The notes below the pieces were generated by a model. The model did no database searches, was not told where the DNA came from, and saw only the letters and a list, made by a program, of their open reading frames with translations. Made by a program: the position numbers and the translations under genes. A DNA stretch of 64,000 nt, from contig CADAHL010000010.1 in assembly GCA_902787755.1 (NCBI GenBank), forward strand, positions 1 to 64,000. The letters are read 5' to 3'. This document shows, piece after piece, positions 1-64,000 of this stretch. The stretch comes from Oscillospiraceae bacterium (GTDB lineage: Bacteria; Bacillota; Clostridia; Oscillospirales; Oscillospiraceae). Position 1 is the stretch's first letter; the number at the start of each line of letters is the position of its first letter.

Positions 1-62
1 GGACACCTCTTTCTTGTGGCTAATGGTTTGTGGTGAATTCATTAAACCACTTTGAGGTGCCC
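1..62. repeat. Imperfect palindrome at window edge
   Basis: Nine bases at 1-9 (GGACACCTC) are nearly the reverse complement of 54-62 (GAGGTGCCC), with an inner TGGTTT (24-29) / AAACCA (44-49) pair. This could be the end of an insertion sequence or a hairpin element cut by the window edge. On the minus strand an open frame starts at 42 and runs off the window after 14 codons, too short to identify. Bases 63-193 show nothing else recognisable. Confidence 0.3.
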
Positions 63-193
63 TCTGTCTTTATTTTTCCTACATATATTTTACACTAAGT
101 GAGGGCAGAATACATGCCCGGCAAAATCCCCAGGAGATTCTGTCGGGCATGGGTTGCATTTTTCGGGCGGGATGGGCGTCCGGGATTTTGGCG

Positions 194-835
194 CTATTCT
201 TTGCCGTGCTTTTTCTCGGCCAGCAGTCCTGCCACGATGCCCGCGATCGAGACGAGCAGTCCGATCGGGAGCTTGCCGAAATCCGGCCACATCACACTTC
301 TCATTTCCATGTTCGCCGCGGCAACGGAGCTTACAGAGCCGGACATGGCATACATCAAGCCGAAAACAAGACCCGCCAGCCATTTCCATTTGCCGAACCA
401 GTCACGTTTCCCGATTATGAAAGAAGAGACAAAGAAGGTGACCGGTAAAACGGCCCAGGTAAGGGCAAGCCCGTATCCGGTATCGTCCACCCCCTTGTGC
501 GCCAGCAGAAAAGCGATGAATGACAGCGCCCAGATCCCCAGCACGGTCAGCACAAGGATCAGCTTCGATTTCCGCTCGTTGCTTTTTACCACATTCGTAC
601 TCTCTTCCAGATATTCCTTATACGTCTGTTTCACGGAATCCTCCTCCTTGAGCAGGCGATCCAGACTTACAGAATACAGGTCGCTCATCCGTATTACGCT
701 GAGAATATCGGGATAGGATTTCCCATTTTCCCAATTTGACACCGTCTGCCGACTTACGCCAAGGGTCTCTGCCGCCTGCTCCTGCGAAAGATTTGCCTTG
801 CGTCTTGCGGTACGGATCATAGCTCCGATTTCCAT
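194..835 (-). CDS. XRE-family HTH regulator with C-terminal membrane domain
   Basis: A 213-residue protein with an N-terminal helix-turn-helix of the Cro/CI (XRE) type over about residues 1-60, including the recognition-helix stretch SRQTVSNWENGK. A roughly 30-residue charged linker and about four hydrophobic segments (near 93-115, 118-140, 149-165 and 188-208) follow, so it is probably a membrane-tethered regulator. The start at 835 is chosen because GAGGTGAG precedes it at good spacing; a longer frame reaching 877 lacks such a site. No partner gene is adjacent, so the target is unknown. Regulators of this shape are common next to transporter genes in Clostridia, but nothing here shows what is sensed. 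Confidence 0.8.
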   Translation of the reverse strand: MEIGAMIRTARRKANLSQEQAAETLGVSRQTVSNWENGKSYPDILSVIRMSDLYSVSLDRLLKEEDSVKQTYKEYLEESTNVVKSNERKSKLILVLTVLGIWALSFIAFLLAHKGVDDTGYGLALTWAVLPVTFFVSSFIIGKRDWFGKWKWLAGLVFGLMYAMSGSVSSVAAANMEMRSVMWPDFGKLPIGLLVSIAGIVAGLLAEKKHGKE

Positions 836-1176
836 CAGTCTCACCTCGTCATGATTTGTCCGGCCGGAACGATTCAAGGATATGCGATTACTGCAGAAAC
901 GTCTATCAAAGGCGTTTTACAAGCTCAGATTTCTATGACAAAATCTTTTTACATGGGCCAAAATCGTCGATCTGAACGGCTGTAGAATACCGCAGATCGC
1001 ACACTTGCAGGGCGCAAAGTGTGTTTTCCGAGGTACACGTCCCAGGAAACACGGATTCAATAATTCGAAGTGACCGTTCACACAGATCCCGATCTGTCGG
1101 GATCTGTATAACAGGTTCGGCACGATATGGGAACAAGCAAATGGCCCCTGATCGTATCATAATCAGAGTTCCTTTC
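836..1176. other. Structured non-coding region with four hairpins
   Basis: No convincing gene is seen between the XRE regulator and 1247. The stretch 968-1107 holds four inverted repeats in a row. They are 968-974/993-999 (CGATCTG/CAGATCG, extended inside by CGG/CCG), 1000-1008/1014-1023 (nine pairs with one bulged A), 1021-1029/1045-1052 (GTGTTTTCC/GGAAACAC, one bulge), and a perfect 11-bp stem 1082-1092/1097-1107 with loop TCTG. The second and third share bases 1021-1023 and so cannot both form fully. No T-run follows, so these are not simple terminators. Two minus-strand open frames across it (to 1123 and 1160) look like by-products. Confidence 0.5.
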
Positions 1177-1191
1177 TGGTCCGAGTAGAGG
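1177..1191 (-). repeat. Displaced copy of tRNA-Pro(TGG) 3' end
   Basis: Fifteen bases, TGGTCCGAGTAGAGG, are identical to 3161-3175, the last 15 bases including CCA of the intact tRNA-Pro(TGG) gene, in the same orientation. This is what an attachment-site remnant next to a tRNA-integrated element looks like. The match then stops, and no integrase gene is present nearby. Confidence 0.5.
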
Positions 1192-1247
1192 TAGTATTCC
1201 GCGCAGGCCGGTGCTTGTCAAGAGATTATGCTGCTTGTTCAGTATTC

Positions 1248-1433
1248 TCAATCGTCATCGTCAAATCGTGTCGATCCAGTCGATGATATGAGATGCAATT
1301 CCCCGGAATCGAGATCCATAGCCATAGAATCTGACATTCTCATCATCAGATCGCCGTCGGCATTCATCAACATACCATTTGACAGAGAATAGCCCAATTC
1401 GCCGGTTTCCAGATCAATAAAAGGATTGGACAC
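1248..1433 (-). CDS. Small conserved-looking acidic protein
   Basis: A 61-residue acidic protein beginning MSNPFIDLETGELGYS and ending in a run of aspartates. I start it at the GTG at 1433 because GGAGGT lies seven bases upstream; an ATG five codons earlier sits on top of that Shine-Dalgarno site. It has no signal peptide, membrane segment or cysteine. It lies 39 bases downstream of the nucleotidyltransferase-like gene on the same strand and may be co-transcribed with it. I do not recognise a family. The regular LETGEL / DSGEL phrases suggest a repeated two-strand unit. Confidence 0.55.
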   Translation of the reverse strand: MSNPFIDLETGELGYSLSNGMLMNADGDLMMRMSDSMAMDLDSGELHLISSTGSTRFDDDD

Positions 1434-1472
1434 AAGAAATACCTCCATTTTTTGTTAGCCATATTTACCACT

Positions 1473-2171
1473 TCATATCAAACGGCAAATGAAAGATTTG
1501 TCATAAGGATTACCTCCGTTATATTTGAAATAAACTTCGTTCACCACTTCAATGTAAACAACAAATGAAGGATGATTATGATCGTTCCGTTTCAGATAAT
1601 CATTCTTTTTTTCTATATACTTATCTCGTACTTCTAACCAATAGTGATTTTCCTTTAGCCATTTGACTCTGTTTTCGATGTCTTTTGAATGTCTTGCCTC
1701 ATTCCATGAATAGCGATCCCATTGCACGTATCCAGTTTTCTCATGAATCAAACGGTACCAATTGCCGTTATAGCCCATCCTAACAATACAGAGGTCAATG
1801 CTGAACGGTGTCGGATTTCCTTTATTAAAAAAATAGCGCTTTGTGGTTAATGCAGAGGTCGAATCCTGGCATTTGTCCCAGCCAACTCTTTCAAGGATTT
1901 CATCGAATTTCTCTCTCACATACTCTTTGATCCCCCGGCAATCATCAATTGATATCTCACAGCTGTCAATAATCTCCAGGTTATAATCCAGGTCAATCGG
2001 CTCGTTTGCGTTCTGTGTTATCAGGTTTTTTGCACCGCTTCCGACAAGATGCTGCTTGACCTTTATGACGCCTTCTCGGTTGATCAATTGAACCAGTTGG
2101 TTTACGATATCTGAGCATAATGACTTCATAGGAGATAAAAAGGATTTGTCTTCAACCCAATGATACGCCAT
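1473..2171 (-). CDS. Nucleotidyltransferase-fold protein, function unknown
   Basis: A 232-residue protein. Residues 44-46 (GSG) followed by D60-L-D62 match the GS...DxD signature of the polymerase-beta-like nucleotidyltransferase fold, and SIDLCIV around D126 could supply the third metal-binding acid. The remaining C-terminal half is rich in aromatic and charged residues without a known domain. GGAGG sits upstream of the ATG at 2171, and a consensus promoter lies at 2222-2249. The gene is visibly AT-richer than the housekeeping genes that follow, as expected of acquired DNA. Similar orphan proteins occur as toxins (AbiEii/MNT-like), as cyclic-nucleotide synthases and as antibiotic transferases; I cannot choose between these. 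Confidence 0.55.
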   Translation of the reverse strand: MAYHWVEDKSFLSPMKSLCSDIVNQLVQLINREGVIKVKQHLVGSGAKNLITQNANEPIDLDYNLEIIDSCEISIDDCRGIKEYVREKFDEILERVGWDKCQDSTSALTTKRYFFNKGNPTPFSIDLCIVRMGYNGNWYRLIHEKTGYVQWDRYSWNEARHSKDIENRVKWLKENHYWLEVRDKYIEKKNDYLKRNDHNHPSFVVYIEVVNEVYFKYNGGNPYDKSFICRLI

Positions 2172-2221
2172 AGTACACCTCCATTTTTCCCATTCATCTG
2201 ACTCCCGCGGTAAATCGTTGC

Positions 2222-2249
2222 ATTATAAACCAAAACACCCAATTGTCAA
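2222..2249 (-). promoter_or_regulatory. Consensus sigma-A promoter for the nucleotidyltransferase-like gene
   Basis: Read on the minus strand, TTGACA (2249-2244) and TATAAT (2227-2222) are separated by 16 bases, both perfect matches to consensus. It lies about 50 bases upstream of the gene start at 2171. Confidence 0.75.
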
Positions 2250-2335
2250 TAGTTTGATTCAAAAAAGCAAAAAGCCTCGGCTCTTCGACACCATGGGAAG
2301 CACTATTGCGATTGATCTCAACAGTACATGTGTGC

Positions 2336-2465
2336 CCGAGTAGAGGGACTTGCCTGCATTTTCGCCTTGCGGGGGACGGCGAAAATCAAAGAATCGACCG
2401 GTGTTTGCACCGGTCGATGAACGCCCCGCCGGGGCGTTCGATTTTGATTCAAGTTCCTCTCTCTT
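2336..2465. repeat. tRNA-Pro-linked triple-hairpin element, copy A
   Basis: The left 17 bases (2336-2352) equal 3165-3181 in the acceptor/T arm of tRNA-Pro(TGG). Three hairpins follow: 2359-2366/2378-2385 (TTTTCGCC/GGCGAAAA), 2393-2403/2408-2418 (ATCGACCGGTG/CACCGGTCGAT, loop TTTG) and 2419-2427/2431-2439 (GAACGCCCC/GGGGCGTTC, loop GCC). The right end at 2450-2460 (CAAGTTCCTCT) is an imperfect inverted copy of the left end, so the whole can close as a cloverleaf. About 85 percent of positions match copy B at 32579-32710 by eye, with compensatory changes in the second hairpin. Confidence 0.75.
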
Positions 2466-2600
2466 GAGGTATCACGCTAATCTTGATACCTATGCACCCA
2501 GCCCTCAAGGTGGGGTGCACCGTCTTCTAAGGCTTTACCCTTGAGGGGAAGGTGCCCCAGTGCGCACACTGGGGCGGATGAGGTGTTTTCTCGGACTTTA
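2466..2600. repeat. Cluster of short palindromes
   Basis: Immediately right of copy A are three more hairpins: 2468-2473/2485-2490 (GGTATC/GATACC), 2493-2499/2513-2519 (TGCACCC/GGGTGCA) and a perfect 9-bp stem 2554-2562/2567-2575 (GCCCCAGTG/CACTGGGGC, loop CGCA). The last resembles the intergenic repeat type I know from gut Clostridia, where a CCCTTGAGGGGAAGG core is followed by a variable hairpin and GGATGAGG. I see no gene in 2172-2727; the two plus-strand open frames there run through these palindromes. Confidence 0.5.
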
Positions 2601-2727
2601 CTCGATGCCTTCCAGATTCAGCCGCCAAAGGTCGGCGCATACTCCATCAAAATTTCGATTGATATCAGCGTTACTGTACCCGGACAGATCAAGATTGAGG
2701 CGGGTTTCTGTACCTTTTTAGCGCCAT

Positions 2728-3036
2728 TCACTTATCCTTTATCTGATCTCTCTTCACCACAAATTTTGTTTCTCCCTCTATTGATTCGAGAGCATCGGGT
2801 TCACTGATATCAATTGAAACGGATTCTTCTTTTTCTCCCACTACAATACATCTCATCTCACCCTCACAAGGCGGGGAAATGAGATCTTGAACGGAAAACC
2901 ATGGCAGTTTGCCATGAAACATATGGTCGTTTCCATGGTAATCTGTAAGAACACAATCGACCCACAGAGGATATGAGGACGCATCGGTAACCCTCAATAT
3001 TTTCACACATACATTAGCCATTCTATTCATTTTCAT
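2728..3036 (-). CDS. Hypothetical protein between tRNA-Pro and its displaced 3' end
   Basis: A 102-residue, mostly polar and acidic protein without signal peptide, transmembrane segment or recognised motif. The start at 3036 is supported by AGGAGTG six bases upstream; a frame eight codons longer has no such site. It contains a conserved-looking Trp/Tyr-rich core (LWVDCVLTDYHG, LPWFSVQDL) of the kind seen in small immunity or phage-borne proteins, but no family can be named. It is the only gene between the intact tRNA-Pro(TGG) at 3161 and the tRNA-end copy at 2336, so it may be cargo of the inserted segment. Confidence 0.5.
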   Translation of the reverse strand: MKMNRMANVCVKILRVTDASSYPLWVDCVLTDYHGNDHMFHGKLPWFSVQDLISPPCEGEMRCIVVGEKEESVSIDISEPDALESIEGETKFVVKRDQIKDK

Positions 3037-3125
3037 GTTTGTCACTCCTGTTCGATCCAAGCATCTCGCGCCAGACCGCCCCGGACAGTTCGATTGCGGG
3101 GCAGATCAGTTTCCAAGGCATAATG

Positions 3126-3156
3126 AAAAATGCCGTTGTGGATAAACCGCAACGGC
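3126..3156 (-). terminator. Intrinsic terminator of tRNA-Pro(TGG)
   Basis: Just past the tRNA on the minus strand a ten-pair stem (3147-3156 with 3132-3141, one G-T pair) closes a short loop and is followed by ATTTTTC. Confidence 0.7.
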
Positions 3157-3160
3157 GTTT

Positions 3161-3236
3161 TGGTCCGAGTAGAGGGACTTGAACCCCCGACCTGATGGTC
3201 CCAAACCACCCGCGCTACCAACTGCGCTATACCCGG
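3161..3236 (-). tRNA. tRNA-Pro (anticodon TGG)
   Basis: A 76-base gene with CCA encoded. The acceptor strands CCGGGTA and TACTCGG pair with one G-U. The anticodon loop TTTGGGA gives anticodon TGG on a GGTGG/CCATC stem, and the T loop is TTCAAGT. A promoter lies 19 bases upstream and a terminator follows directly. Displaced copies of its 3' end are found at 1177-1191 and 2336-2352, which marks this gene as a probable integration target. Confidence 0.95.
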
Positions 3237-3254
3237 TTATTGGATTGCTGTGGT

Positions 3255-3283
3255 ATTATAGCGCAGTTTGGACATTTTCGCAA
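3255..3283 (-). promoter_or_regulatory. Promoter of tRNA-Pro(TGG)
   Basis: On the minus strand TTGCGA (3283-3278), 17-base spacer, TATAAT (3260-3255), placed 18 bases before the tRNA 5' end. It is divergent from the trmB promoter at 3292-3320. Confidence 0.7.
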
Positions 3284-3291
3284 GAGATTTC

Positions 3292-3320
3292 TTGATGTTT
3301 TCCCAGCCTTATGCTATGAT
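3292..3320 (+). promoter_or_regulatory. Promoter of the trmB-GNAT gene
   Basis: TTGATG (3292-3297), 17 bases, TATGAT (3315-3320), leaving a short leader before the ATG at 3341. Confidence 0.6.
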
Positions 3321-3340
3321 AAAAGTTGGAGTGTGACGCT

Positions 3341-4555
3341 ATGAGAATGAGAAAACGGCACAATTTGTGTCCCCGGATGGAGGCCTGCGGGGAGTATCTG
3401 ATCGACGAACCGCAGGAGCATCGGGGTCTGTGGCTGCAGGAGCACCCGGGCTGCCGCCATCTGCAGGTGGAGCTGGGCTGCGGCAAGGGCCGCTTTACCG
3501 TAGAGACCGCCCGGGCCAATCCCGACACCCTGTTTCTGGCCATCGAAAAGGTGCCCGACGCCATGATCCTGGCCATGGAGCGGGCCAAGGCCATGGGACT
3601 TCAAAACGTGCTCTTTATGGATTTTGACGCGGCCAATCTGTCCGGGATCTTCGCTCCCGGCGAGGCGGAGCGAATCTACCTGAATTTCAGCGATCCCTGG
3701 CCCAAAAGCCGGGACGCCAAATTTCGCCTGACGGCGCCGGGCTTTCTGCGCCTGTATGCCGACGCCCTGCCTCTGGGCGGGCAGATCCATTTCAAGACCG
3801 ACAACACGCCGCTGTTCGACTGGTCGGTGGAACAGTTTGAGGCGGAGGGCTGGGCGCTCTCGGAGCTGACCCACGATCTGCACAAAAACGGGCCTGTGGG
3901 CGTGATGACCGACTATGAGGCCAAGTTCGTGGCCGAGGGTCTGAGGATCAACCGCCTGGTGGCCACCCGGATCGAGACAACCAAAACCACCGCCGCGGGG
4001 CCGGTGCCCAGGCTGCGCAACGCCGCCCTGTCCGACGCCCGGGGACTGCACGATCAGGAGGACTCCCGGCTGCGGCTGGAGGAGGCCACGCTGGCTCTGA
4101 GCCAGATCTATTACGCACAGTTTGAACAGGATCCGGAGCTGTTTGAGGACAAGAGCCGGTTCGTCCCCTACCGCTATGATCCGGACGACGTGGCCGTCCG
4201 GTTCGCCGCCCGTCGGCAGCAGCCGGACCGGAAGAGCTTCTTCGTCCTGCTGGGCGACCAGGTCATCGCCGATCTGGTCTTCAAGCACATCGACCTCGAG
4301 AACAGGTGCTGTGAGCTGGGGCTCTGCCTGGTGAACGACCGGTGGAAAAACCGGGGCTACGGCACCGAAGCCCTCCGTCTGGCGGTTCGATACGCCTTCG
4401 AGACGCTGGGGATGGAGACGGTGCTGGCCGATTCCCTTCTGACCAACACCCGCAGCCAGCACGTGCTGAGCAAGGCCGGGTTCCGCTACATCCGTGAGGA
4501 TGGGCATTTCAAATACTACCAGATCCGCCGTCAGGCCGAGGAGAAAGAGATATGA
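3341..4555 (+). CDS. trmB: TrmB tRNA (guanine-N7)-methyltransferase fused to a GNAT acetyltransferase domain
   Basis: Residues 1-215 are a complete TrmB, the SAM-dependent enzyme that makes m7G46 in tRNA. The SAM loop ELGCGKG is at 44-50, the catalytic-region motif NFSDPWPK at 115-122 and FKTDN at 151-155. After a Thr/Ala/Pro linker, residues 222-400 form a GNAT N-acetyltransferase with the acetyl-CoA loop KNRGYGTEA (336-344) and [13 protein letters not shown] (369-381). Stand-alone TrmB is usually about 210 residues, so this is a true two-domain protein; no stop or frame change separates the halves. I start it at the ATG at 3341, with GGAG upstream, not the TTG at 3326. Its stop overlaps the exonuclease start (ATGA). 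The acetylation substrate is unknown. Confidence 0.88.
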
Positions 4556-5319
4556 AATTCATTTCCTGGAACGTAAACGGTCTGCGGGCCGTGATGAAAA
4601 AGGGCTTTGAGGAGATTTTTCAGGGCTTTGACGCGGACTTTGTGTGCCTGCAGGAGACCAAGCTCCAGGCCGGACAGATCGACCTGAGCTTTCCCGGCTA
4701 TGAGAGCTACTGGAGCTACGCCGAGAAGAAGGGCTATTCCGGCACCGTGATCTTCGCGCGGCATGCTCCTCTCTCCGTACGGTATAATCTGGGGATCCCC
4801 GAGCACGACACCGAAGGCCGGGCCGTGACCCTGGAGTATGAGGATTTCTTCCTGGTCTGCGTGTACACCCCCAACGCCCAGGACGAGTTGAAGCGTCTGG
4901 ACTACCGGATGCGCTGGGAGGACGATTTCCGGGCCTATCTGCAGGAGCTGGACAAGACGAAGCCCGTGATCGTCTGCGGGGATATGAACGTGGCCCACGA
5001 GGAGATCGACCTGAAGAATCCCAAGCAGAACATCGGCAACCCCGGCTTCTCCTACGAGGAGCGGGGCAAGTTCACCGAGCTTCTGGCAGCCGGCTTCACC
5101 GACAGCTTCCGGGCTCTCTATCCCGACCGGACCGACGCCTACTCCTGGTGGAGCTATCGGGCGGCGGCCAGGGCCAGGAACGTGGGCTGGCGCATCGACT
5201 ATTTTGTGATCTCCGACCGGCTTCGGGACAAGGTGAAGGACGCCTTTATCCTGCCCGAGATCATGGGCAGCGACCACTGCCCCGTGGGTCTGGAGCTGAG
5301 AATGAAGAATGAAGAGTGA
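4552..5319 (+). CDS. exoA: Exodeoxyribonuclease III / AP endonuclease
   Basis: A 255-residue member of the ExoIII/APE1 family, a Mg2+-dependent enzyme that cuts DNA 5' to abasic sites in base-excision repair and has 3'-5' exonuclease activity. Family motifs are all present: WNVNG at 6-10, the metal ligand in QETK (34-37), VYTPN, GDMNVAH, GWRIDYF and C-terminal GSDHCPV with the catalytic His. It overlaps trmB by four bases and ends three bases before dusB, so the three genes are probably translated from one message. Confidence 0.93.
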
Positions 5320-5322
5320 AGC

Positions 5323-6300
5323 GTGAAAAGCCTTAGGATCGGAAACATAGAACTAAACGGGCGGGTGACCCTGGCGCCCATGGCGGGCGTCACGGATTTC
5401 GCTTTTCGCCGCCTGTGCCGGCAGGAGGGCGCGGCTCTGACCACGACCGAGATGGTCTCCGCCAAGGCCCTGGTCTACCGGGACGAGAAAACCCGCTCCC
5501 TGCTGTACCGGCCGGAGGACGAAGCCCCCTGCGCCGTGCAGTTTTTCGGTCACGAGCCGGAGATCATGGCCGAGGCGGCGGGTCTGGCCCTGGAGGGCTC
5601 CGGGGCGGATATTCTGGATATCAACATGGGCTGCCCGGTGGGCAAGATCGTCAAGTCCGGGGACGGCTCGGCCCTGATGCGCACGCCGGAGCTGGCCGGA
5701 CAGATCGTGGAGGCCGTATGCCGGGCGGTCAAGGTCCCGGTGACGGTGAAGTTCCGCAAGGGCTGGGACGGCGGGAATGTGAACGCCGTGGAGTTTGCCC
5801 GGATCCTGGAATCCGCCGGAGCCTCCGCCATCGCCGTACACGGCCGTACCCGGGTGCAGATGTACGCGGGGCGGGCCGACTGGGATATCATCCGGGAGGT
5901 CAAGAAAGCGGTCTCGATCCCGGTGATCGCCAACGGTGACGTCTTCACCGGAGAGGACGCCGCCCACATTCTGCGCTACACCGGCGCCGATCTGTGCATG
6001 ATCGGCCGGGGCGCCTTCGGCAACCCCTGGCTGTTCCGCCAGGCCAACGCCGCCGTCAACGGCGAGGACATCCCCGCTCCCCCGCCGCTGGCAGAGCGCA
6101 TGGACACCGCCCTGGCTCAGATCCGCCAGCTGGCGGACTATAGCGGCGAGCGCCTGGCCTGTCTGGAGGCCCGGCACCACGTGCCCTGGTATCTGCACGG
6201 GGTGGCCCACGCCGGATACTACCGCCAGCAGCTGGTCCACGTGGAGAGTCTGGCGGAGCTGGAAAAGCTCATCCGCGAGATCCAGCGGGACCTGAGATAA
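5323..6300 (+). CDS. dusB: tRNA-dihydrouridine synthase
   Basis: A 325-residue FMN-dependent Dus enzyme that reduces specific uridines in the tRNA D loop. The FMN-binding start APMAGVTD is at 18-25, the catalytic cysteine lies in [11 protein letters not shown], and the nucleotide loop is GRGAFGNPW. It is closest to the DusB/NifR3 subgroup by length and motifs. The start is a GTG three bases after the exonuclease stop, in a purine-rich stretch that can act as a ribosome site. It continues the trmB-exoA run and leads into the sigma-factor gene. Confidence 0.92.
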
Positions 6301-6318
6301 AGAGAAGGAAGTGATCGT

Positions 6319-6942
6319 GTGACTCTTGAGCAGGAACTGGACGCTGTACGCAGGGTCCAGAACGGAGATATGGACGCTTTTGAGCGTCTGGTGACGGCCA
6401 ACGAAAAACAGGTCTTTCATCTGGCCAAGGGCAAGCTGGGCAACGAACAGGACGCCCAGGACGCCACTCAGGAGACCTTTCTGAAGGTATACACCTCCAT
6501 CGGGAAGTTTCGCGGCGACTGCCGCTTCTCGGTCTGGGTCTATCGGATCGCGACCAACGTGTGTCTGGATATGCTCCGAAAGAAGGGGCGCCGCCCGGAG
6601 GTCTCGCTTGTCCGCAGCTCGGAGGACGAGGAAGAAGAGACGGAGACCCAGGTCCCGGACGTGGAGCTGTCTCCGGAGGTGCTGCTGGAGAAGAAGCTGA
6701 CCATTGAATCCGTGAGGGCCGGTCTGGAGACCCTGCCCGAGGATCACAGGAAGATCCTTCTGCTGCGGGAGATCCACGGTCTGAGCTACGAAGAGATCTC
6801 TCAGGCTCTGGATCTGGAGGTTGGTACGGTGAAATCCAGGATTTTCCGGGCGAGGAAAAAACTTGCCGCTTTTTTGATCCAATCCGGGAACATTCCGGAC
6901 TGGATCTCGTCTGGTAGTTTGAAAGGAGGCGATGTGCGTTGA
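6319..6942 (+). CDS. ECF-type RNA polymerase sigma factor
   Basis: A 207-residue sigma-70 family protein of the extracytoplasmic-function class: region 2 over about 25-95 (with DAQDATQETFLKVY and WVYRIATNVCLD) and region 4 over about 135-190 (LPEDHRKILLLREIHGLSYEEI). An acidic insert joins them (SSEDEEEETETQ). The start is a GTG preceded by GAAGGAAG. The stop overlaps the TTG start of the next gene, a zinc-finger anti-sigma factor, which is the standard pairing for signal-dependent release of the sigma factor. The inducing signal cannot be read from the sequence. Confidence 0.92.
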   Translation: MTLEQELDAVRRVQNGDMDAFERLVTANEKQVFHLAKGKLGNEQDAQDATQETFLKVYTSIGKFRGDCRFSVWVYRIATNVCLDMLRKKGRRPEVSLVRSSEDEEEETETQVPDVELSPEVLLEKKLTIESVRAGLETLPEDHRKILLLREIHGLSYEEISQALDLEVGTVKSRIFRARKKLAAFLIQSGNIPDWISSGSLKGGDVR

Positions 6943-7688
6943 ACAGATGCAGCGAGTACCAGGAGCTGATCAGCCGACTCATCGACCAGGATCTGAACGT
7001 GGAAGAGGAGCGGGCGCTTCGGGAGCACATGGCCGAATGTGAGGACTGCAGGGCGATGTATGAATTCATGACCCAGATGTCCGATTCTGTCGCCGAGTCT
7101 TTGGAGGACCTCCCCGAGGGTCTTCATGAGAATATAATGGCCCAGGTGCGCCGTCAGGCCATCCGGGAAAAGAATCAGCCCCGGCGGATCCTTCGGGTGG
7201 TGCTGAGCACCGCCGCGGTGGCCGTGCTTGTGGTGGGCGTGGTTTTCGGAACCGGCGTGGGCCGGATGGGCAAGAGTCAGGCCGGTATGATGGCCGACGC
7301 CCGCATGAGCGCCGCCGCCGTGCCCGAATCGGCAGCGGCTCCCGCGGAGTTTGAAGCGGTCCCGGCGGAGGCGCCTGCGGAAGCGGAGGAAGCGATCGAA
7401 GCGCCCGCCGCCGGCAGCGATACCGCCTTTGACGTCGGCGTTACCGGTTGGCCCGGAGAGATTCTCCCCGACGAGCTGCGGGAGTTTCTCGGCGGCTACG
7501 ACGGCCAGGCCATTGAGGCCGAGCCGGGAGAGCCGGTCCAGATCCTGAACTTTGATGGGCAGGAGTTCGCCTTTTACGAAGTGGATGGCGCTCTTCTGTA
7601 CCGGGATCCGGCCGACGGTCAGATCTATCGTTCCGACCGGTCCGCCGAGCAGCTGCGGGAATTCATCCAGGGTCGCTTTGCTCCCTGA
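6939..7688 (+). CDS. Membrane anti-sigma factor with zinc-finger domain
   Basis: A 249-residue single-pass protein. The N-terminal zf-HC2 motif of ZAS anti-sigma factors is present (C4 and HMAECEDC around 29-36). One transmembrane helix follows near 85-108 (VVLSTAAVAVLVVGVVF). The extracytoplasmic part has an Ala/Glu/Pro-rich stalk and a globular C-terminal domain with no known family. It begins with TTG, overlapping the sigma gene by four bases, and so is translationally coupled. It likely holds the upstream sigma factor at the membrane until an envelope signal. A strong terminator follows. Confidence 0.88.
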   Translation: MNRCSEYQELISRLIDQDLNVEEERALREHMAECEDCRAMYEFMTQMSDSVAESLEDLPEGLHENIMAQVRRQAIREKNQPRRILRVVLSTAAVAVLVVGVVFGTGVGRMGKSQAGMMADARMSAAAVPESAAAPAEFEAVPAEAPAEAEEAIEAPAAGSDTAFDVGVTGWPGEILPDELREFLGGYDGQAIEAEPGEPVQILNFDGQEFAFYEVDGALLYRDPADGQIYRSDRSAEQLREFIQGRFAP

Positions 7689-7695
7689 AAAGGCC

Positions 7696-7746
7696 AAAAA
7701 GCAGAGACGAAGAGGTCAGCTGCGATCCTCTCCGTCTCTGCTTTTT
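7696..7746. terminator. Bidirectional terminator
   Basis: AAAAAGCAGAGACG at 7696-7709 pairs with CGTCTCTGCTTTTT at 7733-7746, enclosing a second small stem. T-runs occur on both strands, so it can end both the anti-sigma operon and the converging minus-strand genes. Confidence 0.85.
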
Positions 7747-7910
7747 CTCTCCCGATCCTTCCGCTTGTTCCGGTCATAGCTCTTCCGATCCGGACCCACC
7801 CGGGTCACCGGGGACAGGCCCTGCCAGTCTCCCCGTTGAGCGGCGTAAAACTTCTTTTTCTCCCTCTTGCTCAGTTTGGCCAGAGGGATATATTTTTTCT
7901 CTCCGGTCAT
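7716..7910 (-). CDS. Small basic conserved-type protein
   Basis: A 64-residue, very Lys/Arg-rich protein (KLSKREKKKFYAAQRGDW and a basic tail) with no membrane segment. It overlaps the 71-residue gene upstream by ATGA and has GGAGG upstream, so it is probably a real translated gene. Its C-terminus lies inside the terminator hairpin at 7696-7746. Charge and size suggest nucleic-acid or ribosome binding, but this is inference. I do not recognise a named family with certainty. Confidence 0.6.
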   Translation of the reverse strand: MTGEKKYIPLAKLSKREKKKFYAAQRGDWQGLSPVTRVGPDRKSYDRNKRKDRERKSRDGEDRS

Positions 7911-8122
7911 CGATTCAGCCTTTCCTCCAGTTTCTTCAGATCCTCCGGTGTGAAGGTCGCGCCGTTGATGCCGCAGCGCAGGCAGGCCCGGTGGAAGGCC
8001 GCGCTGTCGATGCGCGTCAGTCCTGTGGCCAGAAGCTCCCGGGCTACCTTCTCGATATGCTCCTCGGTTATGCCGCTGTACCCCGCCGCGCGAATGGCTT
8101 CCCGCCTCCAGCTTTTGAACAT
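7907..8122 (-). CDS. Small hypothetical protein
   Basis: A 71-residue soluble protein (MFKSWRREAIRAAGYSG...). The ATG at 8122 follows GGAGGGG at normal spacing. The same open frame extends far upstream to 10039, but that part lies opposite the methyltransferase and EcfA1 genes and is not coding. Predicted to be mainly helical with a short CLRCG pair of cysteines. It is translationally coupled to the 64-residue basic protein downstream, so the two may act together. No family recognised. Confidence 0.6.
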   Translation of the reverse strand: MFKSWRREAIRAAGYSGITEEHIEKVARELLATGLTRIDSAAFHRACLRCGINGATFTPEDLKKLEERLNR

Positions 8123-8234
8123 GGGCCGCCCCTCCTTCCTATGCTGTCTACGATCAGTATACCACAGTTCGCAGAAAGGACAAGGCATGATTTTCCCCCG
8201 CGCCGGGAAGCCTTGGAAGGGAGGTCCTTTCCTA

Positions 8235-8263
8235 TTGACCGAACCGGGATTCCATGGTACAAT
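8235..8263 (+). promoter_or_regulatory. Promoter of the methyltransferase gene
   Basis: TTGACC (8235-8240), 17 bases, TACAAT (8258-8263), about 40 bases before the chosen start at 8303. Confidence 0.75.
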
Positions 8264-8302
8264 ACCATGAATATTTATGGGAAAGAGCCAAAGGTGAACG
8301 AT

Positions 8303-9163
8303 ATGTGGGTTTCCGATCAATGGAAGGAATTCGAGCTGCTGGACTGCTCCGGCGGCGAGAAGCTGGAGCGCTGGGGTGATTATATTCTGGTGCGCCCGGA
8401 CCCCCAGGCCATCTGGGAGACGCCCCGGCGGGATCCCCGCTGGAACGCCCGGGACGCCCGATACCGCCGCAGCGAGACCGGCGGCGGCAGTTGGGACAAG
8501 GGACATCTGCCCGCCAACTGGCAGATCCACTACAAGGATCTCTGCTTCAACGTCAAGCCCATGAATTTCAAGCACACCGGTCTGTTTCCCGAACAGGCGG
8601 CCAACTGGGACTGGGCCATGGAAAAGATCCGCGGGGCCGGCCGCCCCATCAGCGTGCTGAACCTGTTTGCCTATACGGGCGCCGCCACAGTGGCCTGTGC
8701 CAAGGCCGGGGCCAGCGTCTGTCACGTGGACGCGGCCAAGGGCATGGTGGCCTGGGGCAAGGAAAACGCCGCCTCCTCCGGACTGTCGGACGCTCCCATC
8801 CGCTGGATCGTGGACGACTGCGCCAAGTTCGTGGAGCGGGAGATCCGCCGGGGCCGCCGTTACGACGCCATTATCATGGACCCGCCCTCCTACGGTCGGG
8901 GTCCGGGCGGCGAGGTCTGGAAGCTGGAGCAGAATCTGTGGCCCTTCGTGTCCCTCTGCGCCGGCGTCCTCAGCGACGATCCCCTGTTCGTGCTGATCAA
9001 CTCCTACACCACCGGTCTCTCCCCTTCGGTTCTGAGCTACGTGACCGAGAGCATCTTTACCAGGAAATTCGGCGGCCGCTCCGACAGTCAGGAGCTGGCC
9101 CTTCCCGTGACCGACAGCGGTCTTTTCCTTCCCTGCGGCGCCACGTGCAGGTGGGAAAGCTGA
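8303..9163 (+). CDS. Class I SAM-dependent methyltransferase, RlmI-like
   Basis: A 286-residue protein with the SAM-binding motif NLFAYTGAATVACAKAGAS and the acceptor-site motif MDPPSYGRG typical of rRNA-type RNA methyltransferases related to RlmI/RlmL. There is no N-terminal PUA domain, so it is shorter than RlmI. I place the start at the ATG at 8303 (AAAGGTGA upstream); an upstream ATG at 8267 lies almost on the -10 element. The product is therefore probably a 23S rRNA methyltransferase, but the target base is not evident. A set of tandem repeats follows directly after its stop. Confidence 0.8.
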   Translation: MWVSDQWKEFELLDCSGGEKLERWGDYILVRPDPQAIWETPRRDPRWNARDARYRRSETGGGSWDKGHLPANWQIHYKDLCFNVKPMNFKHTGLFPEQAANWDWAMEKIRGAGRPISVLNLFAYTGAATVACAKAGASVCHVDAAKGMVAWGKENAASSGLSDAPIRWIVDDCAKFVEREIRRGRRYDAIIMDPPSYGRGPGGEVWKLEQNLWPFVSLCAGVLSDDPLFVLINSYTTGLSPSVLSYVTESIFTRKFGGRSDSQELALPVTDSGLFLPCGATCRWES

Positions 9164-9403
9164 CCGCCGCTGCCGGTGGCAGAAGAAGGCGGGCAGCTTT
9201 CTCCGCAGCGGTCGAAAAATCGGAGGATCAGCGTAAGCCCGAACGATTTTTCGGGCACCGCAAGGCGGTTCAGGCTGCGCCGCCGGTGGCGGATGCAGCA
9301 GACTCGCAATCTCCGCAGCGGTCGAAAAACGCGAGGTAAGCGAAGCCCGAAGCGTTTTTCGGGCACCGCAAGGCGGTCCAAGCTGACCGCCGCCGGTGGC
9401 TGC
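9164..9403. repeat. Two tandem 110-bp structured repeats
   Basis: The block starting CTCCGCAGCGGTCG occurs at 9201 and again at 9311, and its closing phrase CCGCCGGTGGC occurs three times (near 9170 with one insertion, 9281 and 9390). In each unit a stem flanks a variable loop. Copy 1 pairs CGAAAAATCG with CGATTTTTCG and copy 2 pairs CGAAAAACGC with GCGTTTTTCG, so three base pairs changed on both sides while pairing was kept. No T-run follows. The array fills the gap between the methyltransferase and ecfA1. Confidence 0.75.
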
Positions 9404-9439
9404 CAATATTTTCAAATCATCCCTATCAAAGGACGCGCT

Positions 9440-10258
9440 ATGAACGCTATCATTCGTTTTGAAAACGTACACCATACGTATTCCGAGGAAGCCCACGAAA
9501 GCCTCTCCGGCATCGATCTCAGCATCGAAGAAGGTACCTTTGTGGCGGTTCTGGGCCATAACGGCTCCGGCAAGTCCACCCTGGCCAAGCACATGAACGC
9601 GATCCTGACGCCTACTCAGGGCAAGGTTTTCGTCAGTGACCTGGATACCTCTTTGGAGGAAAACATTCTCGAAATCCGGCGCACGGTGGGCATGGTGTTT
9701 CAGAACCCGGATAACCAGATCGTCGCCAACGTGGTGGAGGACGACGTTGCCTTTGCCCCGGAGAACCTGGGCATTCCCAGCGACGAGATCCGCCGCCGGG
9801 TGGACGAGGCCCTTCGTCAGGTCGGCATGAGCGAGTTCAAGCTCCACGCCCCGCATCTGCTCTCCGGAGGCCAGAAGCAGCGCATCGCCATCGCCGGGGT
9901 GGTCGCGATGGAGCCCCGGGTCATCGTGCTGGATGAGCCCACCGCCATGCTGGATCCCCAGGGTCGGCGGGAGGTCATCTCCACCATCACCAGACTGTGT
10001 CGGGAAAAGGGCCTGACGGTGGTCCTCATCACCCACCACATGGAAGAATGCGTGGGGGCCGATCGGCTGATCGTCATGTCCAACGGCCGCATCGTGGCCG
10101 ACGGCACGCCGGTGGAGGTCTTCTCCCAGGTCGAGCTCATGGATCGGGAGGGCCTGTCCGTACCGGAGACCACCCGGCTGCTGTATGAATTGGGGCTTCC
10201 CACCGACGTTTTGGACGTGGAGTCCTGTGCTGAAGAGATCGCCCGGGCGTTCCGGTAA
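9440..10258 (+). CDS. ecfA1: ECF transporter ATPase EcfA1
   Basis: A 272-residue ABC ATPase, one of the two motors of the energy-coupling-factor module that drives uptake of vitamins and metals via exchangeable S components. Walker A GHNGSGKS is at 39-46. The Q-loop VFQNPDNQ, signature LSGGQKQR, Walker B VIVLDEPTAMLD and switch THHMEE are also visible. The ATG at 9440 has AAAGGA upstream; the open frame extends into the repeat array but without a ribosome site. It is first in ecfA1-ecfA2-ecfT-truA. No S component is encoded in the window, so this is likely a shared group II ECF module. Confidence 0.93.
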   Translation: MNAIIRFENVHHTYSEEAHESLSGIDLSIEEGTFVAVLGHNGSGKSTLAKHMNAILTPTQGKVFVSDLDTSLEENILEIRRTVGMVFQNPDNQIVANVVEDDVAFAPENLGIPSDEIRRRVDEALRQVGMSEFKLHAPHLLSGGQKQRIAIAGVVAMEPRVIVLDEPTAMLDPQGRREVISTITRLCREKGLTVVLITHHMEECVGADRLIVMSNGRIVADGTPVEVFSQVELMDREGLSVPETTRLLYELGLPTDVLDVESCAEEIARAFR

Positions 10259-10282
10259 TCATCATAGACCAGAGGAAACAGC

Positions 10283-11143
10283 ATGTCAGAAATCATCGTG
10301 GAGTCCCTGAGCCACGTCTACAGCGTGGGGACTCCCTTTCAGAAAACCGCAATTGAAAACATCAGTCTGCGTATCCCCCAGGGCCAGTTTGTGGGCCTTC
10401 TGGGGCACACCGGCTCCGGCAAGTCCACCTTTGTTCAGCACCTGAACGCCTTGCTGGCGCCCACCTCCGGCAAGGTCCTGGTGGGCGGAACGGATATCAA
10501 CCGGGACAAAAAGGCCCGGCGGGATGTGAAATGGCAGGTGGGTCTGGTATTTCAGTATCCGGAGTACCAGCTTTTTGAAGAGACCGTTTTTGCCGACATC
10601 GCCTTCGGCCCGAAGAACATGGGCCTGAAGAAGGAGGAGATCGAGGAGCGGGTCCGGGAAGCCGCCGGCTTTGTGGGCGTGGAAGAGGATCTGTTCCAGC
10701 GCTCGCCCCTGGAGCTGTCCGGCGGTCAGAAGCGCCGGGTGGCCATCGCAGGCGTTATCGCCATGCGGCCCGGGGTGCTGATCCTGGACGAGCCCACCGC
10801 GGGTCTGGATCCCGCCGGCTGCCGCCAGATCATGGACAATATCCGGCAATACCGGGCCGGCACCGGCGCTACCGTCATTATCGTCAGTCACAACATGGAC
10901 GATGCCGCCCGCCTGACGGAACGGCTTATCGTCTTCGATCACGGCCATGTCGCCATGGACGGCAGCCCCGAGGAGATCTTCTCCCAGCCGGAGAAGCTCA
11001 TCTCCATCGGTCTTGCCGTTCCCCAGTCCACCGCGCTGGCCATGGCGCTGCGGGAAAAGGGTCTGGATCTGGATGGCGCCGTCTTCACCCACGAGCAGCT
11101 GATCGCCGCCGTGCGGAAGCTGAAGGAGGTGGGCGCATGCTGA
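10283..11143 (+). CDS. ecfA2: ECF transporter ATPase EcfA2
   Basis: The second, non-identical ABC ATPase of the ECF module, 286 residues, with Walker A GHTGSGKST, Q-loop VFQYPEYQ, signature LSGGQKRR, Walker B VLILDEPTAGLD and switch VSHNMDD. It forms a heterodimer with EcfA1 on the cytoplasmic face. GAGGAAACAGC precedes its ATG. Its last seven bases overlap the start of ecfT, which points to coupled translation of the complex. Confidence 0.94.
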   Translation: MSEIIVESLSHVYSVGTPFQKTAIENISLRIPQGQFVGLLGHTGSGKSTFVQHLNALLAPTSGKVLVGGTDINRDKKARRDVKWQVGLVFQYPEYQLFEETVFADIAFGPKNMGLKKEEIEERVREAAGFVGVEEDLFQRSPLELSGGQKRRVAIAGVIAMRPGVLILDEPTAGLDPAGCRQIMDNIRQYRAGTGATVIIVSHNMDDAARLTERLIVFDHGHVAMDGSPEEIFSQPEKLISIGLAVPQSTALAMALREKGLDLDGAVFTHEQLIAAVRKLKEVGAC

Positions 11144-11934
11144 AGGATATCACGCTGGGCCAGTTTTTCCCCGGCGATACCATCGTCCACCGCCTGGATC
11201 CCCGAACCAAACTACTGGCGGTGCTGCTGTATATCGTGGCGCTGTTCCAGGCCAAGGGCTGGGTCGGCTACGGTCTCGTGCTTCTGGTCACCGCCCTGTG
11301 CATGGCCATGAGCCATATCTCCCCGAAAAACATCTTTAAGGGCATGAAGCCCATGCTGTTTATCATCGTGCTCACCGCGCTGCTGAACATCTTCTACACC
11401 GCGGGCACCCCCATCCTTCCCGGCTGGATCGTCACCTGGGAGGGCATCGACCGGGCGGTGAAGATGATCCTGCGGATCGTCCTCCTGATCACCGGCACCT
11501 TCCTTTTGACCTACACCACCAGCCCCATGGCCCTGACCGACGGCATGGAGGTCCTTCTGGGGCCCATGAAGAAGATCGGCGTGCCGGTCCACGAGATGAC
11601 GCTGATGATGAGCATGGCGCTGCGCTTTATCCCCACGCTGATCGAAGAGACCGACAAGATCATGTCCGCCCAGAAGGCCAGAGGCGCCGATTTCGAGTCC
11701 GGGAACCTGATCCAGCGGGCCAAGGCTCTTCTGCCCATTCTGGTTCCGCTGTTTGTCTCCTCCTTCCGCCGGGCCGACGAGCTGGCGGTGGCCATGGAGA
11801 GCCGCTGCTACCACGGCGGCAGCGGCCGCACCAGGATGAAGCAGCTGCGCATGGAGCGCCGGGACTGGATCGCGCTGGCCCTGTCCGTGCTGTTTCTCGC
11901 GGCTGTGATCGTGCTCAGGAGGCTGGGTCTGTAA
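11137..11934 (+). CDS. ecfT: ECF transporter transmembrane subunit EcfT
   Basis: A 265-residue integral membrane protein that links the two ATPases to the S component. It has about five to six hydrophobic segments and the two coupling-helix signatures of the family, KARGADFES and MESRCYHGG, which dock into EcfA1 and EcfA2. It overlaps ecfA2 by seven bases and shares one base with truA (TAATG). The order ecfA1-ecfA2-ecfT-truA is the one found in most Firmicutes downstream of the ribosomal protein operon. Confidence 0.94.
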   Translation: MLKDITLGQFFPGDTIVHRLDPRTKLLAVLLYIVALFQAKGWVGYGLVLLVTALCMAMSHISPKNIFKGMKPMLFIIVLTALLNIFYTAGTPILPGWIVTWEGIDRAVKMILRIVLLITGTFLLTYTTSPMALTDGMEVLLGPMKKIGVPVHEMTLMMSMALRFIPTLIEETDKIMSAQKARGADFESGNLIQRAKALLPILVPLFVSSFRRADELAVAMESRCYHGGSGRTRMKQLRMERRDWIALALSVLFLAAVIVLRRLGL

Positions 11935-12701
11935 TGGAGAGGAACATCGCCCTGCGCCTGAGCTACGACGGCAGCGCCTATCACGGCTGGCAGGTGCAGA
12001 AGACCGAGGTCACCGTGGCGGAGACGCTGGAGCAGGCCCTGACCAAGATCTGCGGCCACCCAGTGAAGACCGTGGGCTGCGGGCGCACCGACGCCGGGGT
12101 CCACGCGCTGCGCTACTGCGCCAATTTCCGCACCGACTGCCGGATCCCGGTCGACCGGATCCCTCTGGCGGTGAACTCCCGGCTTCCGGGCGACATCGCC
12201 GTATCCGACGCGGTCCAGGCCCCGGAGGACTTCAACGCCATCGGCTCCTGTATTCAGAAGGAGTATATCTACAGAATATGGAACAGCCCTATTCGGGATC
12301 CTTTCCTGGAAAAACGGGTCTGCTTTTACCCCCAGCACCTGGACATGGGTATGATGGCCAGGGCCGCCGCGGCCTTCGAAGGCACCCATGATTTCAAAGC
12401 CGTGCGCAGCGTGGGCACCGAGACGAAGACCACGGTGCGCACCGTGCACTGGTGCCGAGTGGAAAAGCAGGGAGATCTGATCACGGTCTCCGTCTGTGCC
12501 GACGGCTTTCTGTACAACATGTGCCGGGCCATCGTGGGCACTCTGGTCTATGCCTCTTACGGGAAGCTGCAGCCGGAGGAGATCCCTTCCCTGCTGGAGA
12601 TGGGCGACCGGCGTCTCACCGGCCCCACCATGCCGCCCCAGGGCCTGTACCTCAACCGGATCTGGTACGACGGCGCTGTGGGCGAGATGATGAGCCGCTG
12701 A
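11934..12701 (+). CDS. truA: tRNA pseudouridine(38-40) synthase TruA
   Basis: A 255-residue enzyme that isomerises uridines 38, 39 and 40 in the anticodon stem of tRNAs. The catalytic aspartate is D53 in GRTDAGVHA, and the family start LRLSYDGSAYHGWQ is intact. The start codon overlaps the ecfT stop by one base. It is the last gene of the ECF operon; cvpA begins 63 bases later. Confidence 0.94.
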   Translation: MERNIALRLSYDGSAYHGWQVQKTEVTVAETLEQALTKICGHPVKTVGCGRTDAGVHALRYCANFRTDCRIPVDRIPLAVNSRLPGDIAVSDAVQAPEDFNAIGSCIQKEYIYRIWNSPIRDPFLEKRVCFYPQHLDMGMMARAAAAFEGTHDFKAVRSVGTETKTTVRTVHWCRVEKQGDLITVSVCADGFLYNMCRAIVGTLVYASYGKLQPEEIPSLLEMGDRRLTGPTMPPQGLYLNRIWYDGAVGEMMSR

Positions 12702-12764
12702 GTTTATTTGTTCACATTTTCCTGCTACAATACTTTTGATCATTCGGTAAAGGATGAAAACGCT

Positions 12765-13484
12765 ATGATTAGAGTCATTCTTGATATTGTGCTTCTGGTG
12801 ATCGTCGCGCTGTGTACCTGGAGCGGATATAAACGGGGTCTGATCGGCGGTGTGGCCGGGATCCTCGCCATCGTCATCGCCCTGTTCGGCGGCAGCATGC
12901 TCTCCGCCGCCTATTCCAACGAGGTGATCCCCGCTCTGGAGCCCTTCGTGGACGGCTATATCGACTCCCAGATCACCCGCAGCGAGATTCTGGAGACCAT
13001 GGGCTACGGCAACACCGACCTGTCTCTGGACGATATCGTGGCCCGGGACAGCTCTCTGCGTTATGACTACGCGGTGGAGTGCATGAAGCTGGTGGGCTTT
13101 CACCAGGATCGGGCTGAGGAGCTGGGCAAGAAGGCCGTGACCCTGTCCGACCAGAGCGGTACCGGGATTACCGAGTCCGTCATCTCCGTTCTGTGCGAAA
13201 CGATCAGCTATGTAGCCGGTCTGTGCCTGAGTTTTCTGCTGCTGCTCATTCTTCTGGTGGCCATCGGCAACATCGGGAATCTCTCCTTCCGGCTGCCCAA
13301 TATGGAGCTGCTGGACGAGATCGGCGGCGCGGTGCTGGGCTTTATCAAGGGCTTTCTCTACTGTGTGCTGCTGTGCTGGCTGCTGAGCTTCCTGGGCCTG
13401 ATCATCGGCAAGGAGACTCTGGAGCACACCACCCTGGCCCGCTTCTTCCTGGCCATCAAGTTTGTCACCAGCAGCCTGCTGTGA
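12765..13484 (+). CDS. CvpA-family membrane protein
   Basis: A 239-residue protein with N-terminal hydrophobic segments (ILDIVLLVIVALCTWSGYKRG, then VAGILAIVIALFGGS), a soluble loop of about 100 residues and further hydrophobic segments near the C-terminus. The pattern GYKRGLIGGVAG matches the colicin V production / CvpA family of small membrane proteins of unsettled function. The ATG at 12765 has AAAGGATG upstream; an earlier ATG at 12708 lacks one. It sits between truA and clpE on the same strand, and could belong to either transcript. A TACAAT at 12726 could be a -10 element but has no clear -35. Confidence 0.75.
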   Translation: MIRVILDIVLLVIVALCTWSGYKRGLIGGVAGILAIVIALFGGSMLSAAYSNEVIPALEPFVDGYIDSQITRSEILETMGYGNTDLSLDDIVARDSSLRYDYAVECMKLVGFHQDRAEELGKKAVTLSDQSGTGITESVISVLCETISYVAGLCLSFLLLLILLVAIGNIGNLSFRLPNMELLDEIGGAVLGFIKGFLYCVLLCWLLSFLGLIIGKETLEHTTLARFFLAIKFVTSSLL

Positions 13485-13517
13485 GCGCTTTTTCACTTTT
13501 CCCCTGGAGGTATTCTG

Positions 13518-15845
13518 ATGCAGACTACAATGTGTTCCCGCTGCGGTAAAAACGTGGCAGTTGTATTTATCACCAAATATGAAAACGGCCAGACCGTCAA
13601 CGAGGGTCTGTGCCTCAAGTGCGCCCGGGAGCTGCACATCAAGCCCGTGGACGACGTGATCTCCAAGATGGGGATCTCCGACGAGGATCTGGACCGGCTC
13701 TCCGGCGATATGATGAGCGCCCTGAACGGCGCGGAAGAGCTGATGGGCATGGACCCGGAGGACAGCGATTCCGACGACGACGGAAAGACCGCCACCTTTC
13801 CCTTCCTCAACCGGCTCTTCGGCGGCCCCAACGGTCAGGCCGCCAACGCCCCCGGCAGCAGCAATGACCGGCCGCGCCAGGATCCGCCCCAGCAGCAGCC
13901 CAAGTCCGGCAAGCGCAAGTTTCTCGACAGCTACTGCATCGATCTGACTCAGCGGGCCAGAGAGCGGAAGCTGGACGCGATGATCGGCCGGGAGGAGGAG
14001 CTGGAGCGTGTGATCCAGATCCTGAACCGGCGGCAAAAGAACAATCCCTGCCTGATCGGCGAGCCCGGCGTGGGCAAAACCGCAATCGCCGAGGGTCTGG
14101 CCCAGCGCATCGCCATGGGAAACGTCCCCTACAAGCTCCAGAACAAGCAGGTCTTTCTGCTGGATCTGACCGCGCTGGTGGCCGGGACCCAGTTCCGCGG
14201 CCAGTTTGAGAGCCGGATGAAGGGCCTCATTGAGGAGATCCGTCGGGAGGGCAATATCATCCTGGTCATCGACGAGGTCCATAACATCGTAGGCGCGGGC
14301 GACGCCGAGGGCAGCATGAACGCCGCCAATATCCTCAAGCCCGCCCTGAGCCGGGGTGAGATCCAGGTCATCGGTGCCACCACCTTCACCGAGTACCGCA
14401 AGCACATCGAAAAGGACTCGGCTCTGGAGCGGCGTTTCCAGCCCGTTACGGTCAACGAGCCTTCGATCGAGGACAGCATCGCCATCCTCAAGGGCATCGC
14501 CCACTATTATGAGGATTACCACGGGGTGGAGATCTCCCCCGAGATGTGCCGTCAGGCGGTTGTGATGAGCGAGCGCTATATCACCGATCGCTTCCTGCCC
14601 GACAAGGCCATCGACCTGATCGACGAGGCCTGCTCGGACGTGAACCTCAAGGACGAGGGCATCAAGCGCCGGGAGTTTGCCCAGCGCGATCTGGAGAACG
14701 TGCGCTTCGAGCGGGAAGCCCTGATGAGCGACAACAGCGAGACCGATCCGGAAAAGTTGGATCAGCGCTACGCCCGCATCGCCAAGCTGAGAAGCCGGGA
14801 GATGCAGCTGGAGCAGGAGCTGAAGGAGCTGAACGCCCTGGGCCGCCCCAAGCTGACCGTGGACAATCTGGCCCGGATCATTGAACTCTGGACCAAGATC
14901 CCCGCCTCCAGCATCAAGGAAGACGAGCTGGAGCGCCTGGCGGAGCTGGACAAGCGGCTGAAGGCCCATATCGTGGGGCAGGATCAGGCCGTGGACGCGG
15001 TCTGCGCCGCCATCCGCCGGAGCCGCATAGGTTTGAAGGTCAAGCGGAAGCCGGTGAGCTTTATCTTTGTGGGCGGCACCGGTGTGGGCAAGACCGAGCT
15101 GGTCAAGCGCCTGGCCGCGGATATGTTCGACTCCCCGGAGAGTCTCATCCGTCTGGATATGTCCGAGTTCATGGAGAAGTTCGCCGTGTCCCGGATCATC
15201 GGCTCTCCCCCGGGCTATGTGGGCTACGATGAGGCGGGCCAGCTGACGGAGAAGATCCGCCGCAAGCCCTACTCCGTGGTGCTCTTCGACGAGATCGAAA
15301 AGGCCCACCCGGACGTGATGAACATTCTGCTCCAGATCCTGGACGACGGCCGCATCACCGACGCCCAGGGCCGGGTGGTGAACTTTGAGAACACCATCAT
15401 CATTATGACCACCAATGCCGGGAGCAACAACAAAACCACCAGCGTGGGCTTCGGCGGCACGCTCAGCGATATGAGTCGGGAGCGGGCCATGAAGGCTCTC
15501 AATGAGTTCCTGCGCCCCGAATTTCTGAACCGCGTGGACGAGGTCATCTGCTTTAACCAGCTCACCGAGGAGAACTTCCGGGCCATCGCCGGCCTGATGC
15601 TCACCGAAGTGGCCGAGGTCATCCGGGAGCGGAAGCTGGAGCTCAGCTGGGACGAGAGCATCATCGACTACCTGGTGCAGAAGGGCTATTCCGTCACCTA
15701 CGGCGCCCGGAACCTGCGCCGCCTGATCCAGAAAGAGATCGAAGACGCCATCGCCGCCCGTCTTATCGAGAAGCGGAGCGAAGAGATCCGTCAGATCCGC
15801 CTTTCCGCCGTCGACGGTCAGGTGAAGATCGACTGCGAGGCCTGA
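13518..15845 (+). CDS. clpE: ClpE-type AAA+ unfoldase with N-terminal zinc finger
   Basis: A 775-residue Hsp100 protein. The N-terminus is a CX2C-X22-CX2C zinc finger (C6, C9, C32, C35), the mark of ClpE, followed by an acidic and Gln/Pro-rich linker. The usual ClpA/ClpC N-repeat domain is absent. The first AAA+ module has P-loop GEPGVGKT at 181-188, a UVR/coiled-coil-like middle region (about 385-435) follows, and the second module has GGTGVGKT near 518-525. It unfolds substrates for ClpP under stress in Firmicutes. GGAGG lies seven bases before the ATG. No CIRCE or CtsR-like operator was recognised upstream. The macrodomain gene starts one base after its stop. Confidence 0.88.
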
Positions 15846-15846
15846 T

Positions 15847-16374
15847 ATGGACAACACGATTCTCGGCCGCATTGCGGTCATACAGGGCGACATCACCGTT
15901 CAGCCGGTGGACGCCATCGTAAACGCCGCCAATACCTCCCTTCTGGGAGGCGGCGGCGTGGACGGCGCCATCCACCGGGCGGCAGGACCGGAGCTTCTTG
16001 CCGAATGCCGTACTCTGAACGGCTGCCGCACCGGCCAGGCCAAGATCACCCGGGGCTACCGTCTGCCCGCCAAGCATGTGATCCACACGCCCGGTCCCGT
16101 CTGGCGCGGCGGGAACCACGGGGAAGAGGAGCTGCTGCGCTCCTGCTACCGCTCCTGTCTGGAGCTGGCGGTGCAGAACGGCTGCCGGACCGTGGATTTC
16201 CCTTCCATCAGCACCGGCGTCTATCATTTCCCGCTGGAGAAAGCCGCGCCCATCGCCATCGGCACCATCGCCGGCTTTCTGGCGGAGCATCCGGATCTGG
16301 AACGGGTACGGATGGTATGCTTCGACGCCCGGACCCGGGCGGCCTATGAACGGGCTCTGGAGGATCTTCGATGA
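15847..16374 (+). CDS. Macrodomain protein, probable ADP-ribose/O-acetyl-ADP-ribose hydrolase
   Basis: A 175-residue single macrodomain of the MacroD type. Conserved [20 protein letters not shown] and the [10 protein letters not shown] loop bind the ADP-ribose diphosphate and distal ribose. Enzymes of this group deacetylate O-acetyl-ADP-ribose or remove mono-ADP-ribose from acidic residues. The gene starts one base after clpE and overlaps the rhomboid gene (ATGA), so the three are co-transcribed. A link between protein quality control and ADP-ribose removal is only inferred from this. Confidence 0.9.
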
Positions 16375-16937
16375 AGCGTTTGGTTCGACTGCAGTATAAC
16401 TCCCCGATGGTCCTGAGCTTCGCGCTCGTCTCTCTGGGCGCGCTGCTGCTCGGGATCTTCACCGGCGGCGCCTCCACCCGGCTTCTGTTCTCCGTCTACC
16501 GCTCCCCTCTCAACGATCTGCTCACCTATCCCCGGTTCGTCCTCCACGTGCTGGGACACAGCAGCTTCAGCCACTACATCGGCAACATGATGCTGATCCT
16601 GGTCGTGGGACCGCCTCTGGAAGAAAAATACGGCGGGCGGAACCTGTTCTGGGCCATCTTCGTCACCGCCCTGGTGTCCGGCCTGGTCCAATGGCTGTTC
16701 TTTCCCCACACCGCTCTGCTGGGCGCCTCCGGGATCGTGTTTATGATGATCGTCATGTCCTCGCTGTCCGGTATGAAGGACGGTTATATCCCCATCACGC
16801 TGATCCTGGTGCTGATCCTCTATGTGGGCGGCGAGATCGTGGACGGCGTGGTCCTCAGCGACAACGTCTCCCAGCTGACCCATGTGATTGGCGGGATCTG
16901 CGGGGCCTTTCTGGGCCTGAGTATGAGGAAAAGCTGA
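16371..16937 (+). CDS. Rhomboid-family intramembrane serine protease
   Basis: A 188-residue polytopic membrane protein with the rhomboid catalytic dyad, Ser120 in GASG and His171 in LTHVIGG, plus the H63-SSFSHYIGN68-72 region that lines the active site. About six transmembrane helices fit the minimal rhomboid core. It cleaves transmembrane substrates within the bilayer; the substrate is unknown. The start overlaps the macrodomain gene by four bases and the stop overlaps the DUF523 gene by one base. Confidence 0.88.
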
Positions 16938-17401
16938 TGGTGTCTCTTTTGATCAGCGCCTGTCTGGTAGGCGAAAACTGCAAATACAACGGTGGAAACA
17001 ATGCGCTGCCGGAAGAGCTTCTTACGGCTCTCCGGCAGCGCTATCGTCTGGTGCCGGTCTGTCCCGAAGTGCTGGGCAGTCTGCCCACCCCTCGCTGTCC
17101 CAGCGAGCGCGCCGATAGCCGGGTGCTGACGCAGGACGGCCGGGATGTGACCGCGGCCTTTCTCTCCGGAGCGGAGCAGGCCCTGGCCGTCGCCCGGGCC
17201 GAGGGCTGCCGCCTGGCGCTTCTCAAGGAGCGCAGCCCCTCCTGCGGCCCCGACGGGATCTATGACGGCAGCTTTTCCCACCGGCTCGTCTCCGGTCAGG
17301 GCGTCGCGGCCGAGCTTCTGCAGAAGGCCGGCCTGAAACTGTTCGGCGAGAGCCGGATCGCGGAAATTCCGGAGGTGGAGACTTTTCTTAGCAATTCTTA
17401 A
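16937..17401 (+). CDS. DUF523-family protein
   Basis: A 154-residue soluble protein with the DUF523 hallmarks ISACLVGENCKYNGG at the N-terminus, CPEVLGSLPTPR in the middle and KERSPSCG further on. The three conserved cysteine-containing motifs suggest metal or thiol chemistry, but no activity is established for stand-alone DUF523 proteins as far as I know. It is translationally coupled to the rhomboid gene through TGATG. An upstream extension of the frame lies inside the rhomboid gene and is not used. Confidence 0.85.
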   Translation: MVSLLISACLVGENCKYNGGNNALPEELLTALRQRYRLVPVCPEVLGSLPTPRCPSERADSRVLTQDGRDVTAAFLSGAEQALAVARAEGCRLALLKERSPSCGPDGIYDGSFSHRLVSGQGVAAELLQKAGLKLFGESRIAEIPEVETFLSNS

Positions 17402-17417
17402 TTTCAGGTCGGCCCAC

Positions 17418-17457
17418 TTGTATTCACTACAAAATATGGTATAATGCAAATTGTAGT
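17418..17457 (+). promoter_or_regulatory. Promoter with flanking 7-bp inverted repeat before surface protein 1
   Basis: TATAAT at 17440-17445 with a weak TTGTAT at 17418-17423 (spacer 16). ACTACAA (17426-17432) and TTGTAGT (17451-17457) form a perfect inverted repeat centred on the -10 element, a plausible repressor operator. Confidence 0.5.
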
Positions 17458-17498
17458 ATTTCTGACACTTGTGGTTTTCCCCTGAAGGAGGCATCTTT

Positions 17499-19055
17499 AT
17501 GAAGTTGTGCAAGCAGTTGATCTCGCTGCTGCTCCTATCGGTCCTGGTTCTGAGCCTGGGCGTATCTGCGTCCGCCGAGGGCGGCGTCTCTCTGGACGTG
17601 TTTACCGACCCGAATTTCCGGGCCGTGATGGAGAGCTTTGACACCGAACCCGACGGCAGCCTGTCCGAGGCGGAGCTCGCCGCGGTCAAGGAGCTGGACC
17701 TGACGGGCAAAAACATCTCTTCCCTGGCCGGTCTGGAGAACCTGACCGAGCTGACGAAGCTGAACGTCTCCGGCAATCCGCTTACCGCGCTGGATGTGAG
17801 CAAAAACACCAAGCTGGAGCAGCTGTTTGTTGACGTCCGCCAGATCACCAGTCTGGATCTGACCGGTTTGAACGAGCTGCACAAAGCCTATCACAAGGGC
17901 ACGAAGGCCGACGCCGCCAAGCCCTATACCGACGACGAGGGCAATGAGCAGACCTATACTTATTCCACCTATACCCTGACCGAAGGGGAAAAGAGTCTGA
18001 TCCTGGGCGTTACCGATCAGACCTCCGTCAAGAGCGACTGCGTGTGGAACGAGGGCGTGATAGATCCGGAGCCCACCTGCACCGAGAAGGGCCTGAAGAC
18101 CCTCACCTGCACCATCTGCGGGCAGACCGCCACCGAGGACGTGGATCCTCTGAACCACGACTGGGAGGAAGCCACCTACACCTGGTCCGAGGATAACAAG
18201 AGCTGCACCGCCAAGCGGATCTGCAAGAACGGCGATCACCCCGAGGAGGAGACCGTCACCGCCGCTGTGACTGAGACCAAGCCCACCTGCACCGAGGCCG
18301 GCAGCACCGAGTATATGGCCAGCTTCACCAACACCGCCTTCGCAGAGCAGACCAAGACCGTTCCCATCCCCGCTCTGGAGCACGATTGGGGAGAGGCCGC
18401 CTACACCTGGTCCGAGGACAACAAGACCTGCACCGCCAAGCGTGTGTGCAAGAACGACGGCAGCCATGTGGAGGCCGAAACTGCTGAGGCCGCCGAGACC
18501 GTGACCAAGGAAGCCAGCTGCACCGAGGAAGGCAGCAAGACTCTGAAGGCCGCCTTCACCAATTCCGCCTTTGCCGAGCAGACCAAGACCCTTACCCTTC
18601 CCAAGCTCGACCACCAGTTTGCTCACGGCCGCTGCAAGGTCTGCGATGAGATCGATCCCGATTTCAAGCCCACCATTACCGACGAGACCAAGGGCATGGC
18701 CAGCTGGGGCACCAACTACGTCATGTACTCTGACGCCTACTACAAGGACTTCCAGAAGGTCCTGGTGGACGGACGGCAGCTGGCCGCCACCAACTACACC
18801 GTCACCGACAAGGATGGCCTGATCTGCGTGACTCTGAAGGGAGATTACGTCCGCCGGCTGAAGGTGGGCGTACACAAGCTCTCCATCGTGGGCGAGACCG
18901 GCACCGGCGAGATCTCCGTGACCATCGCCTCTAAGCCCAAGACCGGCGATGAGAACAACATCGGCCTCTGGATCGGCATTCTGGCCGGCTCCGCTGTGTG
19001 CGTGGGTGCGGCAGCCTTCTTCATCATTCGCAAGAGCAAAAAGGATCAGAACTGA
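17499..19055 (+). CDS. Cell-wall surface protein with leucine-rich repeats and Cys/Trp repeats
   Basis: A 518-residue secreted protein. Residues 1-27 are a signal peptide ending ASAEG. Residues about 40-120 hold a dockerin/EF-like acidic loop and short leucine-rich repeats (LDLTGKNISSLAGLENL and so on). About 170-370 hold repeats of a domain with the phrases YTWSEDNKSCTAKR and PTCTEAGS, each spanning roughly 80 residues. A C-terminal beta domain ends in the sorting signal PKTGDENN, a hydrophobic helix and KKSKKDQ. PKTGD-type signals are sortase substrates, so it is probably linked to peptidoglycan. The start at 17499 has AGGAGG. A paralogue follows at 19254. Ligand unknown. Confidence 0.8.
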   Translation: MKLCKQLISLLLLSVLVLSLGVSASAEGGVSLDVFTDPNFRAVMESFDTEPDGSLSEAELAAVKELDLTGKNISSLAGLENLTELTKLNVSGNPLTALDVSKNTKLEQLFVDVRQITSLDLTGLNELHKAYHKGTKADAAKPYTDDEGNEQTYTYSTYTLTEGEKSLILGVTDQTSVKSDCVWNEGVIDPEPTCTEKGLKTLTCTICGQTATEDVDPLNHDWEEATYTWSEDNKSCTAKRICKNGDHPEEETVTAAVTETKPTCTEAGSTEYMASFTNTAFAEQTKTVPIPALEHDWGEAAYTWSEDNKTCTAKRVCKNDGSHVEAETAEAAETVTKEASCTEEGSKTLKAAFTNSAFAEQTKTLTLPKLDHQFAHGRCKVCDEIDPDFKPTITDETKGMASWGTNYVMYSDAYYKDFQKVLVDGRQLAATNYTVTDKDGLICVTLKGDYVRRLKVGVHKLSIVGETGTGEISVTIASKPKTGDENNIGLWIGILAGSAVCVGAAAFFIIRKSKKDQN

Positions 19056-19077
19056 TCCCCAGACCCGGATGTCATTC

Positions 19078-19108
19078 CGCCCGCCCCGCTGAGGGGCGGG
19101 CGTTTTTT
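19078..19108 (+). terminator. Intrinsic terminator after surface protein 1
   Basis: A perfect 10-bp GC stem, CGCCCGCCCC (19078-19087) with GGGGCGGGCG (19093-19102), followed by six T. Confidence 0.92.
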
Positions 19109-19160
19109 GCCCCGGGTTCTTCCCGGATCCTTAAGCTTTCTTAACTCGCGGTCCCTTCCC

Positions 19161-19189
19161 TTGTTTTCAACCGTTGATCATGGTATAAT
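19161..19189 (+). promoter_or_regulatory. Promoter of surface protein 2
   Basis: TTGTTT (19161-19166), 17 bases, TATAAT (19184-19189), 65 bases before the ATG. Confidence 0.65.
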
Positions 19190-19253
19190 GTCAAGCAGGA
19201 CGAGGGGGTTCCCTTCCCGTCCGCCAAGTATGATTCACAAGGAGGTTTCAGCA

Positions 19254-20426
19254 ATGAAACGCGCAAAGACACTCCTGGCTCTTCTGCTGGTTCTGACGCT
19301 GACCGTCGGCCTGTGCGCCGTCGCCAACGCCGCCGGCGAGGCCATCAACTACCGGTATGTGGATACGGACGGCAACGCCGTGGAGGGTTCCACTGACGGC
19401 TCCTATTCCACAGATACCGCGCTCACCCTGGAGCCCGCCGACTCTCACTCCGAATTTGAGGGCTATACTTACAAAGAGGCCACTCTGAACGGCGAGACGC
19501 TGACCAAGCTGACCATCACCCCGGCCGAGGGAGAGAATCCCGCGGTGATCACCGCCACCATGGGCGACGGCAGCGAGAAGGCGCTTGTAGGTGGTGAGAC
19601 CATCCTCTTCGTCTATGAGAAGGCCCACGAGCATGACTTTGGCGAAGGCGCGGTCACTACCGAGCCCGGCTGTCTGGACGCCGGGGTACGCACCTTCACC
19701 TGCGAATGCGGAGAGACCAAGACCGAGGAGATCAAAGCCCTGGGCCATGACTGGGGCGAGCCCGAGTACACCTGGAGCGAGGACGGCAGTTCCTGCACCG
19801 CCAGACGGACCTGCAAGAGAGACGCCGACCACTACCAGGAAGAGACCGTTACCGCCTCCGAGACCGGCAACGTGCCCGCCACCTGCGCCAAGGAGGGCTC
19901 CAGGACCATGACGGCCGCCTTCACCAATCCCGCCTTTACCGAGCAGAGCACCAGCATCGCCATTCCCACTCTGGCTCACGATTTTGAGAACGGCGTCAAC
20001 GGCCACTGCAAGAACTGCTCCGCCATCGATCCGAGCTATAAGCCCGTCTACGGCGACTTCACCCGCGGTACCGCCAGCTGGGGCAGCAACTATGCCTGCA
20101 CCTCCACCGCCAGCTACGGTGATTTCCTGTACATGATCGTCGACGGAGAGACTCTGCCCCGGGATCAGTACGACGTCACCGAGGGAGAAAACGGCTGCAC
20201 GGTGGTATACATCAAGGGCGACTTCATCAAGACGTTGGCGGAAGGCCAGCATCGGGTGATCATCGTCTCCGAGTCCGGCTCCGCCGCGGGTCACGTCATG
20301 GTCAGCGAAAAGCCCCGGACCGGCGATGAGAACAGCCTGGGCCTGTGGGTTCTGCTGATGACCGTCTCCGCCCTCTGCGGCGGCGTGGTGATCGCCTACG
20401 CCCATCGGAAGCTCCGCTGCCGGTAA
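19254..20426 (+). CDS. Cell-wall surface protein, paralogue of the preceding gene
   Basis: A 390-residue secreted protein with a signal peptide (residues 1-26, ending ANAAG) and a MucBP-like opening (INYRYVDTDGNAV). Then come one and a half copies of the repeat with YTWSEDGSSCTARRTCK and ATCAKEGSR. The same C-terminal domain as its neighbour follows (KPVYGDFTRGTASWGSNY). It ends in the sorting signal PRTGDENS, a membrane helix and a short basic tail. AAGGAGG precedes the ATG at 19254. Its own promoter and terminator separate it from the first protein, so the pair can be expressed differently despite arising by duplication. No sortase gene is present in the window. Confidence 0.78.
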   Translation: MKRAKTLLALLLVLTLTVGLCAVANAAGEAINYRYVDTDGNAVEGSTDGSYSTDTALTLEPADSHSEFEGYTYKEATLNGETLTKLTITPAEGENPAVITATMGDGSEKALVGGETILFVYEKAHEHDFGEGAVTTEPGCLDAGVRTFTCECGETKTEEIKALGHDWGEPEYTWSEDGSSCTARRTCKRDADHYQEETVTASETGNVPATCAKEGSRTMTAAFTNPAFTEQSTSIAIPTLAHDFENGVNGHCKNCSAIDPSYKPVYGDFTRGTASWGSNYACTSTASYGDFLYMIVDGETLPRDQYDVTEGENGCTVVYIKGDFIKTLAEGQHRVIIVSESGSAAGHVMVSEKPRTGDENSLGLWVLLMTVSALCGGVVIAYAHRKLRCR

Positions 20427-20436
20427 TCCCGCATGC

Positions 20437-20475
20437 AAAAACCTCGTACCCGCTTTTTCGGGTACGAGGTTTTTT
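20437..20475. terminator. Bidirectional terminator
   Basis: AAAACCTCGTACCCG pairs with CGGGTACGAGGTTTT around a CTTTTT loop, with A and T runs on both sides. It separates surface protein 2 from the converging phosphoesterase gene. Confidence 0.9.
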
Positions 20476-21202
20476 ATTGTCCTGTGACATAAGGTCCAAG
20501 GAGTTCTCCGGGGTCCTCCAGCAGTTTTACCGGCGTGAAGGCCACCGCGTCGGCGCTGACGATCTGAAATCTTGTGCAGCCCCGCCAGCCGTTGAAGGCC
20601 GCCGGAATCCCCTTTCCGTGAATATGGCCGTAACAGCACAGCTTCACCTGGTGCGCCTGCAGCAGATCCAGGATCTCCTGGCATTCGTATTTCTGAAACA
20701 CCGGCGGATAGTGGAGAAACACCAGCTTCTCCCGGTCCCCCGCCGCGTTCAGCGAGGCCTCCAGACGCATGATCTCCCGGCGCATGATCTTCTTGTCATG
20801 CTCCACCCCTTTTTCTTCCTCGAAAAACCATCCTCGGGTCCCGCAGAGAGCCAGATCGCCATAGAGGAAACAGTTGTTGTTCAGGATCTGAATGCTGTCG
20901 ATCCCCTGCTCGGCAAAGAATCTATACGCTTTGGAGGCGGTGGTCCACCAATAGTCATGGTTGCCTTTCAGGATCAGCTTCTTCCCCGGCAGCTCGTGGA
21001 TAAACCGGAAATCCGCTCCGGCCTCCTGCAGCCCCATCGCCCAGCTCAGATCGCCGCAGAGAACCACCACGTCCTCGTCCTTCACCTGAGCAAAGCCCTG
21101 TTTCAGTTTTTCCGCGTGGTCCTTCCAGACCTCGCCAAACACGTCCATAGGCTTGTCACCGGCCAAGGACAGGTGCAGATCTCCGATGGCATACAAAGAC
21201 AT
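20474..21202 (-). CDS. Metallophosphoesterase
   Basis: A 242-residue calcineurin-like phosphoesterase with all five metal-site blocks: GDLHL near the N-terminus, GDLSW, KGNHDYWW, LHYPP and CYGHIHG. The family hydrolyses phosphomono- or diesters with a dinuclear metal centre; the substrate here is not indicated. It is transcribed alone, its end overlapping the terminator shared with the surface protein. It diverges from the small DUF1540 gene, with 73 bases between the starts. Confidence 0.85.
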   Translation of the reverse strand: MSLYAIGDLHLSLAGDKPMDVFGEVWKDHAEKLKQGFAQVKDEDVVVLCGDLSWAMGLQEAGADFRFIHELPGKKLILKGNHDYWWTTASKAYRFFAEQGIDSIQILNNNCFLYGDLALCGTRGWFFEEEKGVEHDKKIMRREIMRLEASLNAAGDREKLVFLHYPPVFQKYECQEILDLLQAHQVKLCCYGHIHGKGIPAAFNGWRGCTRFQIVSADAVAFTPVKLLEDPGELLGPYVTGQ

Positions 21203-21275
21203 AGCTTACTCCGTATAAAATCTTGAAAAACGCAGATACTGGACTCGACCACATCAAAGTAATGGAGGAAGTCCC

Positions 21276-21449
21276 ATGAGTAAAAATATTCCCGAGCTCA
21301 ATCCCGGCGTGGGCTGCGACGTGACCGCCTGCAAGTACAACACCATCGACTGCAAATGCAGCGCCGACAGCATCAAGGTCAAAAACGAAAAGGCCGTCAC
21401 CAAGGGCGAGACCTATTGCGGCACCTTCTGCCCCAGAGGCAGCTGCTGA
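21276..21449 (+). CDS. DUF1540-domain small cysteine protein
   Basis: A 57-residue protein, MSKNIPELNPGVGCDVTACK..., with six cysteines (GCDVTACKYN, DCKCSA, YCGTFCPRG). The spacing fits the DUF1540 domain, a small Cys-rich, probably metal-binding fold common in spore-forming Firmicutes. ATGGAGGAAG lies just upstream of the ATG at 21276. Function is not established; the cysteine pattern suggests zinc binding. The gene stands alone between two minus-strand genes. Confidence 0.8.
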   Translation: MSKNIPELNPGVGCDVTACKYNTIDCKCSADSIKVKNEKAVTKGETYCGTFCPRGSC

Positions 21450-21476
21450 ATGCTAGGAGTGCGGAGGACTCCGCAC

Positions 21477-21836
21477 TTACATAAACGCGTCTTCGATCAG
21501 TTCGATGCTCACAGGCCCCCGGTCGCCGTCAGGCGCGTAGATCTCGATCACGTCAAACCGGGGCTGCTTCTCCGAAGCATGCTCGCTGAGCCACAATTGA
21601 GCCGCGGCCAGGATCCGCCGCTGCTTTGCGGGGGTGACGAATTCCCGGGCCTCGCCGTGGCTCTTGTCCTTCCGGAGCTTGACCTCCACGAAGCAGAGAT
21701 ATTTCCCTCGGCTGGCGATGATATCGATCTCGCCCTGACGACAGCGGTAGTTGCGTTCCAGGATCCGATATCCCCGCCATCTGAGCCACCGCGCCGCCCG
21801 CTCCTCTCCGAAGCGTCCCAAATTCTGCCGGTCCAT
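21477..21836 (-). CDS. YraN/UPF0102 family nuclease-like protein
   Basis: A 119-residue protein of the UPF0102 (YraN) family, which has a restriction-endonuclease-like fold. The block GEIDIIASRGKYLCFVEVK carries the acid and Lys residues (E, D, ExK) that define that fold. It overlaps rnhB by one base (TGATG), the usual neighbour of this family, and is last in lepB-rbgA-rnhB-yraN. Activity is unproven; a role in DNA repair or recombination is inferred from the fold. Confidence 0.88.
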   Translation of the reverse strand: MDRQNLGRFGEERAARWLRWRGYRILERNYRCRQGEIDIIASRGKYLCFVEVKLRKDKSHGEAREFVTPAKQRRILAAAQLWLSEHASEKQPRFDVIEIYAPDGDRGPVSIELIEDAFM

Positions 21837-22432
21837 CAGTGCATCTTCCTCAGAAAGCTGGGCCGGTGGATGGGCGAGGGGCCGTATTCCCGCAGGGCCT
21901 GGTAGTGGAGCTTCGTTCCGTAGCCCTTGTGCTGTTCAAAGTGGTATTCCGGATAGCGCTCCGCCATCTCCAGCATGTACCGATCCCGGCTGACCTTGGC
22001 CAGAACGGAGGCCGCGGCGATATCCGCGCACCGCCCGTCTCCCTTGACGATCGGGCGGCTGTTTATCAGGATGCCGGTATTCCGGTTCCCGTCGATAAGG
22101 GCCAGCTCCGGCTGAGGGGCCAGCTGCTCAATTGCCCGGTTCATGGCCAGAAAGGTGGCGCCGAGGATATTGTGTTCCTCGATCTCCTCCACGGACGCCC
22201 TGGCGATGCCATAGCTCACGGCCTGCTCCCGGATCTGATCGAACAGCTCCTCCCGCCTTTTTTCCGTCAGCTTCTTGGAGTCGTTCAGGCCGGGGATCTC
22301 AAGCCCCCTGGGCAGGATCACAGCCGCGGCATAGACCGGCCCCGCCAGAGGCCCCCGGCCGGCTTCGTCCACCCCGCACAGCAGGGAGAAGCCCTCCTCC
22401 GCGATCTCATTTTCCAGCTTCCACAGATCCAT
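21836..22432 (-). CDS. rnhB: Ribonuclease HII
   Basis: A 198-residue enzyme that cuts the RNA strand of RNA-DNA hybrids and starts removal of misincorporated ribonucleotides. Catalytic residues D22 and E23 lie in GVDEAGRGPLAGP, and the later acid sites in ALIDGN and the AAASVLAKVSRDR block are intact. Its start lies inside the end of rbgA (26-base overlap), and its stop overlaps the start of yraN, indicating tight translational coupling. Confidence 0.94.
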   Translation of the reverse strand: MDLWKLENEIAEEGFSLLCGVDEAGRGPLAGPVYAAAVILPRGLEIPGLNDSKKLTEKRREELFDQIREQAVSYGIARASVEEIEEHNILGATFLAMNRAIEQLAPQPELALIDGNRNTGILINSRPIVKGDGRCADIAAASVLAKVSRDRYMLEMAERYPEYHFEQHKGYGTKLHYQALREYGPSPIHRPSFLRKMH

Positions 22433-23303
22433 TGTCCGGCGTCTCCAGCGTCAGACGGCCCAGCTTGCCCTCGTGGTACTCGCTGAGAAGGGTGTTGGCC
22501 ATCCGTTCCAAATCGTACTCGCCCCGGGAGATCAGAAAGCCCCGTTTCTTTGCCGCCGCTTCCAGCAGCTCGAAGCCATTGGCTTCCGGATCCGGGCTGA
22601 ATTTATAGCGCTCCTCCAGCGCCTGCGGATAGAGCGCCCGGAGCCGGAGCATGAAATTGGCCCCCAGGGTCTCCTTGTCCAGCACCTCCGCCCGGATGGC
22701 GTTGGTGATGGCCAGAAGCTCCCCTACCTCCTGGCTGTCAAAGCGGGGCCACAGGATCCCCGGCGTATCCAGCAGGTCCAGGCCCCGGTCAATGCTGATC
22801 CACTGCTTGCCCCGGGTGACGCCGGGCTTGTCCCCGGCGACAGCGGCCTTGCGCCCGGCCACCTTATTGATGAAGGTGGACTTGCCCACGTTGGGAATGC
22901 CCAATATCATGACCCGAAGCGGACGGCCCACCTGACCCTTGGCCTGATACTCCGCCAGCTTGTCCTTCAGCAGCTCCCGCACCGCCGGCACGAAGCTGTT
23001 GACGCCCTTTCCGGTCCGGGCGTCGGTCTCCAGCACGGCAAAGCCCTGCTCCTCAAAGCTTCTGCGCCAGGCTTTCGTCGCCTGGGGATCGGCCAGATCC
23101 ACCCGGTTCAGGATCAGAAGCCGTGGCTTGTCTCCGGCCAGGCGGTCGATATCCGGGTTCCGGCTGGCCCGGGGGATCCGGGCGTCCAGGATCTCGCACA
23201 CCGCGTCCACCAGCTTCAGATTCTCCTCGATCATCCGCTGGGCCTTGGTCATGTGCCCGGGAAACCACTGGATATTCATTTTTTCAAAACCGCTGCGATC
23301 CAT
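22407..23303 (-). CDS. rbgA: Ribosome biogenesis GTPase RbgA/YlqF
   Basis: A 298-residue circularly permuted GTPase needed for late 50S assembly in Bacillus. The order of motifs is permuted: LNRVD (G4) first, then GIPNVGKST (G1), and DTPGILWP (G3). The IQWFPGHMTKA opening is diagnostic. I place the start at the ATG at 23303, which overlaps the lepB stop (TAATG) and follows GGATGGG. An alternative ATG at 23279, where most family members begin, has no ribosome site, so the extra eight residues are uncertain. Confidence 0.9.
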   Translation of the reverse strand: MDRSGFEKMNIQWFPGHMTKAQRMIEENLKLVDAVCEILDARIPRASRNPDIDRLAGDKPRLLILNRVDLADPQATKAWRRSFEEQGFAVLETDARTGKGVNSFVPAVRELLKDKLAEYQAKGQVGRPLRVMILGIPNVGKSTFINKVAGRKAAVAGDKPGVTRGKQWISIDRGLDLLDTPGILWPRFDSQEVGELLAITNAIRAEVLDKETLGANFMLRLRALYPQALEERYKFSPDPEANGFELLEAAAKKRGFLISRGEYDLERMANTLLSEYHEGKLGRLTLETPDNGSVEAGK

Positions 23304-23878
23304 TATTTCACCCATCCCAGCTCTCCCAGGGGGTAGATCACGCAATAGGCCCGGCCCAGGATCATCCTCTCGTCCACCATGCCGATCTCCTTCTTCCGGC
23401 TGTCGGTGGAGGCGTTGCGGTTGTCGCCCATGACGAACACACAGCCTTCCGGCACGGTCTGGGGACCGATGAAGTCGGACTTGGTGTAGGTAGGCTCGGC
23501 GATATAGGCTTCCTCAACGGGCTGGTTGTTCACGTAGACGATGCCGTTGATAAAGTCAATGTTGATCTCCTGCCCCTCGGTGGCAATGACTCTCTTGACC
23601 AGAGCCTTGTTGGGATCGTAGCTGTCGGTCTTGAAGACGACCACGTCCCCGGCCCTGGGCGTGTAAAACAGCCGGGAAACCAGCATCTTGTCCCCATTCT
23701 GCAAAGTCGGGTTCATGGAAGAACCGCTCACATCCACCACGCGGAAGAAAAAGACAAAGGCCACCACACAGATGATCAGAGAGATCATCAGGCTCTGGAT
23801 CCAATCATATACGTCCTTGCGGATCCGCTCCTGGTTGGGGGCCTTCTCCGCCTTCTTTTTCTGGCTCAGTCTGCTCAT
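23303..23878 (-). CDS. lepB: Type I signal peptidase
   Basis: A 191-residue membrane-anchored signal peptidase with one N-terminal transmembrane helix (about 28-46). The catalytic serine is S54 in SGSSMNP and the general-base lysine is K95 in LVKRVIATEG. GDNRNASTDSR is the family's box E. AGGAGA precedes the ATG at 23878, and a good promoter lies upstream. It removes signal peptides such as those of the surface proteins nearby. It is first in the four-gene operon to yraN. Confidence 0.93.
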   Translation of the reverse strand: MSRLSQKKKAEKAPNQERIRKDVYDWIQSLMISLIICVVAFVFFFRVVDVSGSSMNPTLQNGDKMLVSRLFYTPRAGDVVVFKTDSYDPNKALVKRVIATEGQEINIDFINGIVYVNNQPVEEAYIAEPTYTKSDFIGPQTVPEGCVFVMGDNRNASTDSRKKEIGMVDERMILGRAYCVIYPLGELGWVK

Positions 23879-23921
23879 AGCGTTCTCCTGAAAAAATGCT
23901 CGTTTTTCTCTTAACTTAGGT

Positions 23922-23950
23922 ATTATACACCAAAAACTCCTCCGGTACAA
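23922..23950 (-). promoter_or_regulatory. Promoter of the lepB operon
   Basis: Minus strand TTGTAC (23950-23945), 17 bases, TATAAT (23927-23922). Confidence 0.75.
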
Positions 23951-23974
23951 GAGCGAATCTGGGCTCTGCCGGCC

Positions 23975-24003
23975 TTGTCAGAAATCCTCCGCCGTGGTAC
24001 AAT
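23975..24003 (+). promoter_or_regulatory. Promoter of the first glycosyltransferase gene
   Basis: TTGTCA (23975-23980), 17 bases, TACAAT (23998-24003), 28 bases before the ATG at 24032. Confidence 0.75.
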
Positions 24004-24031
24004 TTGTCCGAACAAGACAGGAGGAGCCGCC

Positions 24032-25018
24032 ATGAAGCTGAGCATCATCATCCCCATCTACAACGTAGAAGCCTATCTGTCCGGCTGTCTGGATTCCGTA
24101 CTGGATCCAGGCCTGCGTGATTATGAGATCATCGCCGTCAACGACGGCTCCACCGACGGTTCGGCCCGGATCGCCCGGGATTACGCCGCCCGGTATCCCG
24201 ATCTGATCCGCCTCGTCGAACAGTCCAACGGCGGCCTCGGCTGCGCCAGGAACACCGGTCTTGCCCATGCCCGGGGCGACTATGTGCTCTTCCTGGACAG
24301 TGACGACAGTCTTGCTCCCGGAGCCTTGCCGGAGATCCTGGAAGCCCTGGAGCGGGACTGTGATGTGATCGTATTCGACTTTACCAGTGTGGACGAGCAG
24401 GGCGGCGTCCTCTCGGAGACCTCCGGCAGCGGCGGTCCCGGCGTGTTCAGCCTGGCGGACTACCCCAGGCAGCTTCTGGAGGCGCCCAACGCCTGGAACA
24501 AGCTCTGGAGACGCAGCCTGTTTACCGAAAGCGGGATCCGCTTTCCGGACCGGCTGTGGTTCGAGGACGTGGCCACCACACCGCGGCTGTATCTGCGCGC
24601 AAAGAGCATGACCCACGTGGCCCGGCCCTGGATCCGGTATCTCCAGCGGGGCGGCTCCATCACCAGGGCCAAAAACCCCGACCGGAACCTGGAGATCATC
24701 CAGGCGGTGGACAGCTCCCTGGAGGATTTCCGCCGTCAGGGCGCTTTCAGCCGCTATCGGCCGGAGCTGGAGTATATGACCCTGTACCATCAGCTGCTCA
24801 CCGCTTCGGTACGGGTCAGCCGCATTGATCCGGACAGTCCCGCCGCCGATACGCTTCTGCAGGATTTCCTGCGAAAGATCCCGGACTACCGCCGGAACCC
24901 CTATCTGAAAACCATGAGCCCCCGGCATCGGCTGCTGCTCTGGCTGATCCTCCGCCGGCAAAGGCGCGCGGTGGCACGGCTGATGGAGCTCAGCGACCGG
25001 TTGCGCAAAAAAGGCTGA
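24032..25018 (+). CDS. Family 2 glycosyltransferase
   Basis: A 328-residue GT-A fold transferase. The nucleotide-sugar site is seen in LSIIIPIYNVEAYL at the start, NDGSTDGS, NGGLGCARNTGL and the metal-binding DSDD. The C-terminal half (about 180-320) is helical and basic with no transmembrane helix. GGAGGAG precedes the ATG at 24032. Such enzymes build cell-surface polysaccharide; donor and acceptor cannot be told. It is transcribed alone and converges on a second family 2 transferase at 25072. Confidence 0.88.
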   Translation: MKLSIIIPIYNVEAYLSGCLDSVLDPGLRDYEIIAVNDGSTDGSARIARDYAARYPDLIRLVEQSNGGLGCARNTGLAHARGDYVLFLDSDDSLAPGALPEILEALERDCDVIVFDFTSVDEQGGVLSETSGSGGPGVFSLADYPRQLLEAPNAWNKLWRRSLFTESGIRFPDRLWFEDVATTPRLYLRAKSMTHVARPWIRYLQRGGSITRAKNPDRNLEIIQAVDSSLEDFRRQGAFSRYRPELEYMTLYHQLLTASVRVSRIDPDSPAADTLLQDFLRKIPDYRRNPYLKTMSPRHRLLLWLILRRQRRAVARLMELSDRLRKKG

Positions 25019-25035
25019 TCCCCGATGATAAAACA

Positions 25036-25068
25036 CAGAGGCTGTGAAACGGACTTCACAGCCTCTGC
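25036..25068. terminator. Bidirectional terminator between two glycosyltransferases
   Basis: CAGAGGCTGTGAA and TTCACAGCCTCTG form a perfect 13-bp stem (25036-25048 / 25056-25068). It is followed by CATTTTATTT on the plus strand and TTTTAT on the minus. Confidence 0.85.
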
Positions 25069-25071
25069 ATT

Positions 25072-26013
25072 TTATTTCAGCTTTTTATTCACGTTCAGGA
25101 TCAGCCGGGACAGCTCCTCCAGGCCCAGATAGTTCAGGCCCATGATCAGCCGCCGGTTCCTTGGCGTCTGCCGGAAGCTGACACATTCGCCGAGCTTCGG
25201 GATCTGTTCCCGCACATAGCTTCTCATGGCCGCCAGGATCTCCCGCTTCTCCGGGCCGCTCTGACTGCTCACCCGCTTGATCCCCTCCAGGAGGACGTGG
25301 TTCAGCAGCAGATAGCGGAAATCCTCCTCATCGCAGCCCTCCTTTTCCATGAACTGACGAATGAGGTCCAGGATCTTCAGCAGATCCAGATTCTTTTGGG
25401 AGTTGTTGTTGTTCATGGTAGAGGGCATTCCGGAGCGGTAGTGATACAGAGGCTCCGCCAGATGCACCGTCTTCTTCGAGCGCTCCAGGGCCATCAGAGA
25501 GAAGGCAAAGTCCTCATACCACTGGCCCTCGGGAAAGCGGATCTCCCCCACCATGGAGCGGCGAAACAGCTTGTCGCAGGAGGATCCCGCGGCGGCGATG
25601 GGACGCTCCTCGTCCCAGCTGGAATAATGCTCCGTGCTGCCGTCGGGGAAGAAGCGCTCGAAGTCGCAGACCACCAGATCCGCGCCCTGCTCCTCCGCCA
25701 GGTTCAGCATGCGCTGATAAGCCAGGTCCTCGACCCAGTCGTCACTGTCTGCAAAGGCCAGCCAATCCCCCCGGGCCATCTCGATGCCCCGGTTTCTGGC
25801 CCGGCCCTGACCGCCGTTTTCCAGCAGGAGACTGCGCACCGTATCGGGATATCGCGCCTGATACTCGTCGATGATCTCCTGGCTGCGGTCCGGCGAGCCG
25901 TCGTTGATCAGAAGGATCTCGTAATCCTCCAGGCCCTGCCGCAGCAGGGAATCCACGCACGGACGCAGGGTAGACTCCGCCTTGTAGACCGGCACGATCA
26001 CACTCAGCTTCAT
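25072..26013 (-). CDS. Family 2 glycosyltransferase
   Basis: A 313-residue GT-A transferase similar in layout to the one at 24032: LSVIVPVYKAESTLRPC, NDGSPDRSQEI, NGGQGRARNRGIE and the ADSDDW metal site, then a helical C-terminal domain. It overlaps by ATGA with the membrane protein gene upstream on the same strand (26010), so it is translated with a polymerase/ligase-like partner. Together they suggest assembly of a surface polysaccharide or teichoic-acid-like glycan. Confidence 0.88.
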   Translation of the reverse strand: MKLSVIVPVYKAESTLRPCVDSLLRQGLEDYEILLINDGSPDRSQEIIDEYQARYPDTVRSLLLENGGQGRARNRGIEMARGDWLAFADSDDWVEDLAYQRMLNLAEEQGADLVVCDFERFFPDGSTEHYSSWDEERPIAAAGSSCDKLFRRSMVGEIRFPEGQWYEDFAFSLMALERSKKTVHLAEPLYHYRSGMPSTMNNNNSQKNLDLLKILDLIRQFMEKEGCDEEDFRYLLLNHVLLEGIKRVSSQSGPEKREILAAMRSYVREQIPKLGECVSFRQTPRNRRLIMGLNYLGLEELSRLILNVNKKLK

Positions 26014-27437
26014 GCCTCTTCCTCCTTACCGGTTCGGTACCAGATCAGCCCCAGCACCAGGGCCAGATAGATCGATACATTGGGCCGGCGCACCAGGGCG
26101 CCGGAAAACTGGGCCAGGCCCAGCTGCAGCACCAGGCACAGCAGCAGCGCCACATTCTCCGCCGTCAGGCTTCCCTTGAAGTCCCGCCGCAGCTTTCGGA
26201 CCACTCGGATCAGGAAGAAGAGCAGAAAAACCGCATACAGTCCCAGGCCCAGATATCCGTAATAGAAGAACACGGCGGGCCAGTCGTTCTCCATGTCGTA
26301 GGTGCCGTCAAAGCCCACCTGAGAGACCTCAAAGCCCACCAGATGGGTCAGCGGATCCTGCTCCTCCCAGATCAGAGAGGAATAGCTGATCTTGATGACC
26401 CGGGTGTCGATGAGCTTTGCCACGTCGGTGGACATTTTGTAATGCTTCAGCACCCGCTCCATGCCAAAACGGTCGATGATATCCGGCAGCCAGCCCATAT
26501 ACTGCCAGTAATAATGCTCGAACACCGCCCGGACCTCCGGATCGGCATAGCGCTCCTCCGGGCTCATGTGGGTAATGTCGATGCCCTTGGCAAGCAGGGT
26601 GGCCTCGATCTCCCCCACCCTGGCGTCCCTGGCCAGGACCTGATTGACCCGGCAGCGGGGCGTGTAGGGATAGATGACCACGGCGAAGATCATCAGGAGC
26701 ACCAGGACCGCCACGGTGAACCAGCGCAGCTTCTGCCGGAACACCAGGCTCTCCATGCACAGGAAGCCCACGAAGGCGGCGAATATGGCAAACAGGCCGA
26801 AATAGCAGGCCTTGGTGCCGTTGGTGAGAAAGCAGGCCGTGATCAGCACGGGAATGAGCACCGTGACCAGCTTATTGTCGGTCTTCACCGCCGCCATGGC
26901 GCAGAACACCGACAGCGTCACCAGAATGATGCTGTTGGCGGTGCGGTTGTTGTCGATGACCCAGCCGCTGTAGCCCAGGCCCTCGCCATAGGTCACGTTT
27001 CCGGTGCCGGTGACATAGGCCAGCACCACAAACAGCCCGACGAGAGCCGCCGCGGTCAGCAGGCCGCGGATCCCCTGCCGGGCAGTCTGCTCATCCCGGA
27101 TCAGATATACAAAGGAGACCGCCATCACCGGCGCCTGAACCACCTTGGCCAGATAGGCGATATCGAAATACGGGCTCAGGTAGCCCACCCGAAAGCCGTT
27201 TAGCACGTGCAGCAGGGCAAAGACGGCGACGGCGGCCATGGCCAGCAGAAAGCCCTTCTTCCGCTTTGCGGTAAACAAAACCCACAGCGGCAGCGCAAGC
27301 ATCAGCGCCAGGCGGATATAGCCGGATACCGTGGCCACGGAATTCTGGTTAAAATACGCGACGGCGTCCAGCACCGGCTGAAATGCGATCAGCAGCCAGA
27401 GCCAGTGGCTCTTCCACCAGATGCGGATCTTTTCCAT
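26010..27437 (-). CDS. O-antigen ligase/polymerase-like membrane protein
   Basis: A 475-residue polytopic protein with about ten to twelve transmembrane helices and one large extracytoplasmic loop (roughly residues 270-400, with PRCRVNQVLAR and HYYWQYMGWLPD). This is the layout of Wzy/WaaL O-antigen polymerase/ligase proteins. The start at 27437 is chosen because GGGGGT lies upstream; longer frames lie opposite the rplS region. It is followed directly by a glycosyltransferase gene. The predicted job is joining or polymerising glycan units on the outer face of the membrane; which glycan is unknown. Confidence 0.7.
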   Translation of the reverse strand: MEKIRIWWKSHWLWLLIAFQPVLDAVAYFNQNSVATVSGYIRLALMLALPLWVLFTAKRKKGFLLAMAAVAVFALLHVLNGFRVGYLSPYFDIAYLAKVVQAPVMAVSFVYLIRDEQTARQGIRGLLTAAALVGLFVVLAYVTGTGNVTYGEGLGYSGWVIDNNRTANSIILVTLSVFCAMAAVKTDNKLVTVLIPVLITACFLTNGTKACYFGLFAIFAAFVGFLCMESLVFRQKLRWFTVAVLVLLMIFAVVIYPYTPRCRVNQVLARDARVGEIEATLLAKGIDITHMSPEERYADPEVRAVFEHYYWQYMGWLPDIIDRFGMERVLKHYKMSTDVAKLIDTRVIKISYSSLIWEEQDPLTHLVGFEVSQVGFDGTYDMENDWPAVFFYYGYLGLGLYAVFLLFFLIRVVRKLRRDFKGSLTAENVALLLCLVLQLGLAQFSGALVRRPNVSIYLALVLGLIWYRTGKEEEA

Positions 27438-27456
27438 AGGATAAACCCCCATATAA

Positions 27457-27493
27457 GTTTTATGGCGCCTTCGCACGGAAGACGCCATAAAAC
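27457..27493 (-). terminator. Inverted repeat downstream of rplS, probable terminator
   Basis: GTTTTATGGCG (27457-27467) and CGCCATAAAAC (27483-27493) are perfect complements. It lies 12 bases after the rplS stop on the minus strand. The T-rich part is in the stem, not after it, so termination may be partial, allowing read-through into the ligase-like gene. Confidence 0.5.
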
Positions 27494-27504
27494 ACGAACA
27501 GAAC

Positions 27505-27846
27505 TTACAGACGCTCTTTGACCTTCGCCTTCCTGCCCACGCGGTCGCGCAGGTAGTAGAGCTTGGCCCGGCGCACCTTGCCCTTGCGGACGGTGGCCAC
27601 GGAGACGATGGAGGGAGAATGCACGGGGAAGACCTTCTCGCAGCCCACACCGTAGGAGATGCGGCGGACGGTGATGGTCTCGTTGATGCCGCCATGCTTC
27701 TTGGCAATGATGGTACCCTCGAAAGCCTGGTTACGCTCACGGTTGCCTTCCTTCACGCGGACGAGGACACGCACGGTGTCGCCCACGTTCATCTCGGGCA
27801 GCTCGGGCTTCATGTACTGCTCGCTGAGAACTTTGACCAGATCCAT
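27505..27846 (-). CDS. rplS: 50S ribosomal protein L19
   Basis: A 113-residue protein, full length for L19, which sits at the 30S-50S interface. The conserved core [37 protein letters not shown] and the C-terminal [19 protein letters not shown] segment are intact. It has its own promoter and is placed away from its common trmD-rpsP neighbours, none of which is in the window. A leader of about 100 bases precedes it. Confidence 0.96.
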
Positions 27847-27951
27847 AATGATGATCCTTCTTTCCTATAGACGTTCAATACCGGAGGACTCTGCTCTCAT
27901 GGCAGGCACGGCAGCGGACCGCCTTTCTATGCTTGATGCACAAGCTATGGT

Positions 27952-27980
27952 ATTGTACCACAGCTTTCTTTGCATTGCAA
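27952..27980 (-). promoter_or_regulatory. Promoter and leader of rplS
   Basis: Minus strand TTGCAA (27980-27975), 17 bases, TACAAT (27957-27952). The untranslated leader of about 100 bases can form small hairpins (GCTTG/CAAGC and GGCGGTCCGCTGCC). A ribosomal-protein leader of the L19 type is possible but not shown. Confidence 0.7.
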
Positions 27981-27999
27981 GAGTTTTTCTGTCCGTTTT

Positions 28000-29079
28000 T
28001 TACTTTTCCCCGCACAGAGAAAGCACTCTTTGCAGGATCTGACCGTTGTAGTCCGCCAGATCGTCCGGACATTTCTCCATCTTGTAGGCCCCGACCAGGG
28101 CCCCGACCAGATCCTCCGTGCCCTGCAGACCTTCGATGTACTGTTCCAGATGCTTCGGGCAGATCACCGGCAGGCCCAGAACCATGGCCTCCATGATGTT
28201 CATGCCCTGGCCCTCGTAACGGGAGGTGGACAGCAGCGCGTCCATCCGGTCCATGTAGGCGAAGGGATTCGGCTGACTGCCCAAAAAAGTCACCGCATCC
28301 GCCAGGCCCAGTCGATCCCGCTGCTCCTCCAGCGCCCGGCGGTCCGGCCCGTCGCCGATGATATACAGCCGCAGGTCGCTCCGCTGCCTGTGGGCCTCGG
28401 CAAATACGTCCAGCATGATATCATAGCCCTTCTGGTGGCAGAGCCTGCCCAGGGCCGCCACGTTGAAGCAGGCGGGATCCAGCCGGAAGCCGGGGACCGG
28501 TTCGTTCACCTTCCGCCGGATCTCTTCCACATCAATGTAGTTGGGAATCACGGTGAAAGGCTTGTCCGTGATCCCGGACATGGCCCGGAACGGCTCGATC
28601 AGCGCCTCGGACACGGGGACGAAGCCGTCGTAATATTTGAACTTGCCCCGGAAAAAGTGCCAGAGCACCCGGTATTTCCACTCGTTGCGCAGCTTGATCG
28701 CCACGTCATTGTGGATCCACATGACCCGCTTCTTTGCCGGAACACTCAGGGCGCCCATGGCACAGGAAAACTGGTAGGAGTTAAAATCCACCGCCAGGTC
28801 GTATTCCGCGTCCTGCGGAAAACCGGCCCTGAAAGCGGGATCTGACTCCACTCTCTTCTTTCCGAAGTCAAAGGGCAGGAAGGAATAGACGCGCGGCAGG
28901 GGCTTCATGCGGATTACGCGGACCGACTCCGGGAGATCCGCTTCCCATTCGGAACCGGGCTCCGTCAGGTACAGATCCGCCTGAACCTTCGAAGTATCCA
29001 GATTCCGCAGCAGATTCACGATGGATTTCTGGATGCCGCCCACGCCCAGGTCGCTCTGAAAGAACGCGATACGTTTCAT
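28000..29079 (-). CDS. Family 4 (GT-B) glycosyltransferase
   Basis: A 359-residue GT-B transferase: N-terminal acceptor domain starting IAFFQSDLGVGGIQKS, a linker at about 185, and a C-terminal donor domain with AALGRLCHQKGYDI, IIGDGPDRRAL and the EGQGMNIMEAMVLGLPVI nucleotide-sugar block. The start at 29079 follows GAGGAGG. It is ten bases downstream of the radical-SAM-associated gene on the same strand, probably as a read-through addition to that operon. The sugar substrate is unknown. Confidence 0.88.
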   Translation of the reverse strand: MKRIAFFQSDLGVGGIQKSIVNLLRNLDTSKVQADLYLTEPGSEWEADLPESVRVIRMKPLPRVYSFLPFDFGKKRVESDPAFRAGFPQDAEYDLAVDFNSYQFSCAMGALSVPAKKRVMWIHNDVAIKLRNEWKYRVLWHFFRGKFKYYDGFVPVSEALIEPFRAMSGITDKPFTVIPNYIDVEEIRRKVNEPVPGFRLDPACFNVAALGRLCHQKGYDIMLDVFAEAHRQRSDLRLYIIGDGPDRRALEEQRDRLGLADAVTFLGSQPNPFAYMDRMDALLSTSRYEGQGMNIMEAMVLGLPVICPKHLEQYIEGLQGTEDLVGALVGAYKMEKCPDDLADYNGQILQRVLSLCGEK

Positions 29080-29089
29080 GGCGGCCTCC

Positions 29090-29755
29090 TCAGCGGTACA
29101 CCTGCATCCCGGCATCATAGGTCTCGATCCGCGTAAACTTGGCAAAATCCGGGGCCAGCTCCGGCTTCAGCTGCCGCAGCGCCTCGGCCAGCAGCTCCGG
29201 GTTGATGGTGGGCTCCTGGGCGGAGATCACGGCACTGACCTCTACCAGGCCCTCCCCCGCCGTAAAACCCAGTTCCCGGATGCCGGGGCGGATATCGGTC
29301 TCGCCCATGCCCCGCTTGGTCTTCTTGGTGATGACGATCTGCTCCTGCCGGTAGAAGTCCTCCAGCCCGGCGGCCATCTCCCCCGGGTCTCGCTCATCGT
29401 ACTCGAACACGCCCTCCACCCGGAGCCACTTGAGCTCCGCGGTCTTCCGAACCGGCAGATAGGCCTCGGTGACCACGATGCCCTCAGGCATGACGGCTGT
29501 GAGCCGTCCGGGCAGAGCCGCCAGATCCGGATTCTCCTCCTTGAGCCTGAAATCCATGATCTCGCATAGGCTCCCGGCGCCGACGGACAGGGGCAGCGCG
29601 ATGGCGATCTGGGGATGGGGATTGAAGCCCTCGGAATATTTCAGTTCGTAGCCGGCCCGGTTGAAGGCCCGCTGCATGGTGTGCATCAGATCCAGATGGG
29701 AGATATAGACGGCCCGTCCGGTCTTTTCAAAACGCAGTCTCAGCTTCTCACTCAT
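29090..29755 (-). CDS. TIGR03936/DUF2344 radical-SAM-associated protein
   Basis: A 221-residue protein of the DUF2344 (TIGR03936) family, recognised by LRLRFEKTGRAVYISHLDLMHTMQRAFNRAG and YSEGFNPHPQI. It always accompanies, or is fused to, the B12-binding radical-SAM protein encoded just upstream, whose end it overlaps by eight bases. Its biochemical role is not established. In many Clostridia the pair precedes the ribonuclease G and rplU genes; here a glycosyltransferase takes that place. Confidence 0.88.
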   Translation of the reverse strand: MSEKLRLRFEKTGRAVYISHLDLMHTMQRAFNRAGYELKYSEGFNPHPQIAIALPLSVGAGSLCEIMDFRLKEENPDLAALPGRLTAVMPEGIVVTEAYLPVRKTAELKWLRVEGVFEYDERDPGEMAAGLEDFYRQEQIVITKKTKRGMGETDIRPGIRELGFTAGEGLVEVSAVISAQEPTINPELLAEALRQLKPELAPDFAKFTRIETYDAGMQVYR

Positions 29756-31586
29756 CGCACTTGAACCCCCTGTCCAGAAGTCTGGCCGCTCCGCAGGCGG
29801 AGCACTGGTGCCGGCAATCCGGCGACAGCTCCGAGCGATAGGCCTTCTCCCGCTCCTTCCAGAGATGCTCCTTCCTCACGCCCATGTCGATATGATCCCA
29901 GGGCAGGAGCTCGTCCTTCCCGGCCTCCCGGTGAGCATAGAAATCCACATCCAGGCCGCAGGTCTCGAAGGCCTTGATCCAGCGCTCATAGGAGAAATAG
30001 TCCGTCCAGGCGTCCAGCCGTCCGCCCTGGCGCCAGACCTCCTCGATGGCGTCCGCCACCCGGCGGTCGCCCTTGGAGAGCACCGCCTCGATGAGACTGG
30101 TCTCCGCGTCGTGCCAGTTGTAGGTCACGTTCCGGGCCGTAATGGCCGAGCGCAGGAGATTCACCCGCCGCAGATACTCTTCCAGGGAGATCTGGGCCTC
30201 CCACTGGAAGGGGCTCTGGGGCTTGGGGATGAAACAGGAGGTGGAGACCGTGATCTTCACGCCCCGGTTCTTGTACTTGGCGTTCACCCGCCAGCAGTGG
30301 AGGATCTGGTTGGCCATCTCGGCGATGCCCAGGATATCTTCGTCAGTCTCGGTGGGCAGGCCCAGCATGTAATAGAGCTTCACCGTGTTCCAGCCTCCGG
30401 CAAAGGCGATGCGGCAGGTGTTCAGCACGTCCTCCTCGGTGACGTTCTTGTTCACCGCGTCCCGCAGGCGCTGGCTTCCGCCCTCCACGGCGAAGGTCAG
30501 GCCGCTTTTGCGCACCTTCTGCAGCCGCTCCATGATCTCCATGGAGAAGTTGTCCGCCCGCAGGGAGGGCAGGGACAGGCCGATGCTCCGGGGCTCACAG
30601 TATTCCAGCAGCCCGTCGCAGAGGGCGGGCAGGGGCCGGTAGTCGCTGGTGGAGAGGCTCAGCAAGGTCACGTCCTCATGGCCGGTGTTCTGCAGGGATT
30701 CGATGCCCTGCCGCACCAGGGTCTCGGGCTTCTTGGCCCGGAGGGGGCGGTACACGTGTCCGGCCTGGCAGAAGCGGCAGCCTCTGGGGCAGCCCCGGAA
30801 CAGTTCCAGGCTCACCCGGTCGTGGACCACCTCGGTGGAGGGCACGATGGGCGCGGTGGGATAGGGGGCCTTGTCGAAATCCGACAGGATCCGCTTGGTC
30901 ACCCTGGCCGGCGCGCCCTGTGTGGGCGAGACGGCGGCCACCGTACCGTCCTCGTTGTAGGAGACCTCATAGAGGCTGGGCACGTAAACGCCCCGGATCT
31001 GAGCGGCCTTCACCAGGAAATCCTGCTTGCTCCAGCCCGACAGCTTGGCCGTGCGCAGCAGGGTCAGAACCTCATTGTTGACCTCCTCCCCTTCTCCCAC
31101 AATGAACAGATCCAGGAAGGGGGCCATGGGCTCGGCATTGCAGGCAGCGGTGCCGCCGGCGAAAATCAGCGGCAGCAGCCCGGGCCGATCGGATGTGCGC
31201 AGGGGGATACCGGCCATGTGCAGCATGTCCAGCACCGTGGTATAGGCCATCTCATAACCGATGGAGAAGGCCACCGCGTCGAAGTCCCCCACCGGGTCCC
31301 CGCTCTCCAGAGCATACAGCGGGATCCCCGCCCGGTTCATCTCCTCGTACATATCCCCCCAGGGGGCGTAGGCCCGTTCGCACCAGACAAAATCCAGGCT
31401 GTTCATGGTGTGATACAGGATGCTCATGCCCAGGTTGGACATGCCGATCTCATAGGTATCCGGGAAGCAGAAGGCCAGGCGGATATCCACCTTGTTCTTG
31501 TCCTTGATGATCTGGTTGTACTCCCCGCCGGTATAGCGGGCAGGCTTCTGGACCCGGGGCAAAATACGCTCCAAACGTTTATCCAT
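29748..31586 (-). CDS. TIGR03960-family B12-binding-type radical SAM protein
   Basis: A 612-residue protein with an N-terminal cobalamin-binding-like Rossmann region (about 40-180) and a radical-SAM domain with the cluster motif CPRGCRFCQAG near residue 260. C-terminal C...HQCSACGA may bind a second metal. The start is the ATG at 31586 with GGAGA upstream; the longer frame to 31628 lacks a site. It is paired with the DUF2344 gene and preceded by an M50 protease gene, the order found in Clostridia for spoIVFB-TIGR03960-TIGR03936. No activity is established. Confidence 0.9.
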   Translation of the reverse strand: MDKRLERILPRVQKPARYTGGEYNQIIKDKNKVDIRLAFCFPDTYEIGMSNLGMSILYHTMNSLDFVWCERAYAPWGDMYEEMNRAGIPLYALESGDPVGDFDAVAFSIGYEMAYTTVLDMLHMAGIPLRTSDRPGLLPLIFAGGTAACNAEPMAPFLDLFIVGEGEEVNNEVLTLLRTAKLSGWSKQDFLVKAAQIRGVYVPSLYEVSYNEDGTVAAVSPTQGAPARVTKRILSDFDKAPYPTAPIVPSTEVVHDRVSLELFRGCPRGCRFCQAGHVYRPLRAKKPETLVRQGIESLQNTGHEDVTLLSLSTSDYRPLPALCDGLLEYCEPRSIGLSLPSLRADNFSMEIMERLQKVRKSGLTFAVEGGSQRLRDAVNKNVTEEDVLNTCRIAFAGGWNTVKLYYMLGLPTETDEDILGIAEMANQILHCWRVNAKYKNRGVKITVSTSCFIPKPQSPFQWEAQISLEEYLRRVNLLRSAITARNVTYNWHDAETSLIEAVLSKGDRRVADAIEEVWRQGGRLDAWTDYFSYERWIKAFETCGLDVDFYAHREAGKDELLPWDHIDMGVRKEHLWKEREKAYRSELSPDCRHQCSACGAARLLDRGFKCDE

Positions 31587-31629
31587 CGTATTCTCCGTCC
31601 CAACTGAAAGATTGTATCTGTAGGTCATT

Positions 31630-32235
31630 CTATACGATTTGCCGCTTTTTTACAAGACCCCGCGGGCTCTCCTGGCACAAAAGAAGCCATACTGCGCCGA
31701 GCAGCAGCGCAGCGCCCAGGCCCCGCAGCAGCAGCCAGATCCCCGCAGCGAGCATCGCGCAGCCCACGGCCAGGCTCAGCCGCTCCGTCAGCCGTCGGCC
31801 GGCCGCGTCTCCCAGAACCGCGGAAGACAGATGCAGCAGGATCCTTCCCCCGTCCAGCGGCAGAGCGGGCAGCAGATTGTACAGCGTCAGCAGCAGGCTG
31901 AGCCCCGCGCTGTCGGCCAGCCACAGCTGCCCGCTCCGGTCCGCCAAAGCTGACGCCCACCAGGCCCAGCCGGTTCCCGCCAGCGGCCCTGAAGCCGCTA
32001 TCAGCAGATGCCCCAGGACGTTTGTTGGTCCGGCATACTCCATGCACAGGCCGCCGCCGTCAAAGCGCAGGCCGCGCAGCCTCAATCCCAAAGCCAGGAT
32101 CATCAGCAGATGTCCCAGCTCATGGGCGCCGGCCGCCAGAAGCAGGGCCAGAAGCCGATCCGGCGGGAGCAGATACAGGAGGGCCGCGGCCAGAAGGATC
32201 CCTCCGGAGGCCAGGTCTACCGACAGCCTTCTCAT
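31630..32235 (-). CDS. SpoIVFB-like M50 site-2 metalloprotease
   Basis: A 201-residue polytopic protein. The zinc ligands are in HELGH at about 39-43, and the third ligand site is LPALPLDGGR near 125-134. These two motifs define the site-2 protease family, which cleaves substrates inside the membrane. SpoIVFB of sporulating Firmicutes processes pro-sigma-K, and the gene context here (next to TIGR03960) is the SpoIVFB context. GGAGGGG precedes the ATG at 32235. It overlaps a 75-residue membrane protein gene upstream by ATGA, which may be its regulator. Confidence 0.85.
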   Translation of the reverse strand: MRRLSVDLASGGILLAAALLYLLPPDRLLALLLAAGAHELGHLLMILALGLRLRGLRFDGGGLCMEYAGPTNVLGHLLIAASGPLAGTGWAWWASALADRSGQLWLADSAGLSLLLTLYNLLPALPLDGGRILLHLSSAVLGDAAGRRLTERLSLAVGCAMLAAGIWLLLRGLGAALLLGAVWLLLCQESPRGLVKKRQIV

Positions 32236-32459
32236 GCCCGCCCCTCCGTTTGCTGCAGGCCCAGGCTGATCGTCTCCGTCAATCCCTCCTGAGACAGCTC
32301 CCGGCCCAGAGTCCGGACCAGTTGGTCCAAAGTCCCCTGTCGGTCCAGAACGCTCTGCGTCAGCTGCCAGGCCTCTTCCCGGATCTGGGGATACCACAGC
32401 CGCAGACCCCAGGCCGCCAGCAGGAAAAGCAGTGCCAACAGGTACCTTCCCCTTTTCAT
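32232..32459 (-). CDS. Small membrane-anchored protein paired with the M50 protease
   Basis: A 75-residue protein with one N-terminal transmembrane helix (about 5-23) and an amphipathic extracytoplasmic tail containing REEAWQLTQSVLDRQG. I use the ATG at 32459, seven bases after GGAGG, instead of an ATG two codons earlier. In Clostridia an M23-domain protein resembling SpoIVFA often stands here; this protein has only the anchor and no peptidase domain. It could be a reduced SpoIVFA-like inhibitor, but similarity is not demonstrable by eye. Confidence 0.6.
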   Translation of the reverse strand: MKRGRYLLALLFLLAAWGLRLWYPQIREEAWQLTQSVLDRQGTLDQLVRTLGRELSQEGLTETISLGLQQTEGRA

Positions 32460-32540
32460 ACGCATCCCTCCCCCCGCAGTATATTTTCCCGGTGACAGGC
32501 TTATGCGGAAAGCCCTTCTGTGATTTCCTCCGAAGCATGC

Positions 32541-32578
32541 GAAAAACCGCCGATTTCAAAAGAAATCAGCGGTCTTTT
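32541..32578. terminator. Bidirectional terminator next to displaced tRNA-Pro end
   Basis: ACCGCCGATTTC (32546-32557) and GAAATCAGCGGT (32562-32573) pair with one mismatch around AAAA, with A-run before and T-run after. On the minus strand it directly follows the displaced tRNA-Pro(CGG) 3' end, copying the arrangement of tRNA followed by terminator seen at 35968-36086. Confidence 0.75.
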
Positions 32579-32710
32579 TGGTCGGAGTGGGGAGACTTGT
32601 CTGCGTTTCCGCCTTGCGAGGAACGGCGAAAACAGATGTATCGACCAGTGTTTGCACTGGTCGATGAACGCCCCACCGGGGCGTTCGATTCCGATTCAAG
32701 TCTCTCACTC
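32579..32710. repeat. tRNA-Pro-linked triple-hairpin element, copy B
   Basis: The first 21 bases (32579-32599) are identical to 36011-36031, the 3' end of tRNA-Pro(CGG). Then come the same three hairpins as copy A: 32606-32613/32625-32632 (one mismatch), 32640-32650/32655-32665 (ATCGACCAGTG/CACTGGTCGAT) and 32666-32674/32678-32686 (GAACGCCCC/GGGGCGTTC, loop ACC). The right end CAAGTCTC (32697-32704) is the exact complement of GAGACTTG at the left. Relative to copy A, a G-C pair in hairpin 2 has become A-T on both sides. Confidence 0.78.
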
Positions 32711-32867
32711 GCCCAAAAGAAAAGCAGAGGCGTGCGCCCCTGCTTTCTTTCGTGTGAAAGACCGCGTAAAAGGACACCAATGCATAGAAAGACCGCGTAA
32801 AAGTATACCAGCAGGGAGCTCTGCAAGTGGGAATTATCTTATTCTGTACAAAGCGAATAGAATCAGT
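32711..32867. repeat. Hairpin and 17-bp direct repeat beside copy B
   Basis: An 11-bp stem with one mismatch (AAAGCAGAGGC / GCCCCTGCTTT, about 32721-32746) is followed by GAAAGACCGCGTAAAAG at 32756-32772 and again at 32787-32803, a 31-base period. The remaining bases up to the ABC transporter stop show no gene. Confidence 0.6.
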
Positions 32868-34592
32868 TTATTTTTGGGAGACGGTGAACAGGGAATAGAA
32901 GTAACCCTTCTGATCCATCAGTTCTTCGAAGGTCCCCTGTTCCGAAACCTCGCCGTTCTTCAGCGCAAACAGGCCGGTACAGCGGCGGAGGATGTTCTCG
33001 TCCAGGTCGTGGGTGACGATGACGCGGGTGTAGCCGTCCAGCTTCAGGATGGCGTCCAGTACCTCGAAGGAGGTTTCGACGTCCAGCGAAGCCGTGGCCT
33101 CGTCCACGAACAGCACGGGCGTCTTGCGCAGCAGGGCTCTGGCGACGGAGATCCGCTGGCGCTCGCCGCCGGAGAGGCCGGCGCCGTTTTCGCCGCAGAG
33201 ATAGTCCGCGCCTTTTTCGTCGATGAGCTTGCTAAGCCCGGACAGCCGCACGGCCCGGTCGATCTCCTCCTCCGGGAATTGGGAGAACATGGTGATGTTG
33301 TCCCGGATCGTGCCGTTGAAAACGAATACGTTCTGCTGGATGATGGAAACGAGGTCGTACAGCGAATCTGTAGAGACGGTTTTGAGCTCTTTCCCATCAT
33401 AGAGGATCTCGCCCTGATAGTTTTTGGAGGACGCCATCATCAAATTCAGGATCGTCGACTTGCCGCTGCCGGAACCGCCCACCAGGGCGTAGCAGCCGCC
33501 GGCGCGCAGTTCCATGTCCACGTCGGACAGCACCGGCTTTCCTTCCTCGTAGGCAAATGCAAGATCCCTGAGCGAGATCCCCTCGGTGAGCTGCGGAGGG
33601 ATATTCTCGCCCTCGTCGGGAACGTTCTTGTTCACGGCCTGCGCCAGCTTATCAATCAGCCCGAAGGCGGACATCATGCCGGCGAAAAACGTCGGGAACG
33701 CCTGGATGGGTCCCAGCACGTAGTTCAGCAGCTGAACGAACACAATGGCGGTACCTGCCGTGATGCCCTTGCCGGAGAGCGCCATCGCGGCGGCCACAAA
33801 GAACACGCCGAACTGCAGGATCGCTCCCGCAATGCCGGAGGAATAGCTTACCAGCACGGTCACCTTCGTGCGCTTTTTCGAGGCCTCCGCCACGCCCTCA
33901 TTGCTGTGGTCATGCAAGGCGGCAATGCTTTTCTCCGCCTTGAAGCTCTTGATCACAGAGAAGCCCGTGAGCGCGTCCTTCAGCATGCCGGTGTAGCGCT
34001 CCTTCTGATCGGAAACAGCCTTCTCCGCCTTTGCCGCCTTGTTTCCCAGAACCACGGAGACGATGATGGGCAGCAGGGAGAAGCCGATGGCGATCAGGGT
34101 CAGCAGCGGGCTGCACCAGAGCATGAGGCCCAGCGCGCCGACAAAGGCGATGCCCACCTGTATCGTGCTCTGCAGCTTCCCGATAAAGTCCGTTTCGATG
34201 GTGTTCACGTCGTTGGAGAGGGCGGAGATATAGAGCGAGCTGTTCTCGCCGGAGAAGGCCTGGATGCCTTTCTCCATAAGCCTGTCAAAAACGTATTCCC
34301 GATACTGCTTCATGGCCTTTGCGCGGAACTCGGAGAGGAAGGACCTGTCCAGGATCCATCCCAGTCCAAACAGCGCAAACGCGCCTCCCGTAATGATCAG
34401 AAGCGTCTCGAAGCGGTAGGGGCATTCTCCGGAGATCAGATCGGCGACTTCTTTGATGAGCCATGAGATCACCAGCTCCGCCGCAGCGCCCAGCAGGGCG
34501 GCGAGAACGGTCATTGCCAGATTGAATTTGTTGTTCAGGAACAGTTCTTTGATGAACGGGCGGCGCAGCGCCTTGATTTCTTTTTTCGTCAT
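32868..34592 (-). CDS. ABC exporter, fused membrane and ATPase domains
   Basis: A 574-residue half-transporter. An ABC type 1 exporter membrane domain (six helices over about 20-310) is followed by an ATPase with Walker A GGSGSGKST, Q-loop IIQQNVFVFNGTIRDN, signature LSGGERQR, Walker B VLFVDEATASLD and switch VTHDLDE. It works as a homodimer or with a partner not found here. The ATG at 34592 has AAGGAGT. It lies 37 bases downstream of an XRE-TPR regulator on the same strand. The pair is enclosed by the tRNA-Pro(CGG) repeats, so the transporter is probable island cargo. Substrate unknown: drug, peptide or lipid. Confidence 0.88.
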   Translation of the reverse strand: MTKKEIKALRRPFIKELFLNNKFNLAMTVLAALLGAAAELVISWLIKEVADLISGECPYRFETLLIITGGAFALFGLGWILDRSFLSEFRAKAMKQYREYVFDRLMEKGIQAFSGENSSLYISALSNDVNTIETDFIGKLQSTIQVGIAFVGALGLMLWCSPLLTLIAIGFSLLPIIVSVVLGNKAAKAEKAVSDQKERYTGMLKDALTGFSVIKSFKAEKSIAALHDHSNEGVAEASKKRTKVTVLVSYSSGIAGAILQFGVFFVAAAMALSGKGITAGTAIVFVQLLNYVLGPIQAFPTFFAGMMSAFGLIDKLAQAVNKNVPDEGENIPPQLTEGISLRDLAFAYEEGKPVLSDVDMELRAGGCYALVGGSGSGKSTILNLMMASSKNYQGEILYDGKELKTVSTDSLYDLVSIIQQNVFVFNGTIRDNITMFSQFPEEEIDRAVRLSGLSKLIDEKGADYLCGENGAGLSGGERQRISVARALLRKTPVLFVDEATASLDVETSFEVLDAILKLDGYTRVIVTHDLDENILRRCTGLFALKNGEVSEQGTFEELMDQKGYFYSLFTVSQK

Positions 34593-34629
34593 GGCGGTTT
34601 GACTCCTTGTGCTTATTGATTTTGCGTCA

Positions 34630-35700
34630 TTATTCTTCTTCGGCGATTTCCCTCCAGAGGGCGAAAAACGCCTCGTTTTCAAATTCGCTTACCGCATGAC
34701 GGACGGCTTCCATGGCCGTCGCGCCCATGTCGTCGTGGGCGCTGGCGCCTTCGATGCGGCCGATGAAGCGGATGTCGCTCTCGTCATAGCTGGGAGCGGC
34801 GTCGAAATGTTCGGCAAGCTCTTTGGCTTTCCTTAAGGTGTCGTGAGCCTCTTCACTCTGCCCTGACAGGAACTGTGACCCGGCAAGGGCGGCGAGCATG
34901 ACTGCGCTTACTTTGCAGAGGAAACTCGGTTTATCTCCTTCTTGCAGCCCAAGCAGGAGTTCGATCCCCCAACGCAGGATCGCCTGGGCGGAAGCGTGGT
35001 CGCCGCGCTCCAGGTACACATTCATATATCCGATCACTGTCGGGACCAGATCGGCGAGGATCTTCGCCAGGGCTTCGGACAGGAACGGTACCGCCTCCTC
35101 TACGTGATCGACCTGGGCCAGAATATGCCCGATCATATGGCTGTACTGCCCGCCGGCGTTATGTGCTTTCAAAAGGGCTATGGCCCTGTCCGTTTGTTTC
35201 AGGAATATATATGTTTCCGCTATTTTTCCGTACAGCGTCTGTTCGCTGATCTCAGGGTCGGTGTTCTGGGGCAGCAGCGAAAGGGATTTTTCCGTCAGCT
35301 CCAGTGCGCGGCGCAGCAGGGTCTTGTTCCCGCTCTCAAAGCCGCATGCACGGTACAGCGCGGCGCTCTCATTGACGATCTGAAAGGAGTGAGGATACTT
35401 CTTGAGCGCCCGTTCTGCATCGGCGAGTCCGTCCCAATCCTTGCTGCGGCGATATTCCTGCAGACGCTTGACCGTCGCTTCCAGGCGGTTGTCCTTGACT
35501 TCATAGCCCAGCAGTACGTCCACGGAGGTATCGAAAAAGTCAGCCATTTGGATGATCAGCTCCAGCTCCGGGATCGACAGCTTTGCCTCCCATTTGTATA
35601 CCGCGCCTGCCGTCACACCCAGCGCCTCGGAAAGCTGCTCTTGGGTCAGTGACCGTTCCTTGCGGAAAGCGCGGATGTTTTCTGCCAGCATCATTTTCAT
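34630..35700 (-). CDS. XRE-family regulator with TPR-like C-terminal domain
   Basis: A 356-residue protein. An N-terminal helix-turn-helix (about 3-60, RKERSLTQEQLSEALGVTAG) is joined to a long helical region with tetratricopeptide-like repeats (about 90-340). This is the build of RRNPP-type peptide-sensing regulators and of many orphan XRE-TPR proteins; no pheromone gene was found beside it. GGAGG precedes the ATG at 35700. It lies upstream of the ABC exporter and likely controls it. A perfect 10-bp inverted repeat sits just upstream of its promoter. Confidence 0.8.
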   Translation of the reverse strand: MKMMLAENIRAFRKERSLTQEQLSEALGVTAGAVYKWEAKLSIPELELIIQMADFFDTSVDVLLGYEVKDNRLEATVKRLQEYRRSKDWDGLADAERALKKYPHSFQIVNESAALYRACGFESGNKTLLRRALELTEKSLSLLPQNTDPEISEQTLYGKIAETYIFLKQTDRAIALLKAHNAGGQYSHMIGHILAQVDHVEEAVPFLSEALAKILADLVPTVIGYMNVYLERGDHASAQAILRWGIELLLGLQEGDKPSFLCKVSAVMLAALAGSQFLSGQSEEAHDTLRKAKELAEHFDAAPSYDESDIRFIGRIEGASAHDDMGATAMEAVRHAVSEFENEAFFALWREIAEEE

Positions 35701-35729
35701 GAGTTCGTCCTCCCTCCCTTTATGCTTTG

Positions 35730-35806
35730 ATTGTACCACGAAGAAAGAGAGAAGTATACGCACCGCTCATACTGATTTGATTATTATTTATCTACCATCA
35801 GTATGA
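35730..35806 (-). promoter_or_regulatory. Promoter and 10-bp inverted-repeat operator of the XRE-TPR operon
   Basis: On the minus strand TACAAT (35735-35730) has no good -35. TCATACTGAT (35767-35776) and ATCAGTATGA (35797-35806) are perfect complements two DNA turns apart, ending about eight bases before the expected -35. A weak promoter with a dyad at -40 to -75 fits activation by a dimeric regulator, probably the XRE-TPR protein itself. The remaining bases to 35967 hold no gene. Confidence 0.6.
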
Positions 35807-35967
35807 ATTTCTTTTGAACGCGCGGAATTAGTATCCTCCATCTTTTGGAAAAATGCGCTGCGCAGGCTTTTGTGTTTTCCAGGAAGCTCAGGCGGCAAAA
35901 ATGTCCTGCTATCAGAATTAATAGTACATAAAATGTGACTTTATCCGCAAAATTGCTTGAAAACGCG

Positions 35968-36004
35968 AAAAAACCTCTTTTGTCCTGGTAGACAAAAGAG
36001 GTTT
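35968..36004 (-). terminator. Terminator of tRNA-Pro(CGG)
   Basis: AAACCTCTTTTGTC (35971-35984) and GACAAAAGAGGTTT (35991-36004) form a perfect 14-bp stem. On the minus strand TTT continues after the stem, directly behind the tRNA. Confidence 0.85.
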
Positions 36005-36010
36005 CTTTGA

Positions 36011-36086
36011 TGGTCGGAGTGGGGAGACTTGAACTCCCGGCCTCTTGGTCCCGAACCAAGCGCGCTACCAGCTGCGCTACACCCCG
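36011..36086 (-). tRNA. tRNA-Pro (anticodon CGG)
   Basis: A 76-base gene with encoded CCA. Acceptor strands CGGGGTG and CACTCCG pair, and the anticodon loop TTCGGGA on a CTTGG/CCAAG stem gives CGG. The T loop is TTCAAGT. Its 21-base 3' end is repeated exactly at 32579-32599, so it is a likely integration site for the intervening 3.4 kb. Confidence 0.95.
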
Positions 36087-36098
36087 TCAAGCCCAATT

Positions 36099-36127
36099 AT
36101 TATAATGACTCCACCCGGAAATGTCAA
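36099..36127 (-). promoter_or_regulatory. Consensus promoter of tRNA-Pro(CGG)
   Basis: Minus strand TTGACA (36127-36122), 17 bases, TATAAT (36104-36099): perfect match in both boxes and spacing. Confidence 0.88.
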
Positions 36128-36248
36128 GCAAAATATTACTCCCCGATCGTCTTTCGGTCTGCAGGAGTCCTCGCCCCGGTTATCTTTCATTTTTCACGAC
36201 GAATGTCCTTCGGCCTTACCGCATATGCTAAGCACGGGGTGATGCATC

Positions 36249-36725
36249 TTGTTCAAACAAAAGTGGAAACGTTATGCCTTCTGGATCCTGCTGTCCGAGC
36301 TGGTCGGCCTGGCGGCGGGCCTGCTCACCCGGAAGGCTGTCGAAATCTACAGCACGACTATCGCCAAGCCGCCGCTGTCTCCGCCGGCTCTGGTCTTTCC
36401 GATTGTATGGACAATCCTCTATGCGCTCATGGGGATCAGCGCCGCCAGGATCAGCCTGCTTTTACCCTCCCGGGAACGGAGCGGCGGACTTCGGCTGTTT
36501 CTCCTGCAGCTGGCGGTGAACTTCTTCTGGAGTATTCTGTTCTTCAGCCTTCAGGCCTTCGGCTTTGCCTTCCTCTGGCTGGTGCTGCTGTGGGTCCTGA
36601 TCGTGCGGATGGTCCTGTGCTTCGCCGATCTGGACCGCCCGGCCGCCTGGCTGCAGCTGCCCTATCTTGTCTGGGTATTCTTTGCCGGGTACCTGAATTT
36701 CGGGGTCTGGCTCCTGAACCGCTGA
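36249..36725 (+). CDS. TspO/MBR-family membrane protein
   Basis: A 158-residue protein with five transmembrane helices and the TspO signatures KPPLSPPALVFPIVWTILYALMGI and LAVNFFWSILFF. TspO proteins bind porphyrins and related ligands and are linked to stress responses. The TTG start at 36249 has GGGGTGA six bases upstream; no in-frame ATG is better placed. The gene is single, bounded by a bidirectional terminator. Confidence 0.88.
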   Translation: MFKQKWKRYAFWILLSELVGLAAGLLTRKAVEIYSTTIAKPPLSPPALVFPIVWTILYALMGISAARISLLLPSRERSGGLRLFLLQLAVNFFWSILFFSLQAFGFAFLWLVLLWVLIVRMVLCFADLDRPAAWLQLPYLVWVFFAGYLNFGVWLLNR

Positions 36726-36763
36726 GCTCCCGCGGCCGCTTGCTTCAAACTCGGAAGCTCGAT

Positions 36764-36799
36764 AAAGCCCCGCCGATTTCAAATATCGGCGGGGCTTTT
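36764..36799. terminator. Bidirectional terminator
   Basis: AAAGCCCCGCCGAT and ATCGGCGGGGCTTT form a perfect 14-bp stem between the tspO-like gene and the converging zinc-ribbon gene, followed by T-runs on both strands. Confidence 0.92.
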
Positions 36800-36800
36800 C

Positions 36801-38063
36801 TCAGCCTTCAATATACCACAGTCTGTCGCTGCCGTAGCTGTCGGGCAGCGGGACCCAATTGCCTTCGGATTCTTCGATGAACCAGCCGTCGGAGTAGTGC
36901 TCCATCCAGCCGTAGTCGCCGTAGTCGGACGAGATGCCCTCGTACCAATACTGCCAGGTATGGGGCTGCACATCGGTGTTGTACCAGAGCCAGCAATCGC
37001 TTTCGGCATCATACCAGCTGTCCGCGTCGGCGTCCCAATACAGGTACTTGTCCGCACGGACCGCATCGTTCACCACGTGGTAGCCGTCGTCCTGAAGCTC
37101 CAGGTACACGGGCTCCCAGGGAAGGACCTGCACACCGCCGGGTTCCTCCACGATCTGCACACTCTGGACGGCGGGCTCATCCGGGATGACTACCGGTTCC
37201 GCAGCCCTGTTCGCGAAATAGCGGCCGGCCGAAATAAGCAGCCCGAGGATCACGGCAAACAGGCCGAAACGCCATGCCTTCTTGCGGCTCGTATCCTTGC
37301 GCTCGGGGTCGTAGGAAGCGCGATCATAGGCGGCCGAGGCTCCCGATTCGTAAGACCGATACCCCCCGACCGCTCCGCCCGTGCCGGCGACGATCTCATC
37401 CAGCTCGGACTTGATTTCCATCGGCGCGCCGCAGCCCGGGCAATTGAGGTCCTGCTGGCCCCCCACGGTATTATCCAGCGTCAGTATGGTCTCTGTTCCG
37501 CAGTAGGGGCAGCGGCAGACCACGTTCTGATACTTCCCGTTTTCCTGGAAAGACACGCTGCCGTAATACCTGCCGTTTTCATCGTAATAGCCCTGCTCGT
37601 AGCTCGTGCCGCTGGTGGGATCCACCCAGGCGATGGGATAATAGACATAGTCATGCCGACGACCGTAGTAGAAGGTAGGGCGAAGGGTGCCCGAATCCCG
37701 AAAGCCCATGGGCTGATTGACCCGCGGCCGCCGCTGGGGCGGCGGAGTCGTCCCGGAACGCCTTCCGAAGCTCCCGGACTGTTGGGAGGAAGGCCAGCCG
37801 TTCCGGCTGGTGGAGGAATGAGAGCTGGGCCCCCGGGATGCGCTGCTCCTGCTCCCGGCGGATCCGAAGGAGCTGCCGGAGGAGTAGGAAGACCGGGAGG
37901 ACGAGGAATGCGAGCTGGGTGACCGGGAAGAATAGGAACTCGCCGACCGTGAGGATGAGGACCGGGAGGAAGAGGACGATCTGGACGACGAGGAGGAAGA
38001 TCGCGACGATGAGGAGTGAGACGAAGAGGAGCGGGAGCTGGAGCTGTGTCCCCGAGGCGGCAT
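36801..38063 (-). CDS. Ser/Arg-rich zinc-ribbon membrane protein
   Basis: A 420-residue protein of unusual make-up. Residues 1-110 are mostly serine with scattered Arg, His and Gly. Residues about 125-185 are Tyr-rich. Two CxxC pairs (CRCPYCGTE and CPGCGAP, about 188-220) form a zinc ribbon. One transmembrane helix follows near 262-280, then an acidic Trp/Tyr/Asp-rich C-terminal domain (residues 300-420). AAGGAGA precedes the ATG at 38063. I do not recognise a family. The ribbon and anchor suggest a cytoplasmic N-terminus and an external aromatic domain. The serine codons vary (AGC, TCC, TCG), so the run is not a simple DNA slippage repeat. Confidence 0.7.
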   Translation of the reverse strand: MPPRGHSSSSRSSSSHSSSSRSSSSSSRSSSSSRSSSSRSASSYSSRSPSSHSSSSRSSYSSGSSFGSAGSRSSASRGPSSHSSTSRNGWPSSQQSGSFGRRSGTTPPPQRRPRVNQPMGFRDSGTLRPTFYYGRRHDYVYYPIAWVDPTSGTSYEQGYYDENGRYYGSVSFQENGKYQNVVCRCPYCGTETILTLDNTVGGQQDLNCPGCGAPMEIKSELDEIVAGTGGAVGGYRSYESGASAAYDRASYDPERKDTSRKKAWRFGLFAVILGLLISAGRYFANRAAEPVVIPDEPAVQSVQIVEEPGGVQVLPWEPVYLELQDDGYHVVNDAVRADKYLYWDADADSWYDAESDCWLWYNTDVQPHTWQYWYEGISSDYGDYGWMEHYSDGWFIEESEGNWVPLPDSYGSDRLWYIEG

Positions 38064-38160
38064 ATGGCATTCTCCTTTCACAGACAGAGGGTGAATCATC
38101 TATGATCCCATCATATCATAAACGCAGAAATGTTCCAGTATTTTTTGTGTTTCCAAAGGA

Positions 38161-38203
38161 AAAGGCCGCTCTGGCCGAGACTCATTCGGCCGGAGCGGTC
38201 CTT
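38161..38203 (-). terminator. Terminator at the end of the MATE gene
   Basis: AAAGGCCGCTCTGGCCGA and TCGGCCGGAGCGGTCCTTT pair with small mismatches. The minus-strand stop codon of the MATE gene (38184-38182) lies inside the hairpin loop. Confidence 0.65.
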
Positions 38204-39570
38204 TCCCGTTCCGCTTCTTTTTTTCGTTTCAGCAGGTAATAGCTCAGCTCCAGGATAAAGCAGCAGGTCCAGCCCACGGGATAGCCAAAGCCCACGATCC
38301 GGGGCGTGTTGGCCACAAAATGCGTCACCAGATACAGGTAGACCTGTCGGATCCCCACGAAGGCGGTGAGCATGAGGATCATGGGGCCGCGGGAATCTCC
38401 CCTGCCTCTCAGGGCCCCGGCCAGCACGTGGTTGACGCAGTTAAAAAGCAGGAAAGCCGTGTTGGTCCGGATGAACAGCACGCCGTATTCGATCACGCTG
38501 GGATCCGGGGAAAACAGCCGCACCGCCCCGGGGGCGAAGGCGTACAGGATCGCCACGATCACGCCGGTGACAGAGCAGGTCAGTACCAGGGACAGGCTTG
38601 TCCCCCGGTCGGCCCGCTTCAGGTTGTTCGCGCCCACATTCTGGCTGACGAAGGTGGTGGCGCCCATGGCCACGCTCTGCATGGGCAGCATGATAAACTG
38701 GTCCAGCTTGTTATAGCTGCTCCAGCCGGCCATGACATCCGAGCCGAAGACGTTGATATATCCCTGGACGAACACATTGGAGAAGGCCGTCAGCACCGAC
38801 TGGATGGCGGCGGGCATCCCCACGGCGAAGATCCGTCCCAGGATCGGCCAGTCCAGCCCCAGCTCCCGCCAGCTCAGGCGGTAGATGTCCCGGGTCCGGG
38901 TCAGCAGCACAAGGATCAGCACCGCCGAGATAAACTGGGAGAGAATGGTGGCGATGGCGGCGCCGGCGATCCCCGTCTTCAGCACCAGGACGAAAAACAG
39001 GTCCAGGATAATATTCAGGATGCTGGTCAGGATCAGAAAATACAGGGGCCGGGTGGAGTCCCCCACCGCGCGCAGGATCCCGCTGCCCATGTTGTAGATG
39101 AGCAGGCCCGAAATGCCGCCGATATAGATGCGCAGATACAGCGCGGCGTCCGCAAACACGTCTTCCGGTGTACTCATCATTCGCAGCAGCGCCGGCACAG
39201 CCGCCGCGCCGGCCGCGGAGAAGATCAGGCTCAGGAGAAAGGTGGCGGCCATGGTAGTCTCGATGGCCCGGTGCAGCTTCTCCTGTTCCCGGGCGCCGAA
39301 ATACTGGCCGATGACCACCCCGGCGCCGATGGAGAAACCGTTGAAGAAAAACACCAGCATATTGACGATCACGGTGGTGGAGCCGATGGCGGCCAGGGCC
39401 TGCTTGCTGACGAAGTTGCCCACGATGATGGAGTCCACCGTGTTATAGAGCATCTGAAAGACGTTCCCCAGCATCAGCGGAAGCGCGAAAAGGACCAGCT
39501 GACGAAAAATCGGGCCGCTGGTCATATTTCTTGCTGTGGTTTTGCCGCCATTCTGGCTGTGCTGTCTCAT
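38182..39570 (-). CDS. MATE-family efflux transporter
   Basis: A 462-residue protein with twelve predicted transmembrane helices in two homologous halves, each beginning with the MATE pattern (PLMLGNVFQMLYNTVDSIIVG, and AIQSVLTAFSNVFVQGYIN). MATE proteins export cationic drugs or metabolites in exchange for Na+ or H+. The start at 39570 is kept, though its ribosome site (GTGAG) is modest. It follows the CmpB-like gene on the same strand with 16 bases between, so it may share that transcript. A second MATE protein is encoded at 57101. Confidence 0.9.
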   Translation of the reverse strand: MRQHSQNGGKTTARNMTSGPIFRQLVLFALPLMLGNVFQMLYNTVDSIIVGNFVSKQALAAIGSTTVIVNMLVFFFNGFSIGAGVVIGQYFGAREQEKLHRAIETTMAATFLLSLIFSAAGAAAVPALLRMMSTPEDVFADAALYLRIYIGGISGLLIYNMGSGILRAVGDSTRPLYFLILTSILNIILDLFFVLVLKTGIAGAAIATILSQFISAVLILVLLTRTRDIYRLSWRELGLDWPILGRIFAVGMPAAIQSVLTAFSNVFVQGYINVFGSDVMAGWSSYNKLDQFIMLPMQSVAMGATTFVSQNVGANNLKRADRGTSLSLVLTCSVTGVIVAILYAFAPGAVRLFSPDPSVIEYGVLFIRTNTAFLLFNCVNHVLAGALRGRGDSRGPMILMLTAFVGIRQVYLYLVTHFVANTPRIVGFGYPVGWTCCFILELSYYLLKRKKEAERERTAPAE

Positions 39571-39586
39571 CTCACATAACGCTCCG

Positions 39587-40318
39587 TCAATGTTTTTCCT
39601 TCGATCCGTGCTGCTCTCTCAGCCGTTTCAGGGCGCCGGCCAGGCTGCGCCTTCTCAGGAAGGGCAGGAAGAAATGATGCCGCTGCCGGATCTGATCCTC
39701 CACGCTTTGGGCGTGGGCCTTCAGATTCTCCAGCCGGACCTCAATGCCCGTCTCCCGGGCAAATTTCCGCAGCCGTGCCGCCAGCTGGGCCGAGTAGCAA
39801 AGATCCACCGTAAAGACGCCGAAGAAGAAGCCGATCACGAAGGAAAAGGCCAGATTCTCCGCCAGCCAGTGCAGGGCGTCCAGCACGTAGGGGTGGATCA
39901 GAAAGTAGTACACCGCGCCCAGCACCGCCCAGAAAAAGGAGAACAGCGGGCACACCAGACCCTGGATATTGCCCCACATATCGGTATAATCCCAGAGCCG
40001 CAGATGGAAGGCCTTCAGGGCGATCAGACCGCCGATATACTCGATGACGGTCATGCTCACAGCCATGAAGGCGAACAGGATCGCCTTGCCCTGAGCGCTG
40101 GTTCCCCAGCCCTCCAGGTCTCCCAGCGCCGCCAGCAGATACAGCACGCACAGGCCGGTGCCGTACAGGGGCAGATAAGGTCCGGCACAGAAGCCGGGGT
40201 TGATCCAGCGGTGCTCCGGGTTTCCGGAGGAAAAGAACTTGCGAAAGAACACCTCAAGCACCCAGCCGAATACGGATCCAATGAAAAACAGATCGGCCAG
40301 GCATAAAAACAAACTCAT
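39587..40318 (-). CDS. CmpB-like putative ABC-transporter type IV membrane protein
   Basis: A 243-residue protein with about six hydrophobic segments. The blocks GSVFGWVLEVFFRKF, INPGFCAGPYLPLYGTG and WDYTDMWGNIQGLVCPLFSFFW are those of the family annotated as ABC_trans_CmpB (putative ABC-transporter type IV, DUF1113). The function is not settled, and no ATPase is adjacent. A charged C-terminal tail of about 60 residues is cytoplasmic. The start at 40318 overlaps the stop of the phosphopantetheinyl transferase gene (ATGA), showing coupling. Confidence 0.8.
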   Translation of the reverse strand: MSLFLCLADLFFIGSVFGWVLEVFFRKFFSSGNPEHRWINPGFCAGPYLPLYGTGLCVLYLLAALGDLEGWGTSAQGKAILFAFMAVSMTVIEYIGGLIALKAFHLRLWDYTDMWGNIQGLVCPLFSFFWAVLGAVYYFLIHPYVLDALHWLAENLAFSFVIGFFFGVFTVDLCYSAQLAARLRKFARETGIEVRLENLKAHAQSVEDQIRQRHHFFLPFLRRRSLAGALKRLREQHGSKEKH

Positions 40319-40953
40319 AAATTCTCCGCTCCCCTTTGGGAAAAGCTCTCCGCGATCCGGGAGAGATCCAAACATTCAAAACGCTCCGGCTCGGGGATCC
40401 CGGGCTGGCACAGGCAGATATGGTACTCCCCCACCCACAGCTCCCGGAAATCCGGAGCCCCGTCCAGGGTGGAAAAAGACGCAAACCCCCGGCGCATCCC
40501 TTCGCCGTCTGCCTTGACGCGGCTCTCCTTTCGGGTCCAGAGACGGGTAAAGGCGGCATCCCGGTCCGGGGAGGCCAGGATCCACACCTGTTCCTCCGGG
40601 GTGAAGATCCGGCGTGACAGCGCGTCTCTCCAGGGGCTTCTGCGCTGCAAATCAAGCCCGATCTCCCGATCGGACAAGGCGCAGGCGGCCATGGTTCCGG
40701 AGTGGGACAGGCTGAAGAAGGGCCGCTCCCGGACCAGATACGGTTTGCCGCCGTCCCCGACCCGGAGCATCGGCGGCAGGGGAAGCCCCAGCTCCCGCAG
40801 CCCGAAGCAGAGCAGAAGCTCCGCCCCGATGGACTGTCTTCGGGCATTTTCCGGCTTCATGCGAGAGAGTTTCTCCCTGCGGTAGGCAGACAGAGGGAGG
40901 GGCCCCGGCTCCGGGGACAGGCGGCTCACGTCGCCATAGAACACCCAAAGCAC
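40315..40953 (-). CDS. 4'-phosphopantetheinyl transferase superfamily protein
   Basis: A 212-residue Sfp-type enzyme, which moves the phosphopantetheine arm of CoA to carrier proteins. The magnesium motif is in IGLDLQRRS and the second signature in LWTRKESRVKADGEG, with SLSHSG upstream as in other members. Full length compares well with Sfp-type enzymes. No polyketide, peptide synthetase or acyl-carrier gene is in the window, so its target carrier is elsewhere. It is the first gene of the run through the CmpB-like and MATE genes. Confidence 0.88.
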   Translation of the reverse strand: MLWVFYGDVSRLSPEPGPLPLSAYRREKLSRMKPENARRQSIGAELLLCFGLRELGLPLPPMLRVGDGGKPYLVRERPFFSLSHSGTMAACALSDREIGLDLQRRSPWRDALSRRIFTPEEQVWILASPDRDAAFTRLWTRKESRVKADGEGMRRGFASFSTLDGAPDFRELWVGEYHICLCQPGIPEPERFECLDLSRIAESFSQRGAENL

Positions 40954-41013
40954 GCCCTCACCTCCTCAACTGTACTCGCTACTACATTTTACCATGTGTG
41001 TCAAGGCGTAAAG

Positions 41014-41040
41014 AAGGGACGTGAAGCGCTCACGTCCCTT
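41014..41040 (-). terminator. Terminator after pepV
   Basis: AAGGGACGTG and CACGTCCCTT form a perfect 10-bp stem. On the minus strand it is followed by CTTTACG. Confidence 0.6.
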
Positions 41041-41048
41041 CGGGAAAT

Positions 41049-42431
41049 TCAGAACTCCAGCTTTTCCAGCTCGATCAGGGCCAGAATGTAGATCTTCATG
41101 GCCTCCAGCAGCTCGTCCTTGCTGGCGGCCTCGTCCACGCCGTGGATGGGTCCCACAAAGTCCGGCCGGGGACGTCCCTGGTGCTCCGGCCCGAACGAGA
41201 CCGCATTGGGGAAGTCCCGGGCGTAGGTGCCGCCGCCGATGGTGAAGGGCCTGGCGTTTTCCCCTGTGACGGCGTTGTAGGAGTTGATGCAGACCTGTAC
41301 GGCGGGGTTGTCCAGGCTCATGTAGAAGGGCTCGGTATCCCGCTCCTCCACGATCTCGGCCAGGTCTCCCAGCTTCTCCCGGATGCCCGCGGCGATCTTT
41401 TTCCCGCTGGTGTTGGTGGGATAACGGCTGTCCACCGTCTGTACGATATGTCCGTCCTCCACGCTGATGATCCCGCCTACGATGGTCAGAGGCTCAAACA
41501 GGCCGTCGTCCGCCTGGACGCCCAGCGCAGAGCCGTCGGAGGCCCGGTGCAGCAGAGCGATGCGCTCCAGGAGCGCCTTCTCCTGCCCCTGCACAGCCTC
41601 GTTGTCCAGCAGATACTCGAGCAGTCGGCCGATGGCGTTCACCGTGCCCTGGGGATGGGCCGCATGGCCGCCCACGCCGTGAGCCAGCAGATGCCACAGT
41701 CCCGGCTCCAGCTCGCTGGCCTCCACGCTGTCGGTATTCGGCAGCTTCTCCGCCCTTACCAGAGCCTCGGCCTTGTCGGGGATGGCGTTGTAGGCTACGC
41801 CGCCCTTCAGATCCACGATCCGGTCCAGACCGATCCTGGAGACGATACGGCCATGGAAGATGCCCTTCTCTCCGTTGCAGAGGGGGAAGTCCGCGTCCGG
41901 GCTGAAGCAGAACAGAGGCGCGGGGTAGTTGGCCAGATAGTGCTCCACGTCCTTCATCCCGGTCTCCTCGTTGGCGCCCAGCAAGGCCCGAATGGGGTAT
42001 TTGAGCTCCACGCCGCGCTCCAGCAGATATTTGAGCGCATAGAGGCAGACCACGCTGGGTCCCTTGTCATCCAGCACGCCCCGGCCGATGATATAGCCCT
42101 CCCGGTCGCGCATGGTGAAGGGATCTTCCTTCCAGCCCTCGCCCACCGGCACCACGTCCAGGTGGGTGATGGTGGCCAGATACCGGTCGTCATCCCCGCC
42201 CAGCTGGGCGTAGCCGATCTTATTCTCGCAGTTGACCGCCTTCAGCCCCAGCTCCCGGGCGATCTCCAGGCCCTTCTCCAGGGCCTTTTTGGGACCTGCG
42301 CCAAAGGGTGCGCCTTCCTCCGGCTCTCCTTCCACGCTGTCGATCGCCACCAGGCGGGCGATATCCCGGAAGATGGCCTCCCGGTTCTCTTCTATGAACA
42401 GGTCGATATCCCGAAGCAGTTCCTTTGCCAT
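41049..42431 (-). CDS. pepV: Dipeptidase PepV (M20 family)
   Basis: A 460-residue zinc dipeptidase of the Sapep/PepV group that hydrolyses a range of dipeptides in the cytoplasm. Metal and catalytic sites are visible as THLDVVPVG, GVLDDKGP, NEETGMKD and the C-terminal FVGPIHGVDE. I use the ATG at 42431 because GGAGG is seven bases upstream; an ATG two codons earlier is too close. It has its own promoter and terminator. Confidence 0.92.
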   Translation of the reverse strand: MAKELLRDIDLFIEENREAIFRDIARLVAIDSVEGEPEEGAPFGAGPKKALEKGLEIARELGLKAVNCENKIGYAQLGGDDDRYLATITHLDVVPVGEGWKEDPFTMRDREGYIIGRGVLDDKGPSVVCLYALKYLLERGVELKYPIRALLGANEETGMKDVEHYLANYPAPLFCFSPDADFPLCNGEKGIFHGRIVSRIGLDRIVDLKGGVAYNAIPDKAEALVRAEKLPNTDSVEASELEPGLWHLLAHGVGGHAAHPQGTVNAIGRLLEYLLDNEAVQGQEKALLERIALLHRASDGSALGVQADDGLFEPLTIVGGIISVEDGHIVQTVDSRYPTNTSGKKIAAGIREKLGDLAEIVEERDTEPFYMSLDNPAVQVCINSYNAVTGENARPFTIGGGTYARDFPNAVSFGPEHQGRPRPDFVGPIHGVDEAASKDELLEAMKIYILALIELEKLEF

Positions 42432-42466
42432 AACCATGCCTCCTGTGCACTTATTTTCTCCCTCAC

Positions 42467-42495
42467 ACTATACCACCGAAGCCGTCCCTTTGCAA
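42467..42495 (-). promoter_or_regulatory. Promoter of pepV
   Basis: Minus strand TTGCAA (42495-42490), 17 bases, TATAGT (42472-42467). Confidence 0.7.
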
Positions 42496-42510
42496 GGCTG
42501 CGGCGGTGTG

Positions 42511-42541
42511 AAAAACCGCCCCTCCGTTTCGGAGAGGCGGT
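42511..42541 (-). terminator. Terminator after plsY
   Basis: ACCGCCCCTCCG and CGGAGAGGCGGT form a 12-bp stem with one mismatch and a short loop, followed on the minus strand by TTTTTCAC. Confidence 0.85.
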
Positions 42542-42546
42542 CTGCT

Positions 42547-43152
42547 TCACATTTTCTCTTTTCCGGCTTTGAAATCCGGTTCGGTTCCCTTCAGAAGCCG
42601 CTTGAAGTTTTCCCGGTGCTGGAACAGGGCCAGGCACATGGCGCAGATCGCCAGGATCAGCTTCGGTGTGGAGACGGCGAAGAGGATGGACGACACCGTG
42701 ATCGCCACTGCCGCGGTCATGGAACCGGCAGAGACCTTTTTGGTCAGCAGCGCCACGATCAGGAAGGCAATGATGATAAACACGAACACGCGCCAGTCGA
42801 TGGCAAGGCCGATGGCGGCCCCGACGGAGATCCCCTTGCCGCCCTTGAAGCTATGGAACACCGGGAAGCAGTGCCCGGTCATGCAGGCAATCCCGCCAAT
42901 GGAAAGGCCCAGATCTCCCAGAAGCAGATAGCCCAGAAGCGTGGCAGCACCGGCCTTGAACATATCCCCCAGCAAGGTAATGACTCCGGCCTTCCAGCCG
43001 AATACTCTGGTCATGTTAGTGGCGCCGGCGTTTCCGCTGCCCTCTTCGCGCACATCCTTTCCCAGGGCAGCTCGGGAAAGGATAATGGAAGCACTGACAG
43101 AACCCAGCAGATAACCCGCCACAGCAATCAGACAGATCTTGGCTATAAGCAT
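42547..43152 (-). CDS. plsY: Glycerol-3-phosphate acyltransferase PlsY
   Basis: A 201-residue polytopic enzyme that transfers acyl groups from acyl-phosphate to glycerol-3-phosphate, the first committed step of phospholipid synthesis in Gram-positives. The three conserved loops are visible: GSVSASIILSR / GSGNAGATNMTR near the start, GHCFPVFHSFKGGKGIS in the middle and the C-terminal HRENFKRLLKGTE. It has a good promoter and its own terminator. Confidence 0.94.
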   Translation of the reverse strand: MLIAKICLIAVAGYLLGSVSASIILSRAALGKDVREEGSGNAGATNMTRVFGWKAGVITLLGDMFKAGAATLLGYLLLGDLGLSIGGIACMTGHCFPVFHSFKGGKGISVGAAIGLAIDWRVFVFIIIAFLIVALLTKKVSAGSMTAAVAITVSSILFAVSTPKLILAICAMCLALFQHRENFKRLLKGTEPDFKAGKEKM

Positions 43153-43196
43153 CGCAATCCGCTCCAGTTTACTTCATAATTTTGATATTGTTTCAC

Positions 43197-43225
43197 ATTA
43201 TAGTCCAGGGTCACGGTGTTTTCAA
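43197..43225 (-). promoter_or_regulatory. Promoter of plsY
   Basis: Minus strand TTGAAA (43225-43220), 17 bases, TATAAT (43202-43197). It overlaps the 3' end of the pseudouridine-synthase gene. Confidence 0.75.
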
Positions 43226-43884
43226 GCCTTAAGATTGTCAGATTTGAGATAATCGGAAAAGCAGGCCCATGGCTCCGTTTGCTCCGGTGACAGCGTAAAG
43301 CATAGGCTCTCCCCGGTCCTCGGGTGCCGGAAGCGCAGCAGGCAGGACCAGAGTGCCAGCGGCCAGGGATCCTCCAGGGTACTGTATTTCCGCTCCCCGG
43401 CCAGGGGATGGCCGTGGGCGGCAAACTGGCAGCGGATCTGGTGGGTCCTCCCGGTAATAAGCCGCACGCGAACCAGGCTCAGTCCCTCACAGCGGCCCAG
43501 GGTCCGGTACTCCAGGATCGCCTCCTGGACCCCCTTGCCGGGGGTATCTGTGACGAAAGACATCTTCCGGGCCTTGTCTCGGAACATCAGGTCCCGCAGT
43601 TCTCCCCCCTCACCGCAGTCTCCATGGACTACAGCCAGATACTCCTTTTGAAATTCCCCGTCCCGGACCTGCCGGGAAAGCTCCGAGGCCGCGGCGGCGC
43701 TCCGGGCCAGGACCATCAGGCCGCCTACCACCCGGTCCAGCCGATGGACCGTGCGCACGTCCGCCCGGGGATCCCCCAGCTCCCGGCGCAGCAGCTCCGG
43801 AACTCCGCCGGGTTCATCTGTGGACAGGACTCCCGCAGGCTTCACGCAGACCAGGATGACCTCGTCAGAATACACAATTTTCAT
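43222..43884 (-). CDS. RluA-family pseudouridine synthase
   Basis: A 220-residue enzyme of the RluA family. The catalytic block VHRLDRVVGGLMVLAR holds the active-site Asp, and RLITGRTHQIRCQFAAHGHPL is the second family signature. The N-terminal S4 domain is missing, as in RluA and TruC-like members, so the target (23S rRNA or tRNA) cannot be assigned. The ATG at 43884 follows GGGGGAT, and a near-consensus promoter lies upstream. Confidence 0.9.
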   Translation of the reverse strand: MKIVYSDEVILVCVKPAGVLSTDEPGGVPELLRRELGDPRADVRTVHRLDRVVGGLMVLARSAAAASELSRQVRDGEFQKEYLAVVHGDCGEGGELRDLMFRDKARKMSFVTDTPGKGVQEAILEYRTLGRCEGLSLVRVRLITGRTHQIRCQFAAHGHPLAGERKYSTLEDPWPLALWSCLLRFRHPRTGESLCFTLSPEQTEPWACFSDYLKSDNLKA

Positions 43885-43911
43885 TCTCGATCCCCCGTGA
43901 TCTTTTTCGCC

Positions 43912-43940
43912 ATTGTACATCTCAGCTTGAGCCGCGTCAA
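43912..43940 (-). promoter_or_regulatory. Promoter of the RluA-type gene
   Basis: Minus strand TTGACG (43940-43935), 17 bases, TACAAT (43917-43912). It is divergent from the T-box operon promoter. Confidence 0.75.
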
Positions 43941-43956
43941 TATCGCAAAAAAGGCC

Positions 43957-43985
43957 TTGACAAAGCCGGACTCCGGGGGTATCAT
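43957..43985 (+). promoter_or_regulatory. Promoter of the Trp T-box operon
   Basis: TTGACA (43957-43962), 17 bases, TATCAT (43980-43985), shortly before the T-box leader. Confidence 0.8.
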
Positions 43986-44010
43986 CGTCACATCAAATCG
44001 ATAAACCGCT

Positions 44011-44263
44011 GAAGAAGAGTAAGTAGCCCTCGATTCGTCTTGCAGAGAGCCGCCGTTGGCTGAAAGGCGGTATTCGGGTCGTTGGTGAATGGACTTCTGA
44101 GGGTGACCGAAAGGCCCAGGGGCCGAGTAGCAGTCAACGGGTGATCCGCTCCCGTTATCCGTGCGGACTCGTATGATGGTACGAGAGAGTGGGCGCTTCG
44201 GCGTCAATTTGGGTGGCACCGCAGGTTTTCCTGTCCCTTGTTTGAGGGACGGGTTTTTTTATT
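44011..44263 (+). promoter_or_regulatory. T-box riboswitch with tryptophan specifier
   Basis: The leader opens with GAAGAAGAGTAAGTA. Stem I pairs CCCTC (about 44026-44030) with GAGGG (about 44099-44103). On the 3' side of the specifier loop the sequence is GTGAATGGAC, so the specifier codon is TGG (44090-44092), reading tRNA-Trp. The conserved T-box GGGTGGCACCGC lies at 44211-44222 in the antiterminator. The competing terminator stem (44230-44238 / 44245-44253) is followed by seven T. Uncharged tRNA-Trp would favour read-through into the transporter genes, matching their assignment to tryptophan uptake. Confidence 0.93.
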
Positions 44264-44283
44264 GCTTACAGGAGGGATATCTC

Positions 44284-44322
44284 ATGAAACATCTGGACAG
44301 ACGATGGCGATGCTTCTTTTGA
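44284..44322 (+). CDS. Possible 12-residue leader peptide containing Trp
   Basis: After the T-box terminator an AGGAGG (44270-44275) sits eight bases before ATG at 44284, which opens a 13-codon frame reading MKHLDRRWRCFF and stop. It holds one TGG codon. The ribosome site is as good as that of the transporter gene 50 bases downstream. It may be a second translation-level control on tryptophan, or chance; nothing but the site and codon supports it. Confidence 0.35.
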   Translation: MKHLDRRWRCFF

Positions 44323-44372
44323 TCGGGAAAGGTAACAGAACAATATGGATCGATCTGAAGGAGGATCTCATC

Positions 44373-45407
44373 ATGAAAAAAGTCATTTCCGTTCTGCTGG
44401 CCCTGAGCCTGCTCCTCGTCCTGGCCGCCTGCGGCTCTTCCAATCCCTCCAATGGCGCGAAAACTTATAAAATTGGCATCTGCAATTATGTGGACGACGC
44501 ATCCCTGAACCAGATCGTGGAGAACATCCAGTCCAGCCTCCTGGCCATCGGCGAGGAAAAGGGCGTAACGTTTGATATCATCATTCAGAACTGCAACGCC
44601 GACGCCAACGTGCTGGCCCAGATCATCTCCAGCTTCCAGGCCGAGGGCGTGGATCTGATGGTGGGCGTGGCCACCCCCGTGGCCGCCGCCATGCAGGCCG
44701 CCACCGAGGACAGCAAGGTCCCCGTGGTCTTCGCAGCCGTTTCCGATCCGGTGGGCAGCAAGCTGGTCGCTTCGCTGGACGCCCCGGGCGCAAACATCAC
44801 CGGCACCTCGGACTATCTGGACACCGCCGCCATTCTGAACCTGATCTTCGCAGCCGATCCCGACTGCAGCAAGGTGGGTCTGCTGTACGACGTGGGACAG
44901 GACGCCTCCACCACCCCCATCGCCGAGGCCAAAAAGGCTCTGGAGGCCCGGGGCGTTACCGTGATCGAGCGCACCGGCACCAATGTGGACGAGGTGGTCC
45001 TGGCCGCCCAGGCCTTGATCGCGGACGGGGCCCAGGCCGTCTTCACCCCCACCGACAACACCATCATGACCGCGGAACTTTCCATTTACGAGCTCTTCGC
45101 CCAGGCCGGGATCCCCCACTACACCGGGGCCGACTCCTTTGCCCTGAACGGCGCCTTCCTGGGTTACGGCGTGGACTATGCCAATCTGGGCCGGGTCACC
45201 GGGGAGATGGCGGCGGATATCCTGCTCAATGCCAAGGATCCCGGCACCGTCCCCGTCCGCACCTTCGACAACGGCACCGCCACCGTGAATACCGATACCT
45301 GCGCCGCCCTGGGTCTGGACTACGACGCCGTCTCTCAGGTCTTCGCCCCCTATTGCACCCAGGTCCAGCCCATCGTCACGGCTGAGAGCTTCAGCGATCT
45401 GGGCTGA
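44373..45407 (+). CDS. trpX: Substrate-binding lipoprotein of a tryptophan-type ABC transporter (TrpX-like)
   Basis: A 344-residue lipoprotein: signal peptide with lipobox LVLAAC (Cys20), then a periplasmic-binding fold of the ABC_sub_bind class used by TrpX and related uptake systems (ICNYVDDASLNQIVENIQ, VGVATPVAAAMQ, TPTDNTIM). GGAGG precedes the ATG at 44373. It is followed by permease and ATPase genes and preceded by a Trp-specific T-box, which together point to tryptophan or a precursor as the substrate. Binding specificity itself cannot be read from the residues. Confidence 0.87.
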   Translation: MKKVISVLLALSLLLVLAACGSSNPSNGAKTYKIGICNYVDDASLNQIVENIQSSLLAIGEEKGVTFDIIIQNCNADANVLAQIISSFQAEGVDLMVGVATPVAAAMQAATEDSKVPVVFAAVSDPVGSKLVASLDAPGANITGTSDYLDTAAILNLIFAADPDCSKVGLLYDVGQDASTTPIAEAKKALEARGVTVIERTGTNVDEVVLAAQALIADGAQAVFTPTDNTIMTAELSIYELFAQAGIPHYTGADSFALNGAFLGYGVDYANLGRVTGEMAADILLNAKDPGTVPVRTFDNGTATVNTDTCAALGLDYDAVSQVFAPYCTQVQPIVTAESFSDLG

Positions 45408-45443
45408 AGCAGCAGGAATTCATAGAAAAGAGGAATCATCCGA

Positions 45444-46385
45444 ATGTCCGCAGCCAACCTGTTGAGTCTGGGCCAGACGGCTCTGGAGCAGGGTCTCATC
45501 AGCTCCCTGACCGTGCTGGCGCTGTTTCTGAGTTATTCCATGCTGAACGTGTGCGACCTGTCCACCGACGGCTGCTTCACCCTGGGAGCCACCGTGGGAG
45601 CCATCGTGGCCCTTGCGGGGCATCCCTGGCTGTCCCTGCCGGCGGCCATGGCGGCGGGGATGCTCTCGGGCCTGGTCACCGCTGTCCTGCAGACCAAAAT
45701 GGGCGTGGACAGCCTGCTGGCCGGCATCATCGTGAACACCGGACTGTACTCGGTGAACATCGCCGTCATGGGCAACGCCTCGTTTATGAATCTGAATCAG
45801 ACCGAGACCGTCTTCACCGTCTTGAAGGGGCTTCTTTCCGGTTCCGTTCTGGCCGGACAGTACAAGACTCTGGCGGCGCTGCTGACCGTGGGCCTTACGG
45901 TGGGCTTTCTCTGCTGGTTTCTTCACACCAGGATGGGCCTGGCGATCCGGGCCACAGGCGATAATCCGGACATGGTCCGCTCCTCCTCGGTAAACACCGC
46001 GCTGACCACCATCGTGGGTCTGTGCGTGGCCAATGCCTTCACCGCGCTCTCCGGCTGCCTGCTGGCCCAGAGCCAGAAATCGGTGAACATCGACATCGGC
46101 AGCGGTATGGTGACCATCGCCCTGGCCTCTCTGCTCATCGGCAACGTGTTCTTCAACCGCACCCGGCCCCTGGGCCTCCGGACTCTGGGGGCGGTGATCG
46201 GCGCCATTCTCTTCCGTCTGGTCTATGCTCTGGCGCTGCTGCTGCGGATGCCGGCCTATATGCTGAAGCTGGTGAGCTCGGTGATCGTGGTCATCGCCAT
46301 CTCCGGGCCTTATCTGAGAAGCCGTCTTCCTCTCTGGAAACGGCAGCTGAACGCCCGCAGGAAAGGAGGCGCCGGGGAATGCTGA
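45444..46385 (+). CDS. trpY: ABC transporter permease (TrpY-like)
   Basis: A 313-residue polytopic permease of the branched-chain amino-acid/LivH-like superfamily used with TrpX-type binding proteins. It has eight or more hydrophobic segments, the early motif LNVCDLSTDGCFTLGA and the cytoplasmic coupling loop GLAIRATGDNPDMVRS. It lies 36 bases after trpX and overlaps the ATPase gene by seven bases. It forms the membrane channel, probably as a homodimer. Confidence 0.88.
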   Translation: MSAANLLSLGQTALEQGLISSLTVLALFLSYSMLNVCDLSTDGCFTLGATVGAIVALAGHPWLSLPAAMAAGMLSGLVTAVLQTKMGVDSLLAGIIVNTGLYSVNIAVMGNASFMNLNQTETVFTVLKGLLSGSVLAGQYKTLAALLTVGLTVGFLCWFLHTRMGLAIRATGDNPDMVRSSSVNTALTTIVGLCVANAFTALSGCLLAQSQKSVNIDIGSGMVTIALASLLIGNVFFNRTRPLGLRTLGAVIGAILFRLVYALALLLRMPAYMLKLVSSVIVVIAISGPYLRSRLPLWKRQLNARRKGGAGEC

Positions 46386-47176
46386 GTCTGCAGAACATCT
46401 CCATGACCTTTCACCCCGGAACGGTGAATGCCCGGCTGGCTCTGGATGATCTCAGTCTCCACCTGGCCCCCGGGGATTTCGCCGCCATCGTCGGCTCCAA
46501 CGGCGCGGGCAAGTCCACCCTCTTCAACGCCATCGCCGGAAATTTCTTCGTGGACAGCGGCCGGATCCTGCTGGACGGCCGGGACATGACCTTTCTGCCC
46601 CAGCACAAGCGCAGCCGTCAGATCGGCAGACTGTTCCAGGATCCTCTCCGGGGAACCGCCCCCAATATGAGCATCGAAGAAAATCTGGCCCTGGCCTATC
46701 TGCGCACCAGTCCCAGCAAGGCCCCCTTCTCCCGGCTGTCCAACCGGGACCGGGAGCTGTTTCGGGAGCGTCTGCGGCTGCTGGACATGGGCCTGGAAGA
46801 TCGGATGCGCCAGCCGGTGGGGCTCCTGAGCGGCGGCCAGCGCCAGGCGCTGACCCTGCTGATGGCCACCATCGTACCGCCCAAGCTGCTGCTCCTGGAC
46901 GAGCACACCGCCGCCCTGGATCCCGCCGCCGCGGAGAAGGTGCTGAAGCTCACCCGGGAAACGGTGGAGCGGGATCGGATCACCTGCCTGATGGTGACCC
47001 ATAACATGTCCCAGGCTCTGGAATACGGCAACCGGACCCTGATGATGGCCGGGGGCCGGATCGTTCTGGACGTATCCGGCGAAGAGAGACGGGCTCTGAG
47101 CGTAGGCGATCTGATCGATCGTTTCCGGAAGGAATCCGGCACCGAGGGCGACAACGACAGGATCCTGCTGGAATAA
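46379..47176 (+). CDS. trpZ: ABC transporter ATPase (TrpZ-like)
   Basis: A 265-residue ABC ATPase: Walker A GSNGAGKST, Q-loop FQDPLRGTAPNMS, signature LLSGGQRQALT, Walker B LLLLDEHTAALDP (His in place of the usual Pro after Glu), switch VTHNMSQ. The His is typical of this TrpZ-like subgroup as far as I recall. The ATG at 46379 lies inside the end of the permease gene, with AAAGGAGGCG upstream. It is the last gene of the T-box operon, closed by a terminator. Confidence 0.9.
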   Translation: MLSLQNISMTFHPGTVNARLALDDLSLHLAPGDFAAIVGSNGAGKSTLFNAIAGNFFVDSGRILLDGRDMTFLPQHKRSRQIGRLFQDPLRGTAPNMSIEENLALAYLRTSPSKAPFSRLSNRDRELFRERLRLLDMGLEDRMRQPVGLLSGGQRQALTLLMATIVPPKLLLLDEHTAALDPAAAEKVLKLTRETVERDRITCLMVTHNMSQALEYGNRTLMMAGGRIVLDVSGEERRALSVGDLIDRFRKESGTEGDNDRILLE

Positions 47177-47207
47177 GGCGGGACATATATTTTACTACGA
47201 ACGCCGG

Positions 47208-47237
47208 AAAAGGGCTGCGGAAAACCGCAGCCCTTTT
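47208..47237. terminator. Bidirectional terminator
   Basis: AAAAGGGCTGCGG and CCGCAGCCCTTTT form a perfect 13-bp stem with loop AAAA, between trpZ and the converging symporter gene. Confidence 0.93.
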
Positions 47238-47260
47238 CATGACCGTTGCAGTATTGTGCC

Positions 47261-48616
47261 TCAGGCTTTTTTCGCCTTCAGCTCCTCGATCTTGCCCAGG
47301 ATCATCTTCTCGTTATACAGCAGGAACAGGCAGGCGCCGATGACGCAGGTGACGAAGGCCACCCCAGCGGTCAGGCGATAGCTGCCCTTGGTCTCGGACA
47401 CGGTCAGGGAGGTGAAGACCACCATGGCGATGGCCTGGCCCATCTTGAAGGCGAAGGTGCGGGCGGCGAAGAACATGCCGCTGCGGTCCTCGCCGGTCTC
47501 CAGGCGGCTCAGCTCCGCCACGTCAGCCACGCAGGCCTGGGGCAGGATGCCCAGAATGGCCATGGGGATGGAGGCGCACACCGCGATGATAAAGCCCCAG
47601 TACAGGCCCTTGCCGCAGAGAGCGGTGATCAGGAACACCGCGGCGTAGGCAAAGAAGCCTGTGACGATCAGCTTCTTCTTGCCCAGCTTGGGCGCCAGCT
47701 TGTTTACCGCGGGATACAGGCAGACGCTGATGAAGGTCATGGTGGCAGTAAGCACAAAGGTCCAGGTGTCCTCGATCTCCATGAGCTTGGTCTCATAGAA
47801 GGCCAGGCCCGTCTGGAACAGGGTCAGAGCGAAGAAATAGATCACGTCGGAATACACGAAGCGCCGGAACTGGCCGTTTTTGAAGGTCTTGAGCAGGGAG
47901 CTGAAGGCCTTGGTCTGGCTGGGCTTGGAGTCGATGTAGTCCCGCTCCTTGATGTAGAAGGACGGGATCAGCATGGCGATGCAGGCGATGGTGGCCATAA
48001 TGGCGACTGCCAGGCGGATGGAGCTGGCCTGACCCACGGCGCCCTGGAGCATGCCCGCCAGGTTGGGGAGCATGAAGGAGATGCTCTGGCCGGCGATAAA
48101 GGTAAAGGAGATGTAGGTGGAGACGTTGATGCGGTGCTCCTGCGTATCCCCCAGCTCGGCGATCAGCGCGTTGTAGGGGGTGCAGAAGATGGTCATAAAC
48201 AGGTAGAAGACCATCAGCAGCACAAACAGCAGCACGTCGTTCACGCCCTGGCTACCGGTCTGGGGCAGGGTGAACAGGCCGATGGTAACGGCGGCGAAGG
48301 GAATGGCGATGGTGCGCATAAAGGGGATGCGGCGGCCGCCCTTGAAGTTGCTGCGGTCGGACCAGCCGGCGATCAGCGGGTCGGTGACGGCGTCGAAGAT
48401 GCGGCCCACGGCCAGCACCAGGCCGAACAGCGTCAGGCGGAACAGAATGGGATCCTGAGTGATGCCGGAGGCGAAAATGCCGGTGTTGGGATTCTGCGCG
48501 TCGGGACTGCCGGTGTAGTAGTAGACCATCCAGTTGGACACCACGCCGGACAGCAGGCTCCAGCCGAACTGGCCGATGGCAAAGATCCACAGGAGCTTGT
48601 TGGTGATCTTTTTCAC
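47261..48616 (-). CDS. GPH/MFS-family cation symporter
   Basis: A 451-residue transporter with about twelve transmembrane helices of the glycoside-pentoside-hexuronide:cation symporter type. Diagnostic stretches are AVGRIFDAVTDPLIAGWSDRSN and the following GGRRIPFM loop, as in melibiose carriers, and CTPYNALIAELGDT. The likely cargo is a sugar, glycoside or related solute; no sugar-cleaving enzyme is adjacent to narrow this. Its promoter lies about 70 bases upstream and the leader contains a GCAGGCC/GGCCTGC hairpin (48638-48656). Confidence 0.85.
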   Translation of the reverse strand: MKKITNKLLWIFAIGQFGWSLLSGVVSNWMVYYYTGSPDAQNPNTGIFASGITQDPILFRLTLFGLVLAVGRIFDAVTDPLIAGWSDRSNFKGGRRIPFMRTIAIPFAAVTIGLFTLPQTGSQGVNDVLLFVLLMVFYLFMTIFCTPYNALIAELGDTQEHRINVSTYISFTFIAGQSISFMLPNLAGMLQGAVGQASSIRLAVAIMATIACIAMLIPSFYIKERDYIDSKPSQTKAFSSLLKTFKNGQFRRFVYSDVIYFFALTLFQTGLAFYETKLMEIEDTWTFVLTATMTFISVCLYPAVNKLAPKLGKKKLIVTGFFAYAAVFLITALCGKGLYWGFIIAVCASIPMAILGILPQACVADVAELSRLETGEDRSGMFFAARTFAFKMGQAIAMVVFTSLTVSETKGSYRLTAGVAFVTCVIGACLFLLYNEKMILGKIEELKAKKA

Positions 48617-48682
48617 GTTTCTTTCCTCTCTTCTCCGCAGGCCTTCCGGGCCTGCCGTGATACCCCTCGGGTCCTACGGGAG

Positions 48683-48711
48683 ATTGTACAGAGATTGGAA
48701 GGGAAAGTCAA
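48683..48711 (-). promoter_or_regulatory. Promoter of the GPH symporter gene
   Basis: Minus strand TTGACT (48711-48706), 17 bases, TACAAT (48688-48683). Confidence 0.75.
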
Positions 48712-48759
48712 TGATTCTCCAAAAAATCCTTTCCGGCGCCGGAGCGGCCCGCGCTTTGC

Positions 48760-49197
48760 TCAGCCATGCTGATCCTGGAACCGGGCCAGCTCCCGATTCA
48801 GCTCCTTCGCCTCCGCCGAGGCCCGGAGCCATTGGAAGAGATTGGCCAGCGCAAAGATCAGCAGCACGCTCCCGGCCAAAGCCAGCACGACCTCCAAGCG
48901 GTCCGTGTCGATGACGGGGCTGGTATAGCCGATCAGCAGGATCACAGTCTCCAGCAGGACCAGCATCAGGACCTTTCGCAACAGCAGCTGCTTCACCGAA
49001 AGCTCATGCCGGGACCAGGTCACCAGCGTGGGCAGCAGGCAGAGACCGGCATATTTGACCGGCGCCAGAAGGCTGTCGTATCCCAGGCGGGCCTGACTGT
49101 CAAAGGCGGTGCCGAGCAGGGCCACCGCCACGGTGATCAGCGTGGACAGCATAAAAAACAGGATCAGCTTGTTGACAAGAAAGCGTTTGAATTCCAT
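48760..49197 (-). CDS. DUF3021-type membrane protein
   Basis: A 145-residue protein with four transmembrane helices and a charged C-terminal tail (AKELNRELARFQD). Four-helix proteins of the DUF3021 type are regularly encoded directly after a LytTR regulator, as here, with four bases between. They are thought to modulate the regulator at the membrane, but this is unproven. It is the last gene of hydrolase-LytTR-DUF3021. Confidence 0.75.
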   Translation of the reverse strand: MEFKRFLVNKLILFFMLSTLITVAVALLGTAFDSQARLGYDSLLAPVKYAGLCLLPTLVTWSRHELSVKQLLLRKVLMLVLLETVILLIGYTSPVIDTDRLEVVLALAGSVLLIFALANLFQWLRASAEAKELNRELARFQDQHG

Positions 49198-49201
49198 CCC
49201 T

Positions 49202-49642
49202 TTATTCCCCCTTCAGGGCCGCTTTCAGGGCCTTGACATAGCTTCGCGAAATGATGATCTTCTCCCCCGAACGAAGGTTGGCGGTAAAGCGTCCGTTAAA
49301 AGCGGGCTGGATCGACTGGATCTTCATGAGATTCACCAGCATAGCCTTGGAGATGCGGAGAAAGTGCTTGCTTTTCAGCATCTCCTCCAGCTCGTAGATT
49401 CGATAGGCGCTCTCGTACACCCTGTTGCTGGTATAGAGGAAGGTCCTTCCGTCCACGGACTCGATATAGCAGAGATCCGCCACCGCGATCTCGTACTGCT
49501 TCTGCTCCGCTGTGCCGGAGAGGCTCCCCTGCCGGGACTTGATGAAGGCAGCGATCTCCCGTACCTGGTCCGTCACCTCATGGCAGCGGATCAGGATCTC
49601 TTCTCTTTCCCCTGTTCCGATTTGTTCGATGCGAAGTTCCAT
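49202..49642 (-). CDS. LytTR-domain DNA-binding regulator
   Basis: A 146-residue protein whose C-terminal half (about 50-146) is a LytTR DNA-binding domain: AVADLCYIESVDGRTFLYT, EEMLKSKHFLRISKAMLVNLMKIQSI and RSGEKIIISRSYVKALK. There is no receiver domain, so it is not a classical response regulator. The first 45 residues form a short unassigned N-terminal segment. The direct repeats at 51090-51117 upstream of the operon are the probable binding site. Confidence 0.9.
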   Translation of the reverse strand: MELRIEQIGTGEREEILIRCHEVTDQVREIAAFIKSRQGSLSGTAEQKQYEIAVADLCYIESVDGRTFLYTSNRVYESAYRIYELEEMLKSKHFLRISKAMLVNLMKIQSIQPAFNGRFTANLRSGEKIIISRSYVKALKAALKGE

Positions 49643-49659
49643 AGGCCTTCCGCGGGCGA

Positions 49660-51015
49660 TCAGTAGATATCCTGAACGGTAAATTCGCCCTCACCTTTCA
49701 AATAGCAGTTGAAGAAATCCAGCACCAGAGAGTTGACGATGGTCATGGTCTCTTCCGTGCCGCGTTCACCGCTGCCCAGCAGCTTCCCCAGCGTGGGAGA
49801 AAGCAGAGGCAGATCGGTAAAGTCCATGTGCTCGGTATCCCGGATCCCGGCGCGGAAGCCCTTCTCGGCTCCGCTGATCACGGTCGTATTGGGATAGGCA
49901 TAACCCTGGGCTGTATACTCCAATTGGTCATTATACGATTCCCAGTTGTTCAAATCAAGCACCGGGAGGGGGTACTTTTCGTAGTTGACCGCAAGCTCCC
50001 CGTTTTCCACTGCCAGGTATTCTCCCAGCATGGTCCCGTCCAGATCGATGACAGCGGTAATATCGTCCCGCTCCCGGCCCACCTGCACCGAGGTAGCCCC
50101 GCCCATGGAGTGGCCCATCAGGCCGATTTTGGAGACGTCGGTCCTGGCCAGCGCCGCGAGGACGGCGTCCCGGTTCTTTTCGGGGATAAACCAGCTCTCG
50201 TCCGGCTGTCCGCCCGCGGCGGCCTTGATCTCGTCCAGGGCAAAGCTCATATCCGGCACCCGCAGACCCATCCAGTCCCGGTACAGCTCCAGCTGCCGCT
50301 GTTTGTCGGTTCCACTGTTCAGGTTCAGAGCGGTATTGATGAAGTCCATATCCACCAGCACCGTCTGCCCTTCCGTATCCTCCGTGAAGAAGGCGTGGTG
50401 GGGATGATCCAGCGCCGCGACCACGTAGCCGTTGCTGGCCAGCTCCATATAGGTAGAGGTGTTGCTCTGATAGTACCCAAAAGCCCCGTGGGAGAAGACC
50501 ACCAGGGGGAAGCGCTCGCCCGGAGCGGCGTCGGCGGGATAGTAGAAGTGCACCGGCACCTCCCGGAAGCTGCCGTCCTGCTCAAAGGGGTCGGTCCGGC
50601 TGCTGTCGATCAGGATCGCGGAGCTCTCCCCGATCTCATGGTTGCCCGTCACCGGCAGGCCTTTGTAGCCGGTGAAAATAAAAGCCGGGAGCAGCAGCAG
50701 CGCGCAGGCAAAGATACACAGTATGCAGCCTGCGACGGCGCCGCCGGCCTTCTTCACGCCGTCCTCCTTGTTTCTTCCAATCAGCCAGGACAGCCCGGCG
50801 ATGATGCAGAGGATCACAAGGAAACCCAGCACGGGCACAAAGCGCCACTTCTGACCGGCAGAGGTCAGCAAATGCAGAAGGATCAGCGCGATCTCAGCGC
50901 CCCGGACCACCAGCCGGTCCCGGCGCCAGATTTTCTTCTCGGGACGGTTCCGGCAGGTCCTTACGGCCAGCGCGATCTCCAGAACAGCAAGTACAAGCAA
51001 AGCGGTGATTCCCAT
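49660..51015 (-). CDS. Membrane-anchored alpha/beta hydrolase
   Basis: A 451-residue protein. About three or four N-terminal transmembrane helices (to residue 117) lead to an extracytoplasmic alpha/beta hydrolase resembling platelet-activating-factor acetylhydrolase and chlorophyllase. The oxyanion region FSHGAFG is at 174-180, the nucleophile Ser303 in GHSMGG, a probable acid in IDLDGTM (324-326) and a His in DTEHMDF. It is the first gene of an operon with LytTR and DUF3021 genes, 17 bases before the former. The substrate is probably an ester of lipid or another hydrophobic alcohol, but this is inference. Confidence 0.82.
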   Translation of the reverse strand: MGITALLVLAVLEIALAVRTCRNRPEKKIWRRDRLVVRGAEIALILLHLLTSAGQKWRFVPVLGFLVILCIIAGLSWLIGRNKEDGVKKAGGAVAGCILCIFACALLLLPAFIFTGYKGLPVTGNHEIGESSAILIDSSRTDPFEQDGSFREVPVHFYYPADAAPGERFPLVVFSHGAFGYYQSNTSTYMELASNGYVVAALDHPHHAFFTEDTEGQTVLVDMDFINTALNLNSGTDKQRQLELYRDWMGLRVPDMSFALDEIKAAAGGQPDESWFIPEKNRDAVLAALARTDVSKIGLMGHSMGGATSVQVGRERDDITAVIDLDGTMLGEYLAVENGELAVNYEKYPLPVLDLNNWESYNDQLEYTAQGYAYPNTTVISGAEKGFRAGIRDTEHMDFTDLPLLSPTLGKLLGSGERGTEETMTIVNSLVLDFFNCYLKGEGEFTVQDIY

Positions 51016-51048
51016 ATTGATAGCCTTCCTTTCTCTTGGAATGGCTCC

Positions 51049-51076
51049 AGTGTATCCTTTCTTCTCCGCTTTTCAA
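51049..51076 (-). promoter_or_regulatory. Promoter of the hydrolase-LytTR operon
   Basis: Minus strand TTGAAA (51076-51071), 16 bases, TACACT (51054-51049). The LytTR-type repeats begin 13 bases upstream of the -35. Confidence 0.65.
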
Positions 51077-51089
51077 GGGTTTCGGGGCC

Positions 51090-51117
51090 AAGATGCATTT
51101 TCCGGCCGCAAGATGCA
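51090..51117 (-). promoter_or_regulatory. Direct repeats, probable LytTR-binding site
   Basis: On the minus strand TGCATCTTG occurs twice (51117-51109 and 51097-51089) with a 20-base period. LytTR domains bind pairs of direct 9-base repeats about two turns apart just upstream of -35 boxes, which matches this position in front of the operon that encodes the regulator. It indicates autoregulation. Confidence 0.65.
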
Positions 51118-51132
51118 CCGGACATGACAGAA

Positions 51133-51159
51133 CCGCTCTCCGGAAACTCCGGAGAGCGG
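51133..51159 (-). terminator. Hairpin after trxA, probable terminator
   Basis: CCGCTCTCCGG and CCGGAGAGCGG form a perfect 11-bp stem 21 bases past the trxA stop. The following minus-strand sequence TTCTGTC is only weakly T-rich. Confidence 0.6.
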
Positions 51160-51180
51160 CTTCGTGCGTTCAGAATGGAT

Positions 51181-51492
51181 TCAGTTCAGCAGGGCCTCGA
51201 TGGCGGCCTTGGGGATGACGCCGATGGACTTGTTGACGACTTCGCCGTTCTTGAAGACCATCAGGGTGGGGATGCTGGCGATGCCGTACTTGACGCTCAG
51301 CTCCGGCTCCTCGTCCACGTCGATCTTACCGACCTTGATCTTGCCCTCCTGCTCCTCGGCGATCTTGGCAATGGTGGGGGCCAGCATGCGGCAGGGACCG
51401 CACCAGGTCGCCCAGAAATCCACCAGGACGGGGATCTCGGACTGCAGAACCTCTTTCTCGAAATTGTCCTCGGACAGAATAATCTCAGCCAT
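51181..51492 (-). CDS. trxA: Thioredoxin
   Basis: A 103-residue thioredoxin with the active site WCGPC (Cys31, Cys34) after VLVDFWAT and the cis-proline loop ASIPTLMVF. It keeps cytoplasmic proteins reduced. Single gene with its own promoter and a hairpin behind it. It is next to, but divergent from, the iron-sulfur assembly genes. Confidence 0.96.
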
Positions 51493-51554
51493 AGTATTGC
51501 TCCTTTCGGTTTTCCTTCGGCTGTCCGGCAGCCGAATCTATTTTGCACAATCAA

Positions 51555-51583
51555 ATCCTACCATATTCCCCGGGAATTTGCAA
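51555..51583 (-). promoter_or_regulatory. Promoter of trxA
   Basis: Minus strand TTGCAA (51583-51578), 17 bases, TAGGAT (51560-51555). Confidence 0.6.
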
Positions 51584-51648
51584 GAGCTAACCGCCCGGCC
51601 TCCGTCCTCCGCCGGCAGCTTTCAAAATTTATTTCCATTCCCCTCTTT

Positions 51649-51674
51649 AATTCCTACTAACTTTATGGTATATT
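51649..51674 (+). promoter_or_regulatory. Promoter region of iscR with degenerate Rrf2-like site
   Basis: TATATT at 51669-51674 is a likely -10. ATTCCTACTAACTTTATGG just upstream partly resembles the dyad ATTCC...GGAAT found before iscS but with a 12-base rather than 13-base core, so autoregulation is possible and weaker. Confidence 0.4.
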
Positions 51675-51703
51675 GAATTGCGAGCAAGAAAGGGGGTCAT
51701 CCT

Positions 51704-52126
51704 TTGAATGTGACCAGTCGCGGGCGCTACGCCCTGCGTGTGATGCTGGATCTGGCCCAGCACCCGGAAGACGGCTATGTATCCCTGAAAACCGTGGCGG
51801 AACGGCAGGACATTTCCATGAAGTACCTGGAGGCCATTGTGTGCAGCCTGAAAAAAGCGGAGCTCGTGGAGAGCTCCCGGGGCAAGGAGGGCGGATACCG
51901 CCTGGTGAAATCCCCTGCCGAGTACACCGTGGGCGAGATCCTGCGCTGCCTGGAGGATAACCTGGCTCCCGTGGCCTGTATTCGGGAAGATGGGGTCCAC
52001 TGCGACCAGGCCGCCGGCTGCATGACCCTGCCCATGTGGCGGGAGCTGGACGAGATCACCAACGCCTATCTGGACCGGGTGTCCCTCCAGGATCTAATCA
52101 CGGGAGACAAGTGGAAAAGCCATTGA
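51704..52126 (+). CDS. iscR: Rrf2-family regulator, IscR-like
   Basis: A 140-residue winged-helix regulator. The Rrf2 opening SRGRYALRVMLDLA and wing SSRGKEGGYRL are clear, and three cysteines at 92, 100 and 106 match the spacing of the iron-sulfur-ligating Cys of IscR. It likely senses cluster status and controls the iscS-iscU genes that follow; a matching operator sits on the iscS promoter. It starts with TTG at 51704 after AGGGGGT. A separate promoter for iscS lies at the end of this gene. Confidence 0.9.
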   Translation: MNVTSRGRYALRVMLDLAQHPEDGYVSLKTVAERQDISMKYLEAIVCSLKKAELVESSRGKEGGYRLVKSPAEYTVGEILRCLEDNLAPVACIREDGVHCDQAAGCMTLPMWRELDEITNAYLDRVSLQDLITGDKWKSH

Positions 52127-52171
52127 CAATCCGGAAAGCTGTGATATAATTCCCATTGAATTGATAGGAAT
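52123..52171 (+). promoter_or_regulatory. iscS promoter with Rrf2-type operator
   Basis: TTGACA (52123-52128), 16 bases, TATAAT (52145-52150). The dyad ATTCCCAT (52149-52156) with ATAGGAAT (52164-52171) matches at ATTCC/GGAAT and AT/AT around a 7-base centre. It overlaps the -10 end and the start site, as expected of a repressor site. Rrf2 regulators of Firmicutes (CymR, IscR) bind dyads of this ATTCC...GGAAT type. Confidence 0.75.
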
Positions 52172-52193
52172 ATAAAGAAAGGAACGACATTCT

Positions 52194-53381
52194 ATGTTTG
52201 TATATGCCGACAACGCGGCGACGACCCAGGTGAGCAAGACCGCTCTGGACGCCATGCTCCCCTACCTGACCGAGATCTACGGCAACCCCTCCAGCCTGTA
52301 CTCCTTTGCCCAGAAGGCCACTGAGGCGCTCCAGGAGGCCCGTGAGACCGTGGCCGCCTGCCTGAACGCCGATCCCCGGGAGATCTACTTCACCTCCGGC
52401 GGCTCCGAGGCCGACAACCAGGCCATCGTCTCCGCCGCCCGTCTGGGCGCCCGGAAAGGCAAAAAGCACCTGATCTCCACCAAGTTCGAGCATCATGCCG
52501 TGCTGCACACCCTGGCCCGTCTGGAGAAGGAGGGCTTCGAGGTCACGCTTCTGGACGTGCATGAGGACGGTGTGGTCCGTCTGGAGGATCTGGAGGCCGC
52601 CATCCGCGAGGATACGGCCCTGGTCACCATCATGTTCGCCAACAATGAGATCGGCACCGTGCAGCCCATCGCCGAGATCGGCGCTCTGTGCCGGGCCAGA
52701 AAGATCCCCTTCCACACCGACGCCGTCCAGGCCGCCGGCCACATGGCCATCGACGTGAAGGCCATGAACATTGATATGCTCTCCATCTCCGGCCACAAGT
52801 TCCACGCGCCCAAGGGCGTAGGCGCGCTGTACGCCAGAAAGGGCATGGTCCTGACCAACATCATCGAGGGCGGCGCCCAGGAACGGGGCAAGCGCGCCGG
52901 CACCGAGAACGTGGCCGGGATCGTGGCCATGGCCGCGGCTCTGAAGGAATCCTGCGTTCATATGGAGGAAAACACCGCCAAGATCATCCCCATGCGGGAC
53001 AAGCTCTTCGCGGAACTGAGCAAGATCCCCCACAGCAAAATCAACGGCAGTCTGGAGCATCACGTGCCCGGCACGGTGAACATGTGCTTTGAGGGCATTG
53101 AGGGCGAGAGCCTGCTGCTGATGCTGGACGACGCGGGCATCTGCGCCTCCTCCGGTTCGGCCTGCACCTCCGGCTCCCTGGATCCCAGCCATGTGCTGCT
53201 GGCCATCGGACTGCCCCACGAGGTGGCCCACGGCTCCCTGAGGCTCTCCATCGGCGAGTACAATACCATGGACCAGATCGACCACATCATCGCCACCGTT
53301 CCCGGCATCGTACAGTATCTGCGCAACATGTCCCCCGTCTGGGACGAGCTGCAGAAGGGCGAACGCCCCCACCTAATCTAA
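52194..53381 (+). CDS. iscS: Cysteine desulfurase
   Basis: A 395-residue PLP enzyme that removes sulfur from cysteine and hands it to the IscU scaffold. The opening VYADNAATT, the PLP-lysine block [13 protein letters not shown] and the flexible active-site loop [10 protein letters not shown] with Cys324 are present, of the group I (IscS/NifS) type. It follows iscR and precedes iscU by 36 bases. AAAGGAACG lies before the ATG. Confidence 0.94.
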
Positions 53382-53417
53382 GTCTACAGCTTTGAATATA
53401 TAACTGGAGGTAATCTC

Positions 53418-53864
53418 ATGGCTCTCTATAGTGAAAAAGTAATGGACCATTTCCGCAATCCCCGGAACGTGGGCAAGATCGACGACGCCGACGGCGTGGG
53501 TGAAGTGGGCAACGCCAAATGCGGCGATATCATGCGCATGTATATCAAGGTGGACGACAACGGCGTCATCACCGACTGCAAGTTCAATACCTTCGGCTGC
53601 GGCAGCGCCATCGCCACCAGCTCCATGGCCACCGAAATGATCATCGGCAAAACGGTGGAGGAGGCTCTGGACCTTTCGAACAAGGCCGTGGTCGAGGCTC
53701 TGGACGGGCTGCCGGTGCACAAGCTGCACTGCAGCGTTCTGGCCGAGCAGGCCGTGCGCGCCGCTGTCAAGGACTACTACGACCGCCGCGGCATCTCCTA
53801 CGATCCCGAACTGTTCAAGGACATGGATGAGGAAGAGCTGCATCATCACGTCGGTCTGGACTAA
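53418..53864 (+). CDS. iscU: Iron-sulfur cluster scaffold IscU/NifU N-terminal type
   Basis: A 148-residue scaffold on which clusters are built before transfer. The three ligand cysteines are Cys35 in GNAKCGD (with the conserved Asp37), Cys61 in FGCGSA and Cys105 in LHCSVLAEQA. The LPVHKLHC loop docks with IscS and chaperone partners. GGAGG precedes the ATG, and a strong terminator follows. With the anaerobic dehydratase genes just downstream, the cluster supply may serve those enzymes, though they are separately transcribed. Confidence 0.94.
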   Translation: MALYSEKVMDHFRNPRNVGKIDDADGVGEVGNAKCGDIMRMYIKVDDNGVITDCKFNTFGCGSAIATSSMATEMIIGKTVEEALDLSNKAVVEALDGLPVHKLHCSVLAEQAVRAAVKDYYDRRGISYDPELFKDMDEEELHHHVGLD

Positions 53865-53888
53865 AGCGCCGTCTCAAATCGGAATAGC

Positions 53889-53923
53889 AAAAGCCCCGCG
53901 GTTTCCCTGCCGCGGGGCTTTTT
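53889..53923 (+). terminator. Terminator of the isc operon
   Basis: AAAGCCCCGCGG and CCGCGGGGCTTT form a perfect 12-bp stem followed by a T-run. Confidence 0.93.
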
Positions 53924-53984
53924 GTTATTCTGCACAATTTTTCTTTGATCGATTCTACACAAATGCTAAATTCTAACCAATCTA

Positions 53985-54013
53985 TTGATTTTGAACCCTT
54001 GGGGCAGTAAAAT
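53985..54013 (+). promoter_or_regulatory. Promoter of the dehydratase operon
   Basis: TTGATT (53985-53990), 17 bases, TAAAAT (54008-54013). A leader of about 90 bases follows before the ATG at 54107. Confidence 0.55.
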
Positions 54014-54106
54014 AGGTTCAGCGTTTTACGCCCGTTTGTGACCGCTTTTTTGGGGAACGGCACAGTTCAGGGCAGTTCTGAAAAGATTGGGGGAATCAAC
54101 AAAACC

Positions 54107-55306
54107 ATGAGGGATTTGAAGCATCTGATCTACTTTGAAAACCTCCTGCGGGAGGCCAGCAACCCGCTGATCGCACAGGCCAAAGAAGAGGGCAAGGTCT
54201 GTATCGCCTATACCTGCGAGAACGTTCCCGAGCCGCTGCTCAATCTGCCCGGCACCTTTTCCATCCGTCTCTCCGCGCCCAATACCGGCTCCATGGATAT
54301 CGCCACCTACTACATGACGAACCTTCTCTGCGAGCCCAGCCGGGCCCTGCTGGAGCGTGCGATCGAAGGCGGCTTCAATTTTGCCGACTGCGTCATTACG
54401 CCCGACGGCTGCACCATGATCAACCGCTCCGTCGAGAACATGGAGCTTCTTCACACCATGGGCGAGGGCAATCCCAGGTTCTTCCACGAATATATGGAGA
54501 TCGCCTTCAAGAACACCGAGAGCGACGTTCAGCTGGCGGTCCTTCAGTGCACCAACCACATCCTCACTCCCCTGCGGGAGAAATACGGCATCGACGTTTC
54601 CGACGCCGCCATTCGTCAGGCCGTGGCCGACCACAACAAGCTCTGCCGTCTGATCCGGGCGATCGGCGACTTCCGCAAGGAGGAGCACCCCCGCATCACC
54701 GGCTATGAGTTTCACGTTCTGTGTCTGGCTACCTACGTCTGTCCCTCCTATCTGGTCATCGACAAGCTGGAGGAGACGCTGGAAGAGCTGAAGACCCGGG
54801 AGCCCGAGGAGAAAACCGCCCGGGCCAGAGTCCTGGTCGTAGGCTCCGAAGTGGACGACAGCGGCTTTATCAAGCTCATTGAGGAGCAGGGCGCCTTCGT
54901 CTGCTGCGACCGCTTCTGCTTCGGCTCCTATCCCGGCCGGGTGGAGATCGAGCTCAACGACGAGGAAGACGCGCTGACCCAGGTCTGCCGCCACTACATC
55001 CAGCACTGCCAGTGTCCGCGTATGATGAGCATGGACAAGGTCTACGGCCGCAAAGCCTATGTGGCGGAGCTGGCCAAGGAGTACCATGCCGACGGCATTA
55101 TCTATGAGCAGGTGAAGTTCTGCGACCCCTGGGCCTACGAGAGAACGCTGGGCTCCTCCATGCTGCACCTGGACTACGGCTTCCCCGTGCTCTCTGTGGA
55201 CCGGCCTTACAACATCGCTTCCTCCTCCGGCCAGATGCGCACCCGGGTGCAAGCCTTCGTGGAGAGCATCGAGATCAAGAAGATTCAGAGAGGTGAGAAA
55301 GCATGA
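54107..55306 (+). CDS. 2-hydroxyacyl-CoA dehydratase family subunit
   Basis: A 399-residue protein of the 2-hydroxyglutaryl-CoA dehydratase D-component / benzoyl-CoA reductase family, whose subunits carry [4Fe-4S] clusters and use ATP-activated electrons. Cysteines suited to cluster binding lie in VITPDGCTM, CVCPSY-type and EQVKFCDPW regions. The start at 54107 follows GGGGGA, though the spacing is long. It overlaps the second subunit gene by ATGA. The activating ATPase (HgdC type) and CoA transferase are not in the window, so the acid it dehydrates is unknown; amino-acid fermentation is a reasonable guess. Confidence 0.85.
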   Translation: MRDLKHLIYFENLLREASNPLIAQAKEEGKVCIAYTCENVPEPLLNLPGTFSIRLSAPNTGSMDIATYYMTNLLCEPSRALLERAIEGGFNFADCVITPDGCTMINRSVENMELLHTMGEGNPRFFHEYMEIAFKNTESDVQLAVLQCTNHILTPLREKYGIDVSDAAIRQAVADHNKLCRLIRAIGDFRKEEHPRITGYEFHVLCLATYVCPSYLVIDKLEETLEELKTREPEEKTARARVLVVGSEVDDSGFIKLIEEQGAFVCCDRFCFGSYPGRVEIELNDEEDALTQVCRHYIQHCQCPRMMSMDKVYGRKAYVAELAKEYHADGIIYEQVKFCDPWAYERTLGSSMLHLDYGFPVLSVDRPYNIASSSGQMRTRVQAFVESIEIKKIQRGEKA

Positions 55307-56843
55307 AGACTGTGGAAAAGGTCGTCAATCCCGTCAAGCGCGCCGGCGAGCAGTCTCCCGGCAAGATCTATGACGAAAAGCTGAAGGTCCGGGCCCGCCG
55401 GGAATGGCGCGGCGTAAAGGACACCTTCTATGACTATACCCGCTGGCTGTACCTGATGTTCGTTCTGGCCCGCTTTATCGTGGTCCCCCGGAACATCAAG
55501 GGCTTCTTCCGCTACCGCTGGATGATGAGCTACCTCTTCGTCCCCCACGGCATGGACAAATTCACCATCGGCCTGAGAAACGAGGCTCTGCGCATCGCCC
55601 ACACCTCCTTTAACTTCGTGATCGCCGACGTGACCCAGGCCATCGCCAACTGCTTCCGCGGCGACCGCCGGGTGGGCAACGACAAGGCCTACTCCGACAA
55701 GTGCGTCATCACCGACGAGAACTCCATGGTCACCTTCATGATGCATGATGGGCTTCGACACCAAGAAGGTCCACACCATTCTCCGCGAAGTGCCCACCAT
55801 GTTCGCCTCCAACATCTTCCATCAGTTCAACGTCATGCACTATCTGGATATCGCCCAGCAGTACGGCATCCCCGGCGACGTGTGTCCCATGCCCGAGGCC
55901 GAGGCCGGCATCTCCATCGACGACGACTTCTGTGTTCTGGGCTGCTGCGCCGTACAGAACAACACCACCTGCGACGGCTCTCTGATGGGCAACGGCATCA
56001 TTGCCAAGCGCCTGGAACGGGAGTACGGGATCCCCACTTTCCAGCTGGCCACTCCCCTGCGCCACAAGGAGCCGGACGTCATGGAATACGCCGCGGGCGA
56101 AATCAAGAAGGCCATCGCCTTCGTCGAGGAGCACACCGGCGAGAAGTGGGACTGGGACGTGTATTTCAAGGCCGCCAAGCGCGTCAACGACGCCACCCGC
56201 TGCCGTATCGCCCAGATGGAGATCAACTCCACCCCCTATCCCCAGTTCTTCGGCGCCGCCTTCAGCCTGTACAACGACACCAACTACATGGGCAACTCCG
56301 GCCGCAACGCCGACTTCGTCACCATCGACCACAAGCTGCTTGACCTGGCCCAGAAGGGCTACGCCGCCAAGCGTATGTACGCCAAAGAGTACCGCCACCG
56401 CGCCATCGTCTGGGGCGTGCAGCCGCAGTATGTCATCGACATGCTCTACTGGTTGGTCCAGTGCTGGGGCGTGGTGCCTCTGACCGATATGCTCTCCGTC
56501 ATCAACACCGATATGATCGCCGAGGAGGACACTCCGGAAAACCGGGAACAGGCCTACCGCGACATGGCCATGCTGAACATGGAGATGATCATGCGCAACC
56601 ACACCCACGGCGGCTACAAGGTGCTGCTGGACGATCTGTGGGAGCTGTATGCACGGCTTCTTCGAGGAGCAGGCCCGGGAGCGCGGCATCCATATCATGT
56701 GGGTCTCCCACGACCTGTGTGATCCCCGGGTGTTTACGCGCCAGGCCATCCGCGATCAGGTCAACTCCTACATGCGCACCGTCATGCGGGAGGAGCCCCT
56801 GGATCCCTCCCTGGAGAACATCCCCGACAACGAGGCATACTAA
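55303..56843 (+). pseudogene. 2-hydroxyacyl-CoA dehydratase second subunit, interrupted by two frameshifts
   Basis: One coding path of about 513 codons is spread over three frames. Frame 1 covers 55303 to about 55744 (ends near MVTFMMH), frame 2 from about 55745 to 56648 (MGFDTKKVHTILREVPTMF to LLDDLWELY), and frame 3 from 56649 to 56843 (MHGFFEEQARERG to the stop). After each shift the abandoned frame turns into Arg/His-rich shadow sequence. Cluster-binding cysteines (CCAVQNNTTC) and family blocks are otherwise intact and codon use is normal, so decay would be recent. Both shifts are +1 and lie at ATGCA. A sequencing error is as likely as a true pseudogene. Confidence 0.8.
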
Positions 56844-56861
56844 GAAAAGGAGACGTCGTTC

Positions 56862-57029
56862 ATGGCTAAATTTCTGAAACTCCCCCTCTATGCGCTGCTG
56901 GCCGTTCTGGGGTTCTTTGTAGTCACCTTTACCATCTACTTCTTCAATCTGGATATGAAAGGCCTGGCCCTGCTGGCCCCCCTGCTGGAGAAGTGGTACG
57001 ATCATCTGGAGCATAAGCAGTATATCTGA
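56862..57029 (+). CDS. Small membrane protein behind the dehydratase genes
   Basis: A 55-residue protein, MAKFLKLPLYALLAVLGFFV..., with one transmembrane helix (about 8-29) and a C-terminal amphipathic stretch ending LEHKQYI. AAAGGAGA precedes the ATG at 56862, 18 bases after the dehydratase stop, and a terminator follows, so it is the last gene of the operon. I do not recognise a family. Its position suggests a membrane link or accessory role for the dehydratase, which is inference only. Confidence 0.65.
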   Translation: MAKFLKLPLYALLAVLGFFVVTFTIYFFNLDMKGLALLAPLLEKWYDHLEHKQYI

Positions 57030-57042
57030 GCGTCACAAAGAA

Positions 57043-57082
57043 CGCGGGCTGTGGAGAAAGACCTCCCCAGCCCGCGTTTTTT
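57043..57082. terminator. Terminator of the dehydratase operon
   Basis: CGCGGGCT (57043-57050) pairs with AGCCCGCG (57069-57076), with an inner GGAG/CTCC pairing, followed by six T. It also precedes the end of the converging MATE gene. Confidence 0.9.
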
Positions 57083-57100
57083 CTATTCTTTTTCTCCGGC

Positions 57101-58483
57101 TCAGCCGACCAGATTCCTCACCCAGAGCCGGCGTCTGACCAGCACAAAGCCCAGAGCGCACTTGACCAGATTCAGGCTCTCCACGGCGATATACATGGGC
57201 AGGATGGGCAGGGCCGTAAAGCGGGAGAGGACGAAGGCCAGCGGGATGCACAGCACCCAGGTGAACAGGCTGTCAAACACGAAGGTAATGATCGTCTTGC
57301 CGCCGGAACGGAGGGTGAAATAACAGGCGTTGGCATAGGAATTCATGGGCATCAGGCAGGCGCCCACCAGCAGCAGCTGCACCGCCAGCTTCTTGACGCC
57401 GTCGGTCGTGTTGTATACCTGCGGCACCAGCGGCGCCAGCAGCGCCATAGCCAGGCCCACCACAATGCTCAGCACCACGGAGAAGGCGATCAGCTTCCGG
57501 TCCTCGTCCACCGCCCGTTCCGTATCTCCGGAGCCCAGGATCTGTCCCACCAGGATGCCGATGGCGTTGCCGGTGGCAATGAAGGCACAGAAGAACAGGC
57601 TGGAGATCGTGGTAGAGATGTTGAAGGCGGAGACCACCTCCAAACCGCGTAGGGAGTAGCACTGGTTCAGCGTCGTCATGCCGCCGGACCAGAGGACCTC
57701 GTTGAGCAGCAGCGGCGCGCTCATCACCGCGACCTTTTTCAGCAGGTCTCCCGGCACCCTCAGGCTTTGGTACAGGCCGGGGATGAAGGAACACCGCTCC
57801 CGGTGGCTGTGGGCCCAGAACACCACGATGAAGCACTCCACAAAGCGGGACAGGACCGTAGCCACAGCGGCTCCCACCACACCCAGAGCCGGCGCTCCGA
57901 GCTTACCGAAGATCAGGATATAGTTGAACACCAGATTCACAAACACCGCCGTGATCCCGGCCTTCATGGGCAGCATGGTCTCCCCGGTCTCCCGAAGCGT
58001 GCTGGTATAGACCTGGCACAGCGCAAAGGGCAGCGTCTGGATCAGCATCACAGCCAGATACTCCCTGCCGTAATGCAGAGTCGCCTCCAGGTCCAGGTCT
58101 TCCTCCCCGGCGTGTAAAAACAGCCCGATCAGGCGGTCCCCAAGGCCAAGCAGGATCGCCAGCGCCAGTCCGACCACAAGGAGGCCGAACCAGAGCTTCA
58201 GACGCATGGTGTTGCGCACGCCCTCCTTGTCGCCCTTCCCGTAAAACTGGGCGGTAAAGATCCCCGCTCCGGCCAGGCCGCCGAAAATGCAGAGGTTAAA
58301 CACAAAGAACAGCTGATTGACAATGGCAACGCCGGACATGGGCTCCGTGCCAACCTGGCCAACCATAATGTTGTCCAGGAGACTGACAAAGTTCGTGATC
58401 AGATTTTGAATCAGGATCGGCAGCAATACCGTGAACAGTCTGTGATAGAAGGCCCGGTCCCCGATATATCGTCTCAGATTCAA
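57101..58483 (-). CDS. MATE-family efflux transporter
   Basis: A 460-residue, twelve-helix transporter of the MATE family, with the repeated half-motifs LLPILIQNLITNFVSLLDNIMVGQVG and PLLLNEVLWSGGMTTLNQ. It is only distantly similar to the MATE protein at 38182. I place the start at the TTG at 58483, eight bases after GGAGG; the GTG three codons earlier overlaps that site. Single gene with its own promoter, divergent from the membrane protein at 58609. Confidence 0.9.
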   Translation of the reverse strand: MNLRRYIGDRAFYHRLFTVLLPILIQNLITNFVSLLDNIMVGQVGTEPMSGVAIVNQLFFVFNLCIFGGLAGAGIFTAQFYGKGDKEGVRNTMRLKLWFGLLVVGLALAILLGLGDRLIGLFLHAGEEDLDLEATLHYGREYLAVMLIQTLPFALCQVYTSTLRETGETMLPMKAGITAVFVNLVFNYILIFGKLGAPALGVVGAAVATVLSRFVECFIVVFWAHSHRERCSFIPGLYQSLRVPGDLLKKVAVMSAPLLLNEVLWSGGMTTLNQCYSLRGLEVVSAFNISTTISSLFFCAFIATGNAIGILVGQILGSGDTERAVDEDRKLIAFSVVLSIVVGLAMALLAPLVPQVYNTTDGVKKLAVQLLLVGACLMPMNSYANACYFTLRSGGKTIITFVFDSLFTWVLCIPLAFVLSRFTALPILPMYIAVESLNLVKCALGFVLVRRRLWVRNLVG

Positions 58484-58507
58484 AGCGCTCACCTCCGCTT
58501 TCGGCGT

Positions 58508-58536
58508 ATTCTACACGATGGCGGCGGAAAAAGCAA
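58508..58536 (-). promoter_or_regulatory. Promoter of the second MATE gene
   Basis: Minus strand TTGCTT (58536-58531), 17 bases, TAGAAT (58513-58508). Confidence 0.6.
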
Positions 58537-58554
58537 GTCCCGGCACGGTTTTCC

Positions 58555-58584
58555 TTGGACAAGGCCGCCGTAAAATGCTATAAT
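58555..58584 (+). promoter_or_regulatory. Promoter of the Pr6Pr-like gene
   Basis: TTGGAC (58555-58560), 18 bases, TATAAT (58579-58584), 24 bases before the ATG. Confidence 0.7.
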
Positions 58585-58608
58585 GATCATCGGATTGGAG
58601 GTTATTTT

Positions 58609-59202
58609 ATGCTTTTGGCTGTCCTGATCAATTTTGCCGTCTTCGGACTGACCGCGGGGATCTACGTCTCCTGCTTCCGGGATCGGGACGGGAACTGGTC
58701 GCTGAATAACGGGCTCCAGGCCCTGCGTTTCTTCACGCTGTTATCCAATCTGTTCTGCGGTCTGGTCTCCCTTCTCATGGGTCTGGCCCTTCTCGGCAGC
58801 GTTCCCCGCTGGCTTTGGCTTCTCAAATACCTGGCGACGCATACGGTTACGGTAACCCTGCTGACGGTATTGGTGTTTCTCGGGCCTTCCCTGGGGTATT
58901 CGGAGATGTTTCGGGGCCGTGATCTCTATCTGCATCTGATCGGCCCGGTGCTTGCCATCCTATCGTTCTGTTTTCTGGAGCGCATCTATCCGCTCTCTTT
59001 TTCCGCGTCTCTGATCGGCCTGATCCCGGTAGCCCTGTACGGTCTGTTCTATCTGTACAAGGTGGTGCTCTGTCCCGAGGGGCAGCGCTGGGAGGACTTC
59101 TACGGCTTCAACAAAACCGGGAAATGGCCCATCAGCTTTGCCGCCATGCTTCTGGGCGCCTTTGTGATCTGCCTGCTGCTCCGGCTGCTGACCCGAATCT
59201 GA
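58609..59202 (+). CDS. Pr6Pr-like integral membrane protein
   Basis: A 197-residue protein with six transmembrane helices. The pattern LRFFTLLSNLFCGLVSLLM, then HTVTVTLLTVLVF and LHLIGPVLAI, resembles the Pr6Pr / FAR-17a-AIG1-like family, in which a His and a Ser-Asn pair sit within the membrane. Related eukaryotic proteins hydrolyse fatty-acid esters; no bacterial role is established. GGAGG precedes the ATG at 58609. A strong terminator follows. Confidence 0.65.
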   Translation: MLLAVLINFAVFGLTAGIYVSCFRDRDGNWSLNNGLQALRFFTLLSNLFCGLVSLLMGLALLGSVPRWLWLLKYLATHTVTVTLLTVLVFLGPSLGYSEMFRGRDLYLHLIGPVLAILSFCFLERIYPLSFSASLIGLIPVALYGLFYLYKVVLCPEGQRWEDFYGFNKTGKWPISFAAMLLGAFVICLLLRLLTRI

Positions 59203-59222
59203 ACACAAATCCTGCAAGAGAC

Positions 59223-59268
59223 AACTGCAGGCTGTGAAAGCGTTTCTTCACAGCCTGCAGTTTTTTAC
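59223..59268. terminator. Bidirectional terminator
   Basis: AACTGCAGGCTGTGAA (59223-59238) and TTCACAGCCTGCAGTT (59247-59262) form a perfect 16-bp stem followed by T-rich sequence. It overlaps the end of the PrsW-type gene. Confidence 0.93.
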
Positions 59269-60110
59269 CATTTGTAGTTGTCCGAATAGCCGGAGGAGGG
59301 CTCGCTGCTGCTCTCTCCCGGGTCCCGGTAGCGATAGGGCTCCTCTCCCAAGGACGCCCAGGTCCCGCCGCCGGAATACGGTTCCCCCGGGTAGCCCGCT
59401 CCCACCGGCTCCGGCGGGACGATGTAATCGTCCTCTCTGGCCATCTTGCGCACCAGACGCAGGGCCGTGACAAACATGGCGATCACGAAGACCAGGAACA
59501 ACAGCAGCAGCCATTCGCTCTCCATGGTGGCAATAAAGTCATAGGCCCCATGGATCAGCGCCGGGATCAGGATCGACAGCCGCCTGCACTGCCGGGAGCG
59601 TGGCTCGTCCCCATGCTGTTCCGCACGCTTGGCCATGCCGTACCAGGCGCCCATGAACACACCGAAGCAGGCATGTCCCGGCACCGCGGTCACCGCTCTG
59701 GCAATGGCAGTGGAAAGGCCGTAGGCCAGCACATAGTGGATGTTCTCCCAAAGGGCAAAGCCCAGAGAGACGAACACCGCGTACACCACGCCGTCGAACT
59801 GGCAGTTGAAGTGGGGCGAGGTCCAGCTGCGATTCTTCAGTACCATGTATTTAAAGCCCTCTTCCGCGAAGGCAACAATACCGATATAGAGAATGATATT
59901 GTAAAGAAGCGTACCCTCCGGGACAAAATAGCTGAGCAGCAGATCCCCCAGCTGCTCGGTCACCGAAGCCAGGAACGTGGAGACGATCCCCGCCACAGCC
60001 AGCATCAGAAGCATTCCGACCGGTTCCTTTTCCAGGCGGTCCGCCCGGTAGATCTGAATGAGCAGGATCACCGCCGGAATCACCGCCGCGGCTACCAACG
60101 CCAGATTCAT
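59265..60110 (-). CDS. PrsW-family intramembrane metalloprotease
   Basis: A 281-residue membrane protein with about seven helices. PrsW motifs are clear: EEGFKY at 83-88, ALWENIHYVLAYG, GHACFGVFMGAWYG and PALIHGAYDF. PrsW of Bacillus cuts the anti-sigma factor RsiW at site 1. An ECF sigma/anti-sigma pair lies far upstream in this window (6319-7688), but no link is shown. The last 60 residues are a Pro/Gly/Ser/Tyr-rich cytoplasmic or external tail not found in the core family. Confidence 0.88.
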   Translation of the reverse strand: MNLALVAAAVIPAVILLIQIYRADRLEKEPVGMLLMLAVAGIVSTFLASVTEQLGDLLLSYFVPEGTLLYNIILYIGIVAFAEEGFKYMVLKNRSWTSPHFNCQFDGVVYAVFVSLGFALWENIHYVLAYGLSTAIARAVTAVPGHACFGVFMGAWYGMAKRAEQHGDEPRSRQCRRLSILIPALIHGAYDFIATMESEWLLLLFLVFVIAMFVTALRLVRKMAREDDYIVPPEPVGAGYPGEPYSGGGTWASLGEEPYRYRDPGESSSEPSSGYSDNYKW

Positions 60111-60316
60111 ATCGCCACCCTCTTTCTGTTTTCCCTATTGTTCCACAAATCCCGCAAAAAAACAAGCCCTGAATTCACAGGGCTTATCAAGCTGTCGGCA
60201 AAGCCGGGAGGCTTTGCCGACAGAGTGGGATCACGCTTTGCGGCGCGAAAAACGCTGCGAGGCTTTCTCTCTAACGGAGTTTGCCTGTCGGATCCTGCGA
60301 AGGTCCCGCAGGTGAT

Positions 60317-63300
60317 TCAGCAGGCAGAGCCTTTCTTCTTCAGCGTCCGGAGCGCGGCGCCAAGCAAAAGCAGGCTGGCGCTCAGCATGACGCCCCAGAG
60401 CATCGGCTGCTCGCCGTCTCCGCTCTCGCTCTCCGCGTCGGGAACGTACACCCGCATCACGCCGGTGTTGTCCACGCCCAGAGATTCGGTGGGATCCAGG
60501 TTGGGATTGTCGTGCATGTCCTCCGCGGAGCGGATCTGGCCCAGGACCTTCTCGCTGCCGATCAGGCGCACATTGGGAACCGAGGCAAAGCGGTAATAGT
60601 AGTGGGCCTGATAGGTCTCAAACTGATAGCCCACGCAGTTCTCCCGCAGGATGTTGATCCGGTTGTCACCGATGGAGACGCAGGACTTATCCAGATGGAA
60701 CCATTCACCGGTCTGAGGATCATAGTCGGCCACGGCGACGTACTCATCTCCGTACTTGAGCCACAGGCGAACGGTCTCCTTATACTCGGCGCTCAGAGGC
60801 GTGGCCAGATCGGGAACCCGGTCGGCCGGAGTCTCCCGGTCCCATACGTTCCAGTATCTGTTGGAAGTATTTCTGTCGAACTTTGCGGTATTGACATTAT
60901 AGGCCCGGTCGTAGTACCGGAAGTCATAGCCGATATAGTCGATCTGGTAGTCCCCGGTGCCCAGCAGCACGGAGGGGTGCTCCCCCTCATGGGTCAGGCC
61001 AAAGGCCTCGTCATAGAGATAGAAGGTCTCGTCGCTGAAAATGAGGTGCATGGGGCTGCGGTAGTAATAGTACTGGACACAGCGCGGATCGGTGGAAGGA
61101 TCGGCATATTCCGGCACCTGATCAAAGGGCAGCGCCGCCTGGGCCGCCTGCATCTTGGCCTGGTAATCCGGGTCTCTGGACCAGGACAGTCCGTAGCAGG
61201 TGGTCCCGATCGCGTAGTCCAGATTTTCCAGGTAGGTCTTTTTGCCGGTGATCAGATCGTCCAGGTCGTAGCGGGAATAGTAGCCGGCGACCATCCCCAG
61301 CTCCTGCAGGGCCACTCTGGGCCAGAGGTCAAGATCGGCCTGGTGACGGTACATACCGTCGGCCCACTTGAAGATGTCCACGTAGCCGGGGCTTCCGCCC
61401 GGATCAAAGATCGGCTTGTTCCAGTAGAAGATCCGGCGGTAGGTGGCGGAGGTGATCGGATCGTACTCGTCGTCCGGGATCACGTTGGCAACCACGTCGT
61501 TTACCAGCTTCCAGTGGTTCATATCATTCCAGAAGTCCTTGCGGACCGCTGTCAGAATGTAGTCATAGCGCATGCCGTAGTTGGTCTGGTCCTGCTGAGT
61601 GGCGCAATAGGTCTGCCGCTCCTCATCCCAGGTCATGAGACGAGGGCTGTTCTCGCCGGCAAAGCGCACCGCAATGGGGATCACGCTGTTGGCCGGGATC
61701 TCGCCGGTATGGTTCACTCCGCCTCTGGAGGCCTCAAGCAGCTCATAGACCAGATTGTCGCAGATCTCGAAGTCGTAAACCTGAGAGTTGTCGTTGATGC
61801 GGCTGCGGATCTCCCAGACCTGGTACAGATAATCATTGGGGTTGAACGCAACCTCGTTTCCGTTTTTGTCAACGATGTGCTGTGCGCCGATGGCGGCCTT
61901 CACAGCCTGGTCCGAAGGCGCGCTGCCCCAGGGCCAGCGCTCGTACACGTCGGGAACACGCTTCTCGGTGGTGTGGATGGTGGCCTGGGTGTTGATGTAA
62001 ACCGGCCCGGCCTCGGCGTCCTTGACCCCGTCTTCATAGCCGATCACGTTGCCTTCGGTGTCGGTCAGGGTGGCATGGGCCGTCATATGTGCGTTCACCA
62101 GCTCGGAGACGGTCATGTCGTGGTAGGCGAAGGTCTCGCTGTTGGTGATGTAGCTGAATTCCACAAAGCCGTCAAAGCCGGATTCAATATCCCGGAAGTT
62201 GTAGATCACGATGTCGCCGTCTTCGTTCTCGTACCAGGCGAAGCTCATATCAGCGTCCAGCGGCAGGCCGTTTGCCAGAGCCTCCTCCACTTCCTCCCGG
62301 GACGGGATGGACATCTCCAGCCGGTCGTCGTACGCGCCATCGCGGTTGCGGATAATATGGGCGGGGATCGTGATCTTCACCGAGGCCTCGTCCGGATCGG
62401 GAGAGCCCAGGAAGGTGGCCACACCCGCGCTCGGGCTGTTCAGGCCGAAGGCCACGCGGAAATTGAAATGGTGGTCCGAATTGCGGCTGGCAGCCGTCCA
62501 GACGTACTCGTCCCCTTCATGGTCCACGATCTTGTTCGGATCCTCTCCGTCTGCGAGGGCGGCGGGATCATAGTACTGCTTCCCATCCACGTCGACCCAC
62601 TCGCCGCCATAGAACACGGAAGCGGTCAGATAGGTGATCGGCGCATCGTCGCCGTCGCTCTGAGGCGGGTTCTCAAACAGCGCCGCGCGCAGCGGGGTCC
62701 ACTCCGTGACCAGAGCGTCGGGAAGCGGATCCATGTGCAGCAGCTGGATCTGGACTTCTGTTGTTCCGCTCTCCGGCTCTTCGTAAGCAGCCGGCTCCGG
62801 TTCCGCCTTCGGCTCTACAAGAGCAAAGCGGCCGGGTGCCTGTACGGCAAAGCGGATCGTATCCGCAGTATCCTCCACCGCTTCGAAGGGCAGCGTTTCG
62901 ACTGTGCCGTTTATATTTATATGGTAGAGTACCGCCCATTCGCTGCGCGTCGCCAGAGAGGCAGCCTGAACGGTAACCGTCAGAGTCTCGTCGGGGTCGA
63001 TTCCTCCAACGGTCATCTCCCACAGCAGGACAGCACTGTCGGCTCCGACAGAGGCCAGGATACTCTCTTGGTCCTCAACATCGAACAGGGCCAGGGAGGC
63101 GCCGGAAGGCACGCCAAGCAGCGAGGCCCGGATCTCCTCCGCCTCGCCCTCATGAAGCACTGTCGCGATGTCCAACCGCACCGGCTCATCCGTCTGTTCG
63201 GCGGTCTCGGGTTCCGTCACCTCGCTTTGAACGCTCAGTACGTCCGGTTCCGAAGCCACGATCGGCTCCGGTTCCGTTGTCTGTTCGTGTTCCGGAATCG

Positions 63301-63490
63301 GCTCCTCCCCCTGCTCTTCGGGCCTCACGGTGCCGCAGGCCAGGCAGATTCCGTCCTCGCCGTACTCATGCTCCGGACACAGCTGGCCCTCCCCGGCGTC
63401 GTCGGCAAACGCCATCGACGGCGCCATGCTGAACAGCATGACCAGCATCAGCATGAACGACAATACCTTCTGTCCGATTCTTCTCACCAT
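60317..63490 (-). CDS. Large secreted surface protein with C-terminal membrane anchor
   Basis: A 1057-residue protein, among the longest in the window. Residues 1-29 are a signal peptide (ending SMAFADD). A short Cys-containing segment follows (CPEHEYGEDGICLACGT), then a Glu/Pro/Thr-rich stalk (about 50-100) and a beta-rich region to about 240. A long region of Asp/Tyr/Trp-rich sequence without recognised domain fills about 250-1010. The C-terminus has GDGEQP, one hydrophobic helix and LKKKGSAC, an anchor without a clear LPXTG. GGGAGGAAG precedes the ATG. No enzyme motif is seen; adhesion or a structural role is inferred from build alone. Confidence 0.75.
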   Translation of the reverse strand: MVRRIGQKVLSFMLMLVMLFSMAPSMAFADDAGEGQLCPEHEYGEDGICLACGTVRPEEQGEEPIPEHEQTTEPEPIVASEPDVLSVQSEVTEPETAEQTDEPVRLDIATVLHEGEAEEIRASLLGVPSGASLALFDVEDQESILASVGADSAVLLWEMTVGGIDPDETLTVTVQAASLATRSEWAVLYHININGTVETLPFEAVEDTADTIRFAVQAPGRFALVEPKAEPEPAAYEEPESGTTEVQIQLLHMDPLPDALVTEWTPLRAALFENPPQSDGDDAPITYLTASVFYGGEWVDVDGKQYYDPAALADGEDPNKIVDHEGDEYVWTAASRNSDHHFNFRVAFGLNSPSAGVATFLGSPDPDEASVKITIPAHIIRNRDGAYDDRLEMSIPSREEVEEALANGLPLDADMSFAWYENEDGDIVIYNFRDIESGFDGFVEFSYITNSETFAYHDMTVSELVNAHMTAHATLTDTEGNVIGYEDGVKDAEAGPVYINTQATIHTTEKRVPDVYERWPWGSAPSDQAVKAAIGAQHIVDKNGNEVAFNPNDYLYQVWEIRSRINDNSQVYDFEICDNLVYELLEASRGGVNHTGEIPANSVIPIAVRFAGENSPRLMTWDEERQTYCATQQDQTNYGMRYDYILTAVRKDFWNDMNHWKLVNDVVANVIPDDEYDPITSATYRRIFYWNKPIFDPGGSPGYVDIFKWADGMYRHQADLDLWPRVALQELGMVAGYYSRYDLDDLITGKKTYLENLDYAIGTTCYGLSWSRDPDYQAKMQAAQAALPFDQVPEYADPSTDPRCVQYYYYRSPMHLIFSDETFYLYDEAFGLTHEGEHPSVLLGTGDYQIDYIGYDFRYYDRAYNVNTAKFDRNTSNRYWNVWDRETPADRVPDLATPLSAEYKETVRLWLKYGDEYVAVADYDPQTGEWFHLDKSCVSIGDNRINILRENCVGYQFETYQAHYYYRFASVPNVRLIGSEKVLGQIRSAEDMHDNPNLDPTESLGVDNTGVMRVYVPDAESESGDGEQPMLWGVMLSASLLLLGAALRTLKKKGSAC

Positions 63491-63684
63491 AGTCTTCCTC
63501 CCGGGTTATTTTCCACCCCACTGGGGAATTTTCGGGACCGCAAAACACACCCGCTTGTCCGCCTGTATGCTCTCCGTCCCGGTATATTCGCGTCCTGTCC
63601 CGGGCGCGAACCGTAGTTTGTATCTCTTTCTTAACGTCTCCTGTAGCGACCGGCCCTTTTCAGGCCACAGGACACCAGATTACA

Positions 63685-63714
63685 TATATAATAGTCTCTT
63701 GATTCACCATGCAA
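63685..63714 (-). promoter_or_regulatory. Promoter of the large surface protein gene
   Basis: Minus strand TTGCAT (63714-63709), 18 bases, TATATA (63690-63685); an overlapping TATTAT gives a 15-base spacer. Confidence 0.5.
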
Positions 63715-63925
63715 ATGCACTGACCGTTAACAAACAAATTACAAATTTATACCGCTTTGTCGTAAATTCAGATCACCGGGCATTTTGGAAAGCCCTGTTC
63801 TTTCCTCTTCCCCCGATCAGGAGATCAACCGGGCTCCCCGAAAGCGCCTTTTCTTATCATAAAGGAACGTCCGCGCGAAGCTCATCGGATCTTCAGCGTG
63901 GTCGGCCCCATTCCTCCACTGAAAC

Positions 63926-63979
63926 AAAAAAAAGCGCTGCCTCCCGACAGCGCGGAGCTGTTTGGAAGCAGCGTTTTTT
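63926..63979. terminator. Bidirectional terminator near the window end
   Basis: CGCTGCCTCC (63935-63944) pairs with GGAAGCAGCG (63964-63973, one mismatch), with an inner GACAGCGC/GAGCTGTT pairing. An A-run precedes it and a T-run follows. It probably ends a gene lying beyond the window. Confidence 0.75.
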
Positions 63980-64000
63980 CAAATTTCCAGTTTGATTCTT

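Follow-up and report, generated by a model that had tools for sequence, protein, structure and literature searches.

Small three-hairpin elements fitted to the 3′ ends of neighboring tRNA genes, candidate integrative cassettes of uncultured gut bacteria

Islands, phages, and ICEs integrate at the 3′ ends of tRNA genes via tyrosine integrases, and integron cassettes also occur as CALIN arrays. The E. coli tyrT repeats, associated with an rtT RNA released by processing, lie in tandem downstream of a tRNA gene. Short palindromic repeats such as MITEs and REPINs are non-coding and multi-copy, and the intervening sequences of 23S rRNA are hairpin insertions at a stable-RNA gene. A search of the openly accessible literature found no description of elements such as those reported here and no paper on the tyrT repeats or rtT RNA. 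The attC sites of integrons are palindromic and are folded from the bottom strand (PMC3053210).

Here, we examined a window of 64,000 nucleotides from an Oscillospiraceae bacterium (contig CADAHL010000010.1). A first-pass annotation of the window had reported two copies of a three-hairpin element, each starting with the 3′ end of a different tRNA-Pro. Both copies were recovered (copy A, 2336–2465; copy B, 32579–32710), with 83% identity across the element, and both tRNA ends were correctly assigned, as were the paired changes between the copies in hairpin 2 and the outer arms. On either strand, A and B fold into structures far more stable than those of their dinucleotide shuffles (z −5.95 to −6.80; 0 of 200 shuffles as stable). 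Both copies are read in the tRNA sense, on the minus strand. What the annotation had not described is that each copy lies 3′ of the very tRNA gene whose end it carries. As a result, each tRNA end occurs twice in direct orientation, flanking 0.8 kb for A and 3.4 kb for B (Table 1).

Table 1. Features of the two element copies and their intervals in the window
Feature	Position	Strand	Basis
Copy A, whole hairpin element	2341..2461	-	model R1, 131.5 bits
Copy A 3′ arm, exact match to tRNA-Pro(TGG) positions 56-72 (17 nt)	2336..2352	-	
Copy A hairpin 1 (variable stem)	2358..2386	-	read from sequence; folds
Copy A hairpin 2	2393..2418	-	read from sequence; folds
Copy A hairpin 3	2419..2439	-	read from sequence; folds
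Copy A 5′ arm, antisense copy of tRNA T-arm	2446..2459	-	
110-aa ORF within copy-A interval, without Pfam match	2728..3060	-	
tRNA-Pro(TGG), followed by copy A	3161..3236	-	
Terminator-like inverted repeat and T-tract immediately past the distal tRNA-Pro(CGG) end at copy B	32539..32578	-	by eye; uncalled by consensus scan
Copy B 3′ arm, exact match to tRNA-Pro(CGG) positions 56-76 (21 nt, CCA included)	32579..32599	-	
Copy B, whole hairpin element	32588..32708	-	model R1, 121.4 bits
Copy B hairpin 1	32605..32633	-	read from sequence; folds
Copy B hairpin 2	32640..32665	-	read from sequence; folds
Copy B hairpin 3	32666..32686	-	read from sequence; folds
Copy B 5′ arm, covering the tRNA T-arm and some of the acceptor in antisense	32693..32709	-	
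Inverted repeat and T-tract at boundary of cargo genes and copy B, terminator-like	32710..32752	-	by eye; uncalled by consensus scan
ABC exporter (PF00664 + PF00005), cargo gene of the copy-B interval	32868..34682	-	Pfam
HTH + TPR protein, cargo gene of the copy-B interval	34630..35763	-	Pfam
tRNA-Pro(CGG), opposite end of copy-B interval	36011..36086	-	

Copies A and B are members of a real element family. The covariance-model search that the annotation had suggested returned many copies, tied to tRNA 3′ ends and with many further covarying pairs. By this model, the element is carried by 56 of 102 genomes of the genus, 17 of 300 sampled genomes of the bacterial family, and 1 of 398 genomes of the phylum, namely the window's own genome, which holds five copies. 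Many of the 102 genus genomes are incomplete. The hosts are a group of uncultured gut bacteria. In other genera, an ATGCA-like motif ahead of the 3′ arm and a CC..NATTT-like linker ahead of hairpin 1 are mostly kept. Further analysis used 158 distinct elements drawn from the matches listed, which are not a random sample: 154 came from 43 genus genomes and 4 from G369, after three of 161 had been left out as truncated or odd. Weak model matches in G211 and G141 (27.5–33.3 bits) came without an ARAGORN tRNA and were excluded from the counts.

We then examined position relative to tRNA genes. Ninety-seven of the 158 elements begin 38–68 nt past a same-strand tRNA gene. Where the nearest ARAGORN tRNA is at most 75 nt away (98 elements), the element is on its 3′ side and on the same strand in 97 cases; 18 of the 98 follow at least two same-strand tRNAs located up to 1 kb upstream, and on the far side, in the flanking sequence examined, no same-strand tRNA lies within 1 kb of any of the 98. 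The earlier proposal of an element targeting tRNA-Pro 3′ ends thus held for the tie to tRNA 3′ ends but not for proline, as 19 anticodon types have an element behind them.

The arms of the elements also fit the adjacent tRNA. Twelve nucleotides identical to some tRNA 3′ end occur in 126 of 158 elements, and in the 97 tRNA-adjacent elements the matching tRNA is the neighbor. Per 12 nt, the 3′ arm has 0.91 mismatches to its own tRNA versus 4.85 to other types, and the antisense arm 1.48 versus 4.76 (n = 97 for both), which bears out the annotation's reading of the right end as that tRNA end in inverted form. Fit varies in extent: the exact sense copy is only 0–8 nt long in 22 of 97, most antisense arms end at the T-stem, and just 8 of 97 extend over both the acceptor and CCA with one mismatch or none. 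In 39 of 158 elements, no tRNA end lies within 100 nt upstream. In the tRNA sense, a unit starts with the tRNA 3′ end, followed by a terminator-like hairpin (or by genes plus such a hairpin); the remainder consists of the antisense T-arm copy, the three hairpins, and a sense tRNA 3′ end from T-loop C56. Unit length is 168–204 nt, about 180 bases, in the 43 of 97 elements whose 21-nt copy has no more than one mismatch. In the spacer hairpins, the A tracts pair with the T tracts; calling these hairpins terminator-like is a reading by eye, and a consensus terminator scan of two regions called hairpin 2 and left the spacer hairpins uncalled.

Most units lack an ORF. Seven intervals contain sense genes, with nine ORFs taken as genes, all sense and eight with a Pfam match. 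Excluded from this count were ORFs in overlap with an element, tRNA, or Pfam-supported gene, some antisense (L241, L238, and 32520–34466 of the window). One cargo interval holds an XhoI-type restriction system, and the L247 interval contains an IVP gene. At L259, an antisense gene lies upstream.

Compared with known systems, the units resemble integron cassettes in consisting of one or more genes, or in most units none, plus a putative folded palindromic site, in forming arrays, in retaining pairing under sequence drift, and in carrying cargo in sense. They differ from integron cassettes in that docking would be at the tRNA T-loop/3′ end, in having three hairpins, and in their arms, which on inspection of alignments are tRNA T-arm sequence (attC sites have consensus core boxes); none of 12 genomes contained an integron integrase (IntI) above the TIGR02249 cut-off. 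As with islands, phages, and ICEs, the tRNA 3′ end is directly repeated and the tRNA gene is intact, but the unit is about 180 bp, has an inverted tRNA-end copy and conserved hairpins, and none of the interval ORFs scanned is an integrase. The tyrT repeats are likewise arranged in tandem after a tRNA gene and repeat its 3′ end in each unit; those involve one tRNA in E. coli versus 19 anticodon types here, and to our knowledge lack the three-hairpin core. Rfam yielded three matches, all far below gathering scores, and none to the RtT RNA covariance model. MITEs and REPINs are similarly small, non-coding, palindromic, and multi-copy, whereas here the terminal sequence is variable, fits the adjacent tRNA, and sits behind it. 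Finally, both a hairpin insertion at the gene of a stable RNA and the L247 IVP gene recall 23S rRNA intervening sequences; here, the host RNA gene is intact and the IVP link involves one element among the matches listed.

Candidate mobility proteins were sought more widely. Among the matches listed, all integrases of the window's own genome and of eight element-rich genomes lie outside units. Those nearest to listed elements (G033 C12, G127 C49, and G035 C51) were accordingly rejected as resident integrases; the G033 and G127 genes adjoin apparent split tRNA-Arg genes and probably mark prophage borders. IVP was rejected as the element's own protein: 45 of 102 genomes match it (43 over the cut-off), and one IVP place adjoins an element among the matches listed, in G101 (lists compared by eye). 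We found no blastn match in phages or plasmids and, using one exact pattern, none in viral contigs.

One clear pair of empty and filled sites was observed. In G119, tRNA-Pro(TGG) passes straight into a downstream hairpin; in G049, a relative, an element intervenes, and the tRNA end and downstream hairpin come after it (93% over 122 nt), giving a filled site with the 21-nt tRNA end (C56–A76) twice. This is the one strict empty site seen, and hairpins of the G119 type (81–89%) lie distal to elements in G032, G007, G021, and G116. Element loss via recombination at the direct repeats would give an identical picture. Regarding relationships among cores, the nearest core neighbor is of the same tRNA type for 44 of 95 elements, against 7.9 on shuffling, and most inheritance is therefore within one tRNA type. 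A nearest neighbor from the same genome was within chance (8 of 95; shuffled mean 3.3, maximum 13). Core similarity was slightly higher for different tRNAs in the same genome (0.669) than for the same tRNA type in different genomes (0.648) or for neither (0.626), and like cores can carry different tRNA ends, as for Lys and Leu in G130 (93%).

We propose that the copies are miniature integrative DNA cassettes, non-autonomous and docking at tRNA-gene 3′ ends, a reading to which we assign a probability of about 0.5, the mobility steps being those we infer from the arrangement. In favor of this reading are element location, arm fit, the empty and filled pair, the unit lengths, the DNA-like scarcity of G-U pairs in hairpins 2 and 3, like cores with different tRNA ends, and sense cargo. 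Against it count the negative integron-integrase search and the integrases lying outside units, the single strict empty site, inheritance mostly within one tRNA type, short sense copies and antisense arms, elements with no tRNA end close upstream, the G-U excess over A-C, the lack of phage, plasmid, or viral matches, the antisense ORFs, and the uncalled spacer hairpins. One strand of the excised unit would fold, its antisense and sense arms pairing into a duplex that mimics the tRNA 3′ end. A trans-acting recombinase would then recombine the folded unit with the tRNA gene, so that the tRNA would remain intact and the old 3′ end and downstream sequence would come to lie distally. Genes trapped between the arms would move as cargo, as in integron cassettes, and tRNA specificity would arise since a functional tRNA remains only where the cassette brings the matching 3′ end. 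More tentatively, and on balance doubtfully, the elements could amount to a separately evolved parallel to integrons in gene capture, in which tRNA genes serve as attI-like docking sites for a folded single-strand tRNA-end replica and cassettes without an integrase of their own self-sort by tRNA, with restriction systems, transporters, and enzymes as cargo.

This cassette reading has to be weighed against a structured RNA made by tRNA read-through and released by RNase P and tRNA 3′ processing, with the doubled tRNA end as processing signal. Such an RNA would suit the constant orientation behind tRNAs, the copies whose sense strand ends as a tRNA 3′ end with CCA, and the conserved pairing: in the covariation test, 95.1% of cells were paired and 675 were double-change cells, versus 195 in shuffles, though one of 30 pairs (columns 52–72) was unpaired in 50 of 99 rows and 5 of 500 shuffles attained the number of pairs with a change on both sides. 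RNA would also give the observed excess of G-U over A-C cells (97:23). Compensatory pair changes are thus present, yet G-U intermediates are few in hairpins 3 (3 of 693 cells, 0.4%) and 2 (10 of 792, 1.3%), against 7.2% and 12.1% in tRNA stems at the same loci, pointing to folded DNA or template switching over RNA. Folding energy gave no clear strand preference, as the whole element is more stable in sense at 97 of 158 (mean difference −0.47 kcal/mol) but the core without arms at just 68 of 158. The patchy distribution (56 of 102 genomes, many incomplete) and the genes separating tRNA from element in seven intervals also count against an RNA, which we regard as unlikely; for near-perfect palindromes with gene cargo, a folded DNA attachment site fits better than a tRNA-mimicking RNA.

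The annotation had taken the paired changes as selection on base pairing. The compensatory changes stand, but selection is not the sole reading, since DNA template switching can also yield swaps of whole Watson-Crick pairs with few intermediates (PMC8794818), as in hairpins 2 and 3. The elements could on this basis be passive repeats without function or mobility, arising by duplication behind tRNAs, with replication template switching at palindromes both making and mending hairpins. That would suit the scarcity of intermediates, the loci at which a single palindrome takes in the tRNA end, the spacer hairpin, and the antisense arm (for example, L133 and L028), and a tRNA-Leu locus common to G035 and G118 (flanks 91–94% identical) at which the spacer hairpin and hairpins 3 and 2 differ wholesale but hairpin 1 is unchanged. 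Separate de novo origins behind individual tRNAs, however, would not explain a homologous three-hairpin core behind 19 anticodon types and in other genera, where the two motifs are mostly kept, and we judge passive origin rather improbable. Retro-insertion, in which read-through RNA would self-prime reverse transcription at the spacer hairpin, copy the tRNA end in antisense, and insert as cDNA, accounts for the antisense tRNA end directly past the spacer-hairpin T-tract at some loci; with antisense arms mostly ending at the T-stem, it appears very improbable.

Widespread, very small insertions, whose ends match the individual tRNA, rewrite the sequence downstream of tRNA genes in this family of uncultured gut bacteria. 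Even if passive, they offer rich natural data on the evolution of perfect hairpins with few G-U intermediates. If the cassette reading is true, they would represent a second natural route of gene capture via folded single-stranded sites, and would show how tRNA loci can accumulate genes when no integrase resides there.

Read in the sense of the tRNA, the unit consists of a tRNA 3' end, a spacer hairpin (or genes and a hairpin), an antisense T-arm copy (the antisense arm), a core of three hairpins and a sense copy of the tRNA 3' end (the sense arm). The first-pass annotation had described a two-copy hairpin element linked to tRNA-Pro, and this observation was right. The two copies are 83% identical over the element. 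The terminal 17 nt of copy A equal the end of tRNA-Pro(TGG), and the terminal 21 nt of copy B equal the end of tRNA-Pro(CGG), CCA included. ARAGORN calls two tRNA genes in the window, and their positions together with the arm matches place each copy 3' of the tRNA whose end it bears. A short interspersed repeat around gtgccccagtgcgcacactggggcggatgagg also lies between copy A and its tRNA; near-identical sequences occur at many places in genomes of this genus, and its inner palindrome is similar to hairpin 2.

Features of the window and cargo of further element-bearing loci (L-numbers); strands of copies A and B are in the tRNA sense
Sequence	Position	Strand	Feature	Remarks
Window	2336-2465	minus	Element copy A	0.7 kb from its tRNA; 110-aa ORF between, no Pfam match
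Window	2529-2592		Short interspersed repeat	Between copy A and tRNA-Pro(TGG)
Window	3161-3236	minus	tRNA-Pro(TGG)	ARAGORN
Window	32579-32710	minus	Element copy B	3.3 kb from its tRNA; ABC exporter and HTH-TPR genes between, both sense
Window	36011-36086	minus	tRNA-Pro(CGG)	ARAGORN
Window	44000-44241	plus	T-box leader	Directly 5' of a 389-aa ORF
L237	8199-9802		XhoI-type restriction endonuclease and methyltransferase	Between tRNA-Ser(gga) and element, bounded by two tRNA 3' end copies
L238		sense	Na/Pi cotransporter	Cargo
L239		sense	GNAT	Cargo
L247		sense	IVP	Cargo
L260		sense	161 aa, no Pfam match	Cargo
L261		sense	HTH	Cargo; downstream of tRNA-Thr(tgt) and of a further tRNA 3' end

BLAST with copy B gave matches in 43 of 99 relatives (own genome counted), some of them bare tRNA-Pro ends. 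The covariance model and search of relatives proposed in the first-pass annotation yielded many further copies: the model, R1, was built from an alignment of 42 elements and, within the genus, was positive in 56 of the 102 genomes searched. At the level of the bacterial family, 17 of 300 genomes were positive, spread over 10 of 106 genera; in the order, 4 of 295 (the own genome, G369 from another genus, and two weak-hit genomes without an ARAGORN tRNA); and in the phylum, the own genome was the sole positive among 398. Among 20 element regions from other genera, an ARAGORN tRNA stood 41-51 nt before the element in 12, a tRNA 3' end was visible by eye at that place in 6 more, one was 176 nt off and one was ambiguous. 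One exact hairpin-2 form occurred in 22 named stretches; their titles describe genomes of uncultured Oscillospiraceae, Ruminococcaceae, Clostridia or Clostridiales, and five of them mention rumen, omasum or abomasum samples. Weak R1 hits lacking a tRNA end in G211 and G141 (L103, L104, L105, L106) appear to be other multi-hairpin repeats. We found no description of the element in the literature searched.

We then kept a working set of 158 distinct elements in 44 genomes from the loci collected. The nearest ARAGORN tRNA lay within 75 nt of 98 elements, and 97 of these were on the same strand and the 3' side of that tRNA, beginning 38-68 nt past its end. At least two same-strand tRNAs stood upstream within 1 kb in 18 of the 98, and none stood within 1 kb on the far side in any (0/98, within the sequence available), so that the element follows the last tRNA. 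The remaining 60 comprised 19 with a tRNA end that lacked an ARAGORN call, 2 at contig ends and 39 with no tRNA end in the 100 nt upstream. To the eye, the spacer resembles a terminator, being an inverted repeat that contains A and T tracts, though a consensus scan of two regions called no terminator there. Copies of the hairpin unit without any tRNA end, which had been named as evidence against a tRNA link, are the exception: a perfect 12-nt match to a known tRNA end stood at the correct place in 126 of 158 elements (135 with at most one mismatch, against 0.1% of random core windows at that threshold). The arms fit the neighboring tRNA across 19 anticodon types. Among the 97 adjacent elements, 71 had a sense arm with no mismatch to their own tRNA across 12 nt, and mean mismatches to own and other tRNA types were 0.91 vs 4.85 for the sense arm and 1.48 vs 4.76 for the antisense arm.

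Several loci showed further tRNA pieces. At L238 9888-10036, the 5' arm is sense tRNA-Arg from the anticodon arm through the T-loop; the arrangement looks like a hairpin core placed straight into a tRNA copy. In L134, L129, L174, and L205, the elements are preceded by 3' portions of tRNA-Arg that begin close to the anticodon loop, with integrase genes nearby in L134 and L205; these are probably prophage borders splitting tRNA and element. An antisense palindromic copy of the tRNA-Pro(CGG) anticodon arm follows the element in L136 (after 10671) and L027 (after 1619).

To count cargo, ORFs longer than 120 aa between the tRNA (or an inner element) and the distal element were taken as genes, and ORFs that overlapped elements, tRNAs or Pfam-supported genes were set aside, antisense ORFs among them (for example, L241 9247-9678 and window 32520-34466). 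Gene-free units were the majority, and the count gave nine genes in seven intervals, all nine sense and eight with a Pfam match. In L261, the element's end matches the further tRNA 3' end, which ARAGORN missed. The intervals of copy A and L240 held small ORFs alone, with no assignment, the 1.2-kb interval of L254 held no ORF of at least 90 aa, and a displaced element in L259 had an antisense gene upstream. Elements formed arrays in L017, L020, L026, L114, L116, and L244. No integrase was found among the scanned interval ORFs. The own genome had five integrase matches, two Xer-like by inspection and none on an element-bearing contig, and no integron integrase exceeded the cut-off in 12 genomes.

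Filled and empty sites could be compared. In G119 a hairpin directly follows tRNA-Pro(TGG), with no element between, whereas in G049 another spacer hairpin comes after tRNA-Pro(TGG), followed by the antisense arm, three hairpins, a second CAAGTCCCTTCACTCGGACCA and then the G119 hairpin, with 93% identity over 122 nt across the junction. This one pair may be read as insertion or as loss. The same downstream hairpin (81-89%) is distal to elements in G032, G007, G021, and G116, and three or more types of core and inner spacer occur at these sites: that of G049, that of G007, and that of the mutually similar G032, G021, and G116. Likewise, G000, G017, and G013 carry, distal to an element, the sequence that in L237 adjoins tRNA-Ser(gga) (85-92%). 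Unit length, measured on the 43 of 97 elements with at most one mismatch in a 21-nt copy, was 168-204 nt (median 180). In four elements, two of them in tandem arrays, the tRNA-end copy was exact over all 42 nt compared, well into the spacer hairpin.

The nearest neighbor of a core shared its tRNA type in 44 of 95 cases (shuffles: 7.9) and its genome in 8 of 95 (shuffles: mean 3.3, maximum 13), indicating that cores are mostly inherited within one tRNA type. Mean core identity was 0.648 between cores sharing a tRNA type but not a genome, 0.669 between those sharing a genome but not a tRNA and 0.626 between those sharing neither. Cores with Lys and Leu ends in G130 are 93% alike, and the Arg-end core of G116 and Ser-end core of G038 are 92% alike. 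At the Leu site of G130 the tRNA itself is gone: no tRNA-Leu(caa) body stands ahead of the element, while the flank downstream of the element matches G027, which has that tRNA intact, at 95-97% identity (L131 / L270).

The pairing was examined on 99 elements outside the 42 of R1, aligned to that model. Paired cells made up 95.1%, with 675 double-change cells vs 195 in shuffles and a covariation score of 0.609 vs 0.200; the signal was lost when the partner was slid. Pairs with a double change were a less striking measure (24 vs 20.7, matched by 5 of 500 shuffles), and one hairpin-2 pair was open in 50 of 99 elements. That the element is a structured RNA is rather unlikely. G-U and A-C cells numbered 3 and 1 of 693 in hairpin 3, 10 and 6 of 792 in hairpin 2, 26 and 5 of 890 in the outer stem, and 58 and 11 of 589 in hairpin 1, where the alignment is poorest (four loci, L023, L043, L053, and L061, have an additional loop of ~25 nt there). 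In 71 tRNAs of the same loci, G-U reached 7.2% in the acceptor stem and 12.1% in the T stem; hairpins 2 and 3 thus behave like DNA palindromes. The overall G-U excess over A-C (97:23) leans toward the tRNA-sense strand as the folding strand, in an alignment itself fitted in that sense; folding energy favored sense in 97 of 158 whole elements and 68 of 158 cores, no clear strand preference.

Such behavior could reflect either selection on a folded DNA strand or template switching, which can rewrite both palindrome arms in a single event (PMC8794818). At a tRNA-Leu locus common to G035 and G118, with flanks 91-94% identical, hairpin 1 is the same and the spacer hairpin, hairpin 3, and hairpin 2 are wholly different, a pattern that fits either process. 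Passive palindrome turnover seems a slightly poorer candidate than a structured RNA, and retro-insertion is very improbable.

We favor a miniature integrative cassette, at a probability of about one-half; of the two readings in the first-pass annotation, a small mobile element targeting tRNA ends was the better. Eight of 97 elements have an antisense copy that continues across the acceptor and CCA with no more than one mismatch in 11 nt, an outcome absent from 20 shuffles per spacer, and in L133 and L028 a single, nearly continuous palindrome is made up of the tRNA end, the spacer hairpin, and the antisense end. In an excised circle, the sense and antisense arms would pair into one helix lying between the spacer hairpin and the three hairpins. 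The folded single strand would then reproduce the tRNA 3' end in double-stranded form, and a recombinase would move the unit. Such a fold would account both for the match of both arms to the tRNA and for the Watson-Crick stems. Related known kinds are tRNA-end integrating elements and folded-site cassettes, of which the element would be a variant.
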